DNA from: Cerrena zonata
Taxonomy: Eukaryota; Basidiomycota; Agaricomycetes; Polyporales; Cerrenaceae
Reading direction: 5' to 3'
NCBI GenBank assembly: GCA_038087015.1
Contig: JASBNA010000018.1
Coordinates: 656,414 to 720,413, forward strand
DNA length: 64,000 nucleotides
Shown one piece after another: positions 1 to 64,000 of the stretch. Each line of letters starts with the position of its first letter. Within the stretch, counting starts at the first letter, position 1. The notes below the pieces were generated by a model. The model was not told the DNA's origin. It saw nothing but the letters and a program-made list of their open reading frames with translations, and made no database searches. The position numbers and the translations under genes are program-made.

Positions 1-18
1 CAGATCCAAGTACTCATA

Positions 19-3000
19 TTTGGGAAATAGGCCAATGCTGGCAAAACACGATTCCTTCAGTAACCTTTTTATCTCTGAGAATATCTACACTAGTTGATAG
101 CCTAGACAGTAGCTATAGATAAAAGAAACTACAATATTGCCCTTAAGACATAATCATTATTTGCTAATAATAATCCCACCTTGAGAGGAGGCATATCCAT
201 TTGAGACTAAGGATGCCATTATAGAAAGGTAGTCTCTTGCAATAGCAGCCTACACTAGATATCAGATTATATTCAACTAAGAAAAAGCACAAAAAATAGG
301 AAAAAAATCCTTCAAGATAATATCCAGATTACTCACACCTCACTAGTGAACTACAGGCATACCTTTGAGGAGAAATTCTGTTAAGTTAAGATAGTTGTTG
401 AATTCTTTGAGCTATAACTTGAGTAGATTGAAAGACAGGATATGTCTTTCATCTTCAGACTCATCATTATCAGATACCTTATATACTAACTTGGCCTTCT
501 TAGTTGGCTACTTATACACTGTTAATACAGTCTAAGTCTTTTTGTTGTAGATATATTTGTAATATTTTATATACTAGAGAAAGAGAGGTCAAGATATATC
601 ATCTGTTTTTTAATAGAGAAATACTTATAATAGATTCCATTAAGGTATATGCTTCTTTCTATAAATGAGCATCTTTTCTCTTTGGATAAAAAGCTGACAT
701 TACAACTGAGTGTCAGAAGCATTATTAAGTGGAAAGATTGGTAATAACATATAAATTGATGCTACATATATATCAGAGTTATCTGTCCAATCATAATACT
801 CTGCTATCTTATCAAGGCCCATCTAAAGAGCAATAATAAAATGAGAATATCTTATCTTCTCTACTTGAGCTGACCAGAGTCTATGAAGATATTTCAAGGC
901 AGGAATAATAACATAAAGATATGACTTGATCTCCTGCACTTTTATCTAAGACTAAGTTTTATGCTAATATATTAGCTTAAGCTTTTTATAATTATTTGGA
1001 TCATATAATTTCTCAGTTAGTTTGCAGTGGTAAACTGAATATGTAGATTTAGTGATAAGAGAGGTAGGTTTATTTCTTAAACTATGAATTATAGTGATGT
1101 ATTTTATAGCTAACTGAGACAAAGAGAAGAGATATTGCTATCTTGAGAATTAGATCAAAGCTGAGAATGTGAATTGATAATGGAAATAATATCTTGAATA
1201 TGGATGTCAATAGGGTGCATGCAGTTAATAGTCAATAGAATGTATATGACTAATGATTGATCAAAACTCTAATTTGAGTCTGAGCTTAATGACTTACAAA
1301 GGCCAGTCTGAGATCAAAATCTATCCAATAAGACCTTATAAGCTATACAGAAGGCTGGGCTTGGTCAGGCCTATAGTAGATCAGGCTTGAAGGTTTGAAG
1401 GTTTGAAAAGCCCAAGCATTAGCCTGCAGATCACTATCCTAAATATCACTTTTCAGATTTATCAAGTAGAAATTACAGGTTTGATCAAATAATAATACTA
1501 TGATAGTGGAGGGTAAGAGATAGGAACAAATGAAAAGCACCAGTAAAAAGAGCTTTAAAAAATAAAGCATGGTAGCAACAGAAAGGAGGTGATTTGGATA
1601 GAAACTGGGAAAGATATAGGGCCAACAAGATATGTTTTATGGGAAAAAGCAGAATATGGGATGTTTTTGAGCCTTATTTGGGGTGTTGTAGATACCAGTA
1701 GATAGAGCTCAAAAAATGGAGTATGGTAGCAAAGAAGAGCATGTGATTTGGATAGAAACTGGGGGAGCTATTGGGAAAAGAACATATGGGATGTATATTT
1801 TGATAGAACACTGCTATATATGGTATATTTCCGACATTACATAAGTGAAAATATAGGGTATGTTGTCAGATTTCACTTTGCCAATGAGCGCTTAACACCA
1901 GCTATTATATAATCACATCAGTCCATATATGGATGTATTACAAACAAATATAGATAGATAATGACATAGTTAACTAAGCGCTCTGGGCATTATTCATTAG
2001 GTGCCTAGTTAACTATGTCATTATTTATTTATATTTGATTGTAATGCACCTATATATGGACTGATATACTTATATAATAGCTGATATTAAGCGCCTATAG
2101 GCAAAGTGAAATTTGAGAATATAAGTTATGTCCTTGCTTATGTAATGCAGAAAACATACCATATATGGTAGTGTTCTGCCGAAATATATCCTCCATATGT
2201 TCTTTTCCTATAGCTTCCCCAGTTTTTATCCAAACCACATGCTTCCTTTTGCTACCAGGCTCCATTTTCAGAGCTCTATCCAATGGTACTCATATTACCC
2301 CAAATAAGGTTCAAAAACATCCCATATTCTGCCTTTTCCCATAAAACATATATTGTTTATCCTATATCTCTCCCAGTTTCTATCCAAATTACCTACTTTC
2401 TTTTGCTAATAGCCTCCTTTTCTCAACCTCTATCTATTGAGACTTTCTATATAATCATCAAGTGACCTCACATTGCTACTGCCACATTCACACTATTATC
2501 TAAGCAAATAAGTACAAATTTGATTTGATCATTATTTAATCTCTCTCTCCCCTCATATCATTTGTTCAAGTGCAGATATTACTTGCACTTAGATAGTTAC
2601 ACTATTTTTTTCTATCCAAGACTGCATGTCTTAAGAAAAAAAATAGCCTTATGCCAACTCCTGGCAGATCTATTTGAGGTGAGTCAGTTTTACATATCTG
2701 TCAAGTTATGCAGTGTCTATATAGAGATATTACATAAGCAAGCACAGCCAAATTATGATGTTGTGAGCTAGGCATCTTAGGACACAACACTTAGAGACCT
2801 TGTTCACTACATCTGTTTTGGCTTATTGCATATAGACTAATATGCTTACATAATAGCTAAAATAAGCACCCCCTGCAAATTGAAATTTGAGAACAAGGTA
2901 TGTTTTGATTATGTAATGCAGAGAACATACCATATATAGCAATTCTCTATCAAAATATAGACTTATATATTATTTTCCCTATAGCTCTCCTAATTTCTAT

Positions 3001-3599
3001 CCAAACTATATACTTCTTGTAGCTACCAGGTATCATTTTCTGAGCTCTATCTGATGGTATATACACCACTTCCAATAATATTGAAAGTGAGTCTCTGTTT
3101 TACTTTTTCTCTAAAAACATATATTGTTTAACATATCTTTCTGTCAATTCTGATCAGATCATCTTTTTTCTACTTCTACTATGCTCTATTTCTTAGGCTC
3201 TACTCATAAACATTATTTATACAACAATTGAGTGAGGTTAGTGTGCTATAATTTCACATCTTTGCAATTACCAGAGCTTATAGGGCCAACCCCACTCTAG
3301 GGTTTAACAAGTACCCAGTTTTCCCACACTTAACCTAAATCTCAATTTTGCTTATATCTCAATATCCTCTCTATCAACTCATTTTGCTCTTAGAAGTTGA
3401 CTTATAGTATAAACTTTGAGTTGTTCTATAGTCAAGTTTTGAGAGCAAAAGATGCAGTGGTTGTGAAGATATGAGATAAACAAAATTACCTCTAAACCCT
3501 AGACTAGGGCTAGGTAGTGGTTTCATGTTACGGTACAAGCGCCCCAGCAAAGTTCAGACAAGAAAAACAATACCTTCGTACCTCAGGAATCGTAATTTT
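19..3599 (+). repeat. P repeat, copy 1 (3.57 kb, foldback core)
   Basis: This AT-rich segment matches 28395-31976 in the same orientation at a constant offset of 28377 bases. From about 165 to 3588 I see no differences in the stretches compared. The leftmost 140 bases differ at roughly a dozen sites. A shorter relative (39737-41384) has the same two ends: the left end begins near TTGGGAAATARGCCAATG and the right end closes with ACAATACCTTYGTACCTCA. No terminal inverted repeats or target duplication are visible, and I see no transposase. Small open frames inside (for example 2095-2283, 2283-2465, 2562-2771) recur only because the DNA is duplicated and look non-coding. It behaves as a mobile or segmentally duplicated unit of unknown class. 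Confidence 0.75.
1380..2620. repeat. Foldback core of P copy 1
   Basis: A large imperfect inverted repeat is centred near 1988. The left arm (about 1380-1985) and right arm (about 1990-2600) are diverged reverse complements. Paired landmarks include CATAGTTAACTA and TAGTTAACTATG flanking the centre, GGGGGAGCTATTGGGAAAAG against CTTTTCCTATAGCTTCCCC, and GGATAGAAACTGGG against CCCAGTTTCTATCC. A further direct partial copy of the right arm occurs at about 2800-3200. The structure could extrude a long hairpin. No coding capacity is evident. Confidence 0.75.
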
Positions 3600-3984
3600 G
3601 TGAGTACTTGTAAGTATTTATAGCGATAATCTATAGATCCAAGTAGAGTCACAAGTACTTCAATTTTAGCTACTTTTCTCTAAGCACAAGTATCAAAACT
3701 GCTATATAACAATAGAATAAACTGCCAATATAATTATTTCAATAAGAGTATCTATATATAGTGGTTTAAAAGCATATTTCAAAGCTTTAAGATCAATAAT
3801 ATCTTAGGTAAATTATTATAGAACTTCAAATTATATTAGTTTATTGCTAAGTATTTGCTTCAGCCATCAGCATCTATTAACCAACTGCCTGTATACTATT
3901 TTATGTTATTGTCTACTTCTAACTTTTAAAGACAAATAAGTAAGATATTTATTATCACTATTCTTTTAGTGTTACTTTCGGGTT
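3600..3984. other. AT-rich spacer, no feature seen
   Basis: Low-complexity AT-rich DNA between the end of P copy 1 and the inverted fragment. I see no credible reading frame, RNA gene or repeat boundary inside it. The short string TAGATCCAAGTA near 3632 resembles the first bases of the window, hinting that flanking sequence is shared, but this is too short to interpret. Confidence 0.5.
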
Positions 3985-5015
3985 ATTGCTTTAGGCGCTT
4001 AGTTAACTATGTCATTATCTATCTATATTTGTTTGTAATACATCCATATATGGACTGATGTGATTATATAATAGCTGGTGTTAAGCGCTCATTGGCAAAG
4101 TGAAATCTGACAACATACCCTATATTTTCACTTATGTAATGTCGGAAATATACCATATATAGCAGTGTTCTATCAAAATATACATCCCATATGTTCTTTT
4201 CCCAATAGCTCCCCCAGTTTCTATCCAAATCACATGCTCTTCTTTGCTACCATACTCCATTTTTTGAGCTCTATCTACTGGTATCTACAACACCCCAAAT
4301 AAGGCTCAAAAACATCCCATATTCTGCTTTTTCCCATAAAACATATCTTGTTGGCCCTATATCTTTCCCAGTTTCTATCCAAATCACCTCCTTTCTGTTG
4401 CTACCATGCTTTATTTTTTAAAGCTCTTTTTACTGGTGCTTTTCATTTGTTCCTATCTCTTACCCTCCACTATCATAGTATTATTATTTGATCAAACCTG
4501 TAATTTCTACTTGATAAATCTGAAAAGTGATATTTAGGATAGTGATCTGCAGGCTAATGCTTGGGCTTTTCAAACCTTCAAACCTTCAAGCCTGATCTAC
4601 TATAGGCCTGACCAAGCCCAGCCTTCTGTATAGCTTATAAGGTCTTATTGGATAGATTTTGATCTCAGACTGGCCTTTGTAAGTCATTAAGCTCAGACTC
4701 AAATTAGAGTTTTGATCAATCATTAGTCATATACATTCTATTGACTATTAACTGCATGCACCCTATTGACATCCATATTCAAGATATTATTTCCATTATC
4801 AATTCACATTCTCAGCTTTGATCTAATTCTCAAGATAGCAATATCTCTTCTCTTTGTCTCAGTTAGCTATAAAATACATCACTATAATTCATAGTTTAAG
4901 AAATAAACCTACCTCTCTTATCACTAAATCTACATATTCAGTTTACCACTGCAAACTAACTGAGAAATTATACAATCCAAAATAGAAAGCTTAAGCTAAT
5001 ATATTAGCATAAAAC
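3985..5015 (-). repeat. Inverted partial copy of P (matches about 960-1985)
   Basis: This segment is the reverse complement of about 960-1985 and is essentially identical over most of its length. For instance, the reverse complement of 1201-1380 reads through 4610-4790 without a difference that I can find. Identity fades after about 4970. Together with P copy 1 it forms a pair of one-kilobase arms about 2 kb apart, so the first 5 kb of the window is a large interrupted palindrome. Confidence 0.8.
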
Positions 5016-6050
5016 TTGATCTCTTGCACATACAAAGATGACACAACTAGCTATATCTACCAATAGTGCTTATCAATCAAGGTTTTCTTCTTTCATTGTA
5101 GCTGTCTCTTTTTTCATTTTAACAGCAATCTCTTTAGTTTTAGCTCCAGCTTTACAAAGCTTTTTAGCCTCTATTCTTTTAAGCTTTTCAATAGCAATTA
5201 TCTTAGACAATGACTCAGATAATTCTGAATCAAAAGTCACCTCAACTTCAAGATGTAAAAGTGAAAGATATCTCAAAAGAAACAAGATAAGTTTCTATCA
5301 TAATATTATTTTATTGAACTTTTAATAATGATTAAATCACTTATTTAGCAACAAACAAAAGGAAAAAGAATATAACTCCAGAGCCTGTTAATGAGAAGAG
5401 ATTTCTCAAAGATGTAAATATTTAGCCTAAAAGAACTGATCTTTCAAACTCAAGCCAGCCTAGTTCTGATATCAACTACTTTTTTAGATCTCAGTTGCAA
5501 GAGATATCATCCTTAGGTGGCCAGAAAAACCGTAGAGCATATAAACTTTGCTTATAAGTGTTTCTATTAACTCAGATATTATCTGTTGCAGGCAAATAAA
5601 AGAAGAACTACAATATCTAGTAGCTAATATCTTTATATTATATTATTATTTAGAGATTTATTATATTGTATATTTATTTAGTCCAAGTTTTGTGCTTATT
5701 ATATAGTTTGATCTCAATTGATAAGGTAGGTATCATAAATAAGCTATTGAGAACTATTTTGCATCTAAATTCTCTAAAGATACATAGAAATGAAAGATTG
5801 TTTAGCAACACAAAATAAAATATTAACAAATCTTCTATCTTCATCTTCAGAAACTGCCACCTGCTAAATGCAAAATCAAATGTACTACTTAATGTTTTTA
5901 TAAAATTACTGTCAAATGACTAATTGCTACTGACCAGATATGTTTTTATATTTCTTTATATATAGTACTCTATATTAATCTGAAGAATAGCCTCTTAGTG
6001 TGACAGAATATCTAAAGTATAAAGAGATAATTGAAGTTGCAGCAGCAGCT
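5016..6050. other. AT-rich region with one Lys/Glu-rich frame
   Basis: No gene is convincing here. A minus-strand frame at 5073-5285 (70 codons) is rich in Lys and Glu with repeated KEIAVKMKKE-like runs and would be helical. It has no recognisable domain, and an overlapping plus-strand frame exists at 5038-5325. The rest of the interval is AT-rich and stop-dense on both strands. It could be the charged tail of a decayed transposon-encoded protein, but nothing in the sequence shows this. Confidence 0.3.
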
Positions 6051-6429
6051 ACGTCAGGAAAAACCCCCCCATCTAACCAGGATAAAATTATACCTAGATC
6101 CTGCTAACCAGACACATCAATAATAATTGCATAATAGTCAGTGATAATTTATAGCTAATCAGGACTAAGTTAGCCCTAGATCCCTTGCTAATTCCATTCT
6201 AGATTACTTCATAGACATATTCTGACTGATTGCTAGTTCAGCCCTAATTTGCTCTCTAATCTCTTTCTAGTTGACCATATTGCTTGAATTTCAGTATTTT
6301 TGTATTCAAAATGTTTGTCTCAAGTCAACAGCAAGGCTATATAAAATTCTAACCTATTTAAACTATGATACATGCATTGGAAGATAATACAAAAGCTAGA
6401 AATGGTGTAGACAATAGCAATATCAGACT

Positions 6430-7114
6430 CAGTCAGAATCACCCTCAATGGCAGTATCAACATCAACACAAGAGGGTAGAGACATACATCATTGGTGTCC
6501 ACAGTACACGGGCAAGAGCAAGGGCATGTTTGGTGATCTCAAACTTGTGTTTGGGGAAGACTACAGCAAAATCGTCAGTGTCAAGACTCATCTCATCAAG
6601 CAAGTGGAACCCCAGAGCCAGGGTACATACCATACCGACACCAAGATGTCATTCAGCTTCATTGACGATCACAAGCTGGAGGAGACCGGTGAGCTTGAAA
6701 CCGTTACTGACACCCTCAAGGTCCATCGACCTCTTCATAGGCAACAGCAAGGGGGCCACAGGCAGCGAACTTGTTGACATCAGCCTCAAGATGATTCTTG
6801 TGTTCCTCAGATGTGCTGTGTGGGTAGACTTCGACGGCAAGAGAAGTTAGAGCTTCCCAAAGCAAGAGAGGCGCCACAACCACAGAGAGTGAGATCAAGT
6901 CAAAATATCGACGACCTCAGTCTATTCCGCCTTCAAGTGGAAGCACAACGGAGTAGTATCCTAAAGAATCAATAGTGTGTGAGTTGAGTACAGCAGAGAA
7001 GAGTTTGAACACACCAATCAAAATCAACCCGACCATACACCTAAGACCAATCCTGCCCACCAAAGAGAGATAACGAAGAGTAAGAGGAAAGAGGAAAGAA
7101 GAAGTTGAAGTCAA
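6430..7114 (-). pseudogene. Decayed membrane-protein-like coding region
   Basis: On the minus strand from 7114 downwards a protein-like reading runs through hydrophobic segments, including VGLILIGVFKLF, LISLSVVVAPLLLWEAL and, in a shifted frame, GMVCTLALGFHLLDEM. It ends near 6445 in KHALALARVLWTPMMYV. It is broken by a TGA at about 6914-6916, a frameshift near 6716 and another TGA near 6649, where a TGG-to-TGA change is plausible. Composition and hydropathy suggest a multi-pass integral membrane protein. I do not recognise the family. A plus-strand frame (6448-6777) overlaps but has poorer protein-like composition. No start codon can be assigned. Confidence 0.35.
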
Positions 7115-7269
7115 CCAAGCATGAGTTGGACACGTAGGCTTGATCGTGCTTAGCGCCCAGTCACCTGATAGGTTAACACGCGGTTACACCCCTACGATGG
7201 CAGGACATGCTCATAGTGACTGACACGATAGGGGACCCAGGTGAGTTGCCGACCATTTTGCAAGATTAC

Positions 7270-8075
7270 TCACCTTATACTCACCGTAACAGCCTCTTCT
7301 TTGGTGCGTTTGAATTTTACTGAGCAGGGCTCTCTAACAGCATCACTCGCACTCCGTTTGACTGAGTGTGTAGCTGTTGACGTTGTGGTGAAGTTCCCGG
7401 GAATCATTGGGGCTGCACCCAAGCTAATGGGACCATTTCTTAGGTTACTCTCCACATAATGAGCTCGTCGAGGACATGTTGGATAGTGGTAAGTCCCCTC
7501 TACATTTTGAGTACTCACACATCCTAATTAAACAGCTTGTTCGACTTCCACCCTCCCTACAATACCAGTCATATCACCTCCCTCACTCTGATATTGCACT
7601 TTGATCGATTTGCATATTACTTGCCTCATACTGGTCGTAACAGGCTCGCGCTGGACTTGTTGGACTCGTGTTCAAAAGGGCTCTCAGATAATACCTGGAA
7701 CGTCCCATTTGGTCTAGTAGGTAGTCTTCAATGTTGCAATTGATTTCTAGTGGATTGGACCCCAGTTAATGAGTCAGTTCCTTAGGTTTATTCTGGATGC
7801 AACAGGTTATTCAAGGATGCATTTGAAAGTGGTAAGCCTCTTCTGCACCTGGATCCTCTGTTCATCCTGATTCAGTAAGTTATTTGTGTTCTACAGATCC
7901 TGCAACTTGATCACATCTGAGTCACACACACCTCTCCAAAAAACTTATCTCAATCAGTTTCTGATTGTTCTCCTTGATCATTAGTGTGTTGGAGCTGTAC
8001 TGAACAGGCCTTTGAGATGATACCAGGAACATCCTGTCTGGTACACTACACAGTCTTTAACTCTATGTATTGAAA
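7270..8075 (+). repeat. Three diverged exon-like tandem modules
   Basis: Modules of about 330 bp recur at about 7270-7535, 7600-7900 and 7975-8075. The first two share a core ending in CTTAGGTT...CT and then TAGTGGTAAG or AAGTGGTAAG, which looks like an exon end followed by a GTAAG donor. The second and third share AGATRATACCWGGAAC and AGTCTT. Reading through the first two in the same relative frame gives NELVEDMLDSGK and NRLFKDAFESGK, so they probably derive from one protein-coding repeat. All have stops. The encoded family is unknown to me. Confidence 0.4.
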
Positions 8076-8634
8076 TTATGATTCAATATTGATTATTGTT
8101 AGAAAGCAAGGGTTTAGGATGATCTAGTCTACTAAGTAGAAAGATCTAGAAGTTTCAATATATCTCAGCTTATACACTAGTAGTAAATTATACCAAGTTA
8201 TTATATCTAGCTGATAGTAGCTAAGAAACTAGTGAAAGTACCTTGCAAACCAGCAAATAAATATATTGAAATAGCACCACTAGCTAACATCAGCTTATAA
8301 ACTAGTGAAAGTAGGTTATATAGTAGCAAAGGAGTATACAAAAATTGTACAACTAGAAGCTATTATCTTGCATACTATGTTCATTAGACTGCACATTAGT
8401 GACTAAATAGATAAAGATAGGACTTTCAGATGCTATTAGATTATAAAATAGATGAGAAATAGATCAAATTAGGGATTTCAGGTACTATTAGATGATATAT
8501 TATATAGAATGAGAGAAATCAGTCTAGGATTAGATAATTAACTATATAAATTATTGAGATCTAGCAGAATTATTGAATCTAGTACTAATCAGTGCTAAAT
8601 TAATACTGGTTAGCAGGGGGTGTTTTTCCTAATG

Positions 8635-9289
8635 TACTGATGATATAAAGATACCCTTTTACAAGGTCTGTCAGCAAACTATCATGAAGATGTTTTATAA
8701 GTAAATAGAATCTCTAAAGCAAAGACTAAATATAAGTTGTGCAGAACAAAATATACTCAGCAATATTGACATAATCTTTAGGGTAATACTATCAAATGTG
8801 ATATTAACCTTACTTGCAATATTTAGCAAACAAGTAATGCAGATAGCTAATTAGCTGTAACTAGCGATTAGATTGAAGATACATTACAAGAGTGGACATT
8901 GTCAAGTGCTTTTCTAGGTTTTATCTAGATAAATAATGCATATAATAGTGTATATTTCGGATAAGCCTTCTTTAAGATTATTGATCAATTGAGGATTACC
9001 TATAAGATAAGTTTCTGCTCTCATTTTTGTTGTAAATTATTTGCCCACTCTCACAGTGCTTTATAAGTTTGCACTTCAGTTGAAGATTGGACTGAAAAAG
9101 AAGTGAAATATTATAATTAGTTGCATAAAGTATATTAGCTTATATATCATTATATATTCTATATTATTTATTGAAAAACTTATTATAGCTATCTTAGATA
9201 TGTTATTAATTTTGCAACTTAGATGCTATTTAAGACATATAGCAAAATACTATATTTTAATCTTGCCAACTTTGATAAGTATATACTCA
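8635..9289. other. AT-rich interval, no supported gene
   Basis: AT-rich DNA. Around 8860-9110 one plus-strand frame shows protein-like runs separated by several stops, which suggests a very old coding relic, but I cannot assign a family or boundaries. No RNA gene or terminal repeat is visible. Confidence 0.4.
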
Positions 9290-10599
9290 TAGACAATATT
9301 TTCTCAGATAATTGTGAACCTATATATAATAAAGTAGGACTCATCTTAGGGTTAGAGTTATATTTGAGAAAATAGAGCATAGTAGCAAAAGAAATAAGTA
9401 GTTTGATAAGAATTGATAAAGATATAGATCAAATAGCATATGTTGAGGGAGAAAGGTGATTTATAGTGTTTTTTGAAGCTTATGTTGAAAGCTGCAGTTA
9501 TCATTATATAGAGCTCAAAGAATAGAGCCTAGTAGGAAAAGAAAGTACATAGTTTGAAATAGAATTGACCAAGATATAAGGCAAATAACATATATTTTAG
9601 GAGGGAAAAGTGATTTATAGAGTGTTTTCAAACCTTATTGGGGTAACTGTAGATACTAGTGGATAGAGCTCAGAAAATGGAGGCTGGTAGTGATAAGAAG
9701 GATATAATTTGGATAGAAGGTGGGTGAGATATGGGGAAAACAATATATAGGATGTATGTTTTGACAGAAGACTGTCATATATGGTATATTTTCCATATTA
9801 CATAATCAGACATATGACTTATTGTCTCAGATCCCACTTTGCTAGTGAGTGCTTAATACTGGCTATTATGTAATACAATCTGTCTATATGTGGGTATTAT
9901 ATAAGTAAATAATATTAAATAATGATGTAGTGAACTAGGTGCTTTGGGATTATTTATCACTTAGGCACTTAGTTCACTATGTCATTATTTACTTATATTT
10001 GTTTATGGCATACCCATATATAGCCTAATTTATCTACATCATAGCCAGGATTAAGTGCCCACCAGCAAAGTGAAATTTGAGACAATAAGTCATACATCTG
10101 ATTATGGAATATAGAAAACATACCATATATGGCAATCTTCTACCACAACATATATCCCATTTGTTCCTTTCCCCATAGCTCCCCAGTTTCGATTCAAACC
10201 ACATGCTTCTTTTTGCTACCATACTCCATCTTTTGAGCTCTATCCAATGGTACCCACATCACCCCAAATAGGGTTCAAAAACATCCCATATTCCACTTTT
10301 CCCCTCCTAAAACATATCTTGTTAGCCTTATATCTTTCCCAGTTTCTATCCAAATCACCTCCTTTCTTTTGCTAATAGCCTCCATGTCTCAAGCTCTATC
10401 TATTGACACTCTCCATATAATCATCAAGTGACCTCACATTGCTGCTGCCACATTCACACTATTACCTAAGCAAATAAGTATAAATATAATCTGCAAAATT
10501 TGATTTGATCTCTCTTTCTTCACATCATCTATTCAAGTATTGATATTACTTGCACTTAGATAGTTACACTATTTTCTTCTATCCAGGACTACATGTCTT
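9290..10599. repeat. Foldback repeat related to the P core
   Basis: A diverged relative of the P foldback core. The left arm (about 9350-9950) and right arm (about 9955-10580) are mutually inverted around 9950, with GATGTAGTGAACTA against TAGTTCACTATGTC at the centre. The right arm parallels 1990-2640 closely, including CCCCAGTTTCGATTCAAACC, GAGCTCTATCCAATGG and CTATCCAGGACTACATGTCTT. The old minus-strand copia LTR begins at 10600, directly after that last string, so the retroelement inserted into this repeat. Confidence 0.7.
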
Positions 10600-10986
10600 T
10601 GTTAAAGGGTGACTCAAACCAGGGAATAGATCGACCTGGGGGGCACACAAATGCTCTGGAACACAATGAGAGCAGTTTATTGAGAGGGAATTACAATACT
10701 TGCCTGGAACACAATGAGAGCAGTTAGAGAGCCCTGAAAGCGACCAGACATACTAGATAGGAAGGAGAACTCAGCTATAGCCAGATTAAGCGACTGAAGG
10801 CTCGGCAATAAGCGAAGAAAAGTGAAATGAAACACAAGTCTACCCTGCATTGGGTGGAGCACTAAATACTGAAGCTAGAGCGAAGGGGAAAAGTGCTACT
10901 GGAAGCTGAGTGTCTACAGAGTCTGTTTATGAAGTCAAAAGATAGAATAGATAAGGTGGAACATCACCAAAACATGAAGTTTAACA
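10600..10986 (-). repeat. 3' LTR of the old minus-strand copia
   Basis: About 387 bp, reverse complementary to the LTRs at 12760-13145 and 17778-18163. It starts and ends with the family TG...CA borders (TGTTAAAGGGTGAC at this end on the + strand, GTTTAACA at the other). Most differences from the young LTR are at CpG sites, including both CpGs of the internal 20-bp palindrome. Confidence 0.9.
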
Positions 10987-11061
10987 CTCTCCCTTGATGT
11001 TGCACCTCTGAAACTCCCCCTGGACCCAGTGTCACTCCAAACCCATCATAGACCGGAATTC

Positions 11062-12759
11062 TCAACCTTGGCTCAGAGGCAGGGACTTGGTCAGCATGTT
11101 AGCAGGCATCAGCACTCCAGCAAGGTGTGTAGGCGCAATGAGACTGCTTTCAACAGTGTCCTTCAGCCAGTGGTAGCGCAAGTCAAGGTGTTTCATTCGA
11201 CCATGGTGCTCAGGGTTTTTGGCAATACTGACAGCACTGAGGTTGTCAATGAAGAGGGTGGAGGAAGATGGAAGAGAGTAGCCAAGTTCATCAAGCAGGT
11301 GATGCATCCAGAGGATTTCCTTGCCAGCCTCACATGCAGCAATGTACTCAGCCTCTGTGGTCGATAAAGCGACTATGGGCTGCAGCTTGGAGGACCAGTC
11401 GACCGCTCCAGAGCCAATCTTGACCAGATAGCCACCAGTTGAACGCATCTTGGGCTTCTCACCAGCATGGTCAGCATCAGAGTAGACCTGAAAAAGCTCA
11501 GAGCAATCTCCAGGCCTGTAGGTGAGGTGAAGATCCATAGTGCCCTTCAGATAGCAAAAGAGGTACTTTATAGCCTGCCAGTGTGCCCTCCCTGGATTAG
11601 AGTTAAAGTGAGCAAGCTGGGAGACAGTGTAGGCAATGTCTGGATGAGTACAGGTGGCCAGATATATCAGAGCATCCACAGCATTGATGTAGGGCAAAGC
11701 GGTCATCTCTGCGCTTTCCTGAGGTGTTTGAGCACCCAGATCAGGCGAGAGACGTAGTCCAGGCTCTGTGGGAGTAGAGATGGGGTTGCACTCACTGAAA
11801 CCAAAGCAGTCAAGCATGTTGATGATGTACTGACACTGGGAGAGTGAAAGCGAGCGGTTTGGATGATCCCTGGTGATTTCAATGGCTAGGAGGTAGCTGG
11901 TGGGACCCAGATCTCGAAGTTTGAAGTGCCTCTGGAGGTCCTGGACAGTCTGGTCGATAGAGGCCTTGGATGTCGCAGCAATGGTGATATTGTCGATGAA
12001 AATGGGGATGATAATGCACACCTCATCTTTGGCATAGACATAGACAGAGGAATCCGACTTGAGACGTGCAAAACCAAGGGAATCAAGGGTAGAATGGAGT
12101 TTCTGGTTCCAGAGTCGACCTGCCTGTTTGAGGCCATACAAGGCCTTGACAAGGCGAAGGACATGGCCTTCACCACCGCTCTGGAAGCCCTCAGGCTGCT
12201 GCATATAGATCTCAGTATCCAAATCACCATTGATAAATGCCTGAGAGATGTCCAGAGAGTGCAGCTCAAGGTCCTCAGTGGCAGCAAGAGCCAAAACCAT
12301 CCTAATTGTTGCCATCCGCACTGTGGGGGCAAAGGTTTCGACATAGTCATACCAAGGGCATTGGTTATAGCCCTTGGCGACGAGTCTGGCCTTGTACCGC
12401 TCCAGGGAGCCGTCTGCATGCGGCTTTGTGTTGAACACCCATTTGCACCCAATAGCTTGCTTTCCAGCAGGAAGAGGACAAGTCTCCCAAGTGCCATTTG
12501 CGACGAGATTGTTGAATTCTGTGAGTGCTGCTTCACACCACTGAGAGGCCTCAGGACGCTTCATAGCCTCTACAAAGGACAAAGGATCAGCATCACCGCT
12601 GGAGGCAGCAAATGCGATCTCAGGATCATCATCCTCAGGCTCAGAATCAGTGTCAGCAGGAGATGGAGAGCGAAGTTTCCACCAGTCACCAGGGGGCTTG
12701 CCTGCATTTAATCTGCCTGTGCGACGTGCAGGAGGTGGATCCTGAGGCTCTGGTGAGGC
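11062..12759 (-). pseudogene. Copia pol remnant: RT and RNase H
   Basis: A long minus-strand frame (12582-11062, 506 codons) covers the copia-type reverse transcriptase (RVT_2) and RNase H. Visible blocks are YETFAPTV-like, LDISQAFINGDL, LYGLKQAGRLWN, and the RNase H block SDADHAGEKPK...STTEAEYIAACE. The catalytic FIDD motif reads FIDN here, so a metal-binding Asp is lost. Several arginines of the intact copy are Cys, His or Gln. Near the C terminus an extra base shifts the frame, giving SLPLSQG. Upstream, 12583-12759 continues the linker until the nested insertion. It is inactive by truncation and substitution. Confidence 0.9.
12755..12759 (+). repeat. 5-bp target duplication GAGGC, left copy
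   Basis: GAGGC directly before the LTR TG at 12760, repeated at 18164-18168 directly after the 3' LTR CA. The target lies within the linker of the old copia copy. Five-base duplications are usual for Ty1/copia integration. Confidence 0.95.
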
Positions 12760-13145
12760 TGTTAAACTTTGTGTTTTGGTGATGTTCCACCTTATCTATT
12801 CTATCTTTTGACTTCATAAACGGACTCTGTAGACACTCAGCTTCCAGTAACACTTTTCCCCTTTGCTCTAGCTTCAGTATTTAGTGCTCCACCCAATGCA
12901 GGGTGGACTTGTGTTTCATTTCGCTTTTCTTCGCTTATTGCCGAGCCTTCAGCGCTTAACTCGGCTATAGCCGAGTTCTCCTTCCTATCTAGTATGCCTG
13001 GTCGCTTTCAGGGCTCTCTAACTGCTCTCATTGTGTTCCAGGCAAGTATTGTAATTCCCTCTCAACAAACTGCTCTCATTGTGTTCCAGAGCATTTGTGT
13101 GTCCCCCAGGTCGATCTATTCCCTGGTTTAAGTCACCCTTTAACA
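12760..13145 (+). repeat. 5' LTR of the intact copia (386 bp)
   Basis: Bounded by TGTTAAACTTTGTGTTTTGG and CACCCTTTAACA. It contains a perfect 20-bp palindrome AACTCGGCTATAGCCGAGTT at 12958-12977. It also has two 22-base direct repeats beginning AACTGCTCTCATTG at 13020-13041 and 13068-13089. Such internal repeats are candidate promoter or regulatory sites of the LTR, but no TATA box or transcription start can be fixed from sequence alone. Confidence 0.97.
12958..12977. promoter_or_regulatory. Perfect 20-bp palindrome in the LTR
   Basis: AACTCGGCTATAGCCGAGTT is identical to its own reverse complement. It recurs intact in the 3' LTR (17976-17995). In the third copy (about 24135-24154) both CpGs are TpG/CpA, giving AACTTGGCTATAGCTGAGTT. 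A homodimer-binding site or hairpin is possible. That it acts as a regulatory site is inference. Confidence 0.5.
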
Positions 13146-13157
13146 GGTTATGGGCCC
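13146..13157 (+). promoter_or_regulatory. Primer binding site, half-tRNA type (initiator tRNA-Met)
   Basis: GGTTATGGGCCC begins right after the 5' LTR. Its complement, GGGCCCATAACC, matches the anticodon stem-loop region of eukaryotic initiator tRNA-Met (CAU anticodon within it). Priming from an internal cut in the initiator tRNA is established for Drosophila copia and relatives. The tRNA sequence is recalled, not present in this window. Confidence 0.8.
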
Positions 13158-13355
13158 CGGCTTCCTTATCTCTGCCACAGCCGATTTTACAAGAGTTTTC
13201 ATTCAACAACCGCTTGTCCCCTCGCTCCAATTCTTTTTGCATCGGATTCCCCATCCTCCAAACCCCCCATCTACCAACATCGGTCCTGATCGGCCAACTC
13301 TATCCCTCTCTGCTTCGCTTTTGCTCTCTGCTGCTCCCCCTACCTCGCTTTTGAC

Positions 13356-16300
13356 ATGTCTTCCACCTCATCTACCCTCCCCAACTTCAAAAAGCTCTCT
13401 GTGGACAACTACCCCCAGTGGAGCGGCGAAATGAAGGCTTGGATGATGCGTTCTGGGCTGTACAGGCTGGTGAAAGGGGTGGAAAAGCGTCCTGAGGCAG
13501 ATGATCCTGCTAAGGTGACCGCTTTGGAGCAGGGGTTGATGGACAAGTGGGATGAGAAGGCCCTCAAAGCGGCTGGTGAGCTCTTTCTTGCTGTAGATGT
13601 CGAGCAGAGGACGCATTTGGCTGGTATCGAGGAGGATCCTGTCAAGATCTGGGCCAAACTCGAGTCTGTGCACCTCCAACAGCGCCCTGGAGCTCGTTTC
13701 AACGCCTATGACGACCTCTTCAGCATCAGGAAGAAGGAGGACGAATCCCTGCTCGCTTTGAGCACCAGGATCGACGAAACCATGCTCAGGATCAAAAACC
13801 TTCGCCCCCCCTCCTTTGACCTCACTTCCCTCGACGACGAGCTGGTTTGCATGACCATGCTTCGCTCTCTACCTGAGGAGTTCCACCACCTCTCCACATC
13901 GCTCCAGCTGGTCAACAAACTCGACAAGAACACGCTTCTGCAGGCCTTCATCACTGAGGACATCAATCTGAAGCGCAGGGTCGAGTCTGGCAACTCCTCT
14001 GTTGCCTCTGCCCTCTCTGCAAGCGTTGTTTCAACCGCTGTCTGCGCATTCTGCTCGCTCCCAGGCCATTCCATCGATTCCTGCTTCCGCTTTCGTGAGG
14101 CCAAGGCTTCTGCATCGAAGGAGGCCCAGGAGAAGCGTCAGAAGCGTCAGGAAGGCGGCAGAAAGCGTCCCCAGAAGGCCAACATCGCCCAGGACCAGCA
14201 GACACCCTCTGCTTCGGTCCAGGAGGTCCAGGAGTTTGCTGGTAGTGCAAGTGCTTCCTCTGATCCCTCCTCGCTCTATTCGCCTCTAGACGTCGTTGCT
14301 GACGCTTTGTGGACTGCAGACACAGGGGCTACTTCTCATATGACCCCCCATCGTCACTGGCTTCGCAATTACAAGCCCTTTCGCACTCCCATTCGCCTTG
14401 CCAACAACACCATCGTCTTCAGTGCTGGAGTGGGGTCTGTACGCTTTACACCGCGTTCTGAGGGGTCGAGATTGCGTCCTGTAGAGTTTAGTCGAGTTCT
14501 GCATGTCCCAGCGTTGAAAACCAACCTCCTATCTGTCTTGTATCTCGTTAGAATGCATTCCTTTCATGTGCACATCCACAACGACCGAATGGACTTCAAA
14601 CTCCATGGGCAGCTCGCATTTTTCGCTCCCATTGACTCCAACAACACCGCTTTCCTTGCTGGAGATGTTCTCCCTCTCAGCTCCTTCGAAAATGCCGCTC
14701 TTGCCTCCACTCTGCCTCTCAGCCTATCCCTCTGGCATCGTCGACTAGCTCACCACAACATCGACGGCGTTAAGGCCCTTATCCACCAGAAACTGGCAAC
14801 CGGAATCACCATCCACTCTGAGGGTGTTCCTGACCCCATCTGTGAGCCTTGTCTTGCTGGCAAGATGCATGCCAATCCCTTCCCCTCGTCGACCACAGAG
14901 CTCTCCTCTGCTTGTGAAGTCGTCCATTCTGACCTCCACGGTCCCCTAGACATCCAGACCTTTGGTGGCTATCGCTATTGGGTCACCTACATCGATGGGA
15001 AGTACAAGTACCGAGTTGTGGTGCTTTTGAAAGCGAAATCCCAGCAGTTTTCCGCTTTCAAGCTCTACCATGCTTATGTGCGCAACAAAGGCTTCCGGAT
15101 CGGTGCTTTGCAGGACGATAAGGGTGGTGAGTACATGTCCAAGGAGATGGACCAGTACTGCATCGACCATGGCATTGTCAGACGCCATACAACCCGGAAT
15201 CGACCTCAGCAGAATGGAGTTGCTGAACGCTTCAATCGGCTCCTCTCTGAGCGCATTACTTGCATGCTTTCGGAATCGAATTTGCCGCGTCAGTTCTGGG
15301 GTGAGGCCCTCCATTCCTTCGTCCACATCATTAACCGCTGTCCGACTTCCTCCCTTCGCGGTCTTACACCCTTTGAGGGATTCCATGGCAAGAAACCGGA
15401 CCTTTCTCATCTCAGGGTCTTTGGGTGCACTGCGTATGTTCATGTGCAGAAGGACAAGCGTGTGGCCTTAGGGCCTCACATGGAGAAGTGTGTGTTTATC
15501 GGTTATCCGGATGGTTACAAGGGCTGGAAGTTCTACAATCCGACGACGAGGAAGGTGGTTATCTCAGAGCGTGCTGAATTTGACGAACGCTTCTACCCTG
15601 GTCTCAAAAAGTCGATTTCCTCGCCCCTGCCCTCCCAAGCTGTCTCTGACACCCCTGCATCGTCCACTTCATCCCCTCCTGCTTCCTCTGTGATGCCTTG
15701 GTTCTCGGATGATGATGTGCCAGCGTCTCATTCTGGGGGGGAGGTTCTTGAGCCTCCTCTACAACCGGCTCTTGAGCAGAATAACCCTGCTGTCCCACCG
15801 CATCCAGCTCTCCCACTTGCTCCTGACATCGCCCCTGCACTCCCAGAGCCTCAGGACAACAGACCGCTTGCCCAAAGACGTCCACAGCGCTCTCACATCC
15901 AGTCTCGTCCTTCTGGCCTCCCTGCTGCTGCTGCTGCCCCTCGTGTTGCTTCCAACTCTCCCTCGCCTTCTCCAGGCCCTGCACCTCACTCTCCCTCGCC
16001 ACCTGCCTCACCAGAGCCTCAGGATCCGCCTCCTGCACGTCGCACAGGCAGATCGAATGCAGGCAAACCCCCTGGTGACTGGTGGAAACTTCGCTCTCCA
16101 TCTCCTGCTGACACTGATTCTGGGCCTGAGGATGATGATCCTGAGATCGCATTTGCTGCCTCCAGTGGTGATGCTGATCCCTTGTCTTTTGCAGAGGCTA
16201 TGAAGCGCCCTGAGGCCTCTCAGTGGCGTGAAGCAGCACTCACAGAATTCAACAATCTCGTCGCAAACGGCACTTGGGAGACCTGTCCTCTTCCTGCTGG

Positions 16301-17732
16301 AAAGCGAGCTATTGGGTGCAAATGGGTGTTCAACACAAAGCGGCATGCAGACGGCTCCCTGGAGCGGTACAAGGCCAGACTCGTCGCCAAGGGCTATAAC
16401 CAACGCCCTGGGTATGACTATGTCGAAACCTTTGCCCCCACAGTGCGGATGGCAACGATTAGGACGGTTTTGGCTCTTGCTGCCACTGAGGACCTTGAGC
16501 TGCACTCCCTGGACATCTCTCAGGCGTTCATCAATGGTGATTTGGACACTGAGATCTACATGCAGCAGCCTGAGGGCTTCCAGAGCGGTGGTGAGGGCCA
16601 TGTCCTTCGCCTTGTCAAGGCCTTGTATGGTCTCAAACAGGCAGGTCGACTCTGGAACCAGAAACTCCATTCTACCCTTGATTCCCTTGGTTTTGCACGT
16701 CTCAAGTCGGATTCCTCTGTCTATGTCTATGCCAAGGACGAGGTGCGCATCATCATCCCCATTTTCATTGACGATATCACCATTGCTGCGACGTCCAAGG
16801 CCTCTATCGACCAGACTGTCCAGGACCTCCAGAAGCACTTCAAACTTCGAGATTTGGGTCCCACCAGCTACCTCCTAGGCATCGAGATCACCAGGGATCG
16901 TCCAAACCGCTTGCTTTCACTCTCCCAGCGTCAGTACATCATCAACATGCTTGACCGCTTTGGTTTCAGTGAGTGCAACCCCGTCTCTACTCCCATGGAG
17001 CCAGGACTACGCCTCTCGCCTGATCTGGGTGCTCAAACACCTCAGGAAAGTGCAGAGATGACCGCTTTGCCCTACATCAATGCTGTGGGTGCTCTGATGT
17101 ATCTGGCTACCTGTACTCGACCAGATATCGCCTACACTGTCTCCCAGCTTGCTCGCTTCAACTCCAATCCAGGGAAGGCGCACTGGCAGGCTGTGAAGCA
17201 CCTCTTTTGCTATCTGAAGGGCACCATGGATCTCCGCCTCACCTACAGGCCTGGAGATCGCTCTGAGCTCTTCCAGGTCTACTCTGATGCTGACCATGCT
17301 GGTGAGAAGCCCAAGATGCGTTCAACTGGTGGCTATCTAGTCAAGATTGGCTCTGGAGCGGTCGACTGGTCCTCCAAGCTGCAGCCTATGGTCGCTTTAT
17401 CGACCACAGAGGCTGAGTACATTGCTGCATGTGAGGCTGGCAAGGAAATCCTCTGGATGCGTCACCTGCTTGGTGAACTTGGCTACTCCCTTCCATCTTC
17501 CTCCACCCTCTTCATCGACAACCTCAGTGCTGTCAGTGTTGCCAAGAACCCTGAGCACCATGGTCGTATGAAACACCTCGACTTGCGCTACCACTGGCTG
17601 AAGGACACTGTTGAAAGCGGTCTGATTGCACCTACACACCTTGCTGGAGTGCTGATGCCTGCTGACATGCTGACCAAGTCCCTGCCTCGAGCCAAGGTTG
17701 AGGAATTCCGGTCTATGATGGGTTTGGAGTGA
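13356..17732 (+). CDS. Copia gag-pol polyprotein (1458 aa)
   Basis: A single open frame encodes all retrotransposon functions. N-terminal Gag carries a UBN2-like segment and a CCHC zinc knuckle (CAFCSLPGHSIDSC, near residues 230-243) for RNA packaging. The aspartic protease motif DTGA is at about residue 322. Integrase has the HHCC zinc region (about 459-505) and the DDE triad at about D526, D587 and E624. A Pro/Ser-rich linker precedes the reverse transcriptase, with FIDD at about D1139-D1140, and RNase H (SDADHAG near 1311, TTEAEY near 1352). The domain order PR-IN-RT-RH defines Ty1/copia. The ATG at 13356 is 210 bases downstream of the LTR and is the first start in the open frame. There is no frameshift between gag and pol, so the Gag-to-Pol ratio must be set some other way, perhaps by splicing or processing. 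Confidence 0.97.
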   Translation: MSSTSSTLPNFKKLSVDNYPQWSGEMKAWMMRSGLYRLVKGVEKRPEADDPAKVTALEQGLMDKWDEKALKAAGELFLAVDVEQRTHLAGIEEDPVKIWAKLESVHLQQRPGARFNAYDDLFSIRKKEDESLLALSTRIDETMLRIKNLRPPSFDLTSLDDELVCMTMLRSLPEEFHHLSTSLQLVNKLDKNTLLQAFITEDINLKRRVESGNSSVASALSASVVSTAVCAFCSLPGHSIDSCFRFREAKASASKEAQEKRQKRQEGGRKRPQKANIAQDQQTPSASVQEVQEFAGSASASSDPSSLYSPLDVVADALWTADTGATSHMTPHRHWLRNYKPFRTPIRLANNTIVFSAGVGSVRFTPRSEGSRLRPVEFSRVLHVPALKTNLLSVLYLVRMHSFHVHIHNDRMDFKLHGQLAFFAPIDSNNTAFLAGDVLPLSSFENAALASTLPLSLSLWHRRLAHHNIDGVKALIHQKLATGITIHSEGVPDPICEPCLAGKMHANPFPSSTTELSSACEVVHSDLHGPLDIQTFGGYRYWVTYIDGKYKYRVVVLLKAKSQQFSAFKLYHAYVRNKGFRIGALQDDKGGEYMSKEMDQYCIDHGIVRRHTTRNRPQQNGVAERFNRLLSERITCMLSESNLPRQFWGEALHSFVHIINRCPTSSLRGLTPFEGFHGKKPDLSHLRVFGCTAYVHVQKDKRVALGPHMEKCVFIGYPDGYKGWKFYNPTTRKVVISERAEFDERFYPGLKKSISSPLPSQAVSDTPASSTSSPPASSVMPWFSDDDVPASHSGGEVLEPPLQPALEQNNPAVPPHPALPLAPDIAPALPEPQDNRPLAQRRPQRSHIQSRPSGLPAAAAAPRVASNSPSPSPGPAPHSPSPPASPEPQDPPPARRTGRSNAGKPPGDWWKLRSPSPADTDSGPEDDDPEIAFAASSGDADPLSFAEAMKRPEASQWREAALTEFNNLVANGTWETCPLPAGKRAIGCKWVFNTKRHADGSLERYKARLVAKGYNQRPGYDYVETFAPTVRMATIRTVLALAATEDLELHSLDISQAFINGDLDTEIYMQQPEGFQSGGEGHVLRLVKALYGLKQAGRLWNQKLHSTLDSLGFARLKSDSSVYVYAKDEVRIIIPIFIDDITIAATSKASIDQTVQDLQKHFKLRDLGPTSYLLGIEITRDRPNRLLSLSQRQYIINMLDRFGFSECNPVSTPMEPGLRLSPDLGAQTPQESAEMTALPYINAVGALMYLATCTRPDIAYTVSQLARFNSNPGKAHWQAVKHLFCYLKGTMDLRLTYRPGDRSELFQVYSDADHAGEKPKMRSTGGYLVKIGSGAVDWSSKLQPMVALSTTEAEYIAACEAGKEILWMRHLLGELGYSLPSSSTLFIDNLSAVSVAKNPEHHGRMKHLDLRYHWLKDTVESGLIAPTHLAGVLMPADMLTKSLPRAKVEEFRSMMGLE

Positions 17733-17768
17733 CACTGGGTCCAGGGGGAGTTTCAGAGGTGCAACATC

Positions 17769-17777
17769 AAGGGGGAG
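17769..17777 (+). promoter_or_regulatory. Polypurine tract
   Basis: AAGGGGGAG abuts the 3' LTR start at 17778. In LTR retrotransposons this purine run resists RNase H and primes plus-strand synthesis. The same string precedes the 3' LTR of the third copy at 23937. Confidence 0.9.
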
Positions 17778-18163
17778 TGTTAAACTTTGTGTTTTGGTGA
17801 TGTTCCACCTTATCTATTCTATCTTTTGACTTCATAAACGGACTCTGTAGACACTCAGCTTCCAGTAACACTTTTCCCCTTTGCTCTAGCTTCAGTATTT
17901 AGTGCTCCACCCAATGCAGGGTGGACTTGTGTTTCATTTCGCTTTTCTTCGCTTATTGCCGAGCCTTCAGCGCTTAACTCGGCTATAGCCGAGTTCTCCT
18001 TCCTATCTAGTATGCCTGGTCGCTTTCAGGGCTCTCTAACTGCTCTCATTGTGTTCCAGGCAAGTATTGTAATTCCCTCTCAACAAACTGCTCTCATTGT
18101 GTTCCAGAGCATTTGTGTGTCCCCCAGGTCAATCTATTCCCTGGTTTAAGTCACCCTTTAACA
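17778..18163 (+). repeat. 3' LTR of the intact copia (386 bp)
   Basis: Same length and borders as the 5' LTR. The only difference I find is G to A within GTCGATC near its right end. It is followed by the GAGGC target duplication at 18164-18168. Confidence 0.97.
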
Positions 18164-18500
18164 GAGGCAGGTAGCAAAGGAGAGTGAGGTGCAGGGCCTG
18201 GAGAAGGCAAGGGAGAGTTGGAAGCGACATGAGGGGCAGCAGCAGCAGGGAGGCCAGAGGGACAAGACTGGATGTGAGAGCGCTGTGGACGTCTTTGGGC
18301 AAGCGGTCTGTTGTCCTGAGGCTCTGGGAGTGCAGGGGCGATGTCAGGAGCGAGTGGAAGAGCTGGATGCGGTGGGACAGCAGGGTTATTCTGCTCAGGA
18401 GCCGGTTGCAAGGGAGGCTCAAGAACCTCCCCCCCAGAATGAGACACTGGCACATCATCATCCGAGAACCAAGGCATCACAGAGGAAGCAGGATGGGATG
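18164..18500 (-). pseudogene. Resumed linker segment of the old copia copy
   Basis: A minus-strand frame here (18480-18151) encodes the Pro-rich linker between integrase and reverse transcriptase (PWFSDDDVPVSHSGGEV, then PAPEQNNPAVPPHP). It continues directly into 12759 if the nested element and one GAGGC are ignored. Homology to the family ends at about 18500 after GGATGGGATG, so the old copy is 5' truncated at this point by deletion or recombination. Confidence 0.9.
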
Positions 18501-18729
18501 CTTGGCAGTAGTGTGGTTTAGTAGCAGTTCATCATCCTCAGACTCACTCTTAACCTCTGCAGCAAGCTTTACTTTGACAGAAGACTTGGTCTTACTAGGG
18601 GCAGGTTCTTCAGCCTTTAGCAGAAGCTCATCCTCAGACTCTTCCTCCTCTTCTTTAAGCTGAGATATATCCATCTTGACATCCTCAGACTTATCCGCTT
18701 TGACAGCCTCAAACTTAGGAACATGAAAC
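18501..18729. other. Acidic-coding fragment of unknown origin
   Basis: Sequence unrelated to copia between the truncated old copy and the Helitron fragment. On the minus strand it reads as a Glu/Lys/Ser-rich stretch (MDISQLKEEEEESEDELLLK and onward, from 18674), open into the copia remnant. On the plus strand it is a Ser-rich low-complexity frame. It may be captured host coding sequence or the flank of the Helitron. No family can be assigned. Confidence 0.35.
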
Positions 18730-19918
18730 TTGCATATGCTGGTCTGGATAGTAAACTGTCTGACCCCTCAAGAGATTCGGGACAAGATGCTGGATCCCAA
18801 GTCTACCTTCCAGCAGCGTATTATTGAATATCTTGAGAGTGTCCATATGGGAGAGTTCACCACGGGTACCATGGCAGATGTAGAGGCACGACTAGACAAG
18901 GAGAAGCAGCGCAAGGGCTATGTGCCTGCTACAGAGACTTTGCCCACTGCCCCACCCAAAAAGACATGCAAGACCCAGTGTGGAGAGTGTGAGAACTGTT
19001 CAAAGATCATAGCTTGGTGGAAAATGTACCAGTATACTGTAGATGAGTTGTATCTTTCCAACAGACATAGCTGCCACAAAGGATGTATGAACAACAAGTA
19101 TGGCACATGCAAAGGCCGCTTTCCTCGTCCACTCTTCACTATGACCACTGTTGATCCAGAGTCTGGAGCAATTAATATGAAAAAGGGTGAGTTATGGATG
19201 AACTGGTTTACAACCCTAGTCACCTATCTTCTTCGGTGCAATACTGATATCACAAGCCTGCTGTCAGGTACTGCTATCAAATCAGTGGTGGCCTATGTGA
19301 CTGACTATATTACTAAGACGCCACTCAAGACATATACAGTGTTCCATGCTGTGCGCAATATGTTTAGCAAACTCAATGATGAGGACAGAGATGTCAATGA
19401 GGATAGTAGAAGCAAGGCAAGGTCTGGCTTTGTCAAGATTGTCAATGCGTTGACTGCTCAAAGTGAGATTGGTGCCCCAATGGCTGCTTTGTATCTGCTC
19501 AAAAACCCAGATCACTATACTCAAGTTTACTGAGCGGCAGGAGGAAATCATAAAGTTCTTCCACATCCGCTATGAATGTAATGATGCCAGAGATGACTTT
19601 TCAGCCCAAAGGAAGGCTGGCAAGGCTGATCTGCCTATGCCCTTTGGACTTAGTGATGACATGCAGGACCAGTTGGATCATGGTGACAATCTGGACAGGA
19701 CACTAGAGGATCCCTTGGCTGGCTCAATGTTTCTCTATCAAGATGAGGATGATGAGGATGAGGTAGTGGATGCAAATGTTGCCAGATGTGCAGATGCAGC
19801 AGGCTGAGAACATGATGGCAACTGCTGGTACTTCCAATAGTCTGACTGTGCCCTTGCAGGTGGATGTGGAGGTGCAGGATGGGAATAGCCTCAGCAGCAG
19901 TGCTTGGAAGGCCCTTTT
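18730..19918 (+). pseudogene. Helitron-like transposase fragment
   Basis: The frame 18730-19533 lacks a real start (TTG) and begins mid-protein with HMLVWIVNCLTPQEIRDKML. It continues through a Cys-rich patch (CKTQCGECENC) and the block CHKGCMNNKYGTCKGRFPRP. It then reaches NMKKGELWMNWFTTLVTYLL and IKSVVAYVTDYITKT. This order matches the region downstream of the Rep/helicase-like domain in Agaricomycete Helitron proteins as I recall them. A shifted frame (19540-19807) continues with an acidic DEDDEDE tail. The N-terminal Rep HUH motif and the PIF1-type helicase are absent, so this is an internal fragment, ended on the right by copia copy 3 at 19919. Confidence 0.7.
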
Positions 19919-20127
19919 TGTTAAACTTCATGTTTTGGTGATGTTCCACCCTATCTATTCTATCCTTTGACTTCTTCACAAACAGACCCTGTAGATACTC
20001 AGCTTCCTGTAGCACTTTTCCCCTTTGCTCTAGCTTCAGCATTTAGTGCTCCACCTAATGCAGAGTGGACTTGTGTTTCATTTTGCCTTTCTTTGCTTAT
20101 TGTGAAGCTTTCAGCACTTAACTCAGC
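19919..20127 (+). repeat. Partial 5' LTR of copia copy 3
   Basis: Aligns with the first 200 or so bases of the family LTR, from TGTTAAACTTCATGTTTTGG to ACTTAACTCAGC, and then jumps into gag (TTGCAGGCCTTCATCACTGA). The break falls inside the 20-bp palindrome of the LTR, which suggests that a hairpin promoted the deletion. Confidence 0.85.
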
Positions 20128-23100
20128 TTTTGCAGGCCTTCATCACTGAGGACATCAACCAGAAGTGCAGGGTTGAGTCTGGCAACTCCTCTGTTGCCTC
20201 TGCCCTCTCTGCAAGCGTTGTTTCGACCGCTGTCTGCGCATTCTGCTCGCTCCCGGCCATTCCATCGATTCCTGCTTCCGCTTTCGTGAGGCCAAGGCTT
20301 CTGCATCGAAGGAGGCCCAGGAGAAGCGTCAGAAGCGTCAGGAAGGTGGCAGAAAGCGTCCCCAGAAGGCCAACATCGCCCAGGACCAGCAGACACCCTC
20401 TGCTTCGGTCCAGGAGGTCCAGGAGTTTGCTAGCAGTGCAAGTGCTTCCTCTGACCCCTCCTTGCTCTTAGAGATTCACCCCTAGATGTTGTTGCTGATG
20501 CTTTGTGGACTGCAGACACAGGGGCTACTTCTCATATGACCCCCATTGTCACTGGCTTTGCAATTACAAGCCCTTTCGCACTCCCATTCGCCTTGCCAAC
20601 AACACCATCATCTTCAGTGCTGGAGTGGGGTCTTGTATGCTTTACACTGTGTTCTGAGGGGTCGAGATTGCGTCCTGTAGAGTTTAGTCGCATTCTGTAC
20701 ATCCCAATATTGAAAACCAACCTCCTCTCTATCCTATATCTCATTAGAATACATTCCTTTCATATGCACATTTACAATAACTGAATGGACTTCAAACTGC
20801 ATAGGCAGCCCGCATTTTTTGCTCCCATTGACTCCAACAATATCGCTTTCCTTGCTGGAGATGTCATCCCTCTCAGCTCCTTTGAAAATGCTGCCCTTGC
20901 CTCCACTCTGCCTCTCAGCCTATCCTTCTGGCATTGTTGACTAGCTCACCACAACATTGACGGTGTTAAAGCTTTTTCTTATCTACCAGAAACTGGCCAC
21001 TGGAATCACCATCCACTCTGAGGATGTTCCTGACCCCATCTGCGAGCCTTGTCTAGCCGGCAAGATGCATGCCAATCCCTTCCCCTCGTTGACCACAGAG
21101 CTCTCTTCTGCTTGTGAAGTTGTCCATTCTGACCTCCATAGTCCCCTAGATGTCCAGACCTTTGGTGATTATCGCTATTGGGTCACCTACATTGATGGGA
21201 AGTATAAGTACCAGGTCTCAGCAGTTTTCCATTTCAAGCTCTACCATGCCTATGTGCACAACAAAGGCCTCCAGATTGGTACTCTGCAAGATGATAAAGG
21301 TAGTGAGTACATGTTCAAGGAGATGGACCAGTACTGCATTGACCATGGCATTGTCAGGTGCCATACAACCTGGAATTGACCTCAGCAGAATGGAGTTGCT
21401 GAATGCTTCAATCGGCTCCTTTCTGAACGCATTACATGCATGCTTTCAGAATCGAATCTGCTGCATCAGTTCTGGGGTGAGACACTCCATTCCTTTGTCT
21501 ACATCATTAACTGCTGCTCAACTTCCTCCCTTCGCGGTCTTACGCCCTTTGAGGGATTCCATGGCAAGAAACCGGACCTTTCTCATCTGAGGGTGTTTGG
21601 GTGCACTGCGTATGTTCATGTGCAGAAGGACAAGCATGTGGCTCTAGGGCCTCACATGGAGAAATGTGTGTTTATTGGCTACCCGGATGGTTACAAGGGC
21701 TGGAAGTTCTACAATCTGACAATGAGGAAGGTAGTTATCTCAGAGCATGCTGAATTTGATGAACACTTCTACCCAGGTCTCAAAAAGTCAATTTCTTCAC
21801 CCCTGCCCTCCCAAGCTGTCTCTGACACTCCTGCATCATCCACTTCATCCCATCCTGCTTCCTCTGTGATGCCTTGGTTCTCGGATGATGATGTGCCAGT
21901 GTCTCATTCTGGGGGGGAGGTTCTTGAGCCTCCCTTGCAACCGGCTCCTGAGCAGAATAACCCTGCTGTCCCACCGCATCCAGCTCTTCCACTCGCTCCT
22001 GACATCGCCCCTGCACTCCCAGAGCCTCAGGACAACAGACCGCTTGCCCAAAGACGTCCACAGCGCTCTCACATCCAGTCTTGTCCCTCTGGCCTCCCTG
22101 CTGCTGCTGCCCCTCATGTCGCTTCCAACTCTCCCTTGCCTTCTCCAGGCCCTGCACCTCACTCTCCTTTGCTACCTGCCTCACCAGAGCCTCAGGATCC
22201 ACCTCCTGCACGTCGCACAGGCAGATTAAATGCAGGCAAGCCCCCTGGTGACTGGTGGAAACTTCGCTCTCCATCTCCTGCTGACACTGATTCTGAGCCT
22301 GAGGATGATGATCCTGAGATCGCATTTGCTGCCTCCAGCGGTGATGCTGATCCTTTGTCCTTTGTAGAGGCTATGAAGCGTCCTGAGGCCTCTCAGTGGT
22401 GTGAAGCAGCACTCACAGAATTCAACAATCTCGTCGCAAATGGCACTTGGGAGACTTGTCCTCTTCCTGCTGGAAAGCAAGCTATTGGGTGCAAATGGGT
22501 GTTCAACACAAAGCCGCATGCAGACGGCTCCCTGGAGCGGTACAAGGCCAGACTCGTCGCCAAGGGCTATAACCAATGCCCTTGGTATGACTATGTCGAA
22601 ACCTTTGCCCCCACAGTGCGGATGGCAACAATTAGGATGGTTTTGGCTCTTGCTGCCACTGAGGACCTTGAGCTGCACTCTCTGGACATTTCTCAGGCAT
22701 TCATCAACGGTGATTTGGACACTGAGATCTACATGCAGCAGCCTGAGGGCTTCCAGAGCGGTGGTGAGGGCCATGTCCTTCGCCTTGTCAAGGCCTTGTA
22801 TGGTCTCAAACAGGCAGGTCGACTCTGGAACCAGAAACTCCATTCTACCCTTGATTCCCTTGGTTTTGCACGTCTCAAGTCAGATTCCTCTGTCTATGTC
22901 TATGCCAAGGACGAGGTGCGCATCATCATCCCCATTTTCATCGACGATATCACCATTGCTGCAACATCTAAGGCCTCTATCGACCAGACTGTCCAGGACC
23001 TCCAGAAGCCCTTCAAACTTCAAGATTTGGGTCCCACCAGCTACCTCCTAGGCATTGAGATCACCAGGGATCGTCCAAACCGTTCACTTTTACTCTCCCA

Positions 23101-23896
23101 GCATCAGTACATCATCAACATGCTTGACCGCTTTCGTTTCAGTGAGTGCAACCCCATCTCTACTCCCATGGAGCCTGGACTATGTCTCTCACCTGATCTG
23201 GGTGCTCAAACACCTCAGGAAAGTGCAGAGATGACCGCTTTGCCCTACATCAATGCTGTGGATGCTCTGATGTATCTGGCCACCTGTACTCATCCAGACA
23301 TTGCCTACACTGTCTCCCAGCTTGCTCACTTTAACTCTAATCCAGGGAGGGCACACTGGCAGGCTATAAAGTACCTCTTTTGCTATCTGAAGGGCACCAT
23401 GGATCTTCGCCTCACCTACAGGCCTGGAGATTGCTCTGAGCTTTTTCAGGTCTACTCTGATGCTGACCATGCTGGTGAGAAGCCCAAGATGCTATCTGAT
23501 CAAGATTGGCTCTGGAGTGGTTGACTGGTCCTCTAAGCTGCAGCCCATAGTTGCTTTATTGACCACAGAGGCTGAGTACATTGCTGCATGTGAGGCTGGC
23601 AAGGAAATCCTCTGGATGCATCACCTGCTTGATGAACTTGGCTACTCCCTTCCATCTTCCTCCACCCTCTTCATCGACAACCTCAGTGCTGTCAGTATTG
23701 CCAAAAACCCTGAGCACCATGGTTGAATGAAACACCTTGACTTGCGCTACCACTGGCTGAAGGACACTGTTGAAAGCAGTCTCATTGCGCCTACACACCT
23801 TGCTGGAGTGCTGATGCCTGCTAACATGCTGACCAAGTCCCTGCCTTGAGCCAAGGTTGAGGAATTCCGGTCTATGATGGGTTTGGAGTGACACTG
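20128..23896 (+). pseudogene. Broken copia gag-pol, copy 3
   Basis: Protein similarity to the intact polyprotein runs across zinc knuckle, protease, integrase, RT and RNase H. A one-base loss near 20252 shifts the frame through the zinc knuckle. CGA codons of the intact copy are TGA at about 20782, 20938, 21377 and 23847, and a TGA replaces CGT near 23724. A deletion of about 17 bases near 23491 disrupts RNase H. The longest surviving frame is 21440-23524 (694 codons: end of integrase, linker, RT with FIDD intact). Arginine losses (for example R to C, H or Q) are widespread. Not functional. Confidence 0.93.
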
Positions 23897-23936
23897 GGTC
23901 CAGGGGGAATTTCAGAGGTGCAACATCAAGGGGGAG

Positions 23937-24322
23937 TGTTAAACTTCGTATTTTGGTGATGTTCCACCTTATCTATTCTATCTTTTGACTTCATAAACAG
24001 ACTCTGTAGACACTCAGCTTCCAGTAGCACTTTTCCCCTTCGCTCTAGCTTCAGTATTTAGTGCTCCACCCAATGCAGGGTAGACTTGTGTTTCATTTCA
24101 CTTTTCTTCGCTTATTGCCGAGCCTTCAACGCTTAACTTGGCTATAGCTGAGTTCTCCTTCCTATCTAGTATGTCTGGTCGCTTTCAGGGCTCTCTAACT
24201 GCTCTCATTGTGTTCCAGGCAAGTATTGTAATTCCCTCTCAATAAACTGCTCTCATTGTGTTCCAGAGCATTTGTGTGCCCCCCAGGTCGATCTATTCCC
24301 TGGTTTGAGTCACCCTTTAACA
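23937..24322 (+). repeat. 3' LTR of copia copy 3
   Basis: A full-length LTR with TG...CA borders, preceded by the AAGGGGGAG polypurine tract. It carries many CpG-decay differences from the young LTR. Confidence 0.93.
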
Positions 24323-24410
24323 AAAATAGTGAACTATACCTAACAGCCCAAGTCTCACTGCAACAATCTACTTTGTACTTTGTCAAGTCTTCTCTACTTT
24401 TACTTCACCA

Positions 24411-26619
24411 TGTCTCCACACTCCGCTCAACTCAATGCCAGTCTATGGTCTCATGGACAAGCTCATATGCTCGTTAATGGGCAATAGGTTCCTGCTGGAC
24501 CAGGATCCATGCCTAACATGATAGCAAGCATGAAGTTTCACTGCCTCTTTATAGCGTGATGATATTAATACATTAATAACAGTCATACCCTCCCCCCAGT
24601 GGTCCTACCACTCCTGCTATAGGGAGTACCCATGCCCCTTCACTGGTATGTTTAATTTGAATGTTTGTTAGTTTTTCCTTACTCATTACATCGCTTCAGA
24701 TGCCATTTCCAGTCTATACTCCAGCCTATCTCCATCCTGTAAGTATCTATATCACCTACTGTGTATTAGTATACTAATCATCTGTATATCTCAGTCAGGC
24801 TTAAACTGCTGATGCCGGGCCATCACATGTTGCTTCTTCTTCCTCCCCTCTAATCAATCCTGCCCTTCTACCATTACCTCCCATGAAACTGGAGGAAACA
24901 GCTGGTATTCTTGGCCATCTACCCACCTCAAAAGTTGCAGGTGCACGTCAGGCTGTCGATGTTGAACCCATGCTGTCGCTCAAACAAAAGCAAGGGTGAA
25001 TGGCTGGTGCGACCAATTATACTGAGGATGAAGTCTATCAACTTCTTCTGCTTGCATATGAGAAACTGCCGGTTGGGGCCAAGAGGTGAGCTCTTATTAG
25101 TGGACGGTATCACTCATGAGCAAGTACATCTGGATTCACTGCTCGAAATGATAAAGTGATCAAAAATAAATTCAAACAGGTATGAATCTCCATCTCAATG
25201 CATGGATATATACTCACATACATATCAGCTTGTGAAGACGACTAAACCGACTGGGGTAGGTAAATGTCCACCTTACATTCAGTATGTAAAGGAAATCAAT
25301 AGCTTGATTCTCAAGAAAGCTGGCATGCATGAGCTGGATGATGATGAGATTGCTGATGTAATCTCTATCAACAGTGATAGTGATGCTAGTTCTGAGTCGA
25401 GCAGTGATGAGTCTGGTCATCTCTCTCATCCTGCATCTCGTCCTACCTCTCAACTCCACATGTCCTCCCAGAAACCACTAATAGCACGTGCTGTTAAAGT
25501 TGACCAGGGGCTTCCACTGGGCCAAAAACCAGATTCTAGGCCCAACAAAAAGATGGAAAATCGGTCATAAAATGTAATGATTTTTAAGCAACTTTTCTAG
25601 CCAAAAAAATGAAATGAAATTCAAAGTTCTTACAACATTTTGTAAATACAAGAATTCAACAAAAATTTGAGGAGATATGAAGCATAAAACTATGAAATTC
25701 CACTCATAACACAGTTTTTCTATCCCAAGAACTTAAAGTTTTATATTTATTTTTTGAATACATAGAATGTTGTAAGAACTTTGACTTTTATTTTATTTTA
25801 TTGGCTGGAAAAGTTGCTTGAAAATTATTACATTTTATGACCGATTTTCTACCTTTCTATTAGGCCTAAAATTAGATTTCTGGCCTAGTGTTCCTTCTGT
25901 CAATGCACCTGCCCGATGTCCTCATGTGGGTGCCGGTCTTAAAGTTCTCTCACAAATCTCGCAGAGCTTCACACCTGCTGCTCAGGCTGCTAGAGAGCAG
26001 GCTCGTTCTGAACGATCCCTTCAAATGATGCAACTCATCACACTCAATGATCAGCTCTGTGACTTGAACACCACAAATGCTAACCTACAGAATCAACTTA
26101 CCCTCTCTGAATATGCCTGTGAGGCTGCCGAAAGACGTGCTGACTGGGCAGAACAGCGTCTTGAGGTGATGCAGATGATGCAGACATTTGAAGGTTGTAG
26201 TTGTCACATTAGACCACATATCAATTTGCCCTATAGCCGCCACTATTTTCCACTCACTTGCCAATGTCAATGACAGCTCTCTCTCTCTCCCTCACCTCGC
26301 TATAACCAAGATTCCCAATACAATATAACTTATCGGGATGGAGGCTGTGCTGTCTATTTTGCAACACCAGAGGAGGCCAATAACCTGTTCCTGGATCGCA
26401 ACCTCAGCCCAACAACCTGTATTGAACGTTTTTCACTTACTCCTGTCCATCAACCCCATCATCGCCATGATCATTGCTCTCCTGATGTTATTCATCCCTA
26501 TGGTGATGTAGACCCCTCTCGTAGTCATTTATCTACACCTCACCATGGCCAGTCTGTTGTGTTAACTCCAGTCTGTACTGCTGCTGTAGGCTTGTATCAA
26601 CTACAGGGGCATTACTAGA
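24411..26619 (+). pseudogene. DUF6818/Myb-like DNA-binding protein gene, interrupted by a MITE
   Basis: The start ATG at 24411 reads MSPHSAQLNAS. Introns with good borders are visible (for example 25180-25228). A SANT/Myb-like helical region NYTEDEVYQLLLLAYEKLPV lies near 25013-25075, followed by KTTKPTG..CPP and the acidic-Ser stretch DDDEIADVISINSDSDASSE. This order is typical of proteins I know as DUF6818. A coiled coil (QMMQLITLNDQLCDL onward, 26020-26180) and a terminal YRDGGCAVYFATPEEANN block follow. Stops near 24484, 25086 and 25113, and a 376-bp foldback MITE at 25515, inactivate it. Removing the MITE and one TTC duplication leaves the reading frame in phase. It probably guided the neighbouring transposase to the element ends. 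Confidence 0.65.
25515..25890. mobile_element. Foldback MITE family I, copy a (376 bp)
   Basis: Begins CACTGGGCCAAAAACCAG and ends GGCCTAGTG, with inverted arms of about 130 bases meeting a short AT-rich centre. A TTC triplet flanks both sides (25512-25514 and 25891-25893). It interrupts the DUF6818-like gene without coding capacity of its own. Termini and 3-bp duplication fit the CACTA/CMC superfamily. Confidence 0.9.
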
Positions 26620-26627
26620 TGTGGTAG

Positions 26628-28050
26628 TTACACATTAATATACTCTGGTACTACATGGAAAGCAGAGACCCAATCCCGTTTTCTCTGTTCAGCAAATAAC
26701 ATACCTTCAAACCCATCCCAGACCTCTGACTGATGCCCCTCACACCAAATAGGTATATACACAGATGCTATTTGGTTGATATCAACACATCTAGTATGAA
26801 GTTGATGCAATTGTGCACAAGTTTCAATAATATCTGCACAATATCCCTGGTGAGCAATGTCAAGGAGATATGGAGATGACCGAATGATCCTTAAATACAT
26901 TGCATTCCCCATTCAGCAGTTTGACAATATGAAAGTAGTTGTCGATCAAAGGCAAGTAATTGGTCAAGTTTCCATATATCACCAGGTAGCCTCTGACCAG
27001 CTTTGATGGGTGCACAGATATGATTCTCGATAGCAGATGTACTGTGGGGGAAAGCTGTATCAGCCACAAGGTAATACCCATCAGGTGTGCAATCCCTGAG
27101 CTGGTCATATATTGGCATGACAATGCGTGAATTATGCTATGAGCCGGAACAGTTGAAATGACCTCCAATGAGTGTTTCTGTATTCATATCAAGGTCAGCC
27201 AGAAGTACAGAATTAGCAATTAATATAGCATATATTGTACCTTGAGCTCCAAATACAAACACAGAACTAACAAAGTGACCATGAAGCCACCCATTATAAG
27301 TGGCATTCTCAACTTTGATATCATCACACTTGACATGGAAGATTGAGGCCATCAATACTTCCAAAAGCACCCTGAAGGAGACTGTGGTGGGATATCACAA
27401 TCTCCGAGAGCTTTTCAAATTCGTTGTACTTGGTAACTTGGTCTGGCCAGGAGATGTTAGCTTGAGGGATATCCTTGAGTGTTTTAAGGAGAATGCGAAG
27501 TGAAAATGCAATGTAGCGATTAACAGTTGAAGGGATAAGTGCAAATATTTGTTGAAGAGTAATCTTGTGCATTATCAAAGAAAGCCAATAAAGTACAAGG
27601 CCGAGGCCTCCCGCTGCATCAAGAAATTGACAATGGGGGCGTGAGACACCAGCTAAGGAAATATTGGTGTGGTCAATTGTTGATTTTTCCCAACGTTGTT
27701 TGAACCCTGAACTTAATATGAGTTCAAAGGTTCTGATGTCGATCTCCATTGTGACAATGTATGCTCGATCATTATGACCCTCTTGGAGTATTTGCCATGA
27801 TGTAGCGGTATGTGGATTAGGCAGAAGATCAGGACGGCAAAGATAGCTTTGGTGTTGAGCTTTGGTGTGGAGCTCGAGCATCCACTCAAGCTTGATGCAC
27901 TTCAACTGATCCAACGGTGATGAGAGTGGCAGCAAAGAGATAAGTATCCTCCAGCTCGTCTTCTCTCTTATCTTCCTCATCCAGCTGCCTCATTAGCTTG
28001 ACTTGAAGGTTACGAGGGCTATTGGCCATTGGTATATATAAACAAACAGT
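26628..28050 (-). pseudogene. HARBI1-like DDE transposase gene, decayed
   Basis: The minus strand reads from MANSPRNLQVKLMRQLDEED (start near 28032) through several frames. Helical N-terminal sequence precedes GSIDGLNLP (first catalytic Asp, near 27345) and NATYNGWLHGHFVSSVFVFG (near 27290). Next come DGYYLVADTAFP (second Asp, near 27060) and LLSYCQTAEWGMQ (the catalytic Glu, near 26905). The end block is INQIASVYIPIW...WDGFEGMLFAEQRKRD. All three DDE residues are identifiable, but frames change near 27330, 27120 and 26890. Some of these may be introns and others true frameshifts. The usual APGSxHD-type block after the second motif reads IANSVLLAD. Confidence 0.75.
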
Positions 28051-28307
28051 GTGATCACAAGCCTCTAGCACTGTGACTCTAAAGAGATGACTATATGCAT
28101 ACTGGCAGCTGTCTTTTGAATATCCGCTCTACTTCACAAATAATAATTTCACATTCAGCGGGGGAATAAAATTTACCAGAGGCCCTAAATATATATTCAA
28201 GCGCCGTTTTTTTACTAACTACTCTCTCCAGATCCTACAGAAAGGCAGCCATTCACAGTTTTAAACTGCATATTTTATATAAAGATCTTTTTAATTCTTG
28301 TATCTAC

Positions 28308-28394
28308 AAAATGCTGTTAGATCTTTGAATTTTATTGTGTTTTTTTGACTGAAAAAGTTACTTGAAAATCATTATGTTTTATAACTGATTTTTC
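28308..28394. repeat. Fragment of foldback MITE family I
   Basis: Matches the inner part of the right arm of family I (TTGACTGAAAAAGTTACTTG, then CATTATGTTTTATAACTGAT) and stops at TTTTTCAC, where P copy 2 starts. The terminal 35 or so bases of the MITE are missing, which implies that P inserted into, or recombined with, this MITE. Confidence 0.75.
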
Positions 28395-31300
28395 ACTTGG
28401 GAAATAGGCCAATGCTGGCAAAACATGATTCCTTCAGTGACCTTTTTATCTCTGAAAATATCTATATTAGTTAATAGCCTAGACAGTAGTTATAGACAAA
28501 ATAAACCATAATATTGCTCTTAAGACATGATCATTATTTGCTAATAATAATCCCACCTTGAGAGGAGGCATATCCATTTGAGACTAAGGATGCCATTATA
28601 GAAAGGTAGTCTCTTGCAATAGCAGCCTACACTAGATATCAGATTATATTCAACTAAGAAAAAGCACAAAAAATAGGAAAAAAATCCTTCAAGATAATAT
28701 CCAGATTACTCACACCTCACTAGTGAACTACAGGCATACCTTTGAGGAGAAATTCTGTTAAGTTAAGATAGTTGTTGAATTCTTTGAGCTATAACTTGAG
28801 TAGATTGAAAGACAGGATATGTCTTTCATCTTCAGACTCATCATTATCAGATACCTTATATACTAACTTGGCCTTCTTAGTTGGCTACTTATACACTGTT
28901 AATACAGTCTAAGTCTTTTTGTTGTAGATATATTTGTAATATTTTATATACTAGAGAAAGAGAGGTCAAGATATATCATCTGTTTTTTAATAGAGAAATA
29001 CTTATAATAGATTCCATTAAGGTATATGCTTCTTTCTATAAATGAGCATCTTTTCTCTTTGGATAAAAAGCTGACATTACAACTGAGTGTCAGAAGCATT
29101 ATTAAGTGGAAAGATTGGTAATAACATATAAATTGATGCTACATATATATCAGAGTTATCTGTCCAATCATAATACTCTGCTATCTTATCAAGGCCCATC
29201 TAAAGAGCAATAATAAAATGAGAATATCTTATCTTCTCTACTTGAGCTGACCAGAGTCTATGAAGATATTTCAAGGCAGGAATAATAACATAAAGATATG
29301 ACTTGATCTCCTGCACTTTTATCTAAGACTAAGTTTTATGCTAATATATTAGCTTAAGCTTTTTATAATTATTTGGATCATATAATTTCTCAGTTAGTTT
29401 GCAGTGGTAAACTGAATATGTAGATTTAGTGATAAGAGAGGTAGGTTTATTTCTTAAACTATGAATTATAGTGATGTATTTTATAGCTAACTGAGACAAA
29501 GAGAAGAGATATTGCTATCTTGAGAATTAGATCAAAGCTGAGAATGTGAATTGATAATGGAAATAATATCTTGAATATGGATGTCAATAGGGTGCATGCA
29601 GTTAATAGTCAATAGAATGTATATGACTAATGATTGATCAAAACTCTAATTTGAGTCTGAGCTTAATGACTTACAAAGGCCAGTCTGAGATCAAAATCTA
29701 TCCAATAAGACCTTATAAGCTATACAGAAGGCTGGGCTTGGTCAGGCCTATAGTAGATCAGGCTTGAAGGTTTGAAGGTTTGAAAAGCCCAAGCATTAGC
29801 CTGCAGATCACTATCCTAAATATCACTTTTCAGATTTATCAAGTAGAAATTACAGGTTTGATCAAATAATAATACTATGATAGTGGAGGGTAAGAGATAG
29901 GAACAAATGAAAAGCACCAGTAAAAAGAGCTTTAAAAAATAAAGCATGGTAGCAACAGAAAGGAGGTGATTTGGATAGAAACTGGGAAAGATATAGGGCC
30001 AACAAGATATGTTTTATGGGAAAAAGCAGAATATGGGATGTTTTTGAGCCTTATTTGGGGTGTTGTAGATACCAGTAGATAGAGCTCAAAAAATGGAGTA
30101 TGGTAGCAAAGAAGAGCATGTGATTTGGATAGAAACTGGGGGAGCTATTGGGAAAAGAACATATGGGATGTATATTTTGATAGAACACTGCTATATATGG
30201 TATATTTCCGACATTACATAAGTGAAAATATAGGGTATGTTGTCAGATTTCACTTTGCCAATGAGCGCTTAACACCAGCTATTATATAATCACATCAGTC
30301 CATATATGGATGTATTACAAACAAATATAGATAGATAATGACATAGTTAACTAAGCGCTCTGGGCATTATTCATTAGGTGCCTAGTTAACTATGTCATTA
30401 TTTATTTATATTTGATTGTAATGCACCTATATATGGACTGATATACTTATATAATAGCTGATATTAAGCGCCTATAGGCAAAGTGAAATTTGAGAATATA
30501 AGTTATGTCCTTGCTTATGTAATGCAGAAAACATACCATATATGGTAGTGTTCTGCCGAAATATATCCTCCATATGTTCTTTTCCTATAGCTTCCCCAGT
30601 TTTTATCCAAACCACATGCTTCCTTTTGCTACCAGGCTCCATTTTCAGAGCTCTATCCAATGGTACTCATATTACCCCAAATAAGGTTCAAAAACATCCC
30701 ATATTCTGCCTTTTCCCATAAAACATATATTGTTTATCCTATATCTCTCCCAGTTTCTATCCAAATTACCTACTTTCTTTTGCTAATAGCCTCCTTTTCT
30801 CAACCTCTATCTATTGAGACTTTCTATATAATCATCAAGTGACCTCACATTGCTACTGCCACATTCACACTATTATCTAAGCAAATAAGTACAAATTTGA
30901 TTTGATCATTATTTAATCTCTCTCTCCCCTCATATCATTTGTTCAAGTGCAGATATTACTTGCACTTAGATAGTTACACTATTTTTTTCTATCCAAGACT
31001 GCATGTCTTAAGAAAAAAAATAGCCTTATGCCAACTCCTGGCAGATCTATTTGAGGTGAGTCAGTTTTACATATCTGTCAAGTTATGCAGTGTCTATATA
31101 GAGATATTACATAAGCAAGCACAGCCAAATTATGATGTTGTGAGCTAGGCATCTTAGGACACAACACTTAGAGACCTTGTTCACTACATCTGTTTTGGCT
31201 TATTGCATATAGACTAATATGCTTACATAATAGCTAAAATAAGCACCCCCTGCAAATTGAAATTTGAGAACAAGGTATGTTTTGATTATGTAATGCAGAG

Positions 31301-31976
31301 AACATACCATATATAGCAATTCTCTATCAAAATATAGACTTATATATTATTTTCCCTATAGCTCTCCTAATTTCTATCCAAACTATATACTTCTTGTAGC
31401 TACCAGGTATCATTTTCTGAGCTCTATCTGATGGTATATACACCACTTCCAATAATATTGAAAGTGAGTCTCTGTTTTACTTTTTCTCTAAAAACATATA
31501 TTGTTTAACATATCTTTCTGTCAATTCTGATCAGATCATCTTTTTTCTACTTCTACTATGCTCTATTTCTTAGGCTCTACTCATAAACATTATTTATACA
31601 ACAATTGAGTGAGGTTAGTGTGCTATAATTTCACATCTTTGCAATTACCAGAGCTTATAGGGCCAACCCCACTCTAGGGTTTAACAAGTACCCAGTTTTC
31701 CCACACTTAACCTAAATCTCAATTTTGCTTATATCTCAATATCCTCTCTATCAACTCATTTTGCTCTTAGAAGTTGACTTATAGTATAAACTTTGAGTTG
31801 TTCTATAGTCAAGTTTTGAGAGCAAAAGATGCAGTGGTTGTGAAGATATGAGATAAACAAAATTACCTCTAAACCCTAGACTAGGGCTAGGTAGTGGTTT
31901 CATGTTACGGTACAAGCGCCCCAGCAAAGTTCAGACAAGAAAAACAATACCTTCGTACCTCAAAAATCGTAATTTT
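28395..31976 (+). repeat. P repeat, copy 2
   Basis: Collinear with 19-3599. It includes the same foldback core (centre near 30365), the same small meaningless frames, and the end TTCGTACCTCA. It is flanked on the left by a MITE I fragment and on the right by a MITE IV fragment. Confidence 0.85.
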
Positions 31977-32190
31977 TTGACTATAAAAAATCAAAAAAGA
32001 TTCAGAATTGTTATAAAATCTTCTATAGCTAAAATTTGTGTAGAGATTCTGAATTCTATGTTTCATAAAATTCTCTAACACCTCACCTATCAGGCAATTA
32101 GCTTACTAATTTATTTTTAACTACCTTAGTAACTCACTGACAGTCTGATATAACTGATAAGCTACCTTTTAGATAAGTCTTAGGGTTACT
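31970..32190. repeat. Partial foldback MITE family IV
   Basis: Related to one arm of the element at 36790-37247 (AAAAAATCAAAAAAGATTCA, ATAAAATCTTCTATAGCTAA, GACAGTCTGATATAACTGAT). Only about half the element is present and the CACTG end is missing on the P side. Confidence 0.6.
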
Positions 32191-32690
32191 TTCTACCATA
32201 TTGCTTCTTCTATGCTTTACCTTGAACATTTCACACCCTGCCTTACCCATTAGGCACTCAACTCTAGGGTTTTCCTAGGATCTCCCTGAGAGAGAAAGAA
32301 TAACACTTATAACTCTAACTAAGGGTTGAGCATTTCATGTATATAAAGGTCAGTCTTAGAGCACGAGGTTCAAATACTGGCTAGGTTCAATCACTCAAAT
32401 CTCTAGCTTAATCTCAAGATCCCTCTATATTCTGAACAGTGTCTGACAGTATCTGTCTACCTCCTCTCTCACTACACCTACCTCTTTGAGGGCACAGAGA
32501 AGAGACTTCTTTTTAATTTCTTCACTGATGAAGGTTCTGTGACCAAGGCAAAATGCCACACCTGCTAGTATTTTTTTATCTCTTTATATATTTTTTGTAT
32601 GACTCTATTCGATTATGACTCAATAAATTTAATCTGAGTTTAACTGCAAAAAAAGGGTAGAAATCTAAGTACTGAAGTACTGATAATCCC
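32191..32690. other. Intergenic, no feature seen
   Basis: Moderately AT-rich unique sequence. A GGTTCAAATAC string at about 32368 resembles a pol III B box, but no A box or foldable tRNA surrounds it. No reading frame of interest. Confidence 0.4.
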
Positions 32691-32693
32691 TGA

Positions 32694-34386
32694 TCAATCT
32701 GATGCAATACAAAAATAAACCACTGCCTCTCTAGCAGCCAGAATGATAGCTACTGTTTCCTTTGAGTCTTCATAGTTGATATGTATGCCATCTGAGTAGC
32801 CGGAATGGAATGTGAGAGCATTCCCTAGTTCATAAAAGTTGAATACTCCATCACCAGCTTTATAAATGTTGGGGTATTTTTCTTAGATCAGTTTTCTGAC
32901 ACTGGAATAAAATCAGTTAACCTATCAGAAACATATAAATGAAGAGTGCATATCTATCTGTGGTCTTAAAGTGAGATGATAGCAAGGGACATAAGGTTTC
33001 TTCTATCTTGGGAATGACTAGCTTTCCTAACAGTGGATCATAGCCTAAATTTTAGGCTTTATAAAAGTAAGATAAAAGTTTATAAAAACTCTCTTATAAA
33101 ATATAATTTTTAGCACCCAAAAATTATCAAAAAATATATAATTTGAGCAGAATTTGATAACTTATAAAAACCTATACAAATTCTGTCTTTTATATTCAAT
33201 TTTCAAACTTTAAAAATGTTAAATTTCTATTTATTTTCTGTTAGAGAAAATCACACTATGCAAAATTTAAATTTTTGATACATTTTTATTTTTTTCAAAA
33301 TCCTAATATAATTGTATATATCAAAATAAAGTTTTATGAATATAAAAGCTAAAGAAAAGACATAGATAACTGTTCTTAGTAAATCTTGGTCTCTATCAGT
33401 CATACTATCTAATATATATAGTTGGATATGCAATACTAATTATTCTGCCAAATTATCAGTTTAAATTTCAAATCATCTTTGAAAAAATAAATATATATCA
33501 AAATTTTGAATTTTGTAAAGTAAACTTTTCTCTAATAAAAAATATATTAAAATTGAGCTTTTGTGAACTGTAAAAATTGAATAAAAAAGTATAAATTTGC
33601 ACAGGTTTTTATGATTCATCAAATTCTGTTAAAATTTTGTATTTTTTTGATAATTTTTGGGTGCTGAAAATCATATTTTGTAAGAGAGTTTTAATAAAAT
33701 TTTACCTTGCCTTTATGAAGCCCAACATTTGAGCTATGATTTAGTATAAGGTACCTATAAGAGAGTGGAAGGCCTTAGTCGATTCTACATCTTGATTTTT
33801 AGAGTTCCCAATAAGGAATATATCTTTGCTATATTTTGACTATCCACTTACATGGAAGGTGGAGGACATCTTGATGTCTGAGCAGACAACTTTGTATACT
33901 GGGTTTCCTCCAGCAGTGGGTTTAGTATCTATGAATCCCTTAAATGACACTTTTAGGATCCTCTGCATGTCTGCATTGATGACATTGTCATATCTGGTGA
34001 CAACATACTCAGGCAGCTCATGTATATTGCTGGATATGAGGACCAGGAATCATCTTTCATTGGGCATATATGGAAGCTCAGTTATACTCAGATTTGGGAA
34101 CTGGCACTCTGTCAGAACTGCCTCTATATCTTGGTCCCTGCCTGACCATGTCAAGTATAAGTGGATGTTGTGCTGAATGTGATAGATAACTACCAGAAAA
34201 AAAAACAGAACCACTTTAGTTATCTACCATTTAATAAAATAAGACAAGTACATATCTGTGTTGAAGTCAAGTGTATCTTGCAGAGTAATACTCTTTTTGG
34301 CCAGTTCTTCCAACCATTTCTTCTAGCATTTCAACTGTTTTGCTGCTGATTGTGTTCTCTTCTTTCACTGTTTGTCTAAAAAACAT
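32694..34386 (-). pseudogene. Unknown protein gene split by a foldback MITE
   Basis: Reading on the minus strand, a start at 34386 gives MFFRQTVKEENTISSKTVEM. After a probable intron, 34188-33845 reads LYLTWSGRDQDIEAVLTECQ and, after one TGA, NVINADMQRILKVSFKGFID up to FHV and a GTAAGT donor. The MITE at 33031-33746 follows. Beyond it come LGKLVIPKIEETLCPLLSSH and, near 32870-32697, GDGVFNFYELGNALTFHSGY...ETVAIILAAREAVVYF ending in TGA at 32694. Stops are few and protein character is strong, so the gene died relatively recently. I do not recognise the family. Confidence 0.5.
33031..33746. mobile_element. Foldback MITE family II, copy a (716 bp)
   Basis: Left end CAGTGGATCATAGCC, right end GAGCTATGATTTAGTA, with inverted arms of about 280 bases and a TAA duplication at 33028-33030 and 33747-33749. 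The centre carries a short AT-rich non-coding segment (the frame 33251-33433 is spurious). It splits the minus-strand pseudogene. Confidence 0.9.
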
Positions 34387-34615
34387 AAACTAAAATTAGC
34401 AAGAATATCATAATAAAATAAATTTAATGTATGTCTCGTTTGATTGTATTTCCTCTAATTTAAACTTATATTTTGAAGGTCTCTCAGATATTGAGGCCTT
34501 TTACAAGGCATAATGACTGAAAAAAAAGAAGAAAAAAACCTAACAATTAGCTGCAATCTAATATTATAGAGATAATTTTACAAAAATAGTGAGTCAACAT
34601 TATGTAAGTTAGGAA

Positions 34616-35103
34616 CACTAGATATAATATAGAATTCTTAAGTATAAAAGAGCAAGAAAAGATTTGAGAGAACATCCCAGCTTTTTTACTAGACTTTGCA
34701 CTTTAAAAAATCAAAAAAGATTCAGAATAGTTGCAAAATCTTTTGCAGTTAAAAAAGATAAAAAGATTCAGAATCTTTAGTCTCATAAAATTCTCTATCA
34801 CTGAACAAACTAGTCTATCAGCCTATGAATCAACTTATTAACTTGGTAACTTACTTACTAACAGTCTAATATGGTTATAAGTCAACTAGTAAGTAGGTCA
34901 ATAGGCCTATAGATTAAGTGATAGAAGTTTTTCTGAGACCATAGATTCTGAATCTTTTTATCTTTTTTAACTGCAAAAGATTTTGCAACTATTCTGAATC
35001 TTTTTTGATTTTTTAAAGTGCAAAGTCTAGTAAAAAAGCTGGGATGTTCTCTCAAATCTTTTCTTGCTCTTTTATACTTAAAAATTCTATATTATACCTA
35101 GTG
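34616..35103. mobile_element. Foldback MITE family III (488 bp)
   Basis: Begins CACTAGATATAATATAGAAT and ends ATTCTATATTATACCTAGTG. Arms of about 230 bases are near-perfect reverse complements (for example AGCTTTTTTACTAGACTTTG against CAAAGTCTAGTAAAAAAGCT). No matching 3-bp flank is visible (GAA on the left, CCA on the right). Confidence 0.85.
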
Positions 35104-35445
35104 CCAAAATAGTAGTAACAATAGCTGCCGAGCCCCTTGAGCTACCACTATTGCAAGTCCACTAGCAATCACTATGATAAATGCAGCAGTGGTCAAGAGA
35201 CCATGAGCTGTATTGAAACACCATGCTTCACCAATACATAAAGAATATAATACAAAGATAGATAAATGATATATACCAGGTGCAAGATGTAATCATCATG
35301 CTCTTAATCTAGTTAAGATAGCCTCTTGCTGTCTTCATTCCATTCAGACATTAACCATTGGATAAACAGGTTGGTATAAGATAAGTCCTGGACTTGATGA
35401 AAGAAACAACCAATAACAAGGTGTTGAAGACAGTGGATGATGAAT

Positions 35446-36711
35446 AGTAGTTAGCATTAGGAGCATCAATTATTGGGAGGGCAAATAACACCAATAGTCT
35501 TGAGAATGATAGCAATGGTCTTGAGAATAACAGATATGGTTTTGGATATGAGAGTTATTGACAATGGCAGAGTAGTAAGTGTTAGAAATGCTAGCTACAG
35601 AGAGAACATCACAAAGATAGCAGATGTTAGAAATGTCAACTACAGAGATAGATGTAGAGAAGGGAGAAGTGACACTCCCCTCTCTTATTGAGCCAACATC
35701 CTTATATTAGCATTACATGAGGTAAGACCTCAAGCAATGCAACGTGGCAACTCCAAGTTCCAGGATGCATTTGATTGATGTATTTGATTACATTTGATCA
35801 TGTTTGGTAGATTCATGGTATTCTCTTGAGCTGAATTGAGGAGAATAGTAGGTATTAGAAATGCTTACTACAGAAAACCATCCAACAATGAAGTCTAGCA
35901 AGATGAAATTGAATGAGGGACATTTGAACAAAATCAAACAGAATAGTAGGCATTAGAAATATCTACTATATTGAGTTCACTGATATTGAGAAGAACTAGA
36001 GTAAGAATAAGAAGAACGAGGGAGAAAATGAAAAGAATGAGAAAAATAGCAGGCATTATAAACACTGACTACAAGAAGCTAATGAGAAGAAGATTGAGGA
36101 GGTAGAGTCAAACAATATCAGAAACAATGATGACGAGCAGAATAGTTGGTGTTAGAAACACTGACTACAAGAGGCCTAAGAAATTGAGAAAAACAAGAGT
36201 AAGAGTAAGAAGGATGAGGTAGAGAAGATGGAAGAGAGACCAAGAAGACTAAGAGAGAGTTCAATAAAACAGAGTCCAACAATGGTGAGAAGAATAGTAG
36301 GCATTAGAAACACCTACTATATAGAGTCCAATAACAGTGAGAAGAGAGCGAGAAGAGCATAAATGAGATTAAGATTGAGTCCAACAGTGGTAAGAAGAAT
36401 AGTTAACATTAGAAACATAACTATAAGAGGCTATCAACATTGAGGGAGATGACAGGGTGAAGAACAAGGCAGATTGAGAAGGCAGAGTCCAACAAGAACA
36501 AGTCCAATGGCAGCAAAATGCATAGTCAGTGTTAGAAATGCTAACTATAAAATAACAGGGAGAGCAATAAAAAAAAGCAGAAATAAAAGAAACAGAGAAA
36601 AGTGAGAATGTGAACAAGAACAAGAGCAAAAAGAACAAGCTCAATGGCAGCAAGTTCAACAGCAGCAGGTCTAACAGTGAGAAGAGTAGTCAGTATTAGA
36701 AACACTAATTA
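35446..36711 (+). repeat. Array of eleven 25-nt micro-palindromes
   Basis: A 24-25-nt hairpin recurs at about 35448, 35573, 35618, 35846, 35944, 36047, 36143, 36295, 36400, 36523 and 36687. The left arm is TAGTNRGYRT, the loop TAGAA (or close) and the right arm AYRCYNACTA. Arm bases co-vary: TAGTTGGTGT pairs with ACACTGACTA, and TAGTAGG with CCTACTA. Spacers are 20-200 bases of purine-rich sequence with recurring GAGTCCAACA and GAGAAGAA. Spacing is irregular and there is no cas gene, so it is not CRISPR. More copies occur outside the array. Confidence 0.8.
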
Positions 36712-36789
36712 CAAGAAACCAGTAAGATTGAAAATAAAAAAATAAAAAGAAAGCCAGAAGGATGAGAAAGAGAGCAAGAGAGAGAGCAA

Positions 36790-37247
36790 CACTGGGTATT
36801 AGTAAGATTTTAATAAGATTTAGCTAGATATTTCAATTTTGTAACTGTAAAAAATTAAAAAAGATTCAAAATTGTTATAAAATCGTTTATAGCTAAAATT
36901 TGTGTAAAGAGTCTGAATTCTATATTTTATAAAATCCTCTGACACATTACTTAGCAGCCTATTGACTTATCTAAGAGGTAGCTTATCAGTTATATTAGAC
37001 TGTCAGTAAGTTACTAAGGTAGTTAAAAAGTAAATTAGTAAGCTAATTACCTGATAGATGAGGTATTAGAGAACTTTATAAAACATAAAATTTAGAATAT
37101 TTATACAAATTTTAGCTATAAAGGATTTTATAACAATTCTGAATCCTTTTTGATTTTTTACAGTTACAAAATTGAAATATCTAGCTAAATCTTATTAAAA
37201 TCCTACTACACTTTTTAGCATTATAAAATCCTGACTAATACCCAATG
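36790..37247. mobile_element. Foldback MITE family IV (458 bp)
   Basis: Left end CACTGGGTATTAGTAAGATT, right end GACTAATACCCAATG, nearly palindromic throughout. The triplet CAA is duplicated at 36787-36789 and 37248-37250. Confidence 0.88.
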
Positions 37248-37319
37248 CAAGAATGAGTTCAATGATAATGAGAAGAGTAAGTACAATGATAGCAAGAGGA
37301 GCAATGACAAGCAGTATAG

Positions 37320-37694
37320 CACTGGGACAGTAACCAGATTCTAGACTCAATAAAAAGGTGAAAAATCATTCAGAAAATGTAATGGTTTTTAAGTAACTTT
37401 CTAATCTAAAAAACAAAATAAAATTCAGAGTTTTAATAGTATTCTATAAATACAAGAATTAAATAAAATCTCTATATAATATGAAGCTTTAAAACTACAA
37501 ATTTCCACTAAAAACACATCTTTCTTATAATAAAAACTTAAAGTTTTAGATTTATTTTTTGTATATATAGAATGTTGTAAGAACTTTATATTTTATTATA
37601 TTTTTTTGACTGGAAAGTTACTTGAAAATTATTACATTTTATGAATGATTTTTCACCTTTTTATTGGGCCTAGAATCTGGTTTCTGACCTAATG
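37320..37694. mobile_element. Foldback MITE family I, copy b (375 bp)
   Basis: Left end CACTGGGACAGTAACCAG, right end GGTTTCTGACCTAATG. Similar throughout to copies at 25515 and 38763. A target duplication is not evident (ATAG against ATAT). Confidence 0.85.
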
Positions 37695-37722
37695 ATATTA
37701 CAGAAGTGTGCATCATCTGAGT

Positions 37723-38557
37723 CTAGAACCCCAACTTTTTCTCATAACCCTTGATCAAGTAGACCAGAGTTAGATTCTTGCAATTTTGCAAGGTGAGGTC
37801 CTCATCTCAACCTGAGACTCTGCCAAGGTGAGCCACTAAGATGTTGATGACATCCTCGCCTGTGGATACAACAGTGCAGTTAGTATCAGTACAACATCAT
37901 GATGTGAACAACTTACCAGCCGCTAAGATACCTTTCAGCGTATTGAAGCCTTCAGGAAGCAGCCTAGTGAGTCCTTTGAGGACTCTGCTCCTTATGATGC
38001 TGTTCCTCAAGTGTATTGCCTTGAGGGTTTCCTTTTTCTTAGCCTTGTCTTCACTAAATAAAATTAAAATTAAAATTAAATAGACTTATATTATACGATA
38101 AAGGAGACTGGTCTTCTCACAAAGAGTATTTAATCTCTTATGTACTACTGTGAACAAGGACTGCATCTATTGTTTATATACATTCAGCCTGATCCGAGCC
38201 TTTGCAAGGTTGGTAATGTGCTTAACAAGGGCATCCATGATACCCTAAACATGGGATATAATGGCATGGTTGCTGCTGCTCTGAGAAGCTATGGCTTTGA
38301 CATTGAGCTTGAGACTGGCAATGCTTTTCCTTAATTTGTGCACATTGGTAGACATGACATTAACTTTTGGCATAATAGTTACCAGCTTCTCCAGGGATGC
38401 AGCCTGAGTGCTTAACTTCTTAAAAGCATTGTCAACTTGACTGCTCATATTGTCTATGGTCTTTTGGTCAGCTATTGTTGTGAAAGCCAAGGCAAGATAA
38501 TTTAACACCTGTTCACTCAGTGATATGATGGTGGTAGTTGATGACCTGAAAAGGTTA
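37723..38557 (-). pseudogene. Coiled-coil unknown protein, broken arm-A copy
   Basis: Minus-strand partner of the 53543-54370 gene. Visible pieces are KLSTQAASLEKLVTIMPKVN and MSTNVHKLRKSIASLKLNVK in the first exon, and DEDLTLQN..LTLVYLIKGY with a stop at 37723 in the last. The initiator ATG of the B copy is not conserved, and a stop follows IISHV near 38245. Codon 30, TGA in the B copy, is CAA here. Confidence 0.7.
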
Positions 38558-38762
38558 AATATATCTTTTATATATATTTTAATAAGATTACATAAGCAAG
38601 GAGGTCAGCATCTAGATTACTGAAATAGAACAAAATCATCAGCCAGGTTGAATTGAGCCAGTAGTGAGTTATGACTTAGCCTCGAGAAGCAAGCAGGCAC
38701 AAGAAAAAACTAAGCTGAGTTCACAGATGCAATAGTGCTAGAGGATGTGAACTCATAACTAT

Positions 38763-39136
38763 CACTGGGCCAGAAACCAGATTCTAGGCCCAATAAAAAG
38801 GTAAAAAATTAATCGTAAAATGTAATGATTTTCAAATAACTTTTCAATCAATAAAATAAAATAAAACTCAAAGTTCTGATAGCATTTTGTAAATACAAGA
38901 ATTAAATAAAATCTTTATAGAATATGGAGCTTAAAACTGTGAATTCCCACTGAAGACATATTTTTTTTATAATTAAAAGGTAAAGTTTTAGATTTATTTT
39001 TTGCATACACAAAATATTGCAAGAACTTTGAATTTTATTTTATTTTATTGACTAAAAAGTTACTTAAAAATTATTACATTTTATGACTAATTTTCGGCCT
39101 TTTTATTGGGCCTAGAATCTAGTTTCCAGCGCAGTA
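38763..39136. mobile_element. Foldback MITE family I, copy c (374 bp)
   Basis: Left end CACTGGGCCAGAAACCAG, right end TAGTTTCCAGCGCAGTA. TAT is duplicated at 38760-38762 and 39137-39139. The uninserted site survives in arm B around 53343-53345 (single ATA on that strand), which proves both boundaries. Confidence 0.93.
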
Positions 39137-39736
39137 TATAAAAAAGATAGAGAATAGACTATGTGAGTGGTTATATAAGCAAGTAAAAACTACACTACAG
39201 AAATAGTCATTGTATGGTAAGATTAAGTATTAAACTACAGGTATATACTCTATATCTTTGTTATATCTCTTATGTTGGCATATTTGCCAGCATGCAGACT
39301 TACATCCTGCACAGAGCCTAAGTCAGAAATAAATAAATAGCAAGCTACATAGACATTGAGAGGTTGGTGTAACAGGTGCATCATCAGCTATTTCCTCTCC
39401 TACCATTGGCATTTCATAAGACATCCTTACAGATAACTCCATAGTAGAGAATGATAGATGGGAGTACCAAGCACCAAATCTTCAGAAGGGGATGTGCAAG
39501 AAATAAAACGAAATAGAAAAAAATATTATCAGCCTTCTTAGATATGGAGTGAGACACTATATTAAGCAGTGTTAGTTATACTAAAATTGTATAGTGTACA
39601 AAGAGACAATCCTTAAAAATAAAAGATATGACCTCGAAACAATGCCAGGTTAGTGATGTAGTTAGCATTAAGAACACTGACTGTACCAATACTAAAAAAT
39701 AAGCAACAAATATAGGCAAAGTTAAAAATATTATCT

Positions 39737-41384
39737 ACTTGGGAAATAAGCCAATGCTGGCAGAGCACAATTCCTTCAAAGGCTTATAAATATTCTAATA
39801 TATGCTGTGAGATTAAGAAATAATTATAATTTGCTATTAAAATTAAATTGAATATGATAGTATTGCAGAATCTTTTTATTCTTTTTTTCTCTTTATAGTT
39901 AATTTTGTCATATATGAAGGTGGAATTATAATAAGATTATAATTGTATATATATCTCATATTTTTATTCATCTATTATCTTATAAAGTATCTAGGTTTTA
40001 CAAAGCTATCTTTTTAATACTATTATATCTTATAATATCACATATATATCTAAAATAATTTATATTATATAGTCAAATAATAAACTATATAAGGTCTGAG
40101 ATTGGGATAACATTATTTATACATAGTGTCATATGATAGAGCATCAAAAATAGTATTTAATAAGACTTTAAAATAAATAGTTTGGTAATAAAACAAAAGA
40201 GAAATAGATCAAAGAATAGAAATATATATATTCAAATTAAAGAGTAAGTTAAGTGCTTGCTTTTAGAGGAACATATAATACTCAGTAGCACTATCATTGT
40301 ATAGAGCTCAAAAAATGCTTTTAAATGATATATAATAATATAAGGTTTGGATAAATATTGGGCAAAATATATAGATCTCAAGTTTGAGGCCTGTAATTGG
40401 CTAGAGACTTGAAAGTGCACTTAGTTACTATATATAGACAGATAGTTAGATTATATAATCAGGAGATAATTATCTCATAATGTATTCTAATGCAGAAAAT
40501 CTGAAGAAAAAAGGCTTAGAATTAATAGAACTGATATAAGCATTTGTGCTCACTATGCAAAGGTGTCTGAATACTGTGCAAAGATGTCTGCTCACTATCT
40601 ATGACATAGCTGACTTATGGTTACACTGGAATTGGCCCGGAATTGGCTCCAGCTACATCATAGTTAGTGAGCAGATAGGCTTACCTAATGATTGCTAATC
40701 AATATTATCTAACCATATTACATAAGCACTCAATCACTAAAATGAGATTTGAGAGAACAAGTTATATAACATATTATATAAGCATAAGATAATATTACTA
40801 TATATAGCAGTTACTAAGTGCCTATCACCAAAATGAAATCTGAGAATATAAGTCAGATAATCTGATTATATAATCTGAGCACCTATACTATATATAGTAT
40901 TCTTCTCTCAAAACATATAACCATATATTCTTTCCTTCATAACTTCCCCAGTTGTTATGTAACTCACATACTTTCTACTGCTACTAGGCTTTATTTTTTA
41001 ACCTCTATACAATAAGCTCTCACATATAACTTCAAAATAAAGTTTGAGCATTCTCACTACTCAGATTCTCTCATTACTGTTCAAACCCAACCTAGGGTTC
41101 AATAAGCGCCAACTTTCCCACCCTTCTTCTAAATCATCATTTTGCAAATATCTTAACATCTTCCCTACAAGCTCTCTTTCTATAAGAGAGTGGCTTATAG
41201 TACAAACTTTGAGTGATTTTGTGATTCAGGTTTGAGGGCAAAAAATACAGTGGTTGCTAAGATATGAGTTAGGAAAATTTGGCTATAAATCTTAGACTTA
41301 GAACTAGGTAGTGTTTTCATGTTACGGTACAAGTGTCTTAGCAAAGTTCCAGCAAGATAAACAATACCTTTGTACCTCATAATG
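39737..41384 (+). repeat. P-related repeat, copy 3 (1.65 kb, internally deleted or diverged)
   Basis: Starts ACTTGGGAAATAAGCCAATG and ends CAATACCTTTGTACCTCA like the other P copies. Only the ends and parts of the foldback arm (about 40720-41040) are recognisable. It lies in arm A where arm B has about 80 unrelated bases, so insertion was not a clean addition. Confidence 0.65.
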
Positions 41385-41853
41385 TTGATTGAGAACTGGC
41401 CATCCAATAGAAGCCACATTGAAATGAGAGCAACAGTGTTGAGCCAAGAAAAACAACATCGACACTGAGACTGGGATAGACAGCATTGATAGGCCACAAA
41501 CCAGGTAATGTAGACAGTGTTGGAAACATTAACTATACAAAAATGAGCCAATGTTAGAAATGTCAACTACAGACAAGGGCAAGTGTGGCTATGTCAGTGT
41601 TGTCTGAGGTGAGACCTTAGACAATATAACATAATGACAGAAATGAGTGATAGATGATTGTCCACAAGAGAATACTCAATCACATAGATCACATGCAATG
41701 TGATGTCAGATGTTTTCAGGACATCTAAAAGTTAACCTTTTAGAGTTAGTCAATTATTTTTTGGACTGAGACTTAGGGCATCTCTTCACTTCTAGTTATA
41801 GAAGCTGACAGAATATAGATATATTCCTGCATCTTTTATTGTAGTGTGGGAAA

Positions 41854-44305
41854 GTGATAGGTGAGATGGATAGAGAAAAGCTAGAGGACCCTAAAACCAC
41901 TTGGTTGAGCATGAGAGATCTAGTATTTGATGAGAAAGTTGAATACCAAGATGGGGTTTTTGTATCTATATTTATGTCCAACATTGGGCTGTCATATCCA
42001 GAGGTTTTAGACACTTTTCCAGGGGTGCATAATGTTACCAAAGATGGAAATAGATAGAGAGACATCTCAGGTTTCCAGAACTATGATTTGAAGATAGGGT
42101 TTGTTAGCAAAAAAGGTCATAACACTATATGTTATGGAGGGTAGTTTGTGTCAGACATGGCAATATCAGACTGTGTTCTATAGCATAGTGGATGGAAAGA
42201 AATTACCATATATGGCAAAAGGGTATGAAAAGGTAGATAGAAGAGAGAAGATTCCAAATATAGTAAAATGACATATGTGGAGAGAAAATTGAGATCAGAA
42301 ATTGCAAAATACATTTTTTAACATGATAGAAAAAATGAAAAGGCAAGTTCTGATTAGCTGGTCTTAGCTAAGCATAGGTCTTAAGCATAGACCTGTTCCT
42401 TCATATGAATTCTTTGTGAGCCTCATAGACTGTTTTTAGCTTATCAACTGCTATTTTGATATCCTTTAATATCTCTTCTAGCTATAAAAGAAGTCAAAGT
42501 ACTCCTATATGTTTTTTCTCCTGACATGGGGTTCCATAATCCTCTTCTCAAAATTAATTCTAGGAGCAGGTTTTATGCAAGAGGTGATTCTGATAGATTT
42601 ATACAGAGGCATAACAGCTCCTTATATGATGCTATGTGTCACTATCAATATATTACCGCACTAAGTACTGGAAAAATAAGTACAAAAGACATTCTACTAT
42701 GCAATTTGAATATGAGTCCTTGGTCAGCTAAAATATTACAGAAATCAAGTTCTCCAAGAATATTGTGAATGAATTCTCATGTGTCAAAGCTAAAAGGATC
42801 ATATTGTATAGATAATGGCAGTTAAAGCATTTAAGCACTATGAAACATTTGCTGAAGAATACCAAGCCTTGCTATGCAGTCAAAATTTAATGTTTCACAG
42901 ACTCTTTAACTTATCACAGCTTTTGTTACCGATGTCTCTTCATCATACAAAAGGATAATGCCTGGGTGGGAGAGAGTGAAATTTCAGGACCAAGATATAG
43001 ATCTATTGAGAATGCTTGATATACTCATTTTATTCTTCTGCACAAACTATGAAAATGGCAAAGTCTTTGCTATGTTCTTCAGCATCAACAAAAAACAGAG
43101 TGAAGCTGTTGCAACACTTGCTGCTAATAACTCTTAAGATGTTGCTCAATTCTCATCATCTCAACTTGTTCTGCAGACCACGTGGGATGCCATGGCCAAA
43201 ATTTCCAGGGAGGACAAGCTTTTTCTAGCATCAGAGACTATCATGTGCCTTACTGTGGACTTGGTCAAGACACTACTCACCTGTCATACTGACCTCCTTC
43301 TTCGATGCTTCCAAAAATGACATTCTGTGTATGATAAATTTCAATACACATACAGATGAGTAGTTTAAGAAGGATTGGAGGTACATACCAATAGATTAGA
43401 TGTCTTATTTGGGAAGCTTCATAAAATATTCCAAGCTACTTCAACCTTGTGCACAATACTGAATGAAAAGCAGAGAGAGATCAGCACAGAGAATATTTGG
43501 GCTTTCTTAGTAGCTTTCACATATGATTCTCTGTACATTGAGCAGCTAAGTAAAACCATAGAATGTTTAATTGATTATATTTAAAAGCAAGTGAGTATTT
43601 CAGGTGAGTCACTGTGACATGTATACTTATCATACCATGCTTACATGTATTCAATAGAAGAGAGCAACTTCGATCTTTTCTGTTATGTGAAAAAACTCTG
43701 TGCCTCCATCCTCCATGTTAAGAATATCATAAGGTAATGCACAAGTCCTGATTCCTGCAAATGTCTTAAATTCAGGCTCCGAACTCAGGATATCCAGTTG
43801 CATTAGGGACATGCCATTTCTACAAAGCCCCTCCCACCGATATGGGGCAAGAAAGATGAACTAAAGACTTTCATCTCTGAGGCCCATAGCAGCTGTCACA
43901 CTTCACACAATAGCAATATGGTAGATGCTGTCATCAATACCTTAGTGAAGAAGAGCCATAGATTATACGGAGTTTCACTACCACATTGTGAGTGTCTTCT
44001 GATAAAATATTATCACAATAATTGAGACTCAGACAAGGACTATATCTATATTGCTATCTCAAAGCTTTCATGCTTATAATGTGGTGTTTTCTTTGATACA
44101 TACAATACCTTCACTGAGGCTCAAGATCCTCCCAAAATAAAGTTCTCGATTGCAGGAAGGCATAACTATATCTATCCCTATAAGCTTTCAGTAATTGATG
44201 GTGCTAACACCATCATAGGAGAACATATGAAATGGATAATAATCTATATCATTAGAGACATCATTGACAAGGACATGCCAAGTATGCATACTTAGTTGTT
44301 ATCAG
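41854..44305 (+). pseudogene. Decayed OTT_1508-like deaminase family gene
   Basis: Protein-like stretches on the plus strand appear in order. They are 41854-42185 (NIGLSYPEVLDTFPGVHNVT), 42526-42768, 42961-43318 (AMFFSINKKQSEAVATLAAN then AKISREDKLFLASETIMCLT), 43375-43584, and 43880-44300. The last piece holds VSLPHCECLLIKYYH and AISKLSCL followed by a stop and then CGVFFDTYN. An H-x-E motif followed by SKLSCxxC is the zinc-site signature of fungal OTT_1508-like deaminases (cytidine deaminase superfamily), and RHNYIYPYKLSVIDGAN is typical downstream sequence as I recall it. Numerous stops and frameshifts make it dead. The N-terminal pieces may not all belong to the same gene. Confidence 0.5.
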
Positions 44306-44650
44306 AGAGTATATCGAGATCAGACTCTGACCAGTTCAGACATGGACTATATACTTTCTTTATATGAAGATAAAAAATCTACTTCAATTATATAGTATGA
44401 GAGAGGCTAGATACAAAATTTGTGATAAAGATTGGTTTCTTGTATTCAATATATACTCTTGTTTGATCCTATTCAATTGCCATCACCAATGATATGCATC
44501 ATCTATAATTTCATTTTGCTCTAGTCAGAGAATATGCATGTTCTACAATTTTATGCCACAAATTTAATCTTCCTCAAGTAGACATATCTTTCTAAATATT
44601 GGCCATGTATTAGAATGTACTTTATTTCACATACCTACTTAGCCAGAATG

Positions 44651-45397
44651 TAGTGTTGTTCCGGCTCGGCTCGGCTCGCATTCGGCCGGTTTTCTACCGG
44701 CTTGGGGTGGCTTCGACTGGTTTGGAAGTCGAACCATTGCATCAGGCTTGGGTCAGACTGGTTTGGGCTCGAACCCGGCTCGAACCCGGCTCGGGCGCTA
44801 GATCCCAGCAATGCGATGGCAAGACAATAGCCTATATATTAATGTAGAAGCTGCTACTACAAATACACTAAGTGATATATAATAATGTATATATTATTAT
44901 TTCTCTCCCAAAATCACTAATGTAGTGCTGAATATTATCAAAATTGGAGTGAATTTGCTATGCACCTGTATAACACAAACATAGATTACCATGAAGTATG
45001 CCTATATATGTAACAATAGTTGTATATACTTCGCAAATATTGTGCATATATAATATTTATTATATTATCATTTAAGATAAATATTGGAATATTAGATCTA
45101 GGAAATCACTCTAAATTAACACATTTCTCTAATTGAATAGGGTACCAGGGTCTTAAATAGTAGATTTCAAAGCACCCTATCCTTTTTCAAGCAGCCATGA
45201 GTTCAATGTAACTGCAATTCAATACTCAGAGGCTGAGCCGCACATTGCTGGCCAAAGTACTGGCTCTGAGCGGCTCAAGCCGAAACCGAACCAAGCCAAC
45301 TTGAGCCGAACTCAAATGAGCCAATTACACTTCAGCTGGCTTCAAAACGGCTGGCTTGAGCGGCTCGCGGCTCCGAGCCGAGCCGTGAACAACACTA
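44651..45397. mobile_element. Non-autonomous hAT element (747 bp)
   Basis: Perfect 8-bp target duplication CCAGAATG at 44643-44650 and 45398-45405. Termini are TAGTGTTGTTC and GAACAACACTA. Subterminal regions of about 180 bases on each side are GC-rich and packed with GGCTCG/CGAGCC hexamers, whereas the middle is AT-rich and non-coding. The 8-bp duplication, TAGTG-type ends and clustered subterminal repeats (transposase-binding sites in known hAT elements) make the assignment strong. Confidence 0.93.
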
Positions 45398-45654
45398 CCA
45401 GAATGTCTCATTATGACAATAGATCTTTTGACTTATATTGCAGTAGGAATTCTTGGCAGTTTCCTTTTTGGTGATGGGGATTAATGGGGGTTCTGGGGAT
45501 TATCTGGAGTTATTCCCTTACCATTTTTGAATGCTGTGTCTCTATTCAAATCACTCCTGACTCACTTCTTTTTCTCATCTGTCATCTGTCATCATCATTT
45601 GTCATACTTAGGGTTTTCTGGGATGAGTTAGGGTTGCGTATCCAGCCCCTCTGG

Positions 45655-45850
45655 TCATGTGCCCCTTCTGTCATATGCCTCACTATGTTCCCCTCACTAT
45701 GTCCCCTCTCACTGTGTCTTCCCTCACTGTGTTTCTCACCATATCTCCTCACCATGTCCCCTCACTATATCCCCCACTATTATATTCTCCCTCATTATAT
45801 TTCCCACTATCATGTTTCCTTATATCATCACACCCACTCTCACCATCATA
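45655..45850 (+). repeat. TC-rich minisatellite
   Basis: Degenerate tandem units around CCTCACTATGTCCC with variants such as CCTCACTGTGTCTT and CTCACCATATCTCC. The corresponding tract at 56870-57070 has a different unit count, plus extra CTCCTGTCATGTGCC units at its start. Confidence 0.8.
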
Positions 45851-46680
45851 TTTCCCTCACTATTATTATTTTTTGTATCTGTCTTTGCTTGCCCATTGGA
45901 TGAGTTAGGGTTGCATATACCCCCTCACTCTATTCATTATTTTTGCCATCTTTTTTGTAAGTCACATTATTACCCCCTTGTAGATAAGTTAGGGTACAAT
46001 AAATTATCTCTATTAATACTTCTACAGTTTGTTGGTCACTGTCTGCAATCAAATATTGTTCAGGGCAGCAAAATCTGCTATTAGATAGTTAGCAAGCAAC
46101 AGATTCTATCAACAGAGGTAGAACTGCAGTATACATTTTACAAAGTTCACTTGGTTGAGGAAATATTAGAACAGTTGAAACCATTGTAATGGTCAAATTG
46201 AAGATTGAAGATTTGAGAAAAAAATACAGACAACTGAAACTTATTATTTTGACATTGATGAGTGACATTGACAGAGAAATGACAAACCAATGAGAAGATA
46301 CAAGGTATACAACACTCATAAACAAGTAGTCACAGTGAGAAATATACAGAGAACTTGCTTTAGACTTTGAGAGTGATACAGAAAAAGTGAAATTGAAACA
46401 GTGAGTATATTTGATATTTTGATTGAATGGAAGAGTTGGAGATAGTACAGACATTCTACAATGACAAAAGTAGTGAGGTAACAGTAGATACACAGGTTGA
46501 AGAGAGAGAAAAGAAAGTAACAGAGAAAAGTTACCATTTTAGGGAAATAGTAAGTACGCCATCTGTAGCGGTGTCAAAAAAAAAGATAAAATAAGGAGAG
46601 TTATTAGAATGGAGAGAGAGGATGGGAGAGAAGTCACATGAGCTAGAAGGTGGTGCCCTAATTACTGGAGTAATGATAGA

Positions 46681-46764
46681 CACTGGTGCAGCTTGAACCT
46701 AGGGCTCTGCCACGCCTCCATGCACAAATTAACATATTCAACCAACTGAGCTATGCACACTTGC
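46681..46764 (-). other. tRNA-like sequence (possible SINE head)
   Basis: On the minus strand a pol III A box (TAGCTCAGTTGG) and B box (GGTTCAAGC) occur in the right order, about 54 bases apart. That is longer than in an intron-less tRNA. D- and T-stems do not pair well, so it is not a convincing functional tRNA. A longer T run follows downstream near 46574. The same sequence lies at 57918-58001. Confidence 0.55.
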
Positions 46765-46811
46765 TATATTTCAGTGATACCTGCCCCATATACCCTTTCT
46801 TAGATAAGATA

Positions 46812-47280
46812 ACAGTTCGTGTATCTTCTTGCTCTCATTGCTGATGTAAGCACCATTTTTATCTTGTATGGAAATATAGTAGTATTGTACAATTGATTGT
46901 GTATAGTAAATCTACGTAGTAATATATACATTTAAGTTAATATCTACAGCAACACAGCAAGAAGAGATCAATAAGCAAGAAAAAATCAGCATCTGGAGTA
47001 AAAAGCATAAGACCTATTGCAAGAAATATCCAAATCCGAAAGTCAATATCCAAGAAAGCAACAAAAAAACAAAGTCGATATCTGTAGTAAAAAAATAAAG
47101 TTGATATCCATAGTAAAAAAATAAAGTTGATATCCATAGTAAAAAAAAAAAAGTAAAAACATTGAGTGTTCAGTGTAAAAACAGAATGAGAGGAGGAACA
47201 TTCAATAGTATGCGTTACAAGCGATAGAAAAAATATGGCCCCAATATCTACTCTGTTTCAAAGGTATGTAGAAACTTGCC
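46812..47280. repeat. A-rich spacer with 25-bp tandem units
   Basis: A-rich intergenic DNA. At about 47065-47150 a unit AAAGTTGATATCCATAGTA followed by six or seven A is repeated about three times, the first copy reading AAAGTCGATATCTGTAGTA. No coding signal. Confidence 0.7.
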
Positions 47281-49997
47281 AGTTTTAGATTTGTGCCATC
47301 ACAGACTGGTGCGCCATTCACCAGACTTCAAAGGTTGTACTCCTCCAGCCAAAACCTTGGCAAGATGTTTCTGAAACCATGCCTCACACTCTTTCGTCCA
47401 ATAATTTGTATTGAGGCCACAAATATTTCATACAGTGGGTAGAGGCCACCAGGACCTCAGTGCCATCTGGTTTCTAATATCTAGACTAGCGTATTAGTAA
47501 AGTAAATAATAATACTATTAATTTTGTACGTACCAGTGGCATCCACATACATGCTGCAAATAACCTCGATCTTGTCATCAGTCAGGATATTCTCCATCCC
47601 TCTACCACCTGGTGTCTCAAATGTAAAAATGGTTGAGATGTGGTCATTGAGACTGCCACTAATACAATTGGGTATTGGTACCCCCATGCCCAATGATTCC
47701 AATGCAAGATGCCAGAAAATGCCACCTTGACAAAAAGCCATTTTTACCAATGAAGGGTGCCAGAATAAATTGAGATGTTGGTGCACATAAGCATGGTAAT
47801 CGTCTATCGAGTAGATGTAGTTGGCAGCCTGCAAAGTGGTAGAGAGAGAAAGGATTGCAGGAGTACGACAAGAAAGACTCTGATATGGCCAAATGAGCAT
47901 AAATGGAATCCCTCGTTCTACCAGTTTCCTGCCAATGTCTTCAAGCTTGGGTCCCCATCCCTCTCGAAGGACCTGCTTGTAGATGATGATGGTGTCAACG
48001 CCAATGAATGAGTCACCCACTCTGTAATCTTTCTCTAAGATAAACCAGAGCATGCGCTTGTGTTCATCCCCCTGCTTAAGCTGCATACCTCTTAGCAGAG
48101 GTGGCTTTAGTGCTGCCATGTGGAATGGGCTTGGAACAAAGACCTTATGCTTTTTATGGTTTATAAACTATTCAGCAGTCCAAAAAATATCTGACAGAGC
48201 AGGAGTGACCTTGTCGATATTGTCAAAGCGAATGGCATATGAAAAGGTCCACAAGACATCACGAAAATGGGGGCTGAGAGTTGCCTCCTCCTCCTCTATC
48301 ATCTGTTCAACAAAGGGAAGGAGGGCTGCTTGCACAGTGTACAATTTAGGAACCTGGTATAGGCCCTCGATCTTAGCAGACTCATTGAGTCCATACTGAG
48401 ATTTGAGAGTGCGCTAAAGGGTGGGGAGTTGACTGATATCTCATGAGAGTTGGAAGTCATCTCCCTGCATCACAGCCTCAGCAATAGGTTGCATCAATGA
48501 TAGTGTGGCATCTGGTGCAAATGCCTCAGGGGGCTCATCGTGCACAATGTTGATAGCAGGATGGAGAGGTTGAAGGCTCTGATAGGTCTCATTCTCTTCC
48601 TTATAGTTGTAGTTGTATTCATCAACATCCTCATGGTGTGTAGTGTTAGCATAGGAATAGAGTGGTTGGAGCTCACAGTAGGTATCGTCGTCGTCATCAT
48701 TATCATCTACAAATGGCACTGCTGTAGGATCAAGGTCCTTGCAGAGGTCAAAGCAATCCAACTATGGATCATAGATGATTTGACCACCTGCAAATTTCTC
48801 AAATTCATTGTCAGCCTCAGCTTCTGTGACCCTTCTTTGAAAATGGTATGGCAGGTATGGTACTGGTTCCCATACATAGATATGAGACTTGAGGCAAAGC
48901 CATGTCCCAAGGCTTGATTTGTGAGCCTTGATCCTCTGCTCTCACTGCCGACCAGCAGATGGAAACTCATTCTATTGATGTTCATTCTGCTCTTTCTGAT
49001 GTCGAGAGAGAAAATCCCAAATGGTCTCTGAGGGATGTTGATACGAGAGAGGGTCATACTTGACATCTGCAATGTCGTTGAAGTAGCTAAGAACCTTCAT
49101 TTCTGTCAACTTCTTGAGCGTATCCACACTAGGGAAGAGGTCCTTGGCTAGTCGGTATCTTGGCTTGAAGTTCTTGGGGAAATAGTACCAAATAGGTACA
49201 TTGCAGCACTCAAAAATGAAGGATTGGTTTGCCATACAAAATTGCCACTCCTGCACCATGTTGATAAGCATCCCTCAATGTAGGGTAATTGATGAGAAAT
49301 CAGTCAAAAAAGGAGAGTGTCATAGGCTGTTGATGAAAAAACATGGGATGCCATAGTCAGTCAACATTTTGACCCATTGCTGAGGTTCACCCTGAGCCCT
49401 ATTGTAATCAATACAGCCAAAAAACGTGGCGACTCAGCAAGCCATCGCTAGAAATTCCCAGCGAGCAGAATATATTCTGCCTAGAGCATCCTGACGTGTA
49501 GGTGCAGGCTTGTGATATAACATATGATACAGTCTTCGTGGCGGCTTGCAATGAATAGGAATCCATTGCTGCCTAGCCTGTTTCAGTGCCATGTAAACAT
49601 GGTGGAGGTGATTTTTGAGCTCGGCCCACTTTTTTACAAATGACTCTCGAAGTCGGTAGCTTTGCCCAACCTGCTCAATCAAAGGCCGGTATCGCCCCTC
49701 GCGTCTGATAGTGAATGCATCACTGAGGCACTGGAGGATGGGGTTGGTGTGAAGGTTGAGATTGCAAGGTCAAAATGAGAGATAAAAGTAATCATCTCGA
49801 CCCCACGAAGCTGACAGATATTTGGGATCGCCCGGGTTGACGTTGGGAATGTAGGATCACAGTGCCAGCTCTATCGGCCAGTTTTCATGAACCTCAAGGT
49901 AATCATCACCCTGGTCGGGATATGAGCAAGGTGCATTTCACATTGTCACTTGGAGGCCTCAATCGGTGAGGAAAGTCTTTTGTACAAGATCAACCAT
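47281..49997 (-). pseudogene. Inner, broken copy of the telomere-proximal gene
   Basis: Full-length minus-strand relative of the gene at 58477-61160, with a start ATG at 49997 (MVDLVQKTFLTD then TGA). Surviving frames are 49682-49434, 49271-48972, 48761-48441 and 48119-47481. The single intron is at the same place, with GTACGT...TAG borders. Stops and frameshifts are scattered. At several positions CG in the intact copy is TG or CA here, including a TGA in place of the Arg codon of SLRW near the C terminus. It sits beside its own copy of the upstream block. Confidence 0.85.
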
Positions 49998-50639
49998 TGT
50001 AATGTCTATGAAACAAAATGTCAAAGCTGTAAGACTTGGGGAGGTCAAGTGAAAAGTGAACCTGAATGGTGTGGGGATTGCCGGCAAGGTTGGTGGTATT
50101 GAGAAAGTTATGAAACAGAAGCTAAACAGAATAAAGTGAGAATGAATAGTTGGGGGCATGTGAATATACACATACAAGACCTGATACAAAGATACCTTTA
50201 GCAGCAACAAGTGAAACAGGATGAGGTGTTGTTGGTGATGAGAGGGATATTGACAGCTGAAGAACAATGCATCAAGTAGACAGAAACACAAGAGGTTGTG
50301 GATGTTGATTGTCAACAATGCCAAGGTGGAAGAAGGTAGCAGAGGGCAAAGAAGGCTCTGAGTATAGGCAAGTGATAGCAAATAGTTAGAGGAGTATCCT
50401 CAAGCTACCAGAGTCGACGATGAGGGAGTTGAGGGCCAAAGGATGTTACAAGATAGTGAGAGGAGTATCCTCAGACTACTGGAATCAATGACAAGAGATG
50501 CAGGCGGCAGGCTGCAGTGGCAATGAGCAGAAAGAAGATGAGAAAGACTTGAAAGTGAGCAGCATAGAGAAGTCGAGATAATCAAAGGAGTATCTTTTGA
50601 TTAACAGGGTTGTGGTGGTCGGTGAAAAGAAAGAAGTAA
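49998..50639. other. Upstream flank of the inner gene copy, with micro-palindromes
   Basis: Probable 5' flank of the broken gene, distantly similar to 61161-61500. It holds three diverged 29-nt micro-palindromes at about 50383, 50452 and 50577 (AGAGGAGTATCCTC core). No other gene. Confidence 0.5.
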
Positions 50640-50837
50640 AGAAATACCCTAAGTCTCGGTCCAAAAAATGATCAACTAACTCTAAAAGGTTATAATTTCT
50701 AGACGCCCTGGAGACATCTGACATCACATGACCTATGTGATTGAGTATTCTCTTGTGGACAACTGTCATTCATCTTTCTTGTCATCATGCCATGTTGTCC
50801 AAGGTCCCATCTCAGACAACACTGACATAGCCACACT

Positions 50838-51550
50838 TACTGGATCATAGCCCAAATTTTAGGCTTTATAAAAGTCAGGTAAAATTTTATAAAAATTCTC
50901 TTACAAAATATACTTTTAGCATTATAAAATTGTCAAAAAATGCTGAATTGTAGCAGAATTTGATAAATCATAAAAACCTATGTAAATTCAGACTTTTATA
51001 TTCAATTTTTAGACTTTAAAAATGTTGAATTTTCATATATTTTTTATTAGAGAAAAATTCACTTTGCAAAATTCAAAATTTTGATACACTTTTGATTCTC
51101 CAAAAGTAATGTAAAATTTAAACTGCTAATTTGGAAAGATCAGTGATATTGCATACTTAAATATCTCTATCAGACAGTATAATTGACAGAGACTATGATT
51201 TATCAACAATAGTGATCTATATCTTCTCTTTAGGCTCTCTATTTATAAAACTTTATTTTCATATGTACAATTATATTATGATTTTTAGAGAATCAAAAGT
51301 ATATTAAAATTTTGAATTTTGTATAGTAAATTTTTCTCTCATAAAAAAATATGAAAATTCAACATTTTGAAAGTTTAAAAATTGAATACAAAAGTCTAAA
51401 TTTATATAGGTTTTTATCATTTATCAAATTTTGCTGCAATTGAGCATTTTCTGACAATTTTATAATGCTAAAAAGTATATTTTGTAAGAGAATTTTTATA
51501 AAATTTTACCTGACTTTTATAAAGCCTAAAATTTGGGCTACGATCTAATG
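50838..51550. mobile_element. Foldback MITE family II, copy b (713 bp)
   Basis: Left end TACTGGATCATAGCCC, right end GGGCTACGATCTAATG, arms about 280 bases. ACT is duplicated at 50835-50837 and 51551-51553. The empty site is in arm A at 41582-41584 (AGT on the + strand). Confidence 0.95.
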
Positions 51551-52226
51551 ACTTGCTCTTGTCTGTAGTTGACATTTCCAACGTTGGCTCGCTTTTGTAT
51601 AGTTGATGTTCCCAACGCTGCCTACATTGCCTGGTTTGTAGCCTATCGACACTGTCTATCCCAGTCTCAATGTTGCTGCTGTTTTTCTCAGCTTGACACC
51701 ATTGCTCTCATTTCAATGTGGCTTCTATTGAATGGCCGGTTCTCAATCAACATTAATAAGTATGTCATATTACCATACACTTCATCTTCTTTTATCTTCC
51801 AACTTCTTAAATGTCTCTTCTCGAGTGTTTTCTATAGGTAATATTTCTAACTTTGCCTGTACTTGTTGTTTATTCTTTAGTATTGGCACAATCGGTGTTT
51901 TTAACGCTGACTATACCGCTAACCTGGTGTTGTTTTGAGGTTATATCTTTTATTTTTAAAGGTTGTCTCTCCGTTTTCTTTTAACAGCATACAACTTTAG
52001 CATAACTAATGCTGCTTGATATAGCATCCCACTTCATATCCAAGAAGGCCGACAATGGATAGATGTCTGCAGAAGAAAAAGAAGAATGCTCATCCTCAGG
52101 AGCAGGTAGTTGAGTCTCTGTTGAGCTATGGCACTCCCATTGAACCTAGTACATCTTTTTCTACTTCATTTTATTTCCTGCATGTCCCCTTTTGGAGGTT
52201 TGGTGCTCAGTACTGCTGGCTATCAT

Positions 52227-52941
52227 CACTGGACCATAGCCTGAATTTTGGGCTTCATAAAAGTAAAGTAAAATCTTATAAAAAGTCTCTTACAAAACAT
52301 AATTTTCAGATCCAAAAAATGATCTAAAAATTCTAAATTGCAGCAGAAATTGATGAATCATAAAAACCTGTGCAAATTTAGACTTTTGTATCCACTTTTT
52401 GGAGTTCAAAAAAGCTCAATTTCTATTCTTTTTTTACTGGGGAAAAGTTTAGTATGCAAAATTCAACATTTTGATACACTTGTATTTTTTCAAAAATTAT
52501 AGTATAATTATAAATATTAAAATAAAGTTTCATAAATAGACAACCTAAAGAGAAAATATAGACTACTATTCTTAGTACATTATAGTCTCTGTCAATAAGA
52601 CTATTTGATGGAGATACTTAGGTATACAATACTATGCATCTTGCCAATTTAGCAGTTTAAATTTTATATCAGTTTTGGAAAAATAAATGTGTGTCAAAAC
52701 TTTGAATTTTGTATTCCAAATTTTGCTCTAACAACAAATGTATCAAAATTGAGCCTTTTTGAACTCTAAAAACTGGAGACAAAAGTCAGAATTTATATAG
52801 GTTCTTGTGATTCATCAAATTCTGCTGCAATTCTGAATTTTTACATCATTTTTTGGGTTTAAAAAGTATATTTTGTAAGAGACTTTTAATAAAATTTTAC
52901 TTTACTTTTATAGAGCCCGAAATTTGGGCTACAGTCCAGTG
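52227..52941. mobile_element. Foldback MITE family II, copy c (715 bp)
   Basis: Left end CACTGGACCATAGCCTG, right end GGGCTACAGTCCAGTG. CAT is duplicated at 52224-52226 and 52942-52944. The empty site is in arm A at 39451-39453 (ATG on the + strand). Confidence 0.95.
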
Positions 52942-53542
52942 CATTCTCTACTATGGTGTTATCTGCAAGGACGTCTTGTGAAATGCCAATGGTAGGAGAG
53001 GAAATAGCTGATAGTGTACCTGTTATACTGATCTCTTGATATCCATGTAGCTTGCTGTTCATTTATTTCTCTTTGACATATTCTTAATGTTCAGAATGAT
53101 GCTAATGGTCCAAGATGTTTTCTAGTCCCTTTAACTCCCTTAGAAGACCTTCCATGGTACTTGGGCCCTGTGCAGGACGTGAGTTTGCATGCTGGCAAAT
53201 ATGCCGACACGACAGGTACGACAAAGATATGGAATATGCACCTGTAGTTTAATGCTTAAACTTACCGTATGACAACTATTCCTGTAGTGTAGTTCTTACT
53301 TACTTATGTAACCACTCATATAGTTTACTCTCAATCTTTTTTATAGTTACGAGTTTATGTCCTCTATTACTATTGTATCTGTGTACTTAGCTTGGTCTTT
53401 TCTTGTGCTTGCTTGCTTCTATAATTTTGTTCTATTTTAGTAATCTAGATGCTGACATCCTTGCTTATGTAATCCTGTTGAAATATATATAGAAGATATA
53501 TTTAACCTTTTCAGGTCATCAACTACTTTCAGAACCACCAGC

Positions 53543-54370
53543 ATGCCACCAAGTGAACAAGTGTTGAATCACCTTGCCTTGGCCTTTGCAACAATGGCCT
53601 ACCAGGAGACCATGGATAGTATGAGCAGTTGAGTCGATGACGCTTTTCAGAAGTTGAGCACTCAGGCTGCATCCTTGGAGAAGCTGGTGGCCATAATGCC
53701 GAAGGTCAACATCATGTCTACCGACATCCATGAATTAAGGAAGAGCGTTGCCAGTCTCAAACTCAATGTCGACACCATGGCCTCCCAGGGCAGCAGCAAC
53801 TATGCCATCATGTCCCATATTCAGGGTATCGCGAATGCCATTGTCGAGCACACTGCTAATATCGCGAGGGCTCAGACCAGGCTGGATGCATATGAAGAAG
53901 AGATGTGGTCGTTATTTGCATTAGTACACAAGAAGTTGAATACTCTTGTTGAGGACACCGGTCTCCTCCATCGTATGATGTGAGTCTATTTTATTTTATT
54001 AGAAATAATTTATTTTTATTTTTATTTTTATTTAGTGAAGACAAGGCTAAGAAGGAGAAAGCCCTCAAGGCAATGCACCTGAGGAACAGCATCATAAGGG
54101 GCAGAGTCCTCAAAGGACCCACTGGGCCGCTTCCTGGAGGCTTTGATATGGTGAAAAGTATCTTAGCGGCTGGTAAGTTGTCCACATCATAGTGTTGTAC
54201 TGATACTAACTGTACTGTTGTTTGTATACACAGGTGAGAACACCATCAATGCTTTAGGGGCTCACCTTGGCAGAGTCCCGGGTTGGGATGAGGACCTCAC
54301 CTTGCAGAATCGCAAGGATCTGACCCTGGTCTACTTGATCAAGGGTTATGAGAAAAAGTTGGGCTTCTAG
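53543..54370 (+). pseudogene. Coiled-coil unknown protein, three exons, one premature stop
   Basis: Exons 53543-53979, 54036-54172 and 54234-54370 join in frame into 236 codons. The introns are 56 and 61 bp (GTGAGT...TAG and GTAAGT...CAG). Exon 1 begins MPPSEQVLNHLALAFATMAY and carries heptad-like helices (STQAASLEKLVAIMPKVNIM through IVEHTANIARAQTRLDAYEE). Exon 2 has a basic DKAKKEKALKAMHLRNS stretch. Exon 3 ends LVYLIKGYEKKLGF. Codon 30 is TGA (53630-53632) where arm A has CAA; both derive simply from CGA. A further upstream exon is possible because an acceptor precedes the ATG near 53515. Function unknown. It may be only one mutation from open. Confidence 0.6.
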
Positions 54371-54819
54371 GCTCAGATGACAGACACTTTTGTAATCTTT
54401 TCGTTTTTTTTTCACATGTATTCACTGTCATCTGTCCTGTCTGCCTCCTCCTTTTTGCCAATCCTTGCTGCTTTTTGCCCTTCGTCATCCATATTGGTCT
54501 CCACAATCTGTTGTTGTAACATGTATAGTGTATCTTGAATTTTAACATGATGCTACTCTGTAACAAGGCCATTGTGTGGGAAATTTGTACTGAATGAATG
54601 AGACATCAGCTAAAAAAAAGTGGAAGAGAACCGTGCTGCACCATGGTTCTTGTTATTCATAGCAAGGCAACCTGGCTCTTGCTACCCTATTGGGGCTATG
54701 CATTTCCATGAAGTTATGACATGTTTCATTATAGCTGGCAATATATTATATATTTTTACAGGTATATGTTCTTCTGAGATGAGTGATAGGATATACAAGA
54801 TGAGAAGCAAGAGATAAGA
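54371..54819. other. Intergenic, no feature seen
   Basis: Downstream flank of the coiled-coil gene. No protein-like frame beyond short low-quality ones, no repeat with the rest of the window that I can identify. Confidence 0.4.
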
Positions 54820-55775
54820 GACAATAGAAGGAAGATCCTTCTATTATCCATTGGGAGTTGAGGAATGAGAGCTGAGGAATGAGAGATAGCAGAAGGAATA
54901 TCCTTCAGTTATCAAGAGCATCATGAGTTGAGGAATGAGAACCCCATTACAAGATGAGAATTACGAGACAAAAGATAATAGAAGAAGGATCCTTCAGTTA
55001 CTCACTCAAGAGCTCGAAGTTGAAGGGATGAGGCTTGAGGGTTATAAGACGAGAGATAACCGAAGGAATATCCTTCGGTTACCAGGTTGAGAGGTTGGGA
55101 ATGTCGAGAGGGAGAGATGAGAGATGAGGAGGATAACCGAGTGAATATCCTTCAGTTACCATGTTGAAGAGTGAGTCAGTTGGGGAACAAGAAAGGCAGA
55201 GAAAGATGCTCAGAGAAAGATACTCAGAGAAAGTTGAAGGCTTGGACCATGTAAGATAGATGCTTTGGAGAAATCCGAATAAGATTGACTTGAAGTTCAA
55301 GTTGTTCGCAGTTCAGTTCCTTCTGCCATAGTGGCCTATAGTCATCAGCCACATGGGTGTTTGGTGCACAATATTGCTTAAGGTTGAACCTCGAGCAATG
55401 CTAACGTGCCCCGTAAATACCTCCTGGTCCTCTCTCACTCCATTATCATGTCTTGTAGCTAGTGTTCCTAATACCTGCTACACTGTTTGCTCCCTTGGTC
55501 AACTATCCTCAACGTCTCTTCGTCTTGACAATTGTTCCCTGCTGAGCATCTCTAGCCTGGGAACTTGCATCCTCAGGCTACTGGAGTCGATGAACAAGAG
55601 ATGCGAGTGATCAGAGGGCTAAGTATCTCATGAGAAATATGGAGTAGTCAAGATAATCAAAGGAGTATCCTTCGATTACTGGGGAGAGGCTGTCATAGAT
55701 GAGAGGATGAGGGTAGCGGCAAAACTGAGGCAAAATTGAGGAGAAAGATAACAGAAGGAAGATCCTTCAGTTACT
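54820..55775 (+). repeat. Cluster of 29-nt micro-palindromes
   Basis: Near-palindromic 29-mers occur at about 54820, 54885, 54974, 55055, 55132, 55652 and 55747. The left arm is GATAACNGAAGG, the centre A(A/G)(T/G) and the right arm ATCCTTCNGTTACC. The unit at 55055-55083 is a near-perfect palindrome. Arms vary together: ACAATAGAAGG faces CCTTCTATTATC, and ATAATCAAAGG faces CCTTCGATTACT. GAGTTGAGGAATGAGAG-type spacers lie between units. More copies flank the telomere-proximal gene. Confidence 0.8.
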
Positions 55776-55795
55776 GATGGAGGCGCACTGGGTGT

Positions 55796-56000
55796 AATAC
55801 CAAATTTTATAGCATAAAAAAGCAAGGAAAGATTTGAGAAAAAGTCCCAGCTTTTTTACTAGACTTTGCACTCTAAAAAATCAAAAAAGATTCAGAATAG
55901 TTGTAAAATCTTTTGTAGCTAAAGAAGATGAACGAAGACTGAATGCTTGGTCTCATAAAATTCTCTATCGCTAAACAAACCAGTCTATTAGCCTATGTTT
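55796..56000. repeat. One-armed fragment of foldback MITE family III
   Basis: Starts CACTGGGTGTAATACCAAAT and follows the left arm of the 34616 element (AGCTTTTTTACTAGACTTTG) before losing similarity after about 55995. Confidence 0.75.
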
Positions 56001-56019
56001 CTCTCCCAAACAACTATGC

Positions 56020-56135
56020 GCATGGTTGTAGCGATACCAGCGATACTGAGGTTAACTTTTACCTATATAAGGCAATTCTAGCAATACCAGTGATATCAGT
56101 GATACCAACTAGCGATACCGGCGATACTAAGAATA
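56020..56135 (+). repeat. Degenerate GCGATACC repeat
   Basis: Variants of AGCGATACC/AGTGATACC recur about eight times within 115 bases, several as adjacent 9-base units. The reading frame across it (ISVIPTSDTGDT) is a repeat artefact. Confidence 0.6.
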
Positions 56136-56631
56136 TTAGCTATACTATGCAACAACTTCATTTATCATCTTTGTTGCGTCAAAGATATATATATCAGTCA
56201 TTTTCCACAGCCATAATATTGAATGCTTATATCAAATATGTACAATCCCTTCTTTTTATAATATTCTTATAATTTCTTTTTGTGTCAGTTTAAAATAAAT
56301 ATATAATCTATAACTATATAGACTAGTCAAAGATAAATAATTTCAATTTATATAGCCAAATCTTAGCCAGAAATATAGCTCATGTTATTATTATTCAGTA
56401 GCAATATCTACTATATATATATTATTTGTAAAAGCTGACTTTGAATTATAACTGAGTTTAAACTGAGATCTGATAACTATATAACACTAACACTATTACC
56501 GGTCCTACTCAGGTCCTGAGTAGGCGCCAACACAGCCAACCCATACACGGCAGTTCTGGTATGTCCCCTGCCTGCATATGTCCCAATCCCCCCAAATCCC
56601 CCCCAATCCCCATCAAATCCCCATCATGACA
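56136..56631. other. AT-rich, then C-rich junction
   Basis: AT-rich unique DNA to about 56490. From 56575 to 56635 it is C-rich (CCCCAATCCCCATCAAATCC). This is inverted relative to G-rich GGGGATTGATGGGG strings at 56675-56720 just inside the duplicated block. The pair could form a stem or G-quadruplex and may mark a junction. Confidence 0.45.
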
Positions 56632-58047
56632 TATATTGCAGTGGGAATTCTTGGCAGTTTCCTTTTTGGTCATGGGGATTGATGGGGGTTCTTATTTTGG
56701 CAAGGGGATTGATGGGGATTATCTGGAGTTATCCCCTTACCATTTTGAATGCTGTGTCTCTATTCAAATCACTCCTGACTCACTTTTTTTTTTCTCATCT
56801 GTCATCTGTCATCATTATTTGTCATACTTAGGGTTTTCTGGGATGAGTTAGGGTTGCGTATCCAGCCCCTCCTGTCATGTGCCTCTCCTGTCATGTGCCC
56901 CTCCTGTCATGTGCCCCTTCTGTCATATGCCTCACTGTGTCTTCCCTCACTGTATCCCCTCACTATGTCCCCTCACTGTATTTCTCACCATGTCTCCTCA
57001 CCATATCCCCTCACTGTGTCCCCCTCTATCATATTCCCCCTCATTATATTTCCCACTATCATGTTTCCTTATATCATCACACCCACTCTCACCATCATAT
57101 TTCCCTCACTATTATTATTTTTTGTATCTGTCTTTGCTTGCCCATTGGATGAGTTAGGGTTGCATATACCCCCTCACTCTATTCATTATCTTTGCCATCT
57201 TTTTTGTAAGTCACATTATTACCCCCTTGTAGATAAGTTAGGGTACAATAAATTATCTCTATTAATGCTTCTACAGTTTGTTGGTCACTGTCTGCAATCA
57301 AATATTGTTCAGGGCAGCAAAATCTGCTATTAGATAGTTAGCAAGCAACAGATTCTATCAGCAGAGGTAGAACTGCAGTATACATTTTACAAAGTTCACT
57401 TGGTTGAGGAAATATTAGAACAGTTGAAACCATTGTAATGGTGAGATTGAAGATTGAAGATTTGAGAAAAAAAATACAGACAACTGAAACTTGTTATTTT
57501 GACATTGATGAGTGACATTGACAGAGACATGACAAACCAATGAGAAGATACAAGGTATACAACACTCATAAACAAGTAGTCACAGTGAGAAATATACAGA
57601 GAACTTGCTTTGGTGCAGAAAAAGTAAAATTGAAACAGTGAGTATGTTTGATATTTTGATTGAATGGAAGAGTTGGAGACAGTACAGACATTGTACAATG
57701 AGAAAAGTAGTGAGGTAACAGTAGATACACAGGTTGAAGAGAGAGAAAAGAAAGTAAGAGAGAAAAGTTACCATTTTAGGAAAACAGTGAGTACGACATC
57801 TGTAGCGGTGTCAAAAAAAAAGATAAAATGAGGAGAGTTATTAGAATGAAGAGAGATGATGGGAGAGAAGTCACATGAGCTAGAAGGCGGTGCCCTAATT
57901 ACCGGAGTAACGATAGACACTGGCGCGGCTTGAACCTAGGGCTCTGCCACGCCTCCATGCACAAATTAACGTGTTCAACCAACTGAGCTATGCACACTTG
58001 CTATATTTCAGTGGTACCTGCCCCATATACCCTTTCTTAGATAAGAT
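56632..58047. repeat. Subtelomeric block, outer copy, non-genic part
   Basis: Direct repeat of 45433-46811, retaining more CpG (for example GGCGCGGCTTGAACC against GGTGCAGCTTGAACC). It contains the minisatellite at 56870-57070 and the tRNA-like sequence at 57918-58001. Confidence 0.85.
57918..58001 (-). other. tRNA-like sequence, outer copy
   Basis: Same A box and B box arrangement as at 46681-46764, with GGTTCAAGCCGCGCC preserving CpGs. Stem pairing is still poor, so a SINE or tRNA pseudogene is preferred over an active tRNA. Confidence 0.55.
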
Positions 58048-58476
58048 AAGACACATCTGCCTTCCTCTCCTTATCTTTCCTCTGATACTTTTCATCTTGG
58101 GTGATTATTTACACAGTTATTTGTTGATTTAATCACGCATTTCTTTCCACACTGTTTGAAAAATTGTTCACGCTATTTGAACAATTGTTCATGCTGTTCC
58201 ATACATATTGTACACGAGTTATAAGGGGAGGCATATGCGGCAACCAAAAGACGATACGAGGAGTACATAGTCGGCAAGAAAAAAAACAACGCCCAAGTGT
58301 CTGCAGGTCAAAAAACAAATCGACATCAACTCAGCTAAGTCAGTGTCTAGGCAAGAAAGCGTCTACAAAAACAAATCAAAGTCTGCAAAAACTAAACCAA
58401 ATCAAAGTCTGCGCAAGAAAATGTTTACAAAAACAAGTCCACGTGCATAGTCCTATGAGTAAAATTCAACCCCCAT
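58048..58476. other. 3' flank of the telomere-proximal gene
   Basis: Intergenic. Contains repeated AAGAAARYGTCTACAAAAAC and AAATCAAAGTCTGCAAAAAC phrases between 58300 and 58440, and short ATTGTTCAN repeats near 58160. No gene seen. Confidence 0.5.
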
Positions 58477-61160
58477 CTAGTCGACTTCCAATGCCCTCAT
58501 CAGCTTTGCAGTTTCCGGCTTATGCCACCGGAGACTTGTTCGCCATTCACTAGACCTTAGTGGCTGCACACCCCCTGTGAGAATCTTCAACAGGTGTTTC
58601 TGGAACCAGGTTTCACATTCCCTGGTCCAGTAACCTGTATTGAGGCCACAGGTTGACCATATGGTGGGCAACGGCCACCAAGATCGCAGCATGGTCTGGT
58701 TTTTGATGTCTAAAATACAATGTTAGCAATGTAAATAGAAAATGAGAGTGCTGTGGACTCACCGGTTTGGTCTGTATAGACTCCGCAGATGACATCGATC
58801 TCGTCGTCGGTGAGGATATTCTCCATAAATCTTCCAACTGGCAGCTGAAATGAGAAAGCGTTGGAAATGTGCTCATTGAGTCCGCCTGCAACTGAGCTGG
58901 GAGGTTGAGCTCCGACCTCAAATGACTCCAAAGCAAGGCGCCAGATAATTCCACCTTGATGAAGAGCAGTCTTGGCCAGGGGAAGATGTCTAAACAAATT
59001 GAGCCTCTGGTTGATGTAGGCCAGGTAGTCGCTCGCTGAGTAGACGAAGTTGGCGGGTCGCATTGTTGTCGAAAGAGGCGGGATAATGGGAATACGACGA
59101 GGGACCTTCTGGTCAGACCAGACAAGCATGAATGGGATACCGCGTCTCGTCATTTCCTTACCGATCTCCTCAAGCGATGGCCCCCATTGCTCCCTAAATA
59201 CCTGTTTGTAGGTGATGACGGAGTTGACGCCAATGTAGGGTTCGCCATTCCGGTATTCGTGGAGAAAAATAAACCAGATCTTGCGGTCGGCGTCACCATC
59301 TCTGCGAACAGGCTGGCCTCTTGTTATTGGAGGCTTCGGGATGACTTGGACAGGATTGGGTGGCACAAAGAGACCCCGATTCACCTTCCTGACAAATACC
59401 TTGGTGGAAAATAGAATATCGGACAGCTTGGGGGTGACGATGTCGATATTCATATTGTTCAAGCACAAGATGTATGCAAATGCGCATACAACTTCGCTGA
59501 ACTCAGCTGTCAGAGTCACCATCTCATCTTCTGACCACTCAACAAAGGGGGTCAGGGCATCCTTGAGAGTGTAAGTCAAAGGAGCCTGCTCGTGGGGTTC
59601 AAGAGAAACAAACTGTTGAAGCCCGTATCGCCCTTGAAGAGTGGTTTGCAGGTTGGGGAGGTTATGAATAGTCCACGCGAGTTGGAATTGGTTGTCGATG
59701 AGGACATCTTCAGCAGCTGGCTGAGTAAAGGTGAGTGCATTGTCAGGTGCAAGGCCTTCGGGGGGGTCGTAGTGGCCGATATCAAAAGCAGGACCCAAAG
59801 GTTGCATGCCATGATAGGTCTCGTCTTCCTCGTCGTTGTCATCATCGTAAGCATTGAGCCCTGCAAGCGGCACCGCAGTGGGATCCAAGTCCTTGCAGAG
59901 ATCGAAGCAGTCATCCCAAGCATTGTAGATGACTTGGCCGCCTGCAAAGCTATTAAAGACGTCGTCAGCGTCGGCCTCATGGATAATGGTGCGGAAATGA
60001 TAGGGGGGGTAAGGGACCGGTTGCCACTCGTAGACGTTTGACCTGAGTCGGAGCCATGTACCGAGATTTGAAGTGTGCGATTGAGTTCTATTCTGTCTCC
60101 TCTGGAGAGCAGAAGGTGGTTCATCCCGAGCCATTTTCTCCTGTGAGTCATGGCGCCGTTGGAGAAATTCGTGAATGGTTTCTGAGGGTTGCTGCTTGGA
60201 GAGTGTGTCAAACTTGACATCGCAGATGTCGTTGAATTGGACATATTTCTTGGTCACCTGCAGCCTTTGGATATCGCTAGGCCTTGGGAGGAGGACGTTC
60301 GCCAGTTGGTATGGATGACGTTTGAACATGTTTTCTGTATGGTAAAAGTACCAGATAGGTACATTAGCGAACTCGAACATGTAGGACATGTTCCCTGCAC
60401 AGAATGACCATTCGATGGCCATGTCGATAATCATCCCTTGGCGAACTGTAGTTCCTGAGAAGTTGGTAAAAAAGGGCGAGCGTCGCAAGGCGTCGACTAA
60501 GTAGCGGGGAATATTGTAATCTGCAAGGGCCTTGATCCAGTTCTGGGTGTCGGGGTTGGGTTTATTGTGGTCGATTTTAGCGAGAAACATGGTAACCCAG
60601 CATGCCATCGCTAAGAATTCACGCCGAGCTGCAAATATTCTGCCAGCAGCATCTCCTCTTGTTTCTGCGGGCTCCTGATATCCAATGTGGTTTGGTCTTC
60701 TAGGTGGCTTGCAAAGCAGGGGCATCCATTGCTCCCTGCCACGCTTGAGGGCCATGTACAGGTGGTGTAGATGGTTCTCGAGCTCTGTCCACTGTTTAAC
60801 GTATGATTCCTGAAGGCGATATCCGCCTGGGACTTTCTCGATAATGGGCTGATATCGCCCCCTTGATCCGATCCTGAACGTGTCACTGAGGCAGTGGAGG
60901 ATAGGATCCGCATTCAGGTTTAGATTGCGGGGGAGGAATGAAAGATAAAAATAATCGTCCCGGCCCCACCAGATAGGCAAGAAGAAATGGTATCCGGGGT
61001 TGACGTCCGGAATATACGACCGCAAAGCGTGATGCATAGACCAGTCCTCTCGAACATGGCTGTAGTTGTCGCTGTTGAATGGGTATGGACAGGGGGCATT
61101 CCACCTTGTCACCTGGAGGCCTAATTCGGTAAGGAAATGCTGACGTTGTAAGTTAGCCAT
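58477..61160 (-). CDS. Uncharacterised Agaricomycete-type protein, 876 aa, two exons
   Basis: Exons 61160-58763 and 58709-58477 flank a 53-bp intron (GTGAGT...TTTTAG). Spliced length is 876 residues; reading through the intron stops early. No signal peptide, membrane segment or catalytic motif is evident. Blocks include IWWGRDDYFYLSFLPRNLNL (N-terminal), CWVTMFLAKIDHN, FANVPIWYF, a central acidic YDDDNDEEDETY and EIDVICGVYTDQT. The second exon supplies SWWPLPTIW, GLNTGYWTRECETWFQ and EWRTSLRW. I recall these C-terminal blocks from a large, often multicopy family of unknown function in mushroom genomes. The start ATG is the first in frame. The gene is intact and CpG-rich, lies 2.7 kb from the telomere and is transcribed away from it. 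A broken duplicate is at 47281-49997. Confidence 0.85.
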
Positions 61161-61504
61161 TGCGATGTCTGTAAAATTAGAATATTAAAGGTGGGAGGTG
61201 TAAATTTTAGCAATGTAGGACATACTTGGAGAGTTGCCGAGGGGTGAGGGGGAGGGGTGGGCAGAGTTTACGCAGGCACGAGATATGGAGTCTATTGAAT
61301 AATTGATAAAGTGAGAATAAAGAAAGGGAAATGAAAAAAAGAAATACGTATGGAGCTTTGCTTTAAAGACGGCTAGGAGAACTGAGAACGACCTGGAGAA
61401 TGAGCAAGGCTAAGTGAGATTAAAGAAAGAAAAAAGAAAAAAGAAAGAACATACGGATGTTTGTTTCAGCGACAGCAAGGGCGACCGAATACGACAATGG
61501 AAGG
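61161..61504. other. 5' flank of the telomere-proximal gene
   Basis: Probable promoter region. Purine-rich A/G strings (61240-61450) with no clear TATA box that I would commit to. No coding sequence. Confidence 0.4.
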
Positions 61505-61965
61505 CGACCGAGGTAACGGGTCCAACGACCAGCTTGAGGAAAGGAAACTGACAATGATAGGGCAAGGAATGTCCTCAGGCTATCAATGCCAGCGACCGGG
61601 GAATACGAGAAGACAACCGGGGACGAGGAGGAGAAAACGACGAGGGATGACCGAGAGGAAACGACCGAGGTAACGGGTCCGACGACCAGCTTGAGGATAG
61701 GAAACTGACAATGATAGGGCAAGGAATATCCTCAGGCTATCAATGCCAGCGACCGGGGAATACGAGGAGAAAACGCGAGGGGAGGCGGCCGAGAGAGAAG
61801 ACGAGGTGAGAGGTGAGAAGACGAGGGTAGCGGTGAAATGGCGGCGGCGGCGAAATCGAGGAAGTCAGCGGCGAAATCGAGGAGAAAAATAACGGAAGGA
61901 AGATCCTTCAGTTACCAGGGGGGCAGTGGAAGAGACGATAACAGAAGGAAGATCCTATGTTTCTT
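61505..61965 (+). repeat. 157-bp tandem repeats and micro-palindromes, CpG-rich
   Basis: A unit starting CGACCGAGGTAACGGGTCC repeats at 61505 and 61662 (period 157) and contains GGCAAGGAATRTCCTCAGGC, a relative of the 29-nt palindrome. Canonical 29-mers follow at 61888-61916 and 61937-61965. CpG is frequent, unlike in related sequence at 50.4 and 55.6 kb. Confidence 0.75.
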
Positions 61966-61989
61966 ATCCCCCGTAGTGAGGGCTGACTA

Positions 61990-62056
61990 CGGACGACTCC
62001 AGGGCAAACGACTCCAGAACGACTCCAGAACGACTCCAGAAACGACTCCAGCAATG
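61990..62056 (+). repeat. CGACTCCAGAA short tandem repeat
   Basis: About five imperfect units of CGACTCCAGAA or CGACTCCAG plus spacer in 65 bases. Confidence 0.85.
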
Positions 62057-62059
62057 ACT

Positions 62060-63060
62060 TTAGGCCAAAGTTGATGCAGCAACTTCTAGAATTTCATGAA
62101 AATATTAGGCAAAGTTGATGCAGCAACTTCAGTCCAGTGTCAAATGGGAAGAGTTACTGTAACCAATATCAATCTAATATGAAACAACTGAAGTTGATAC
62201 AAGATCAAACTGGAAAAGATAATTACTGCTATATTTTTGATATCAGAAAAAAGTTGCTGCAACAACTTTCTAAGGCAACATTAAAAATGTCACATTTAGT
62301 GAGATATAAAGTAAAGCATATTATATTAGAATATACTAACCAGAGTCAAGGTGAAAGTTATAAGTAATTGTTATGATTATATTGTGAATATTAAAAATAA
62401 GTTGCTGCAACAATGTTTTAAGTGAAGATTGAAAATATTATAGTCAATAAAGATATAGGAGATATATTGTGTTGAGATCCAGTAATCTGAATGAACACCA
62501 AAGAAATAAAGAATAAGATGGCAATAATAAAAAGTAATGATAATAAATACTGAATATCAAAGTCAAGTCAAATCAAGAATTAGATAAAAATGTCAGACAA
62601 AGTTAATAGAGCAACTTTAGTAAAGTGTCAAATGGAAACAGTTACTGTAGCAAATATAAATTGAATATGGAACAATTGAAACAAATATAAGATATCATAT
62701 ATCAAAGTAAAAAAGATAATTATTGCAATATTTTTGAGATGAGAAAAAAGTTGCTACAACAATATTTCAAGTAACTTTGCAAGTAAAGATTGAAAATATT
62801 ACAATCAGTAGAGATATAAAGTGAAGTATATGATACTAAGATCTACTAACTAGAGTGAAAGTGAAAGTGATAAGTGATTGCTATGATTATATTTGTAACA
62901 CCAAAAATAAGTTGCTGCAACAACTTTTCAAATGAAGATATAAAAAGAGAATATGTTGTGATAAGATTCAGTAATCCAAATGAAAGTTAAAGAAATAAAG
63001 ATTAAGATAACAACAATAAAAAGTAACAGTAATATCAAAGTCAAGTTAAGTTCAAGTTGC
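62060..63060 (+). repeat. Two diverged subtelomeric repeats of about 486 bp
   Basis: Parallel landmarks in each unit are CAAAGTTGATGCAGCAACTT and CAAAGTTAATAGAGCAACTT, AGTGTCAAATGG, AAAAAAGTTGCTGCAACAAC and AAAAAAGTTGCTACAACAAT, ATAAGTTGCTGCAACAA, and TCAAAGTCAAGT. The offset is about 486 bases. The quasi-palindrome GTTGCTGCAAC recurs in both units. No protein-like frame; the 62137-62367 frame is a repeat product. Confidence 0.75.
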
Positions 63061-63882
63061 AATTAAGATAGAGTACTGTTAACAAAGTTGAATCAATATA
63101 ATATATATCAAAGATAGTAGCAATAAATATAAAAGTATTATTGAAAATTGGTATAACAGATTTTGATAAATAGTAACTGTGAGTAAAGATAATAATTAGT
63201 AAGATTGAGTGAAGAAATAGTTCAACAATAAAGTGAAATAAAGTAGATACAAGTATAAGTTGATATAAAAAATAATATGACATAGATTGAAAGATAGAAA
63301 TATACATCAAGTAAATATGAGATGAGAATATAGCAATAATAATATTAGAATGATATAGAAATTATGAGAGAACAATAGAAATAGTGACAACAATAGTTAT
63401 TGAGATATAATATTGCAGGTAAGCAGACATGAATATTTTAACAGAATTAGTTGAGAGATGGTTGAAATAAATAGAGGTAGAGGTAAAAGTAAAGTAGAAA
63501 TAAGATGAAGATAGAGATAGATAGAAAGAGTATAGTAGAAGTTGAGATGAGAAATGAGATTGAAGTAAGGCAGGTAAAGTTAGAAAAAGTAGTTGGTAGA
63601 ATAATATAGAGAAGAAATTAGAAAGAAATATTAGAAGCAATAATAGAATTGAAGTTGGAAAATATATAGAAAGGAGGGAAGTATGAAGTAGAAGCAAAGA
63701 GTGAAGATGCAATAATAGAAGAGAGATAATATAGTTAATGTTAGATGTGGAAAGGGATTAATAGTTAATTGGTTGAATAAAATAGGATGTAATTTAGATA
63801 ATAGGATAGGTTAAGTAGGCATAGGTAGGATTTAAGAGGGAAAATAATAGAAAGGAGTTAAATATTTTAATCGTTGGTTCAC
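63061..63882. other. Purine-biased telomere-adjacent tract
   Basis: The + strand is dominated by A and G (GATAGAGATAGATAGAAAGA, GTAGAGGTAAAAGTAAAG) for about 800 bases. The long minus-strand frames here (63310-63041, 63712-63362) are Leu/Ser/Ile low-complexity products of that bias, not genes. Confidence 0.7.
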
Positions 63883-64000
63883 TTAGGTTAGGGTTAGGGT
63901 TAGGGTTAGGGTTAGGGTTAGGGTTAGGGTTAGGGTTAGGGTTAGGGTTAGGTTAGGGTTAGGGTTAGGGTTAGGGTTAGGGTTAGGGTTAGGGTTAGGG
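63883..64000 (+). repeat. Telomere, (TTAGGG)n
   Basis: About 19-20 units of TTAGGG, G-rich strand pointing right, so the chromosome end lies to the right. Two five-base TTAGG variants occur, at 63883-63887 and 63948-63952. Confidence 0.99.

What the first reader, a model, noticed from the sequence alone, without database searches (positions are those of the whole stretch)
25515..56000. Four foldback MITE families with CACTR ends and 3-bp target duplications
Families I (25515, 37320, 38763), II (33031, 50838, 52227), III (34616, partial 55796) and IV (36790, partial 31970) are almost entirely inverted repeat. They start CACTG or CACTA (or one change away) and, in six cases, are flanked by clean triplets: TTC, TAT, TAA, ACT, CAT and CAA. 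Unselective 3-bp duplications with CACTR ends point to the CACTA/CMC superfamily. Foldback MITEs of that kind with arms up to 280 bases are not something I know to be described.
Basis: partly seen in the sequence, partly recalled or inferred. Interest (0 to 1): 0.8.

Follow-up and report, generated by a model that had tools for sequence, protein, structure and literature searches.

The report
Hairpin-shaped CACTA mini-transposons in a fungus
Short, hairpin-shaped jumping DNA pieces are scattered in many copies through the genome of a wood-rotting fungus, and they carry the hallmarks of the CACTA transposon group, one family sharing its end with a CACTA-type transposase element; the type is known in plants, but arms this long are unusual.

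Summary
The window lies in a 55.5-Mb genome; one window ORF is 98% identical to a Cerrena zonata protein (Polyporales). Families I-IV are real inverted-repeat elements. I, II and III each have at least 40 places genome-wide (scoring limit), typically with CACTGG/CCAGTG ends. In 126 unique copies with recognisable ends, 93 have an exact 3-bp duplication (2.9 expected); lengths 2, 4 and 5-9 bp give 7, 2 and 0. Family II scores 57 of 58. Twelve of 91 insertions tested have an ungapped empty site among the sequences held. Two further foldbacks appeared: a family-I-ended 1,359-bp element with 97.9% identical 680-bp arms, and a 1,260-bp 'family V', perfect where sampled.

The CACTA/CMC call is supported; the Plavaka hint is not. 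A family III arm forms one end of two colinear copies of a long element carrying a tnp2-like gene (108 of 120 listed homologues bear Pfam Transposase_21). Its far end was not reached, and no transposase was tied to I, II or V. Small, long-armed CACTA elements with 3-bp duplications are already described (pvCACTA1 of bean), so this is a new variant of a known kind, with longer arms and a partial link to a transposase.

The parts
25515..25890 (.). Family I foldback element, TSD TTC/TTC
   Evidence: arms 151 nt, 81%; flanks
37320..37694 (.). Family I foldback element, no clean TSD (TAG/ATA)
   Evidence: arms 149 nt, 82%; flanks
38763..39136 (.). Family I foldback element, TSD TAT/TAT, right end changed from the family consensus
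   Evidence: arms 144 nt, 83%; genome-wide query; flanks
28251..28396 (.). Family I fragment, cut where a 3.6-kb repeat begins
   Evidence: BLAST
33031..33746 (.). Family II foldback element, both ends mutated, TSD TAA/TAA
50838..51550 (.). Family II (subfamily IIb) foldback element, TSD ACT/ACT
   Evidence: arms in pieces, 87-99%; flanks
52227..52941 (.). Family II foldback element, 715 bp, TSD CAT/CAT; ungapped paralogous empty site at 39331-39524
34616..35103 (.). Family III foldback element, 488 bp; its arms match the 5' terminus of a tnp2-like element elsewhere in the genome
   Evidence: arms 190 nt, 95%; fold z -33
55786..55997 (.). Truncated family III element
36790..37216 (.). Family IV foldback element; interior about 70% alike to family III; right end decayed
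   Evidence: arms 170 nt, 85%; genome search
31971..32179 (.). Family IV fragment at the end of a 3.6-kb repeat
   Evidence: 90% to IV 175-384

Best explanation
These are non-autonomous foldback MITEs of the CACTA (EnSpm, tnp2-type) superfamily in an Agaricomycete. Shown: discrete units with CACTGG..CCAGTG ends, exact 3-bp target duplications of little sequence preference, many copies, clean empty sites. Partly shown: the family III arm is the 5' end of a long element that carries a tnp2-like gene. Inferred: a CACTA transposase acting in trans binds the shared termini, cuts the element out and inserts it at a 3-bp staggered cut; families I, II and V are moved by tnp2 relatives not yet paired with them. 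Inferred with less certainty: the hairpins arose by inverted duplication of a single CACTA terminus, because both arms of III match the same terminal 148-176 bp of the tnp2-like element and the centre of III does not.
For: TSD length: exact 3 bp in 93 of 126 (2.9 expected); 2 bp 7 (9.5 expected), 4 bp 2 (0.66), 5-9 bp 0; II 45 of 45, IIb 12 of 13, I 19 of 35, III 17 of 33. The 93 exact TSDs comprise 37 triplets. Ends, in copies selected for recognisable ends: CACTGG in 51 of 72 (I), 88 of 92 (II), 27 of 28 (IIb), 49 of 66 (III), CACTAG in 13, 1, 1, 9; the unselected listing looks the same. Empty sites: 12 of 91 joined flanks match another place without a gap across the junction; a 66-bp insertion with family-III-like ends in C80 has an ATT duplication and an empty site in the C26 paralogue. 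Copy number: 246 exact family II termini, 0 for the reversed pattern; 40 scored places each for I and III. Transposase link: the III terminus opens colinear copies at C80 and C26 (95-99% at four probes) whose outer flanks do not match over the 34-35 bp read in C26. Both carry an open 284-aa frame, 92% identical. The read-through frame finds 1093 homologues; 108 of the 120 listed carry PF02992 Transposase_21. In the same genome one 656-aa frame at C7 holds a Transposase_21 hit and, in the same reading frame, a match to the 284-aa query.
Against: The far end of the tnp2-like element was not reached by C26:498700, 7.9 kb from its start, so its own TSD is untested; an exact or one-mismatch III terminus was not found there by pattern search. 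The stretch next to the III arm in both copies resembles, to my eye and by recall, a LINE RNase H region, so the unit may be a composite. No transposase gene was found between family I, II or V termini. Sixteen of 33 family III and 16 of 35 family I copies lack an exact triplet. Pfam reports only DUF4218 below its cut-off, and no Transposase_21, on the C80 fragment itself. If the autonomous element has long TIRs at both ends, internal deletion would explain the arms without inverted duplication.
Confidence: 0.86

Rival explanations
1. The MITEs are moved by Plavaka transposases, another CMC-like lineage that is abundant in this genome.
For: 147 Plavaka match pieces, four near-identical copies with the same open frame; 2- or 3-bp TSDs occur in PlavakaB (PMC12730594, passages).
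Against: The 5 kb read around one Plavaka gene (L110) show no CACTR inverted pair and no significant MITE match; published Plavaka ends are TGT..ACA or CATCA..TGATG. Only one Plavaka locus was read, and its ends were not located.
Confidence: 0.07
2. PIF/Harbinger elements, which also make 3-bp duplications, move them.
For: 3-bp duplications; the window ORF 27324-27989 looks Harbinger-like by recall, which Pfam does not confirm.
Against: TSDs are not restricted to TWA: 37 different triplets among 93; the termini are CACTGG, whereas GGC-type ends are expected (recalled).
Confidence: 0.02
3. Each family has its own history: III and IV are CACTA tnp2 derivatives, while I, II and V use a different, unidentified transposase with look-alike CACTG ends.
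For: Only the III terminus was tied to a tnp2-like gene; beyond CACTGG the ends of I and II differ from III.
Against: Same first six bases, same TSD length and same foldback build in I, II, III and V; several other tnp2-like genes exist that could serve.
Confidence: 0.1
4. The foldback shape is kept, at least in part, by conversion between the two arms of one copy, rather than only inherited from the founding event.
For: After duplicates were removed, arms of one copy are more alike than arms of different copies in all four sets (p 0.0002 each, the floor of the test); in IIb 0.925 against 0.879, the own right arm being the closest right arm in 12 of 14. Between nearest copies, changes shared by both arms of a copy number 52 of 257 differing columns in IIb and 67 of 655 in III, 15 transversions in each.
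Against: In I and II the excess is 0.9% and 0.6%, and concerted changes are only 45 of 730 and 32 of 698; in all four sets most changes lie in one arm only. Over all sets the own arm is closest in 22 of 129. Subfamilies founded separately would give the same signal.
Confidence: 0.15

Closest known systems
pvCACTA1 of common bean (PMC4938662; passages seen)
   Same: Small, non-coding, high-copy CACTA elements with long TIRs (145-158 bp) and 3-bp TSDs.
   Different: Plant; TSDs are WWW; no autonomous partner found there. Here TSDs are less selective, arms reach about 680 bp, and one family shares its terminus with a tnp2-like element.
Fungal EnSpm elements of rusts (Kojima 2025, PMC12730594; abstract and passages seen)
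   Same: CAC..GTG ends and 3-bp TSDs in Basidiomycota.
   Different: Those are coding elements with a TET/JBP gene; here non-coding foldbacks in a polypore.
CACTA MITEs of the ant Camponotus floridanus (Jiang 2016; title seen in a reference list only)
   Same: MITEs derived from CACTA transposons, by the title.
   Different: Animal host; arm length and structure not seen by me.
Foldback-type elements Galileo and Tetris (Drosophila) and Tm1 (nematodes) (search listing only)
   Same: Named for, or compared with, foldback elements with long inverted-repeat ends.
   Different: Galileo is classed with the P element and Tm1 as Mutator/Foldback in those listings; here CACTR ends and 3-bp TSDs.

Membership tests
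CACTA/EnSpm (CMC) | CACTR (CAC..GTG) termini | tested here: met
   CACTGG or CACTAG in 64 of 72, 89 of 92, 28 of 28 and 58 of 66 ends of I, II, IIb, III, in copies chosen for recognisable ends; family V
CACTA/EnSpm (CMC) | Exact 3-bp TSD without strict sequence | tested here: met
   93 of 126, 37 triplets
CACTA/EnSpm (CMC) | tnp2/Transposase_21 gene inside an element with the same termini | tested here: inconclusive
   Met at one end for family III; far end not reached; I, II and V without a partner
CACTA/EnSpm (CMC) | Arrays of short subterminal repeats (recalled criterion) | tested here: inconclusive
   8-mer repeats such as AAAAGATT within one III half, not tested against chance
Plavaka | TGT..ACA or CATCA..TGATG ends | tested here: not met
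   Ends are CACTGG/CACTAG; reference ends from PMC12730594, passages
PIF/Harbinger | TWA target duplication (recalled criterion) | tested here: not met
   37 different triplets among 93 exact TSDs
MITE | Short, TIRs, TSD, uniform length, many copies | tested here: met
   Length modes 374, 715, 488 bp; copies; TSDs
MITE | Trans-mobilised by an autonomous relative | not testable with these tools
   needs a transposition assay

The most novel reading that the evidence does not exclude
A CACTA system in this fungus repeatedly turns one of its own ends into a complete hairpin (arms up to 680 bp, almost no loop) by inverted duplication, with some later homogenising of the two arms, and such full-length palindromes are still moving: family V copies have perfect arms wherever sampled, identical sequence in the 42 terminal bases compared between two copies, and exact 3-bp duplications.
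Probability: 0.3. Interest if true: 0.65.

Novelty: new variant of a known kind. Interest (0 to 1): 0.45.

Why it matters
CACTA is the least represented MITE superfamily in a survey of 207 plant genomes (PMC12550479, passages), and the long-TIR case that I found described, pvCACTA1, has no known partner element. Here one fungal genome holds several such families side by side, from 66 bp to 1.36 kb, with clean empty sites and a candidate partner that shares the family III end. That makes it possible to test how foldback MITEs are born (deletion or one-ended inverted duplication) and how a cut-and-paste transposase handles substrates that are complete hairpins.

Tried and rejected
Plavaka as partner: read 5 kb of one copy (L110, C62); no CACTR inverted pair, no significant MITE match, ends not located. 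C1:2854640-2857680 looked like a 2.9-kb family II element; it is two IIb-type MITEs on either side of sequence that looks like a KDZ transposase (recalled, not searched). C11:459102 looked like the end of a long element inside a Plavaka-like gene; it is a 715-bp MITE. C80:120151-125496 first looked like one 5.35-kb element with short TIRs; comparison with C26 showed that its 'left end' is a 66-bp insertion, so I dropped that reading. The tnp2 relatives at C7 and C8 show no family I-IV match in the 501 bp read at each. C80:111372 as the missing far end: it is another family III MITE with a different flank. Rfam: no hit in the window at gathering score.

Literature: the titles and abstract starts listed show no fungal CACTA foldback family. 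Most listed papers were not opened, and the library lacks most subscription journals.

Mended on checking: my first arm comparison held two IIb copies and one family I copy twice, partly in opposite orientation. The corrected run and a test of concerted changes replace it, and I raised the odds of the arm-conversion rival from 0.10 to 0.15. Rows dropped before counts: of 172 full-length matches 17 without recognisable ends within 6 bp and 29 duplicates were left out (of the window's copies only 25515, 34616 and 52227 are in the 126). In one search, four queries whose only matches were their own locus were not counted as empty sites, and two more matched only with gaps.
Full report
Setting. The window is G000:C18:656414-720413 of a 55.5-Mb, 171-contig genome. 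An 824-aa window ORF (58710-61184, minus) is 98% identical to a Cerrena zonata protein, so the source is probably Cerrena zonata or a close relative, a polypore (lineage).

Observation. The 488-bp element at 34616 folds at -193 kcal/mol against a mean of -42 for 100 shuffles, z -33. Left ends are CACTGG or CACTAG, or one change off; several right ends are more decayed. Five of the six named triplets were verified (TTC, TAT, TAA, ACT, CAT); the sixth, CAA, is present only on the left of 36790.

Genome-wide copies. Family II (52227-52941) has 42 full-length places listed at 89-93% (the window copy itself 100%), and four of the related IIb at 79-80%. Its exact 16-base terminus occurs 246 times, the reversed control 0 times. 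Families III and I each filled the 40-place scoring limit, one of the III places being partial, so these counts are lower bounds. Family IV has few close copies, and its interior is about 70% alike to III. Lengths are tight: modes 374, 715 and 488 bp for I, II and III.

Target duplications. From the loci held I took 172 full-length matches, dropped 17 without recognisable ends and 29 duplicates, and kept 126. An exact 3-bp duplication is present in 93; 2.9 are expected by pairing left and right flanks of different copies. Other lengths stay near chance: 2 bp 7 (9.5 expected), 4 bp 2 (0.66), 5-9 bp none. By family: II 45 of 45, IIb 12 of 13, I 19 of 35, III 17 of 33. Of the misses, 11 of 16 in family I are one base off, but only 3 of 16 in III; age or misplaced ends may explain them. 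The 93 triplets are of 37 kinds; G is rare at the first place (8) and C at the last (5), a weak symmetrical preference.

Empty sites. Of 91 insertions with a triplet and enough flank, 12 have an ungapped match elsewhere in the sequences held that spans the junction with one triplet only, at 77-98% identity. Two more match with gaps, and 4 matched only their own locus and were not counted. Three of the 12 lie in one copy (L044) of the window's 824-aa ORF family, one (L094) lies inside a IIb-type MITE, and the window's own 52227 element has its empty counterpart at 39331-39524.

Larger and smaller foldbacks. A family-I-ended element at C10 (L112) is 1,359 bp with 97.9% arm identity over 680 aligned columns and TTG duplications. 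A further set with ends CACTGGGTATAATCC stands as pairs 1,258-1,260 bp apart on C21, C26, C51, C62 and C68. On C21 the outer 102 bases of the two arms are identical, and 46 bases on each side of the short centre are perfectly complementary. C21 and C68 share their first 42 bases, and their duplications are CTA/CTA and AGT/AGT. I call it family V; most of its interior was not read. At the small end, a 66-bp insertion with family-III-like ends and an ATT duplication sits in C80 and is absent from the C26 paralogue.

Partner element. C80 and C26 hold colinear copies of a long unit: four probes match at 95-99% in order. Both begin with a family III arm of about 176 bp, and the 34-35 bp read outside it in C26 do not match C80, as expected of an element end. 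Downstream lies an open 284-aa frame, 92% identical between the two. It has 440 homologues and a weak DUF4218 match (E 3.5e-4, below the curated cut-off); 9 of 22 aligned members match DUF4218 at E up to 1. The longer read-through frame finds 1093 homologues; of the 120 listed, mostly 770-930 aa, 108 carry PF02992 Transposase_21. Pfam does not find Transposase_21 on the C80 frame itself. In the same genome a 656-aa frame at C7 holds a Transposase_21 hit followed, in the same reading frame, by a match to the 284-aa query. A second possible ORF follows in C26. The far end was not reached, and no exact or one-mismatch III terminus was listed where it should lie in C26, so this element's own duplication is untested. 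Next to the III arm both copies hold a stretch that resembles a LINE RNase H region (recalled), so a composite or a captured fragment is possible.

Origin of the arms. Both arms of III match the same terminal 148-176 bp of this element (83-88%); its centre does not. That suggests inverted duplication of one terminus, but an autonomous element with long TIRs at both ends would look the same until its far end is read. The arms then evolve mostly independently: between nearest copies most differing columns change in one arm only. Yet concerted changes are notable in IIb (52 of 257) and III (67 of 655), fewer in I (45 of 730) and II (32 of 698). In IIb the own right arm is the closest one in 12 of 14 copies. 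Some arm-to-arm conversion, or separately founded subfamilies, may be at work.

Comparison. Fungal EnSpm elements have CAC..GTG ends and 3-bp TSDs, whereas Plavaka ends are TGT..ACA or CATCA..TGATG (PMC12730594, passages). pvCACTA1 of bean is the nearest known kind: small, abundant, TIRs 145-158 bp, TSD 3 bp, no autonomous partner found (PMC4938662, passages). In 207 plant genomes CACTA is the least represented MITE superfamily (PMC12550479, passages). The listings of my searches show no fungal CACTA foldback family, in a library that lacks many journals and with most listed papers unopened.

Verdict. Real, and correctly placed in CACTA/CMC, with tnp2 rather than Plavaka as the likely driver for family III and, by analogy, the rest. 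It is a new variant of a known kind: longer and more complete hairpins, in a fungus, with a partial link to a transposase.

Noticed in passing
window 20-3603 and 28397-31980: A 3.58-kb direct repeat, 99.6% identical, holding an 836-bp imperfect palindrome without CACTR ends; the second copy abuts a family I fragment on one side and a family IV fragment on the other.
   Followed up: partly
window 9501-10406: A 906-bp imperfect palindrome related to those at 1573 and 29950 (79% over 1.1 kb), without CACTR ends: another foldback group.
   Followed up: no
window 58710-61184 (-): An 824-aa ORF without a Pfam match; its best hit is an 18-member cluster named from Cerrena zonata (98%); another genomic copy (L044) carries three MITE insertions.
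   Followed up: partly
G000 C73:36421-38150: A family II MITE (C73:36859-37572, TSD TAG) splits a Plavaka transposase match at profile position 135.
   Followed up: partly
G000, family II places: Clustering: 16 of the 46 listed full-length family II/IIb places lie within 2 kb of another, two pairs only 11 and 17 bp apart.
   Followed up: no
G000 C7:692245, C87:22537, C9:1093684, C26:556524, C20:72038, C19:89101, C8:328414: A second tnp2-like set (51-53% to the C80 frame) with 8-10 stops in about 255 codons, partly in pairs with the same stop counts.
   Followed up: partly
families I-III, differences between copies: Transition excess (Ti/Tv 3.5 in I, 2.6 in II, 2.5 in III, 1.9 in IIb), as expected from cytosine deamination or a RIP-like process.
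   Followed up: no
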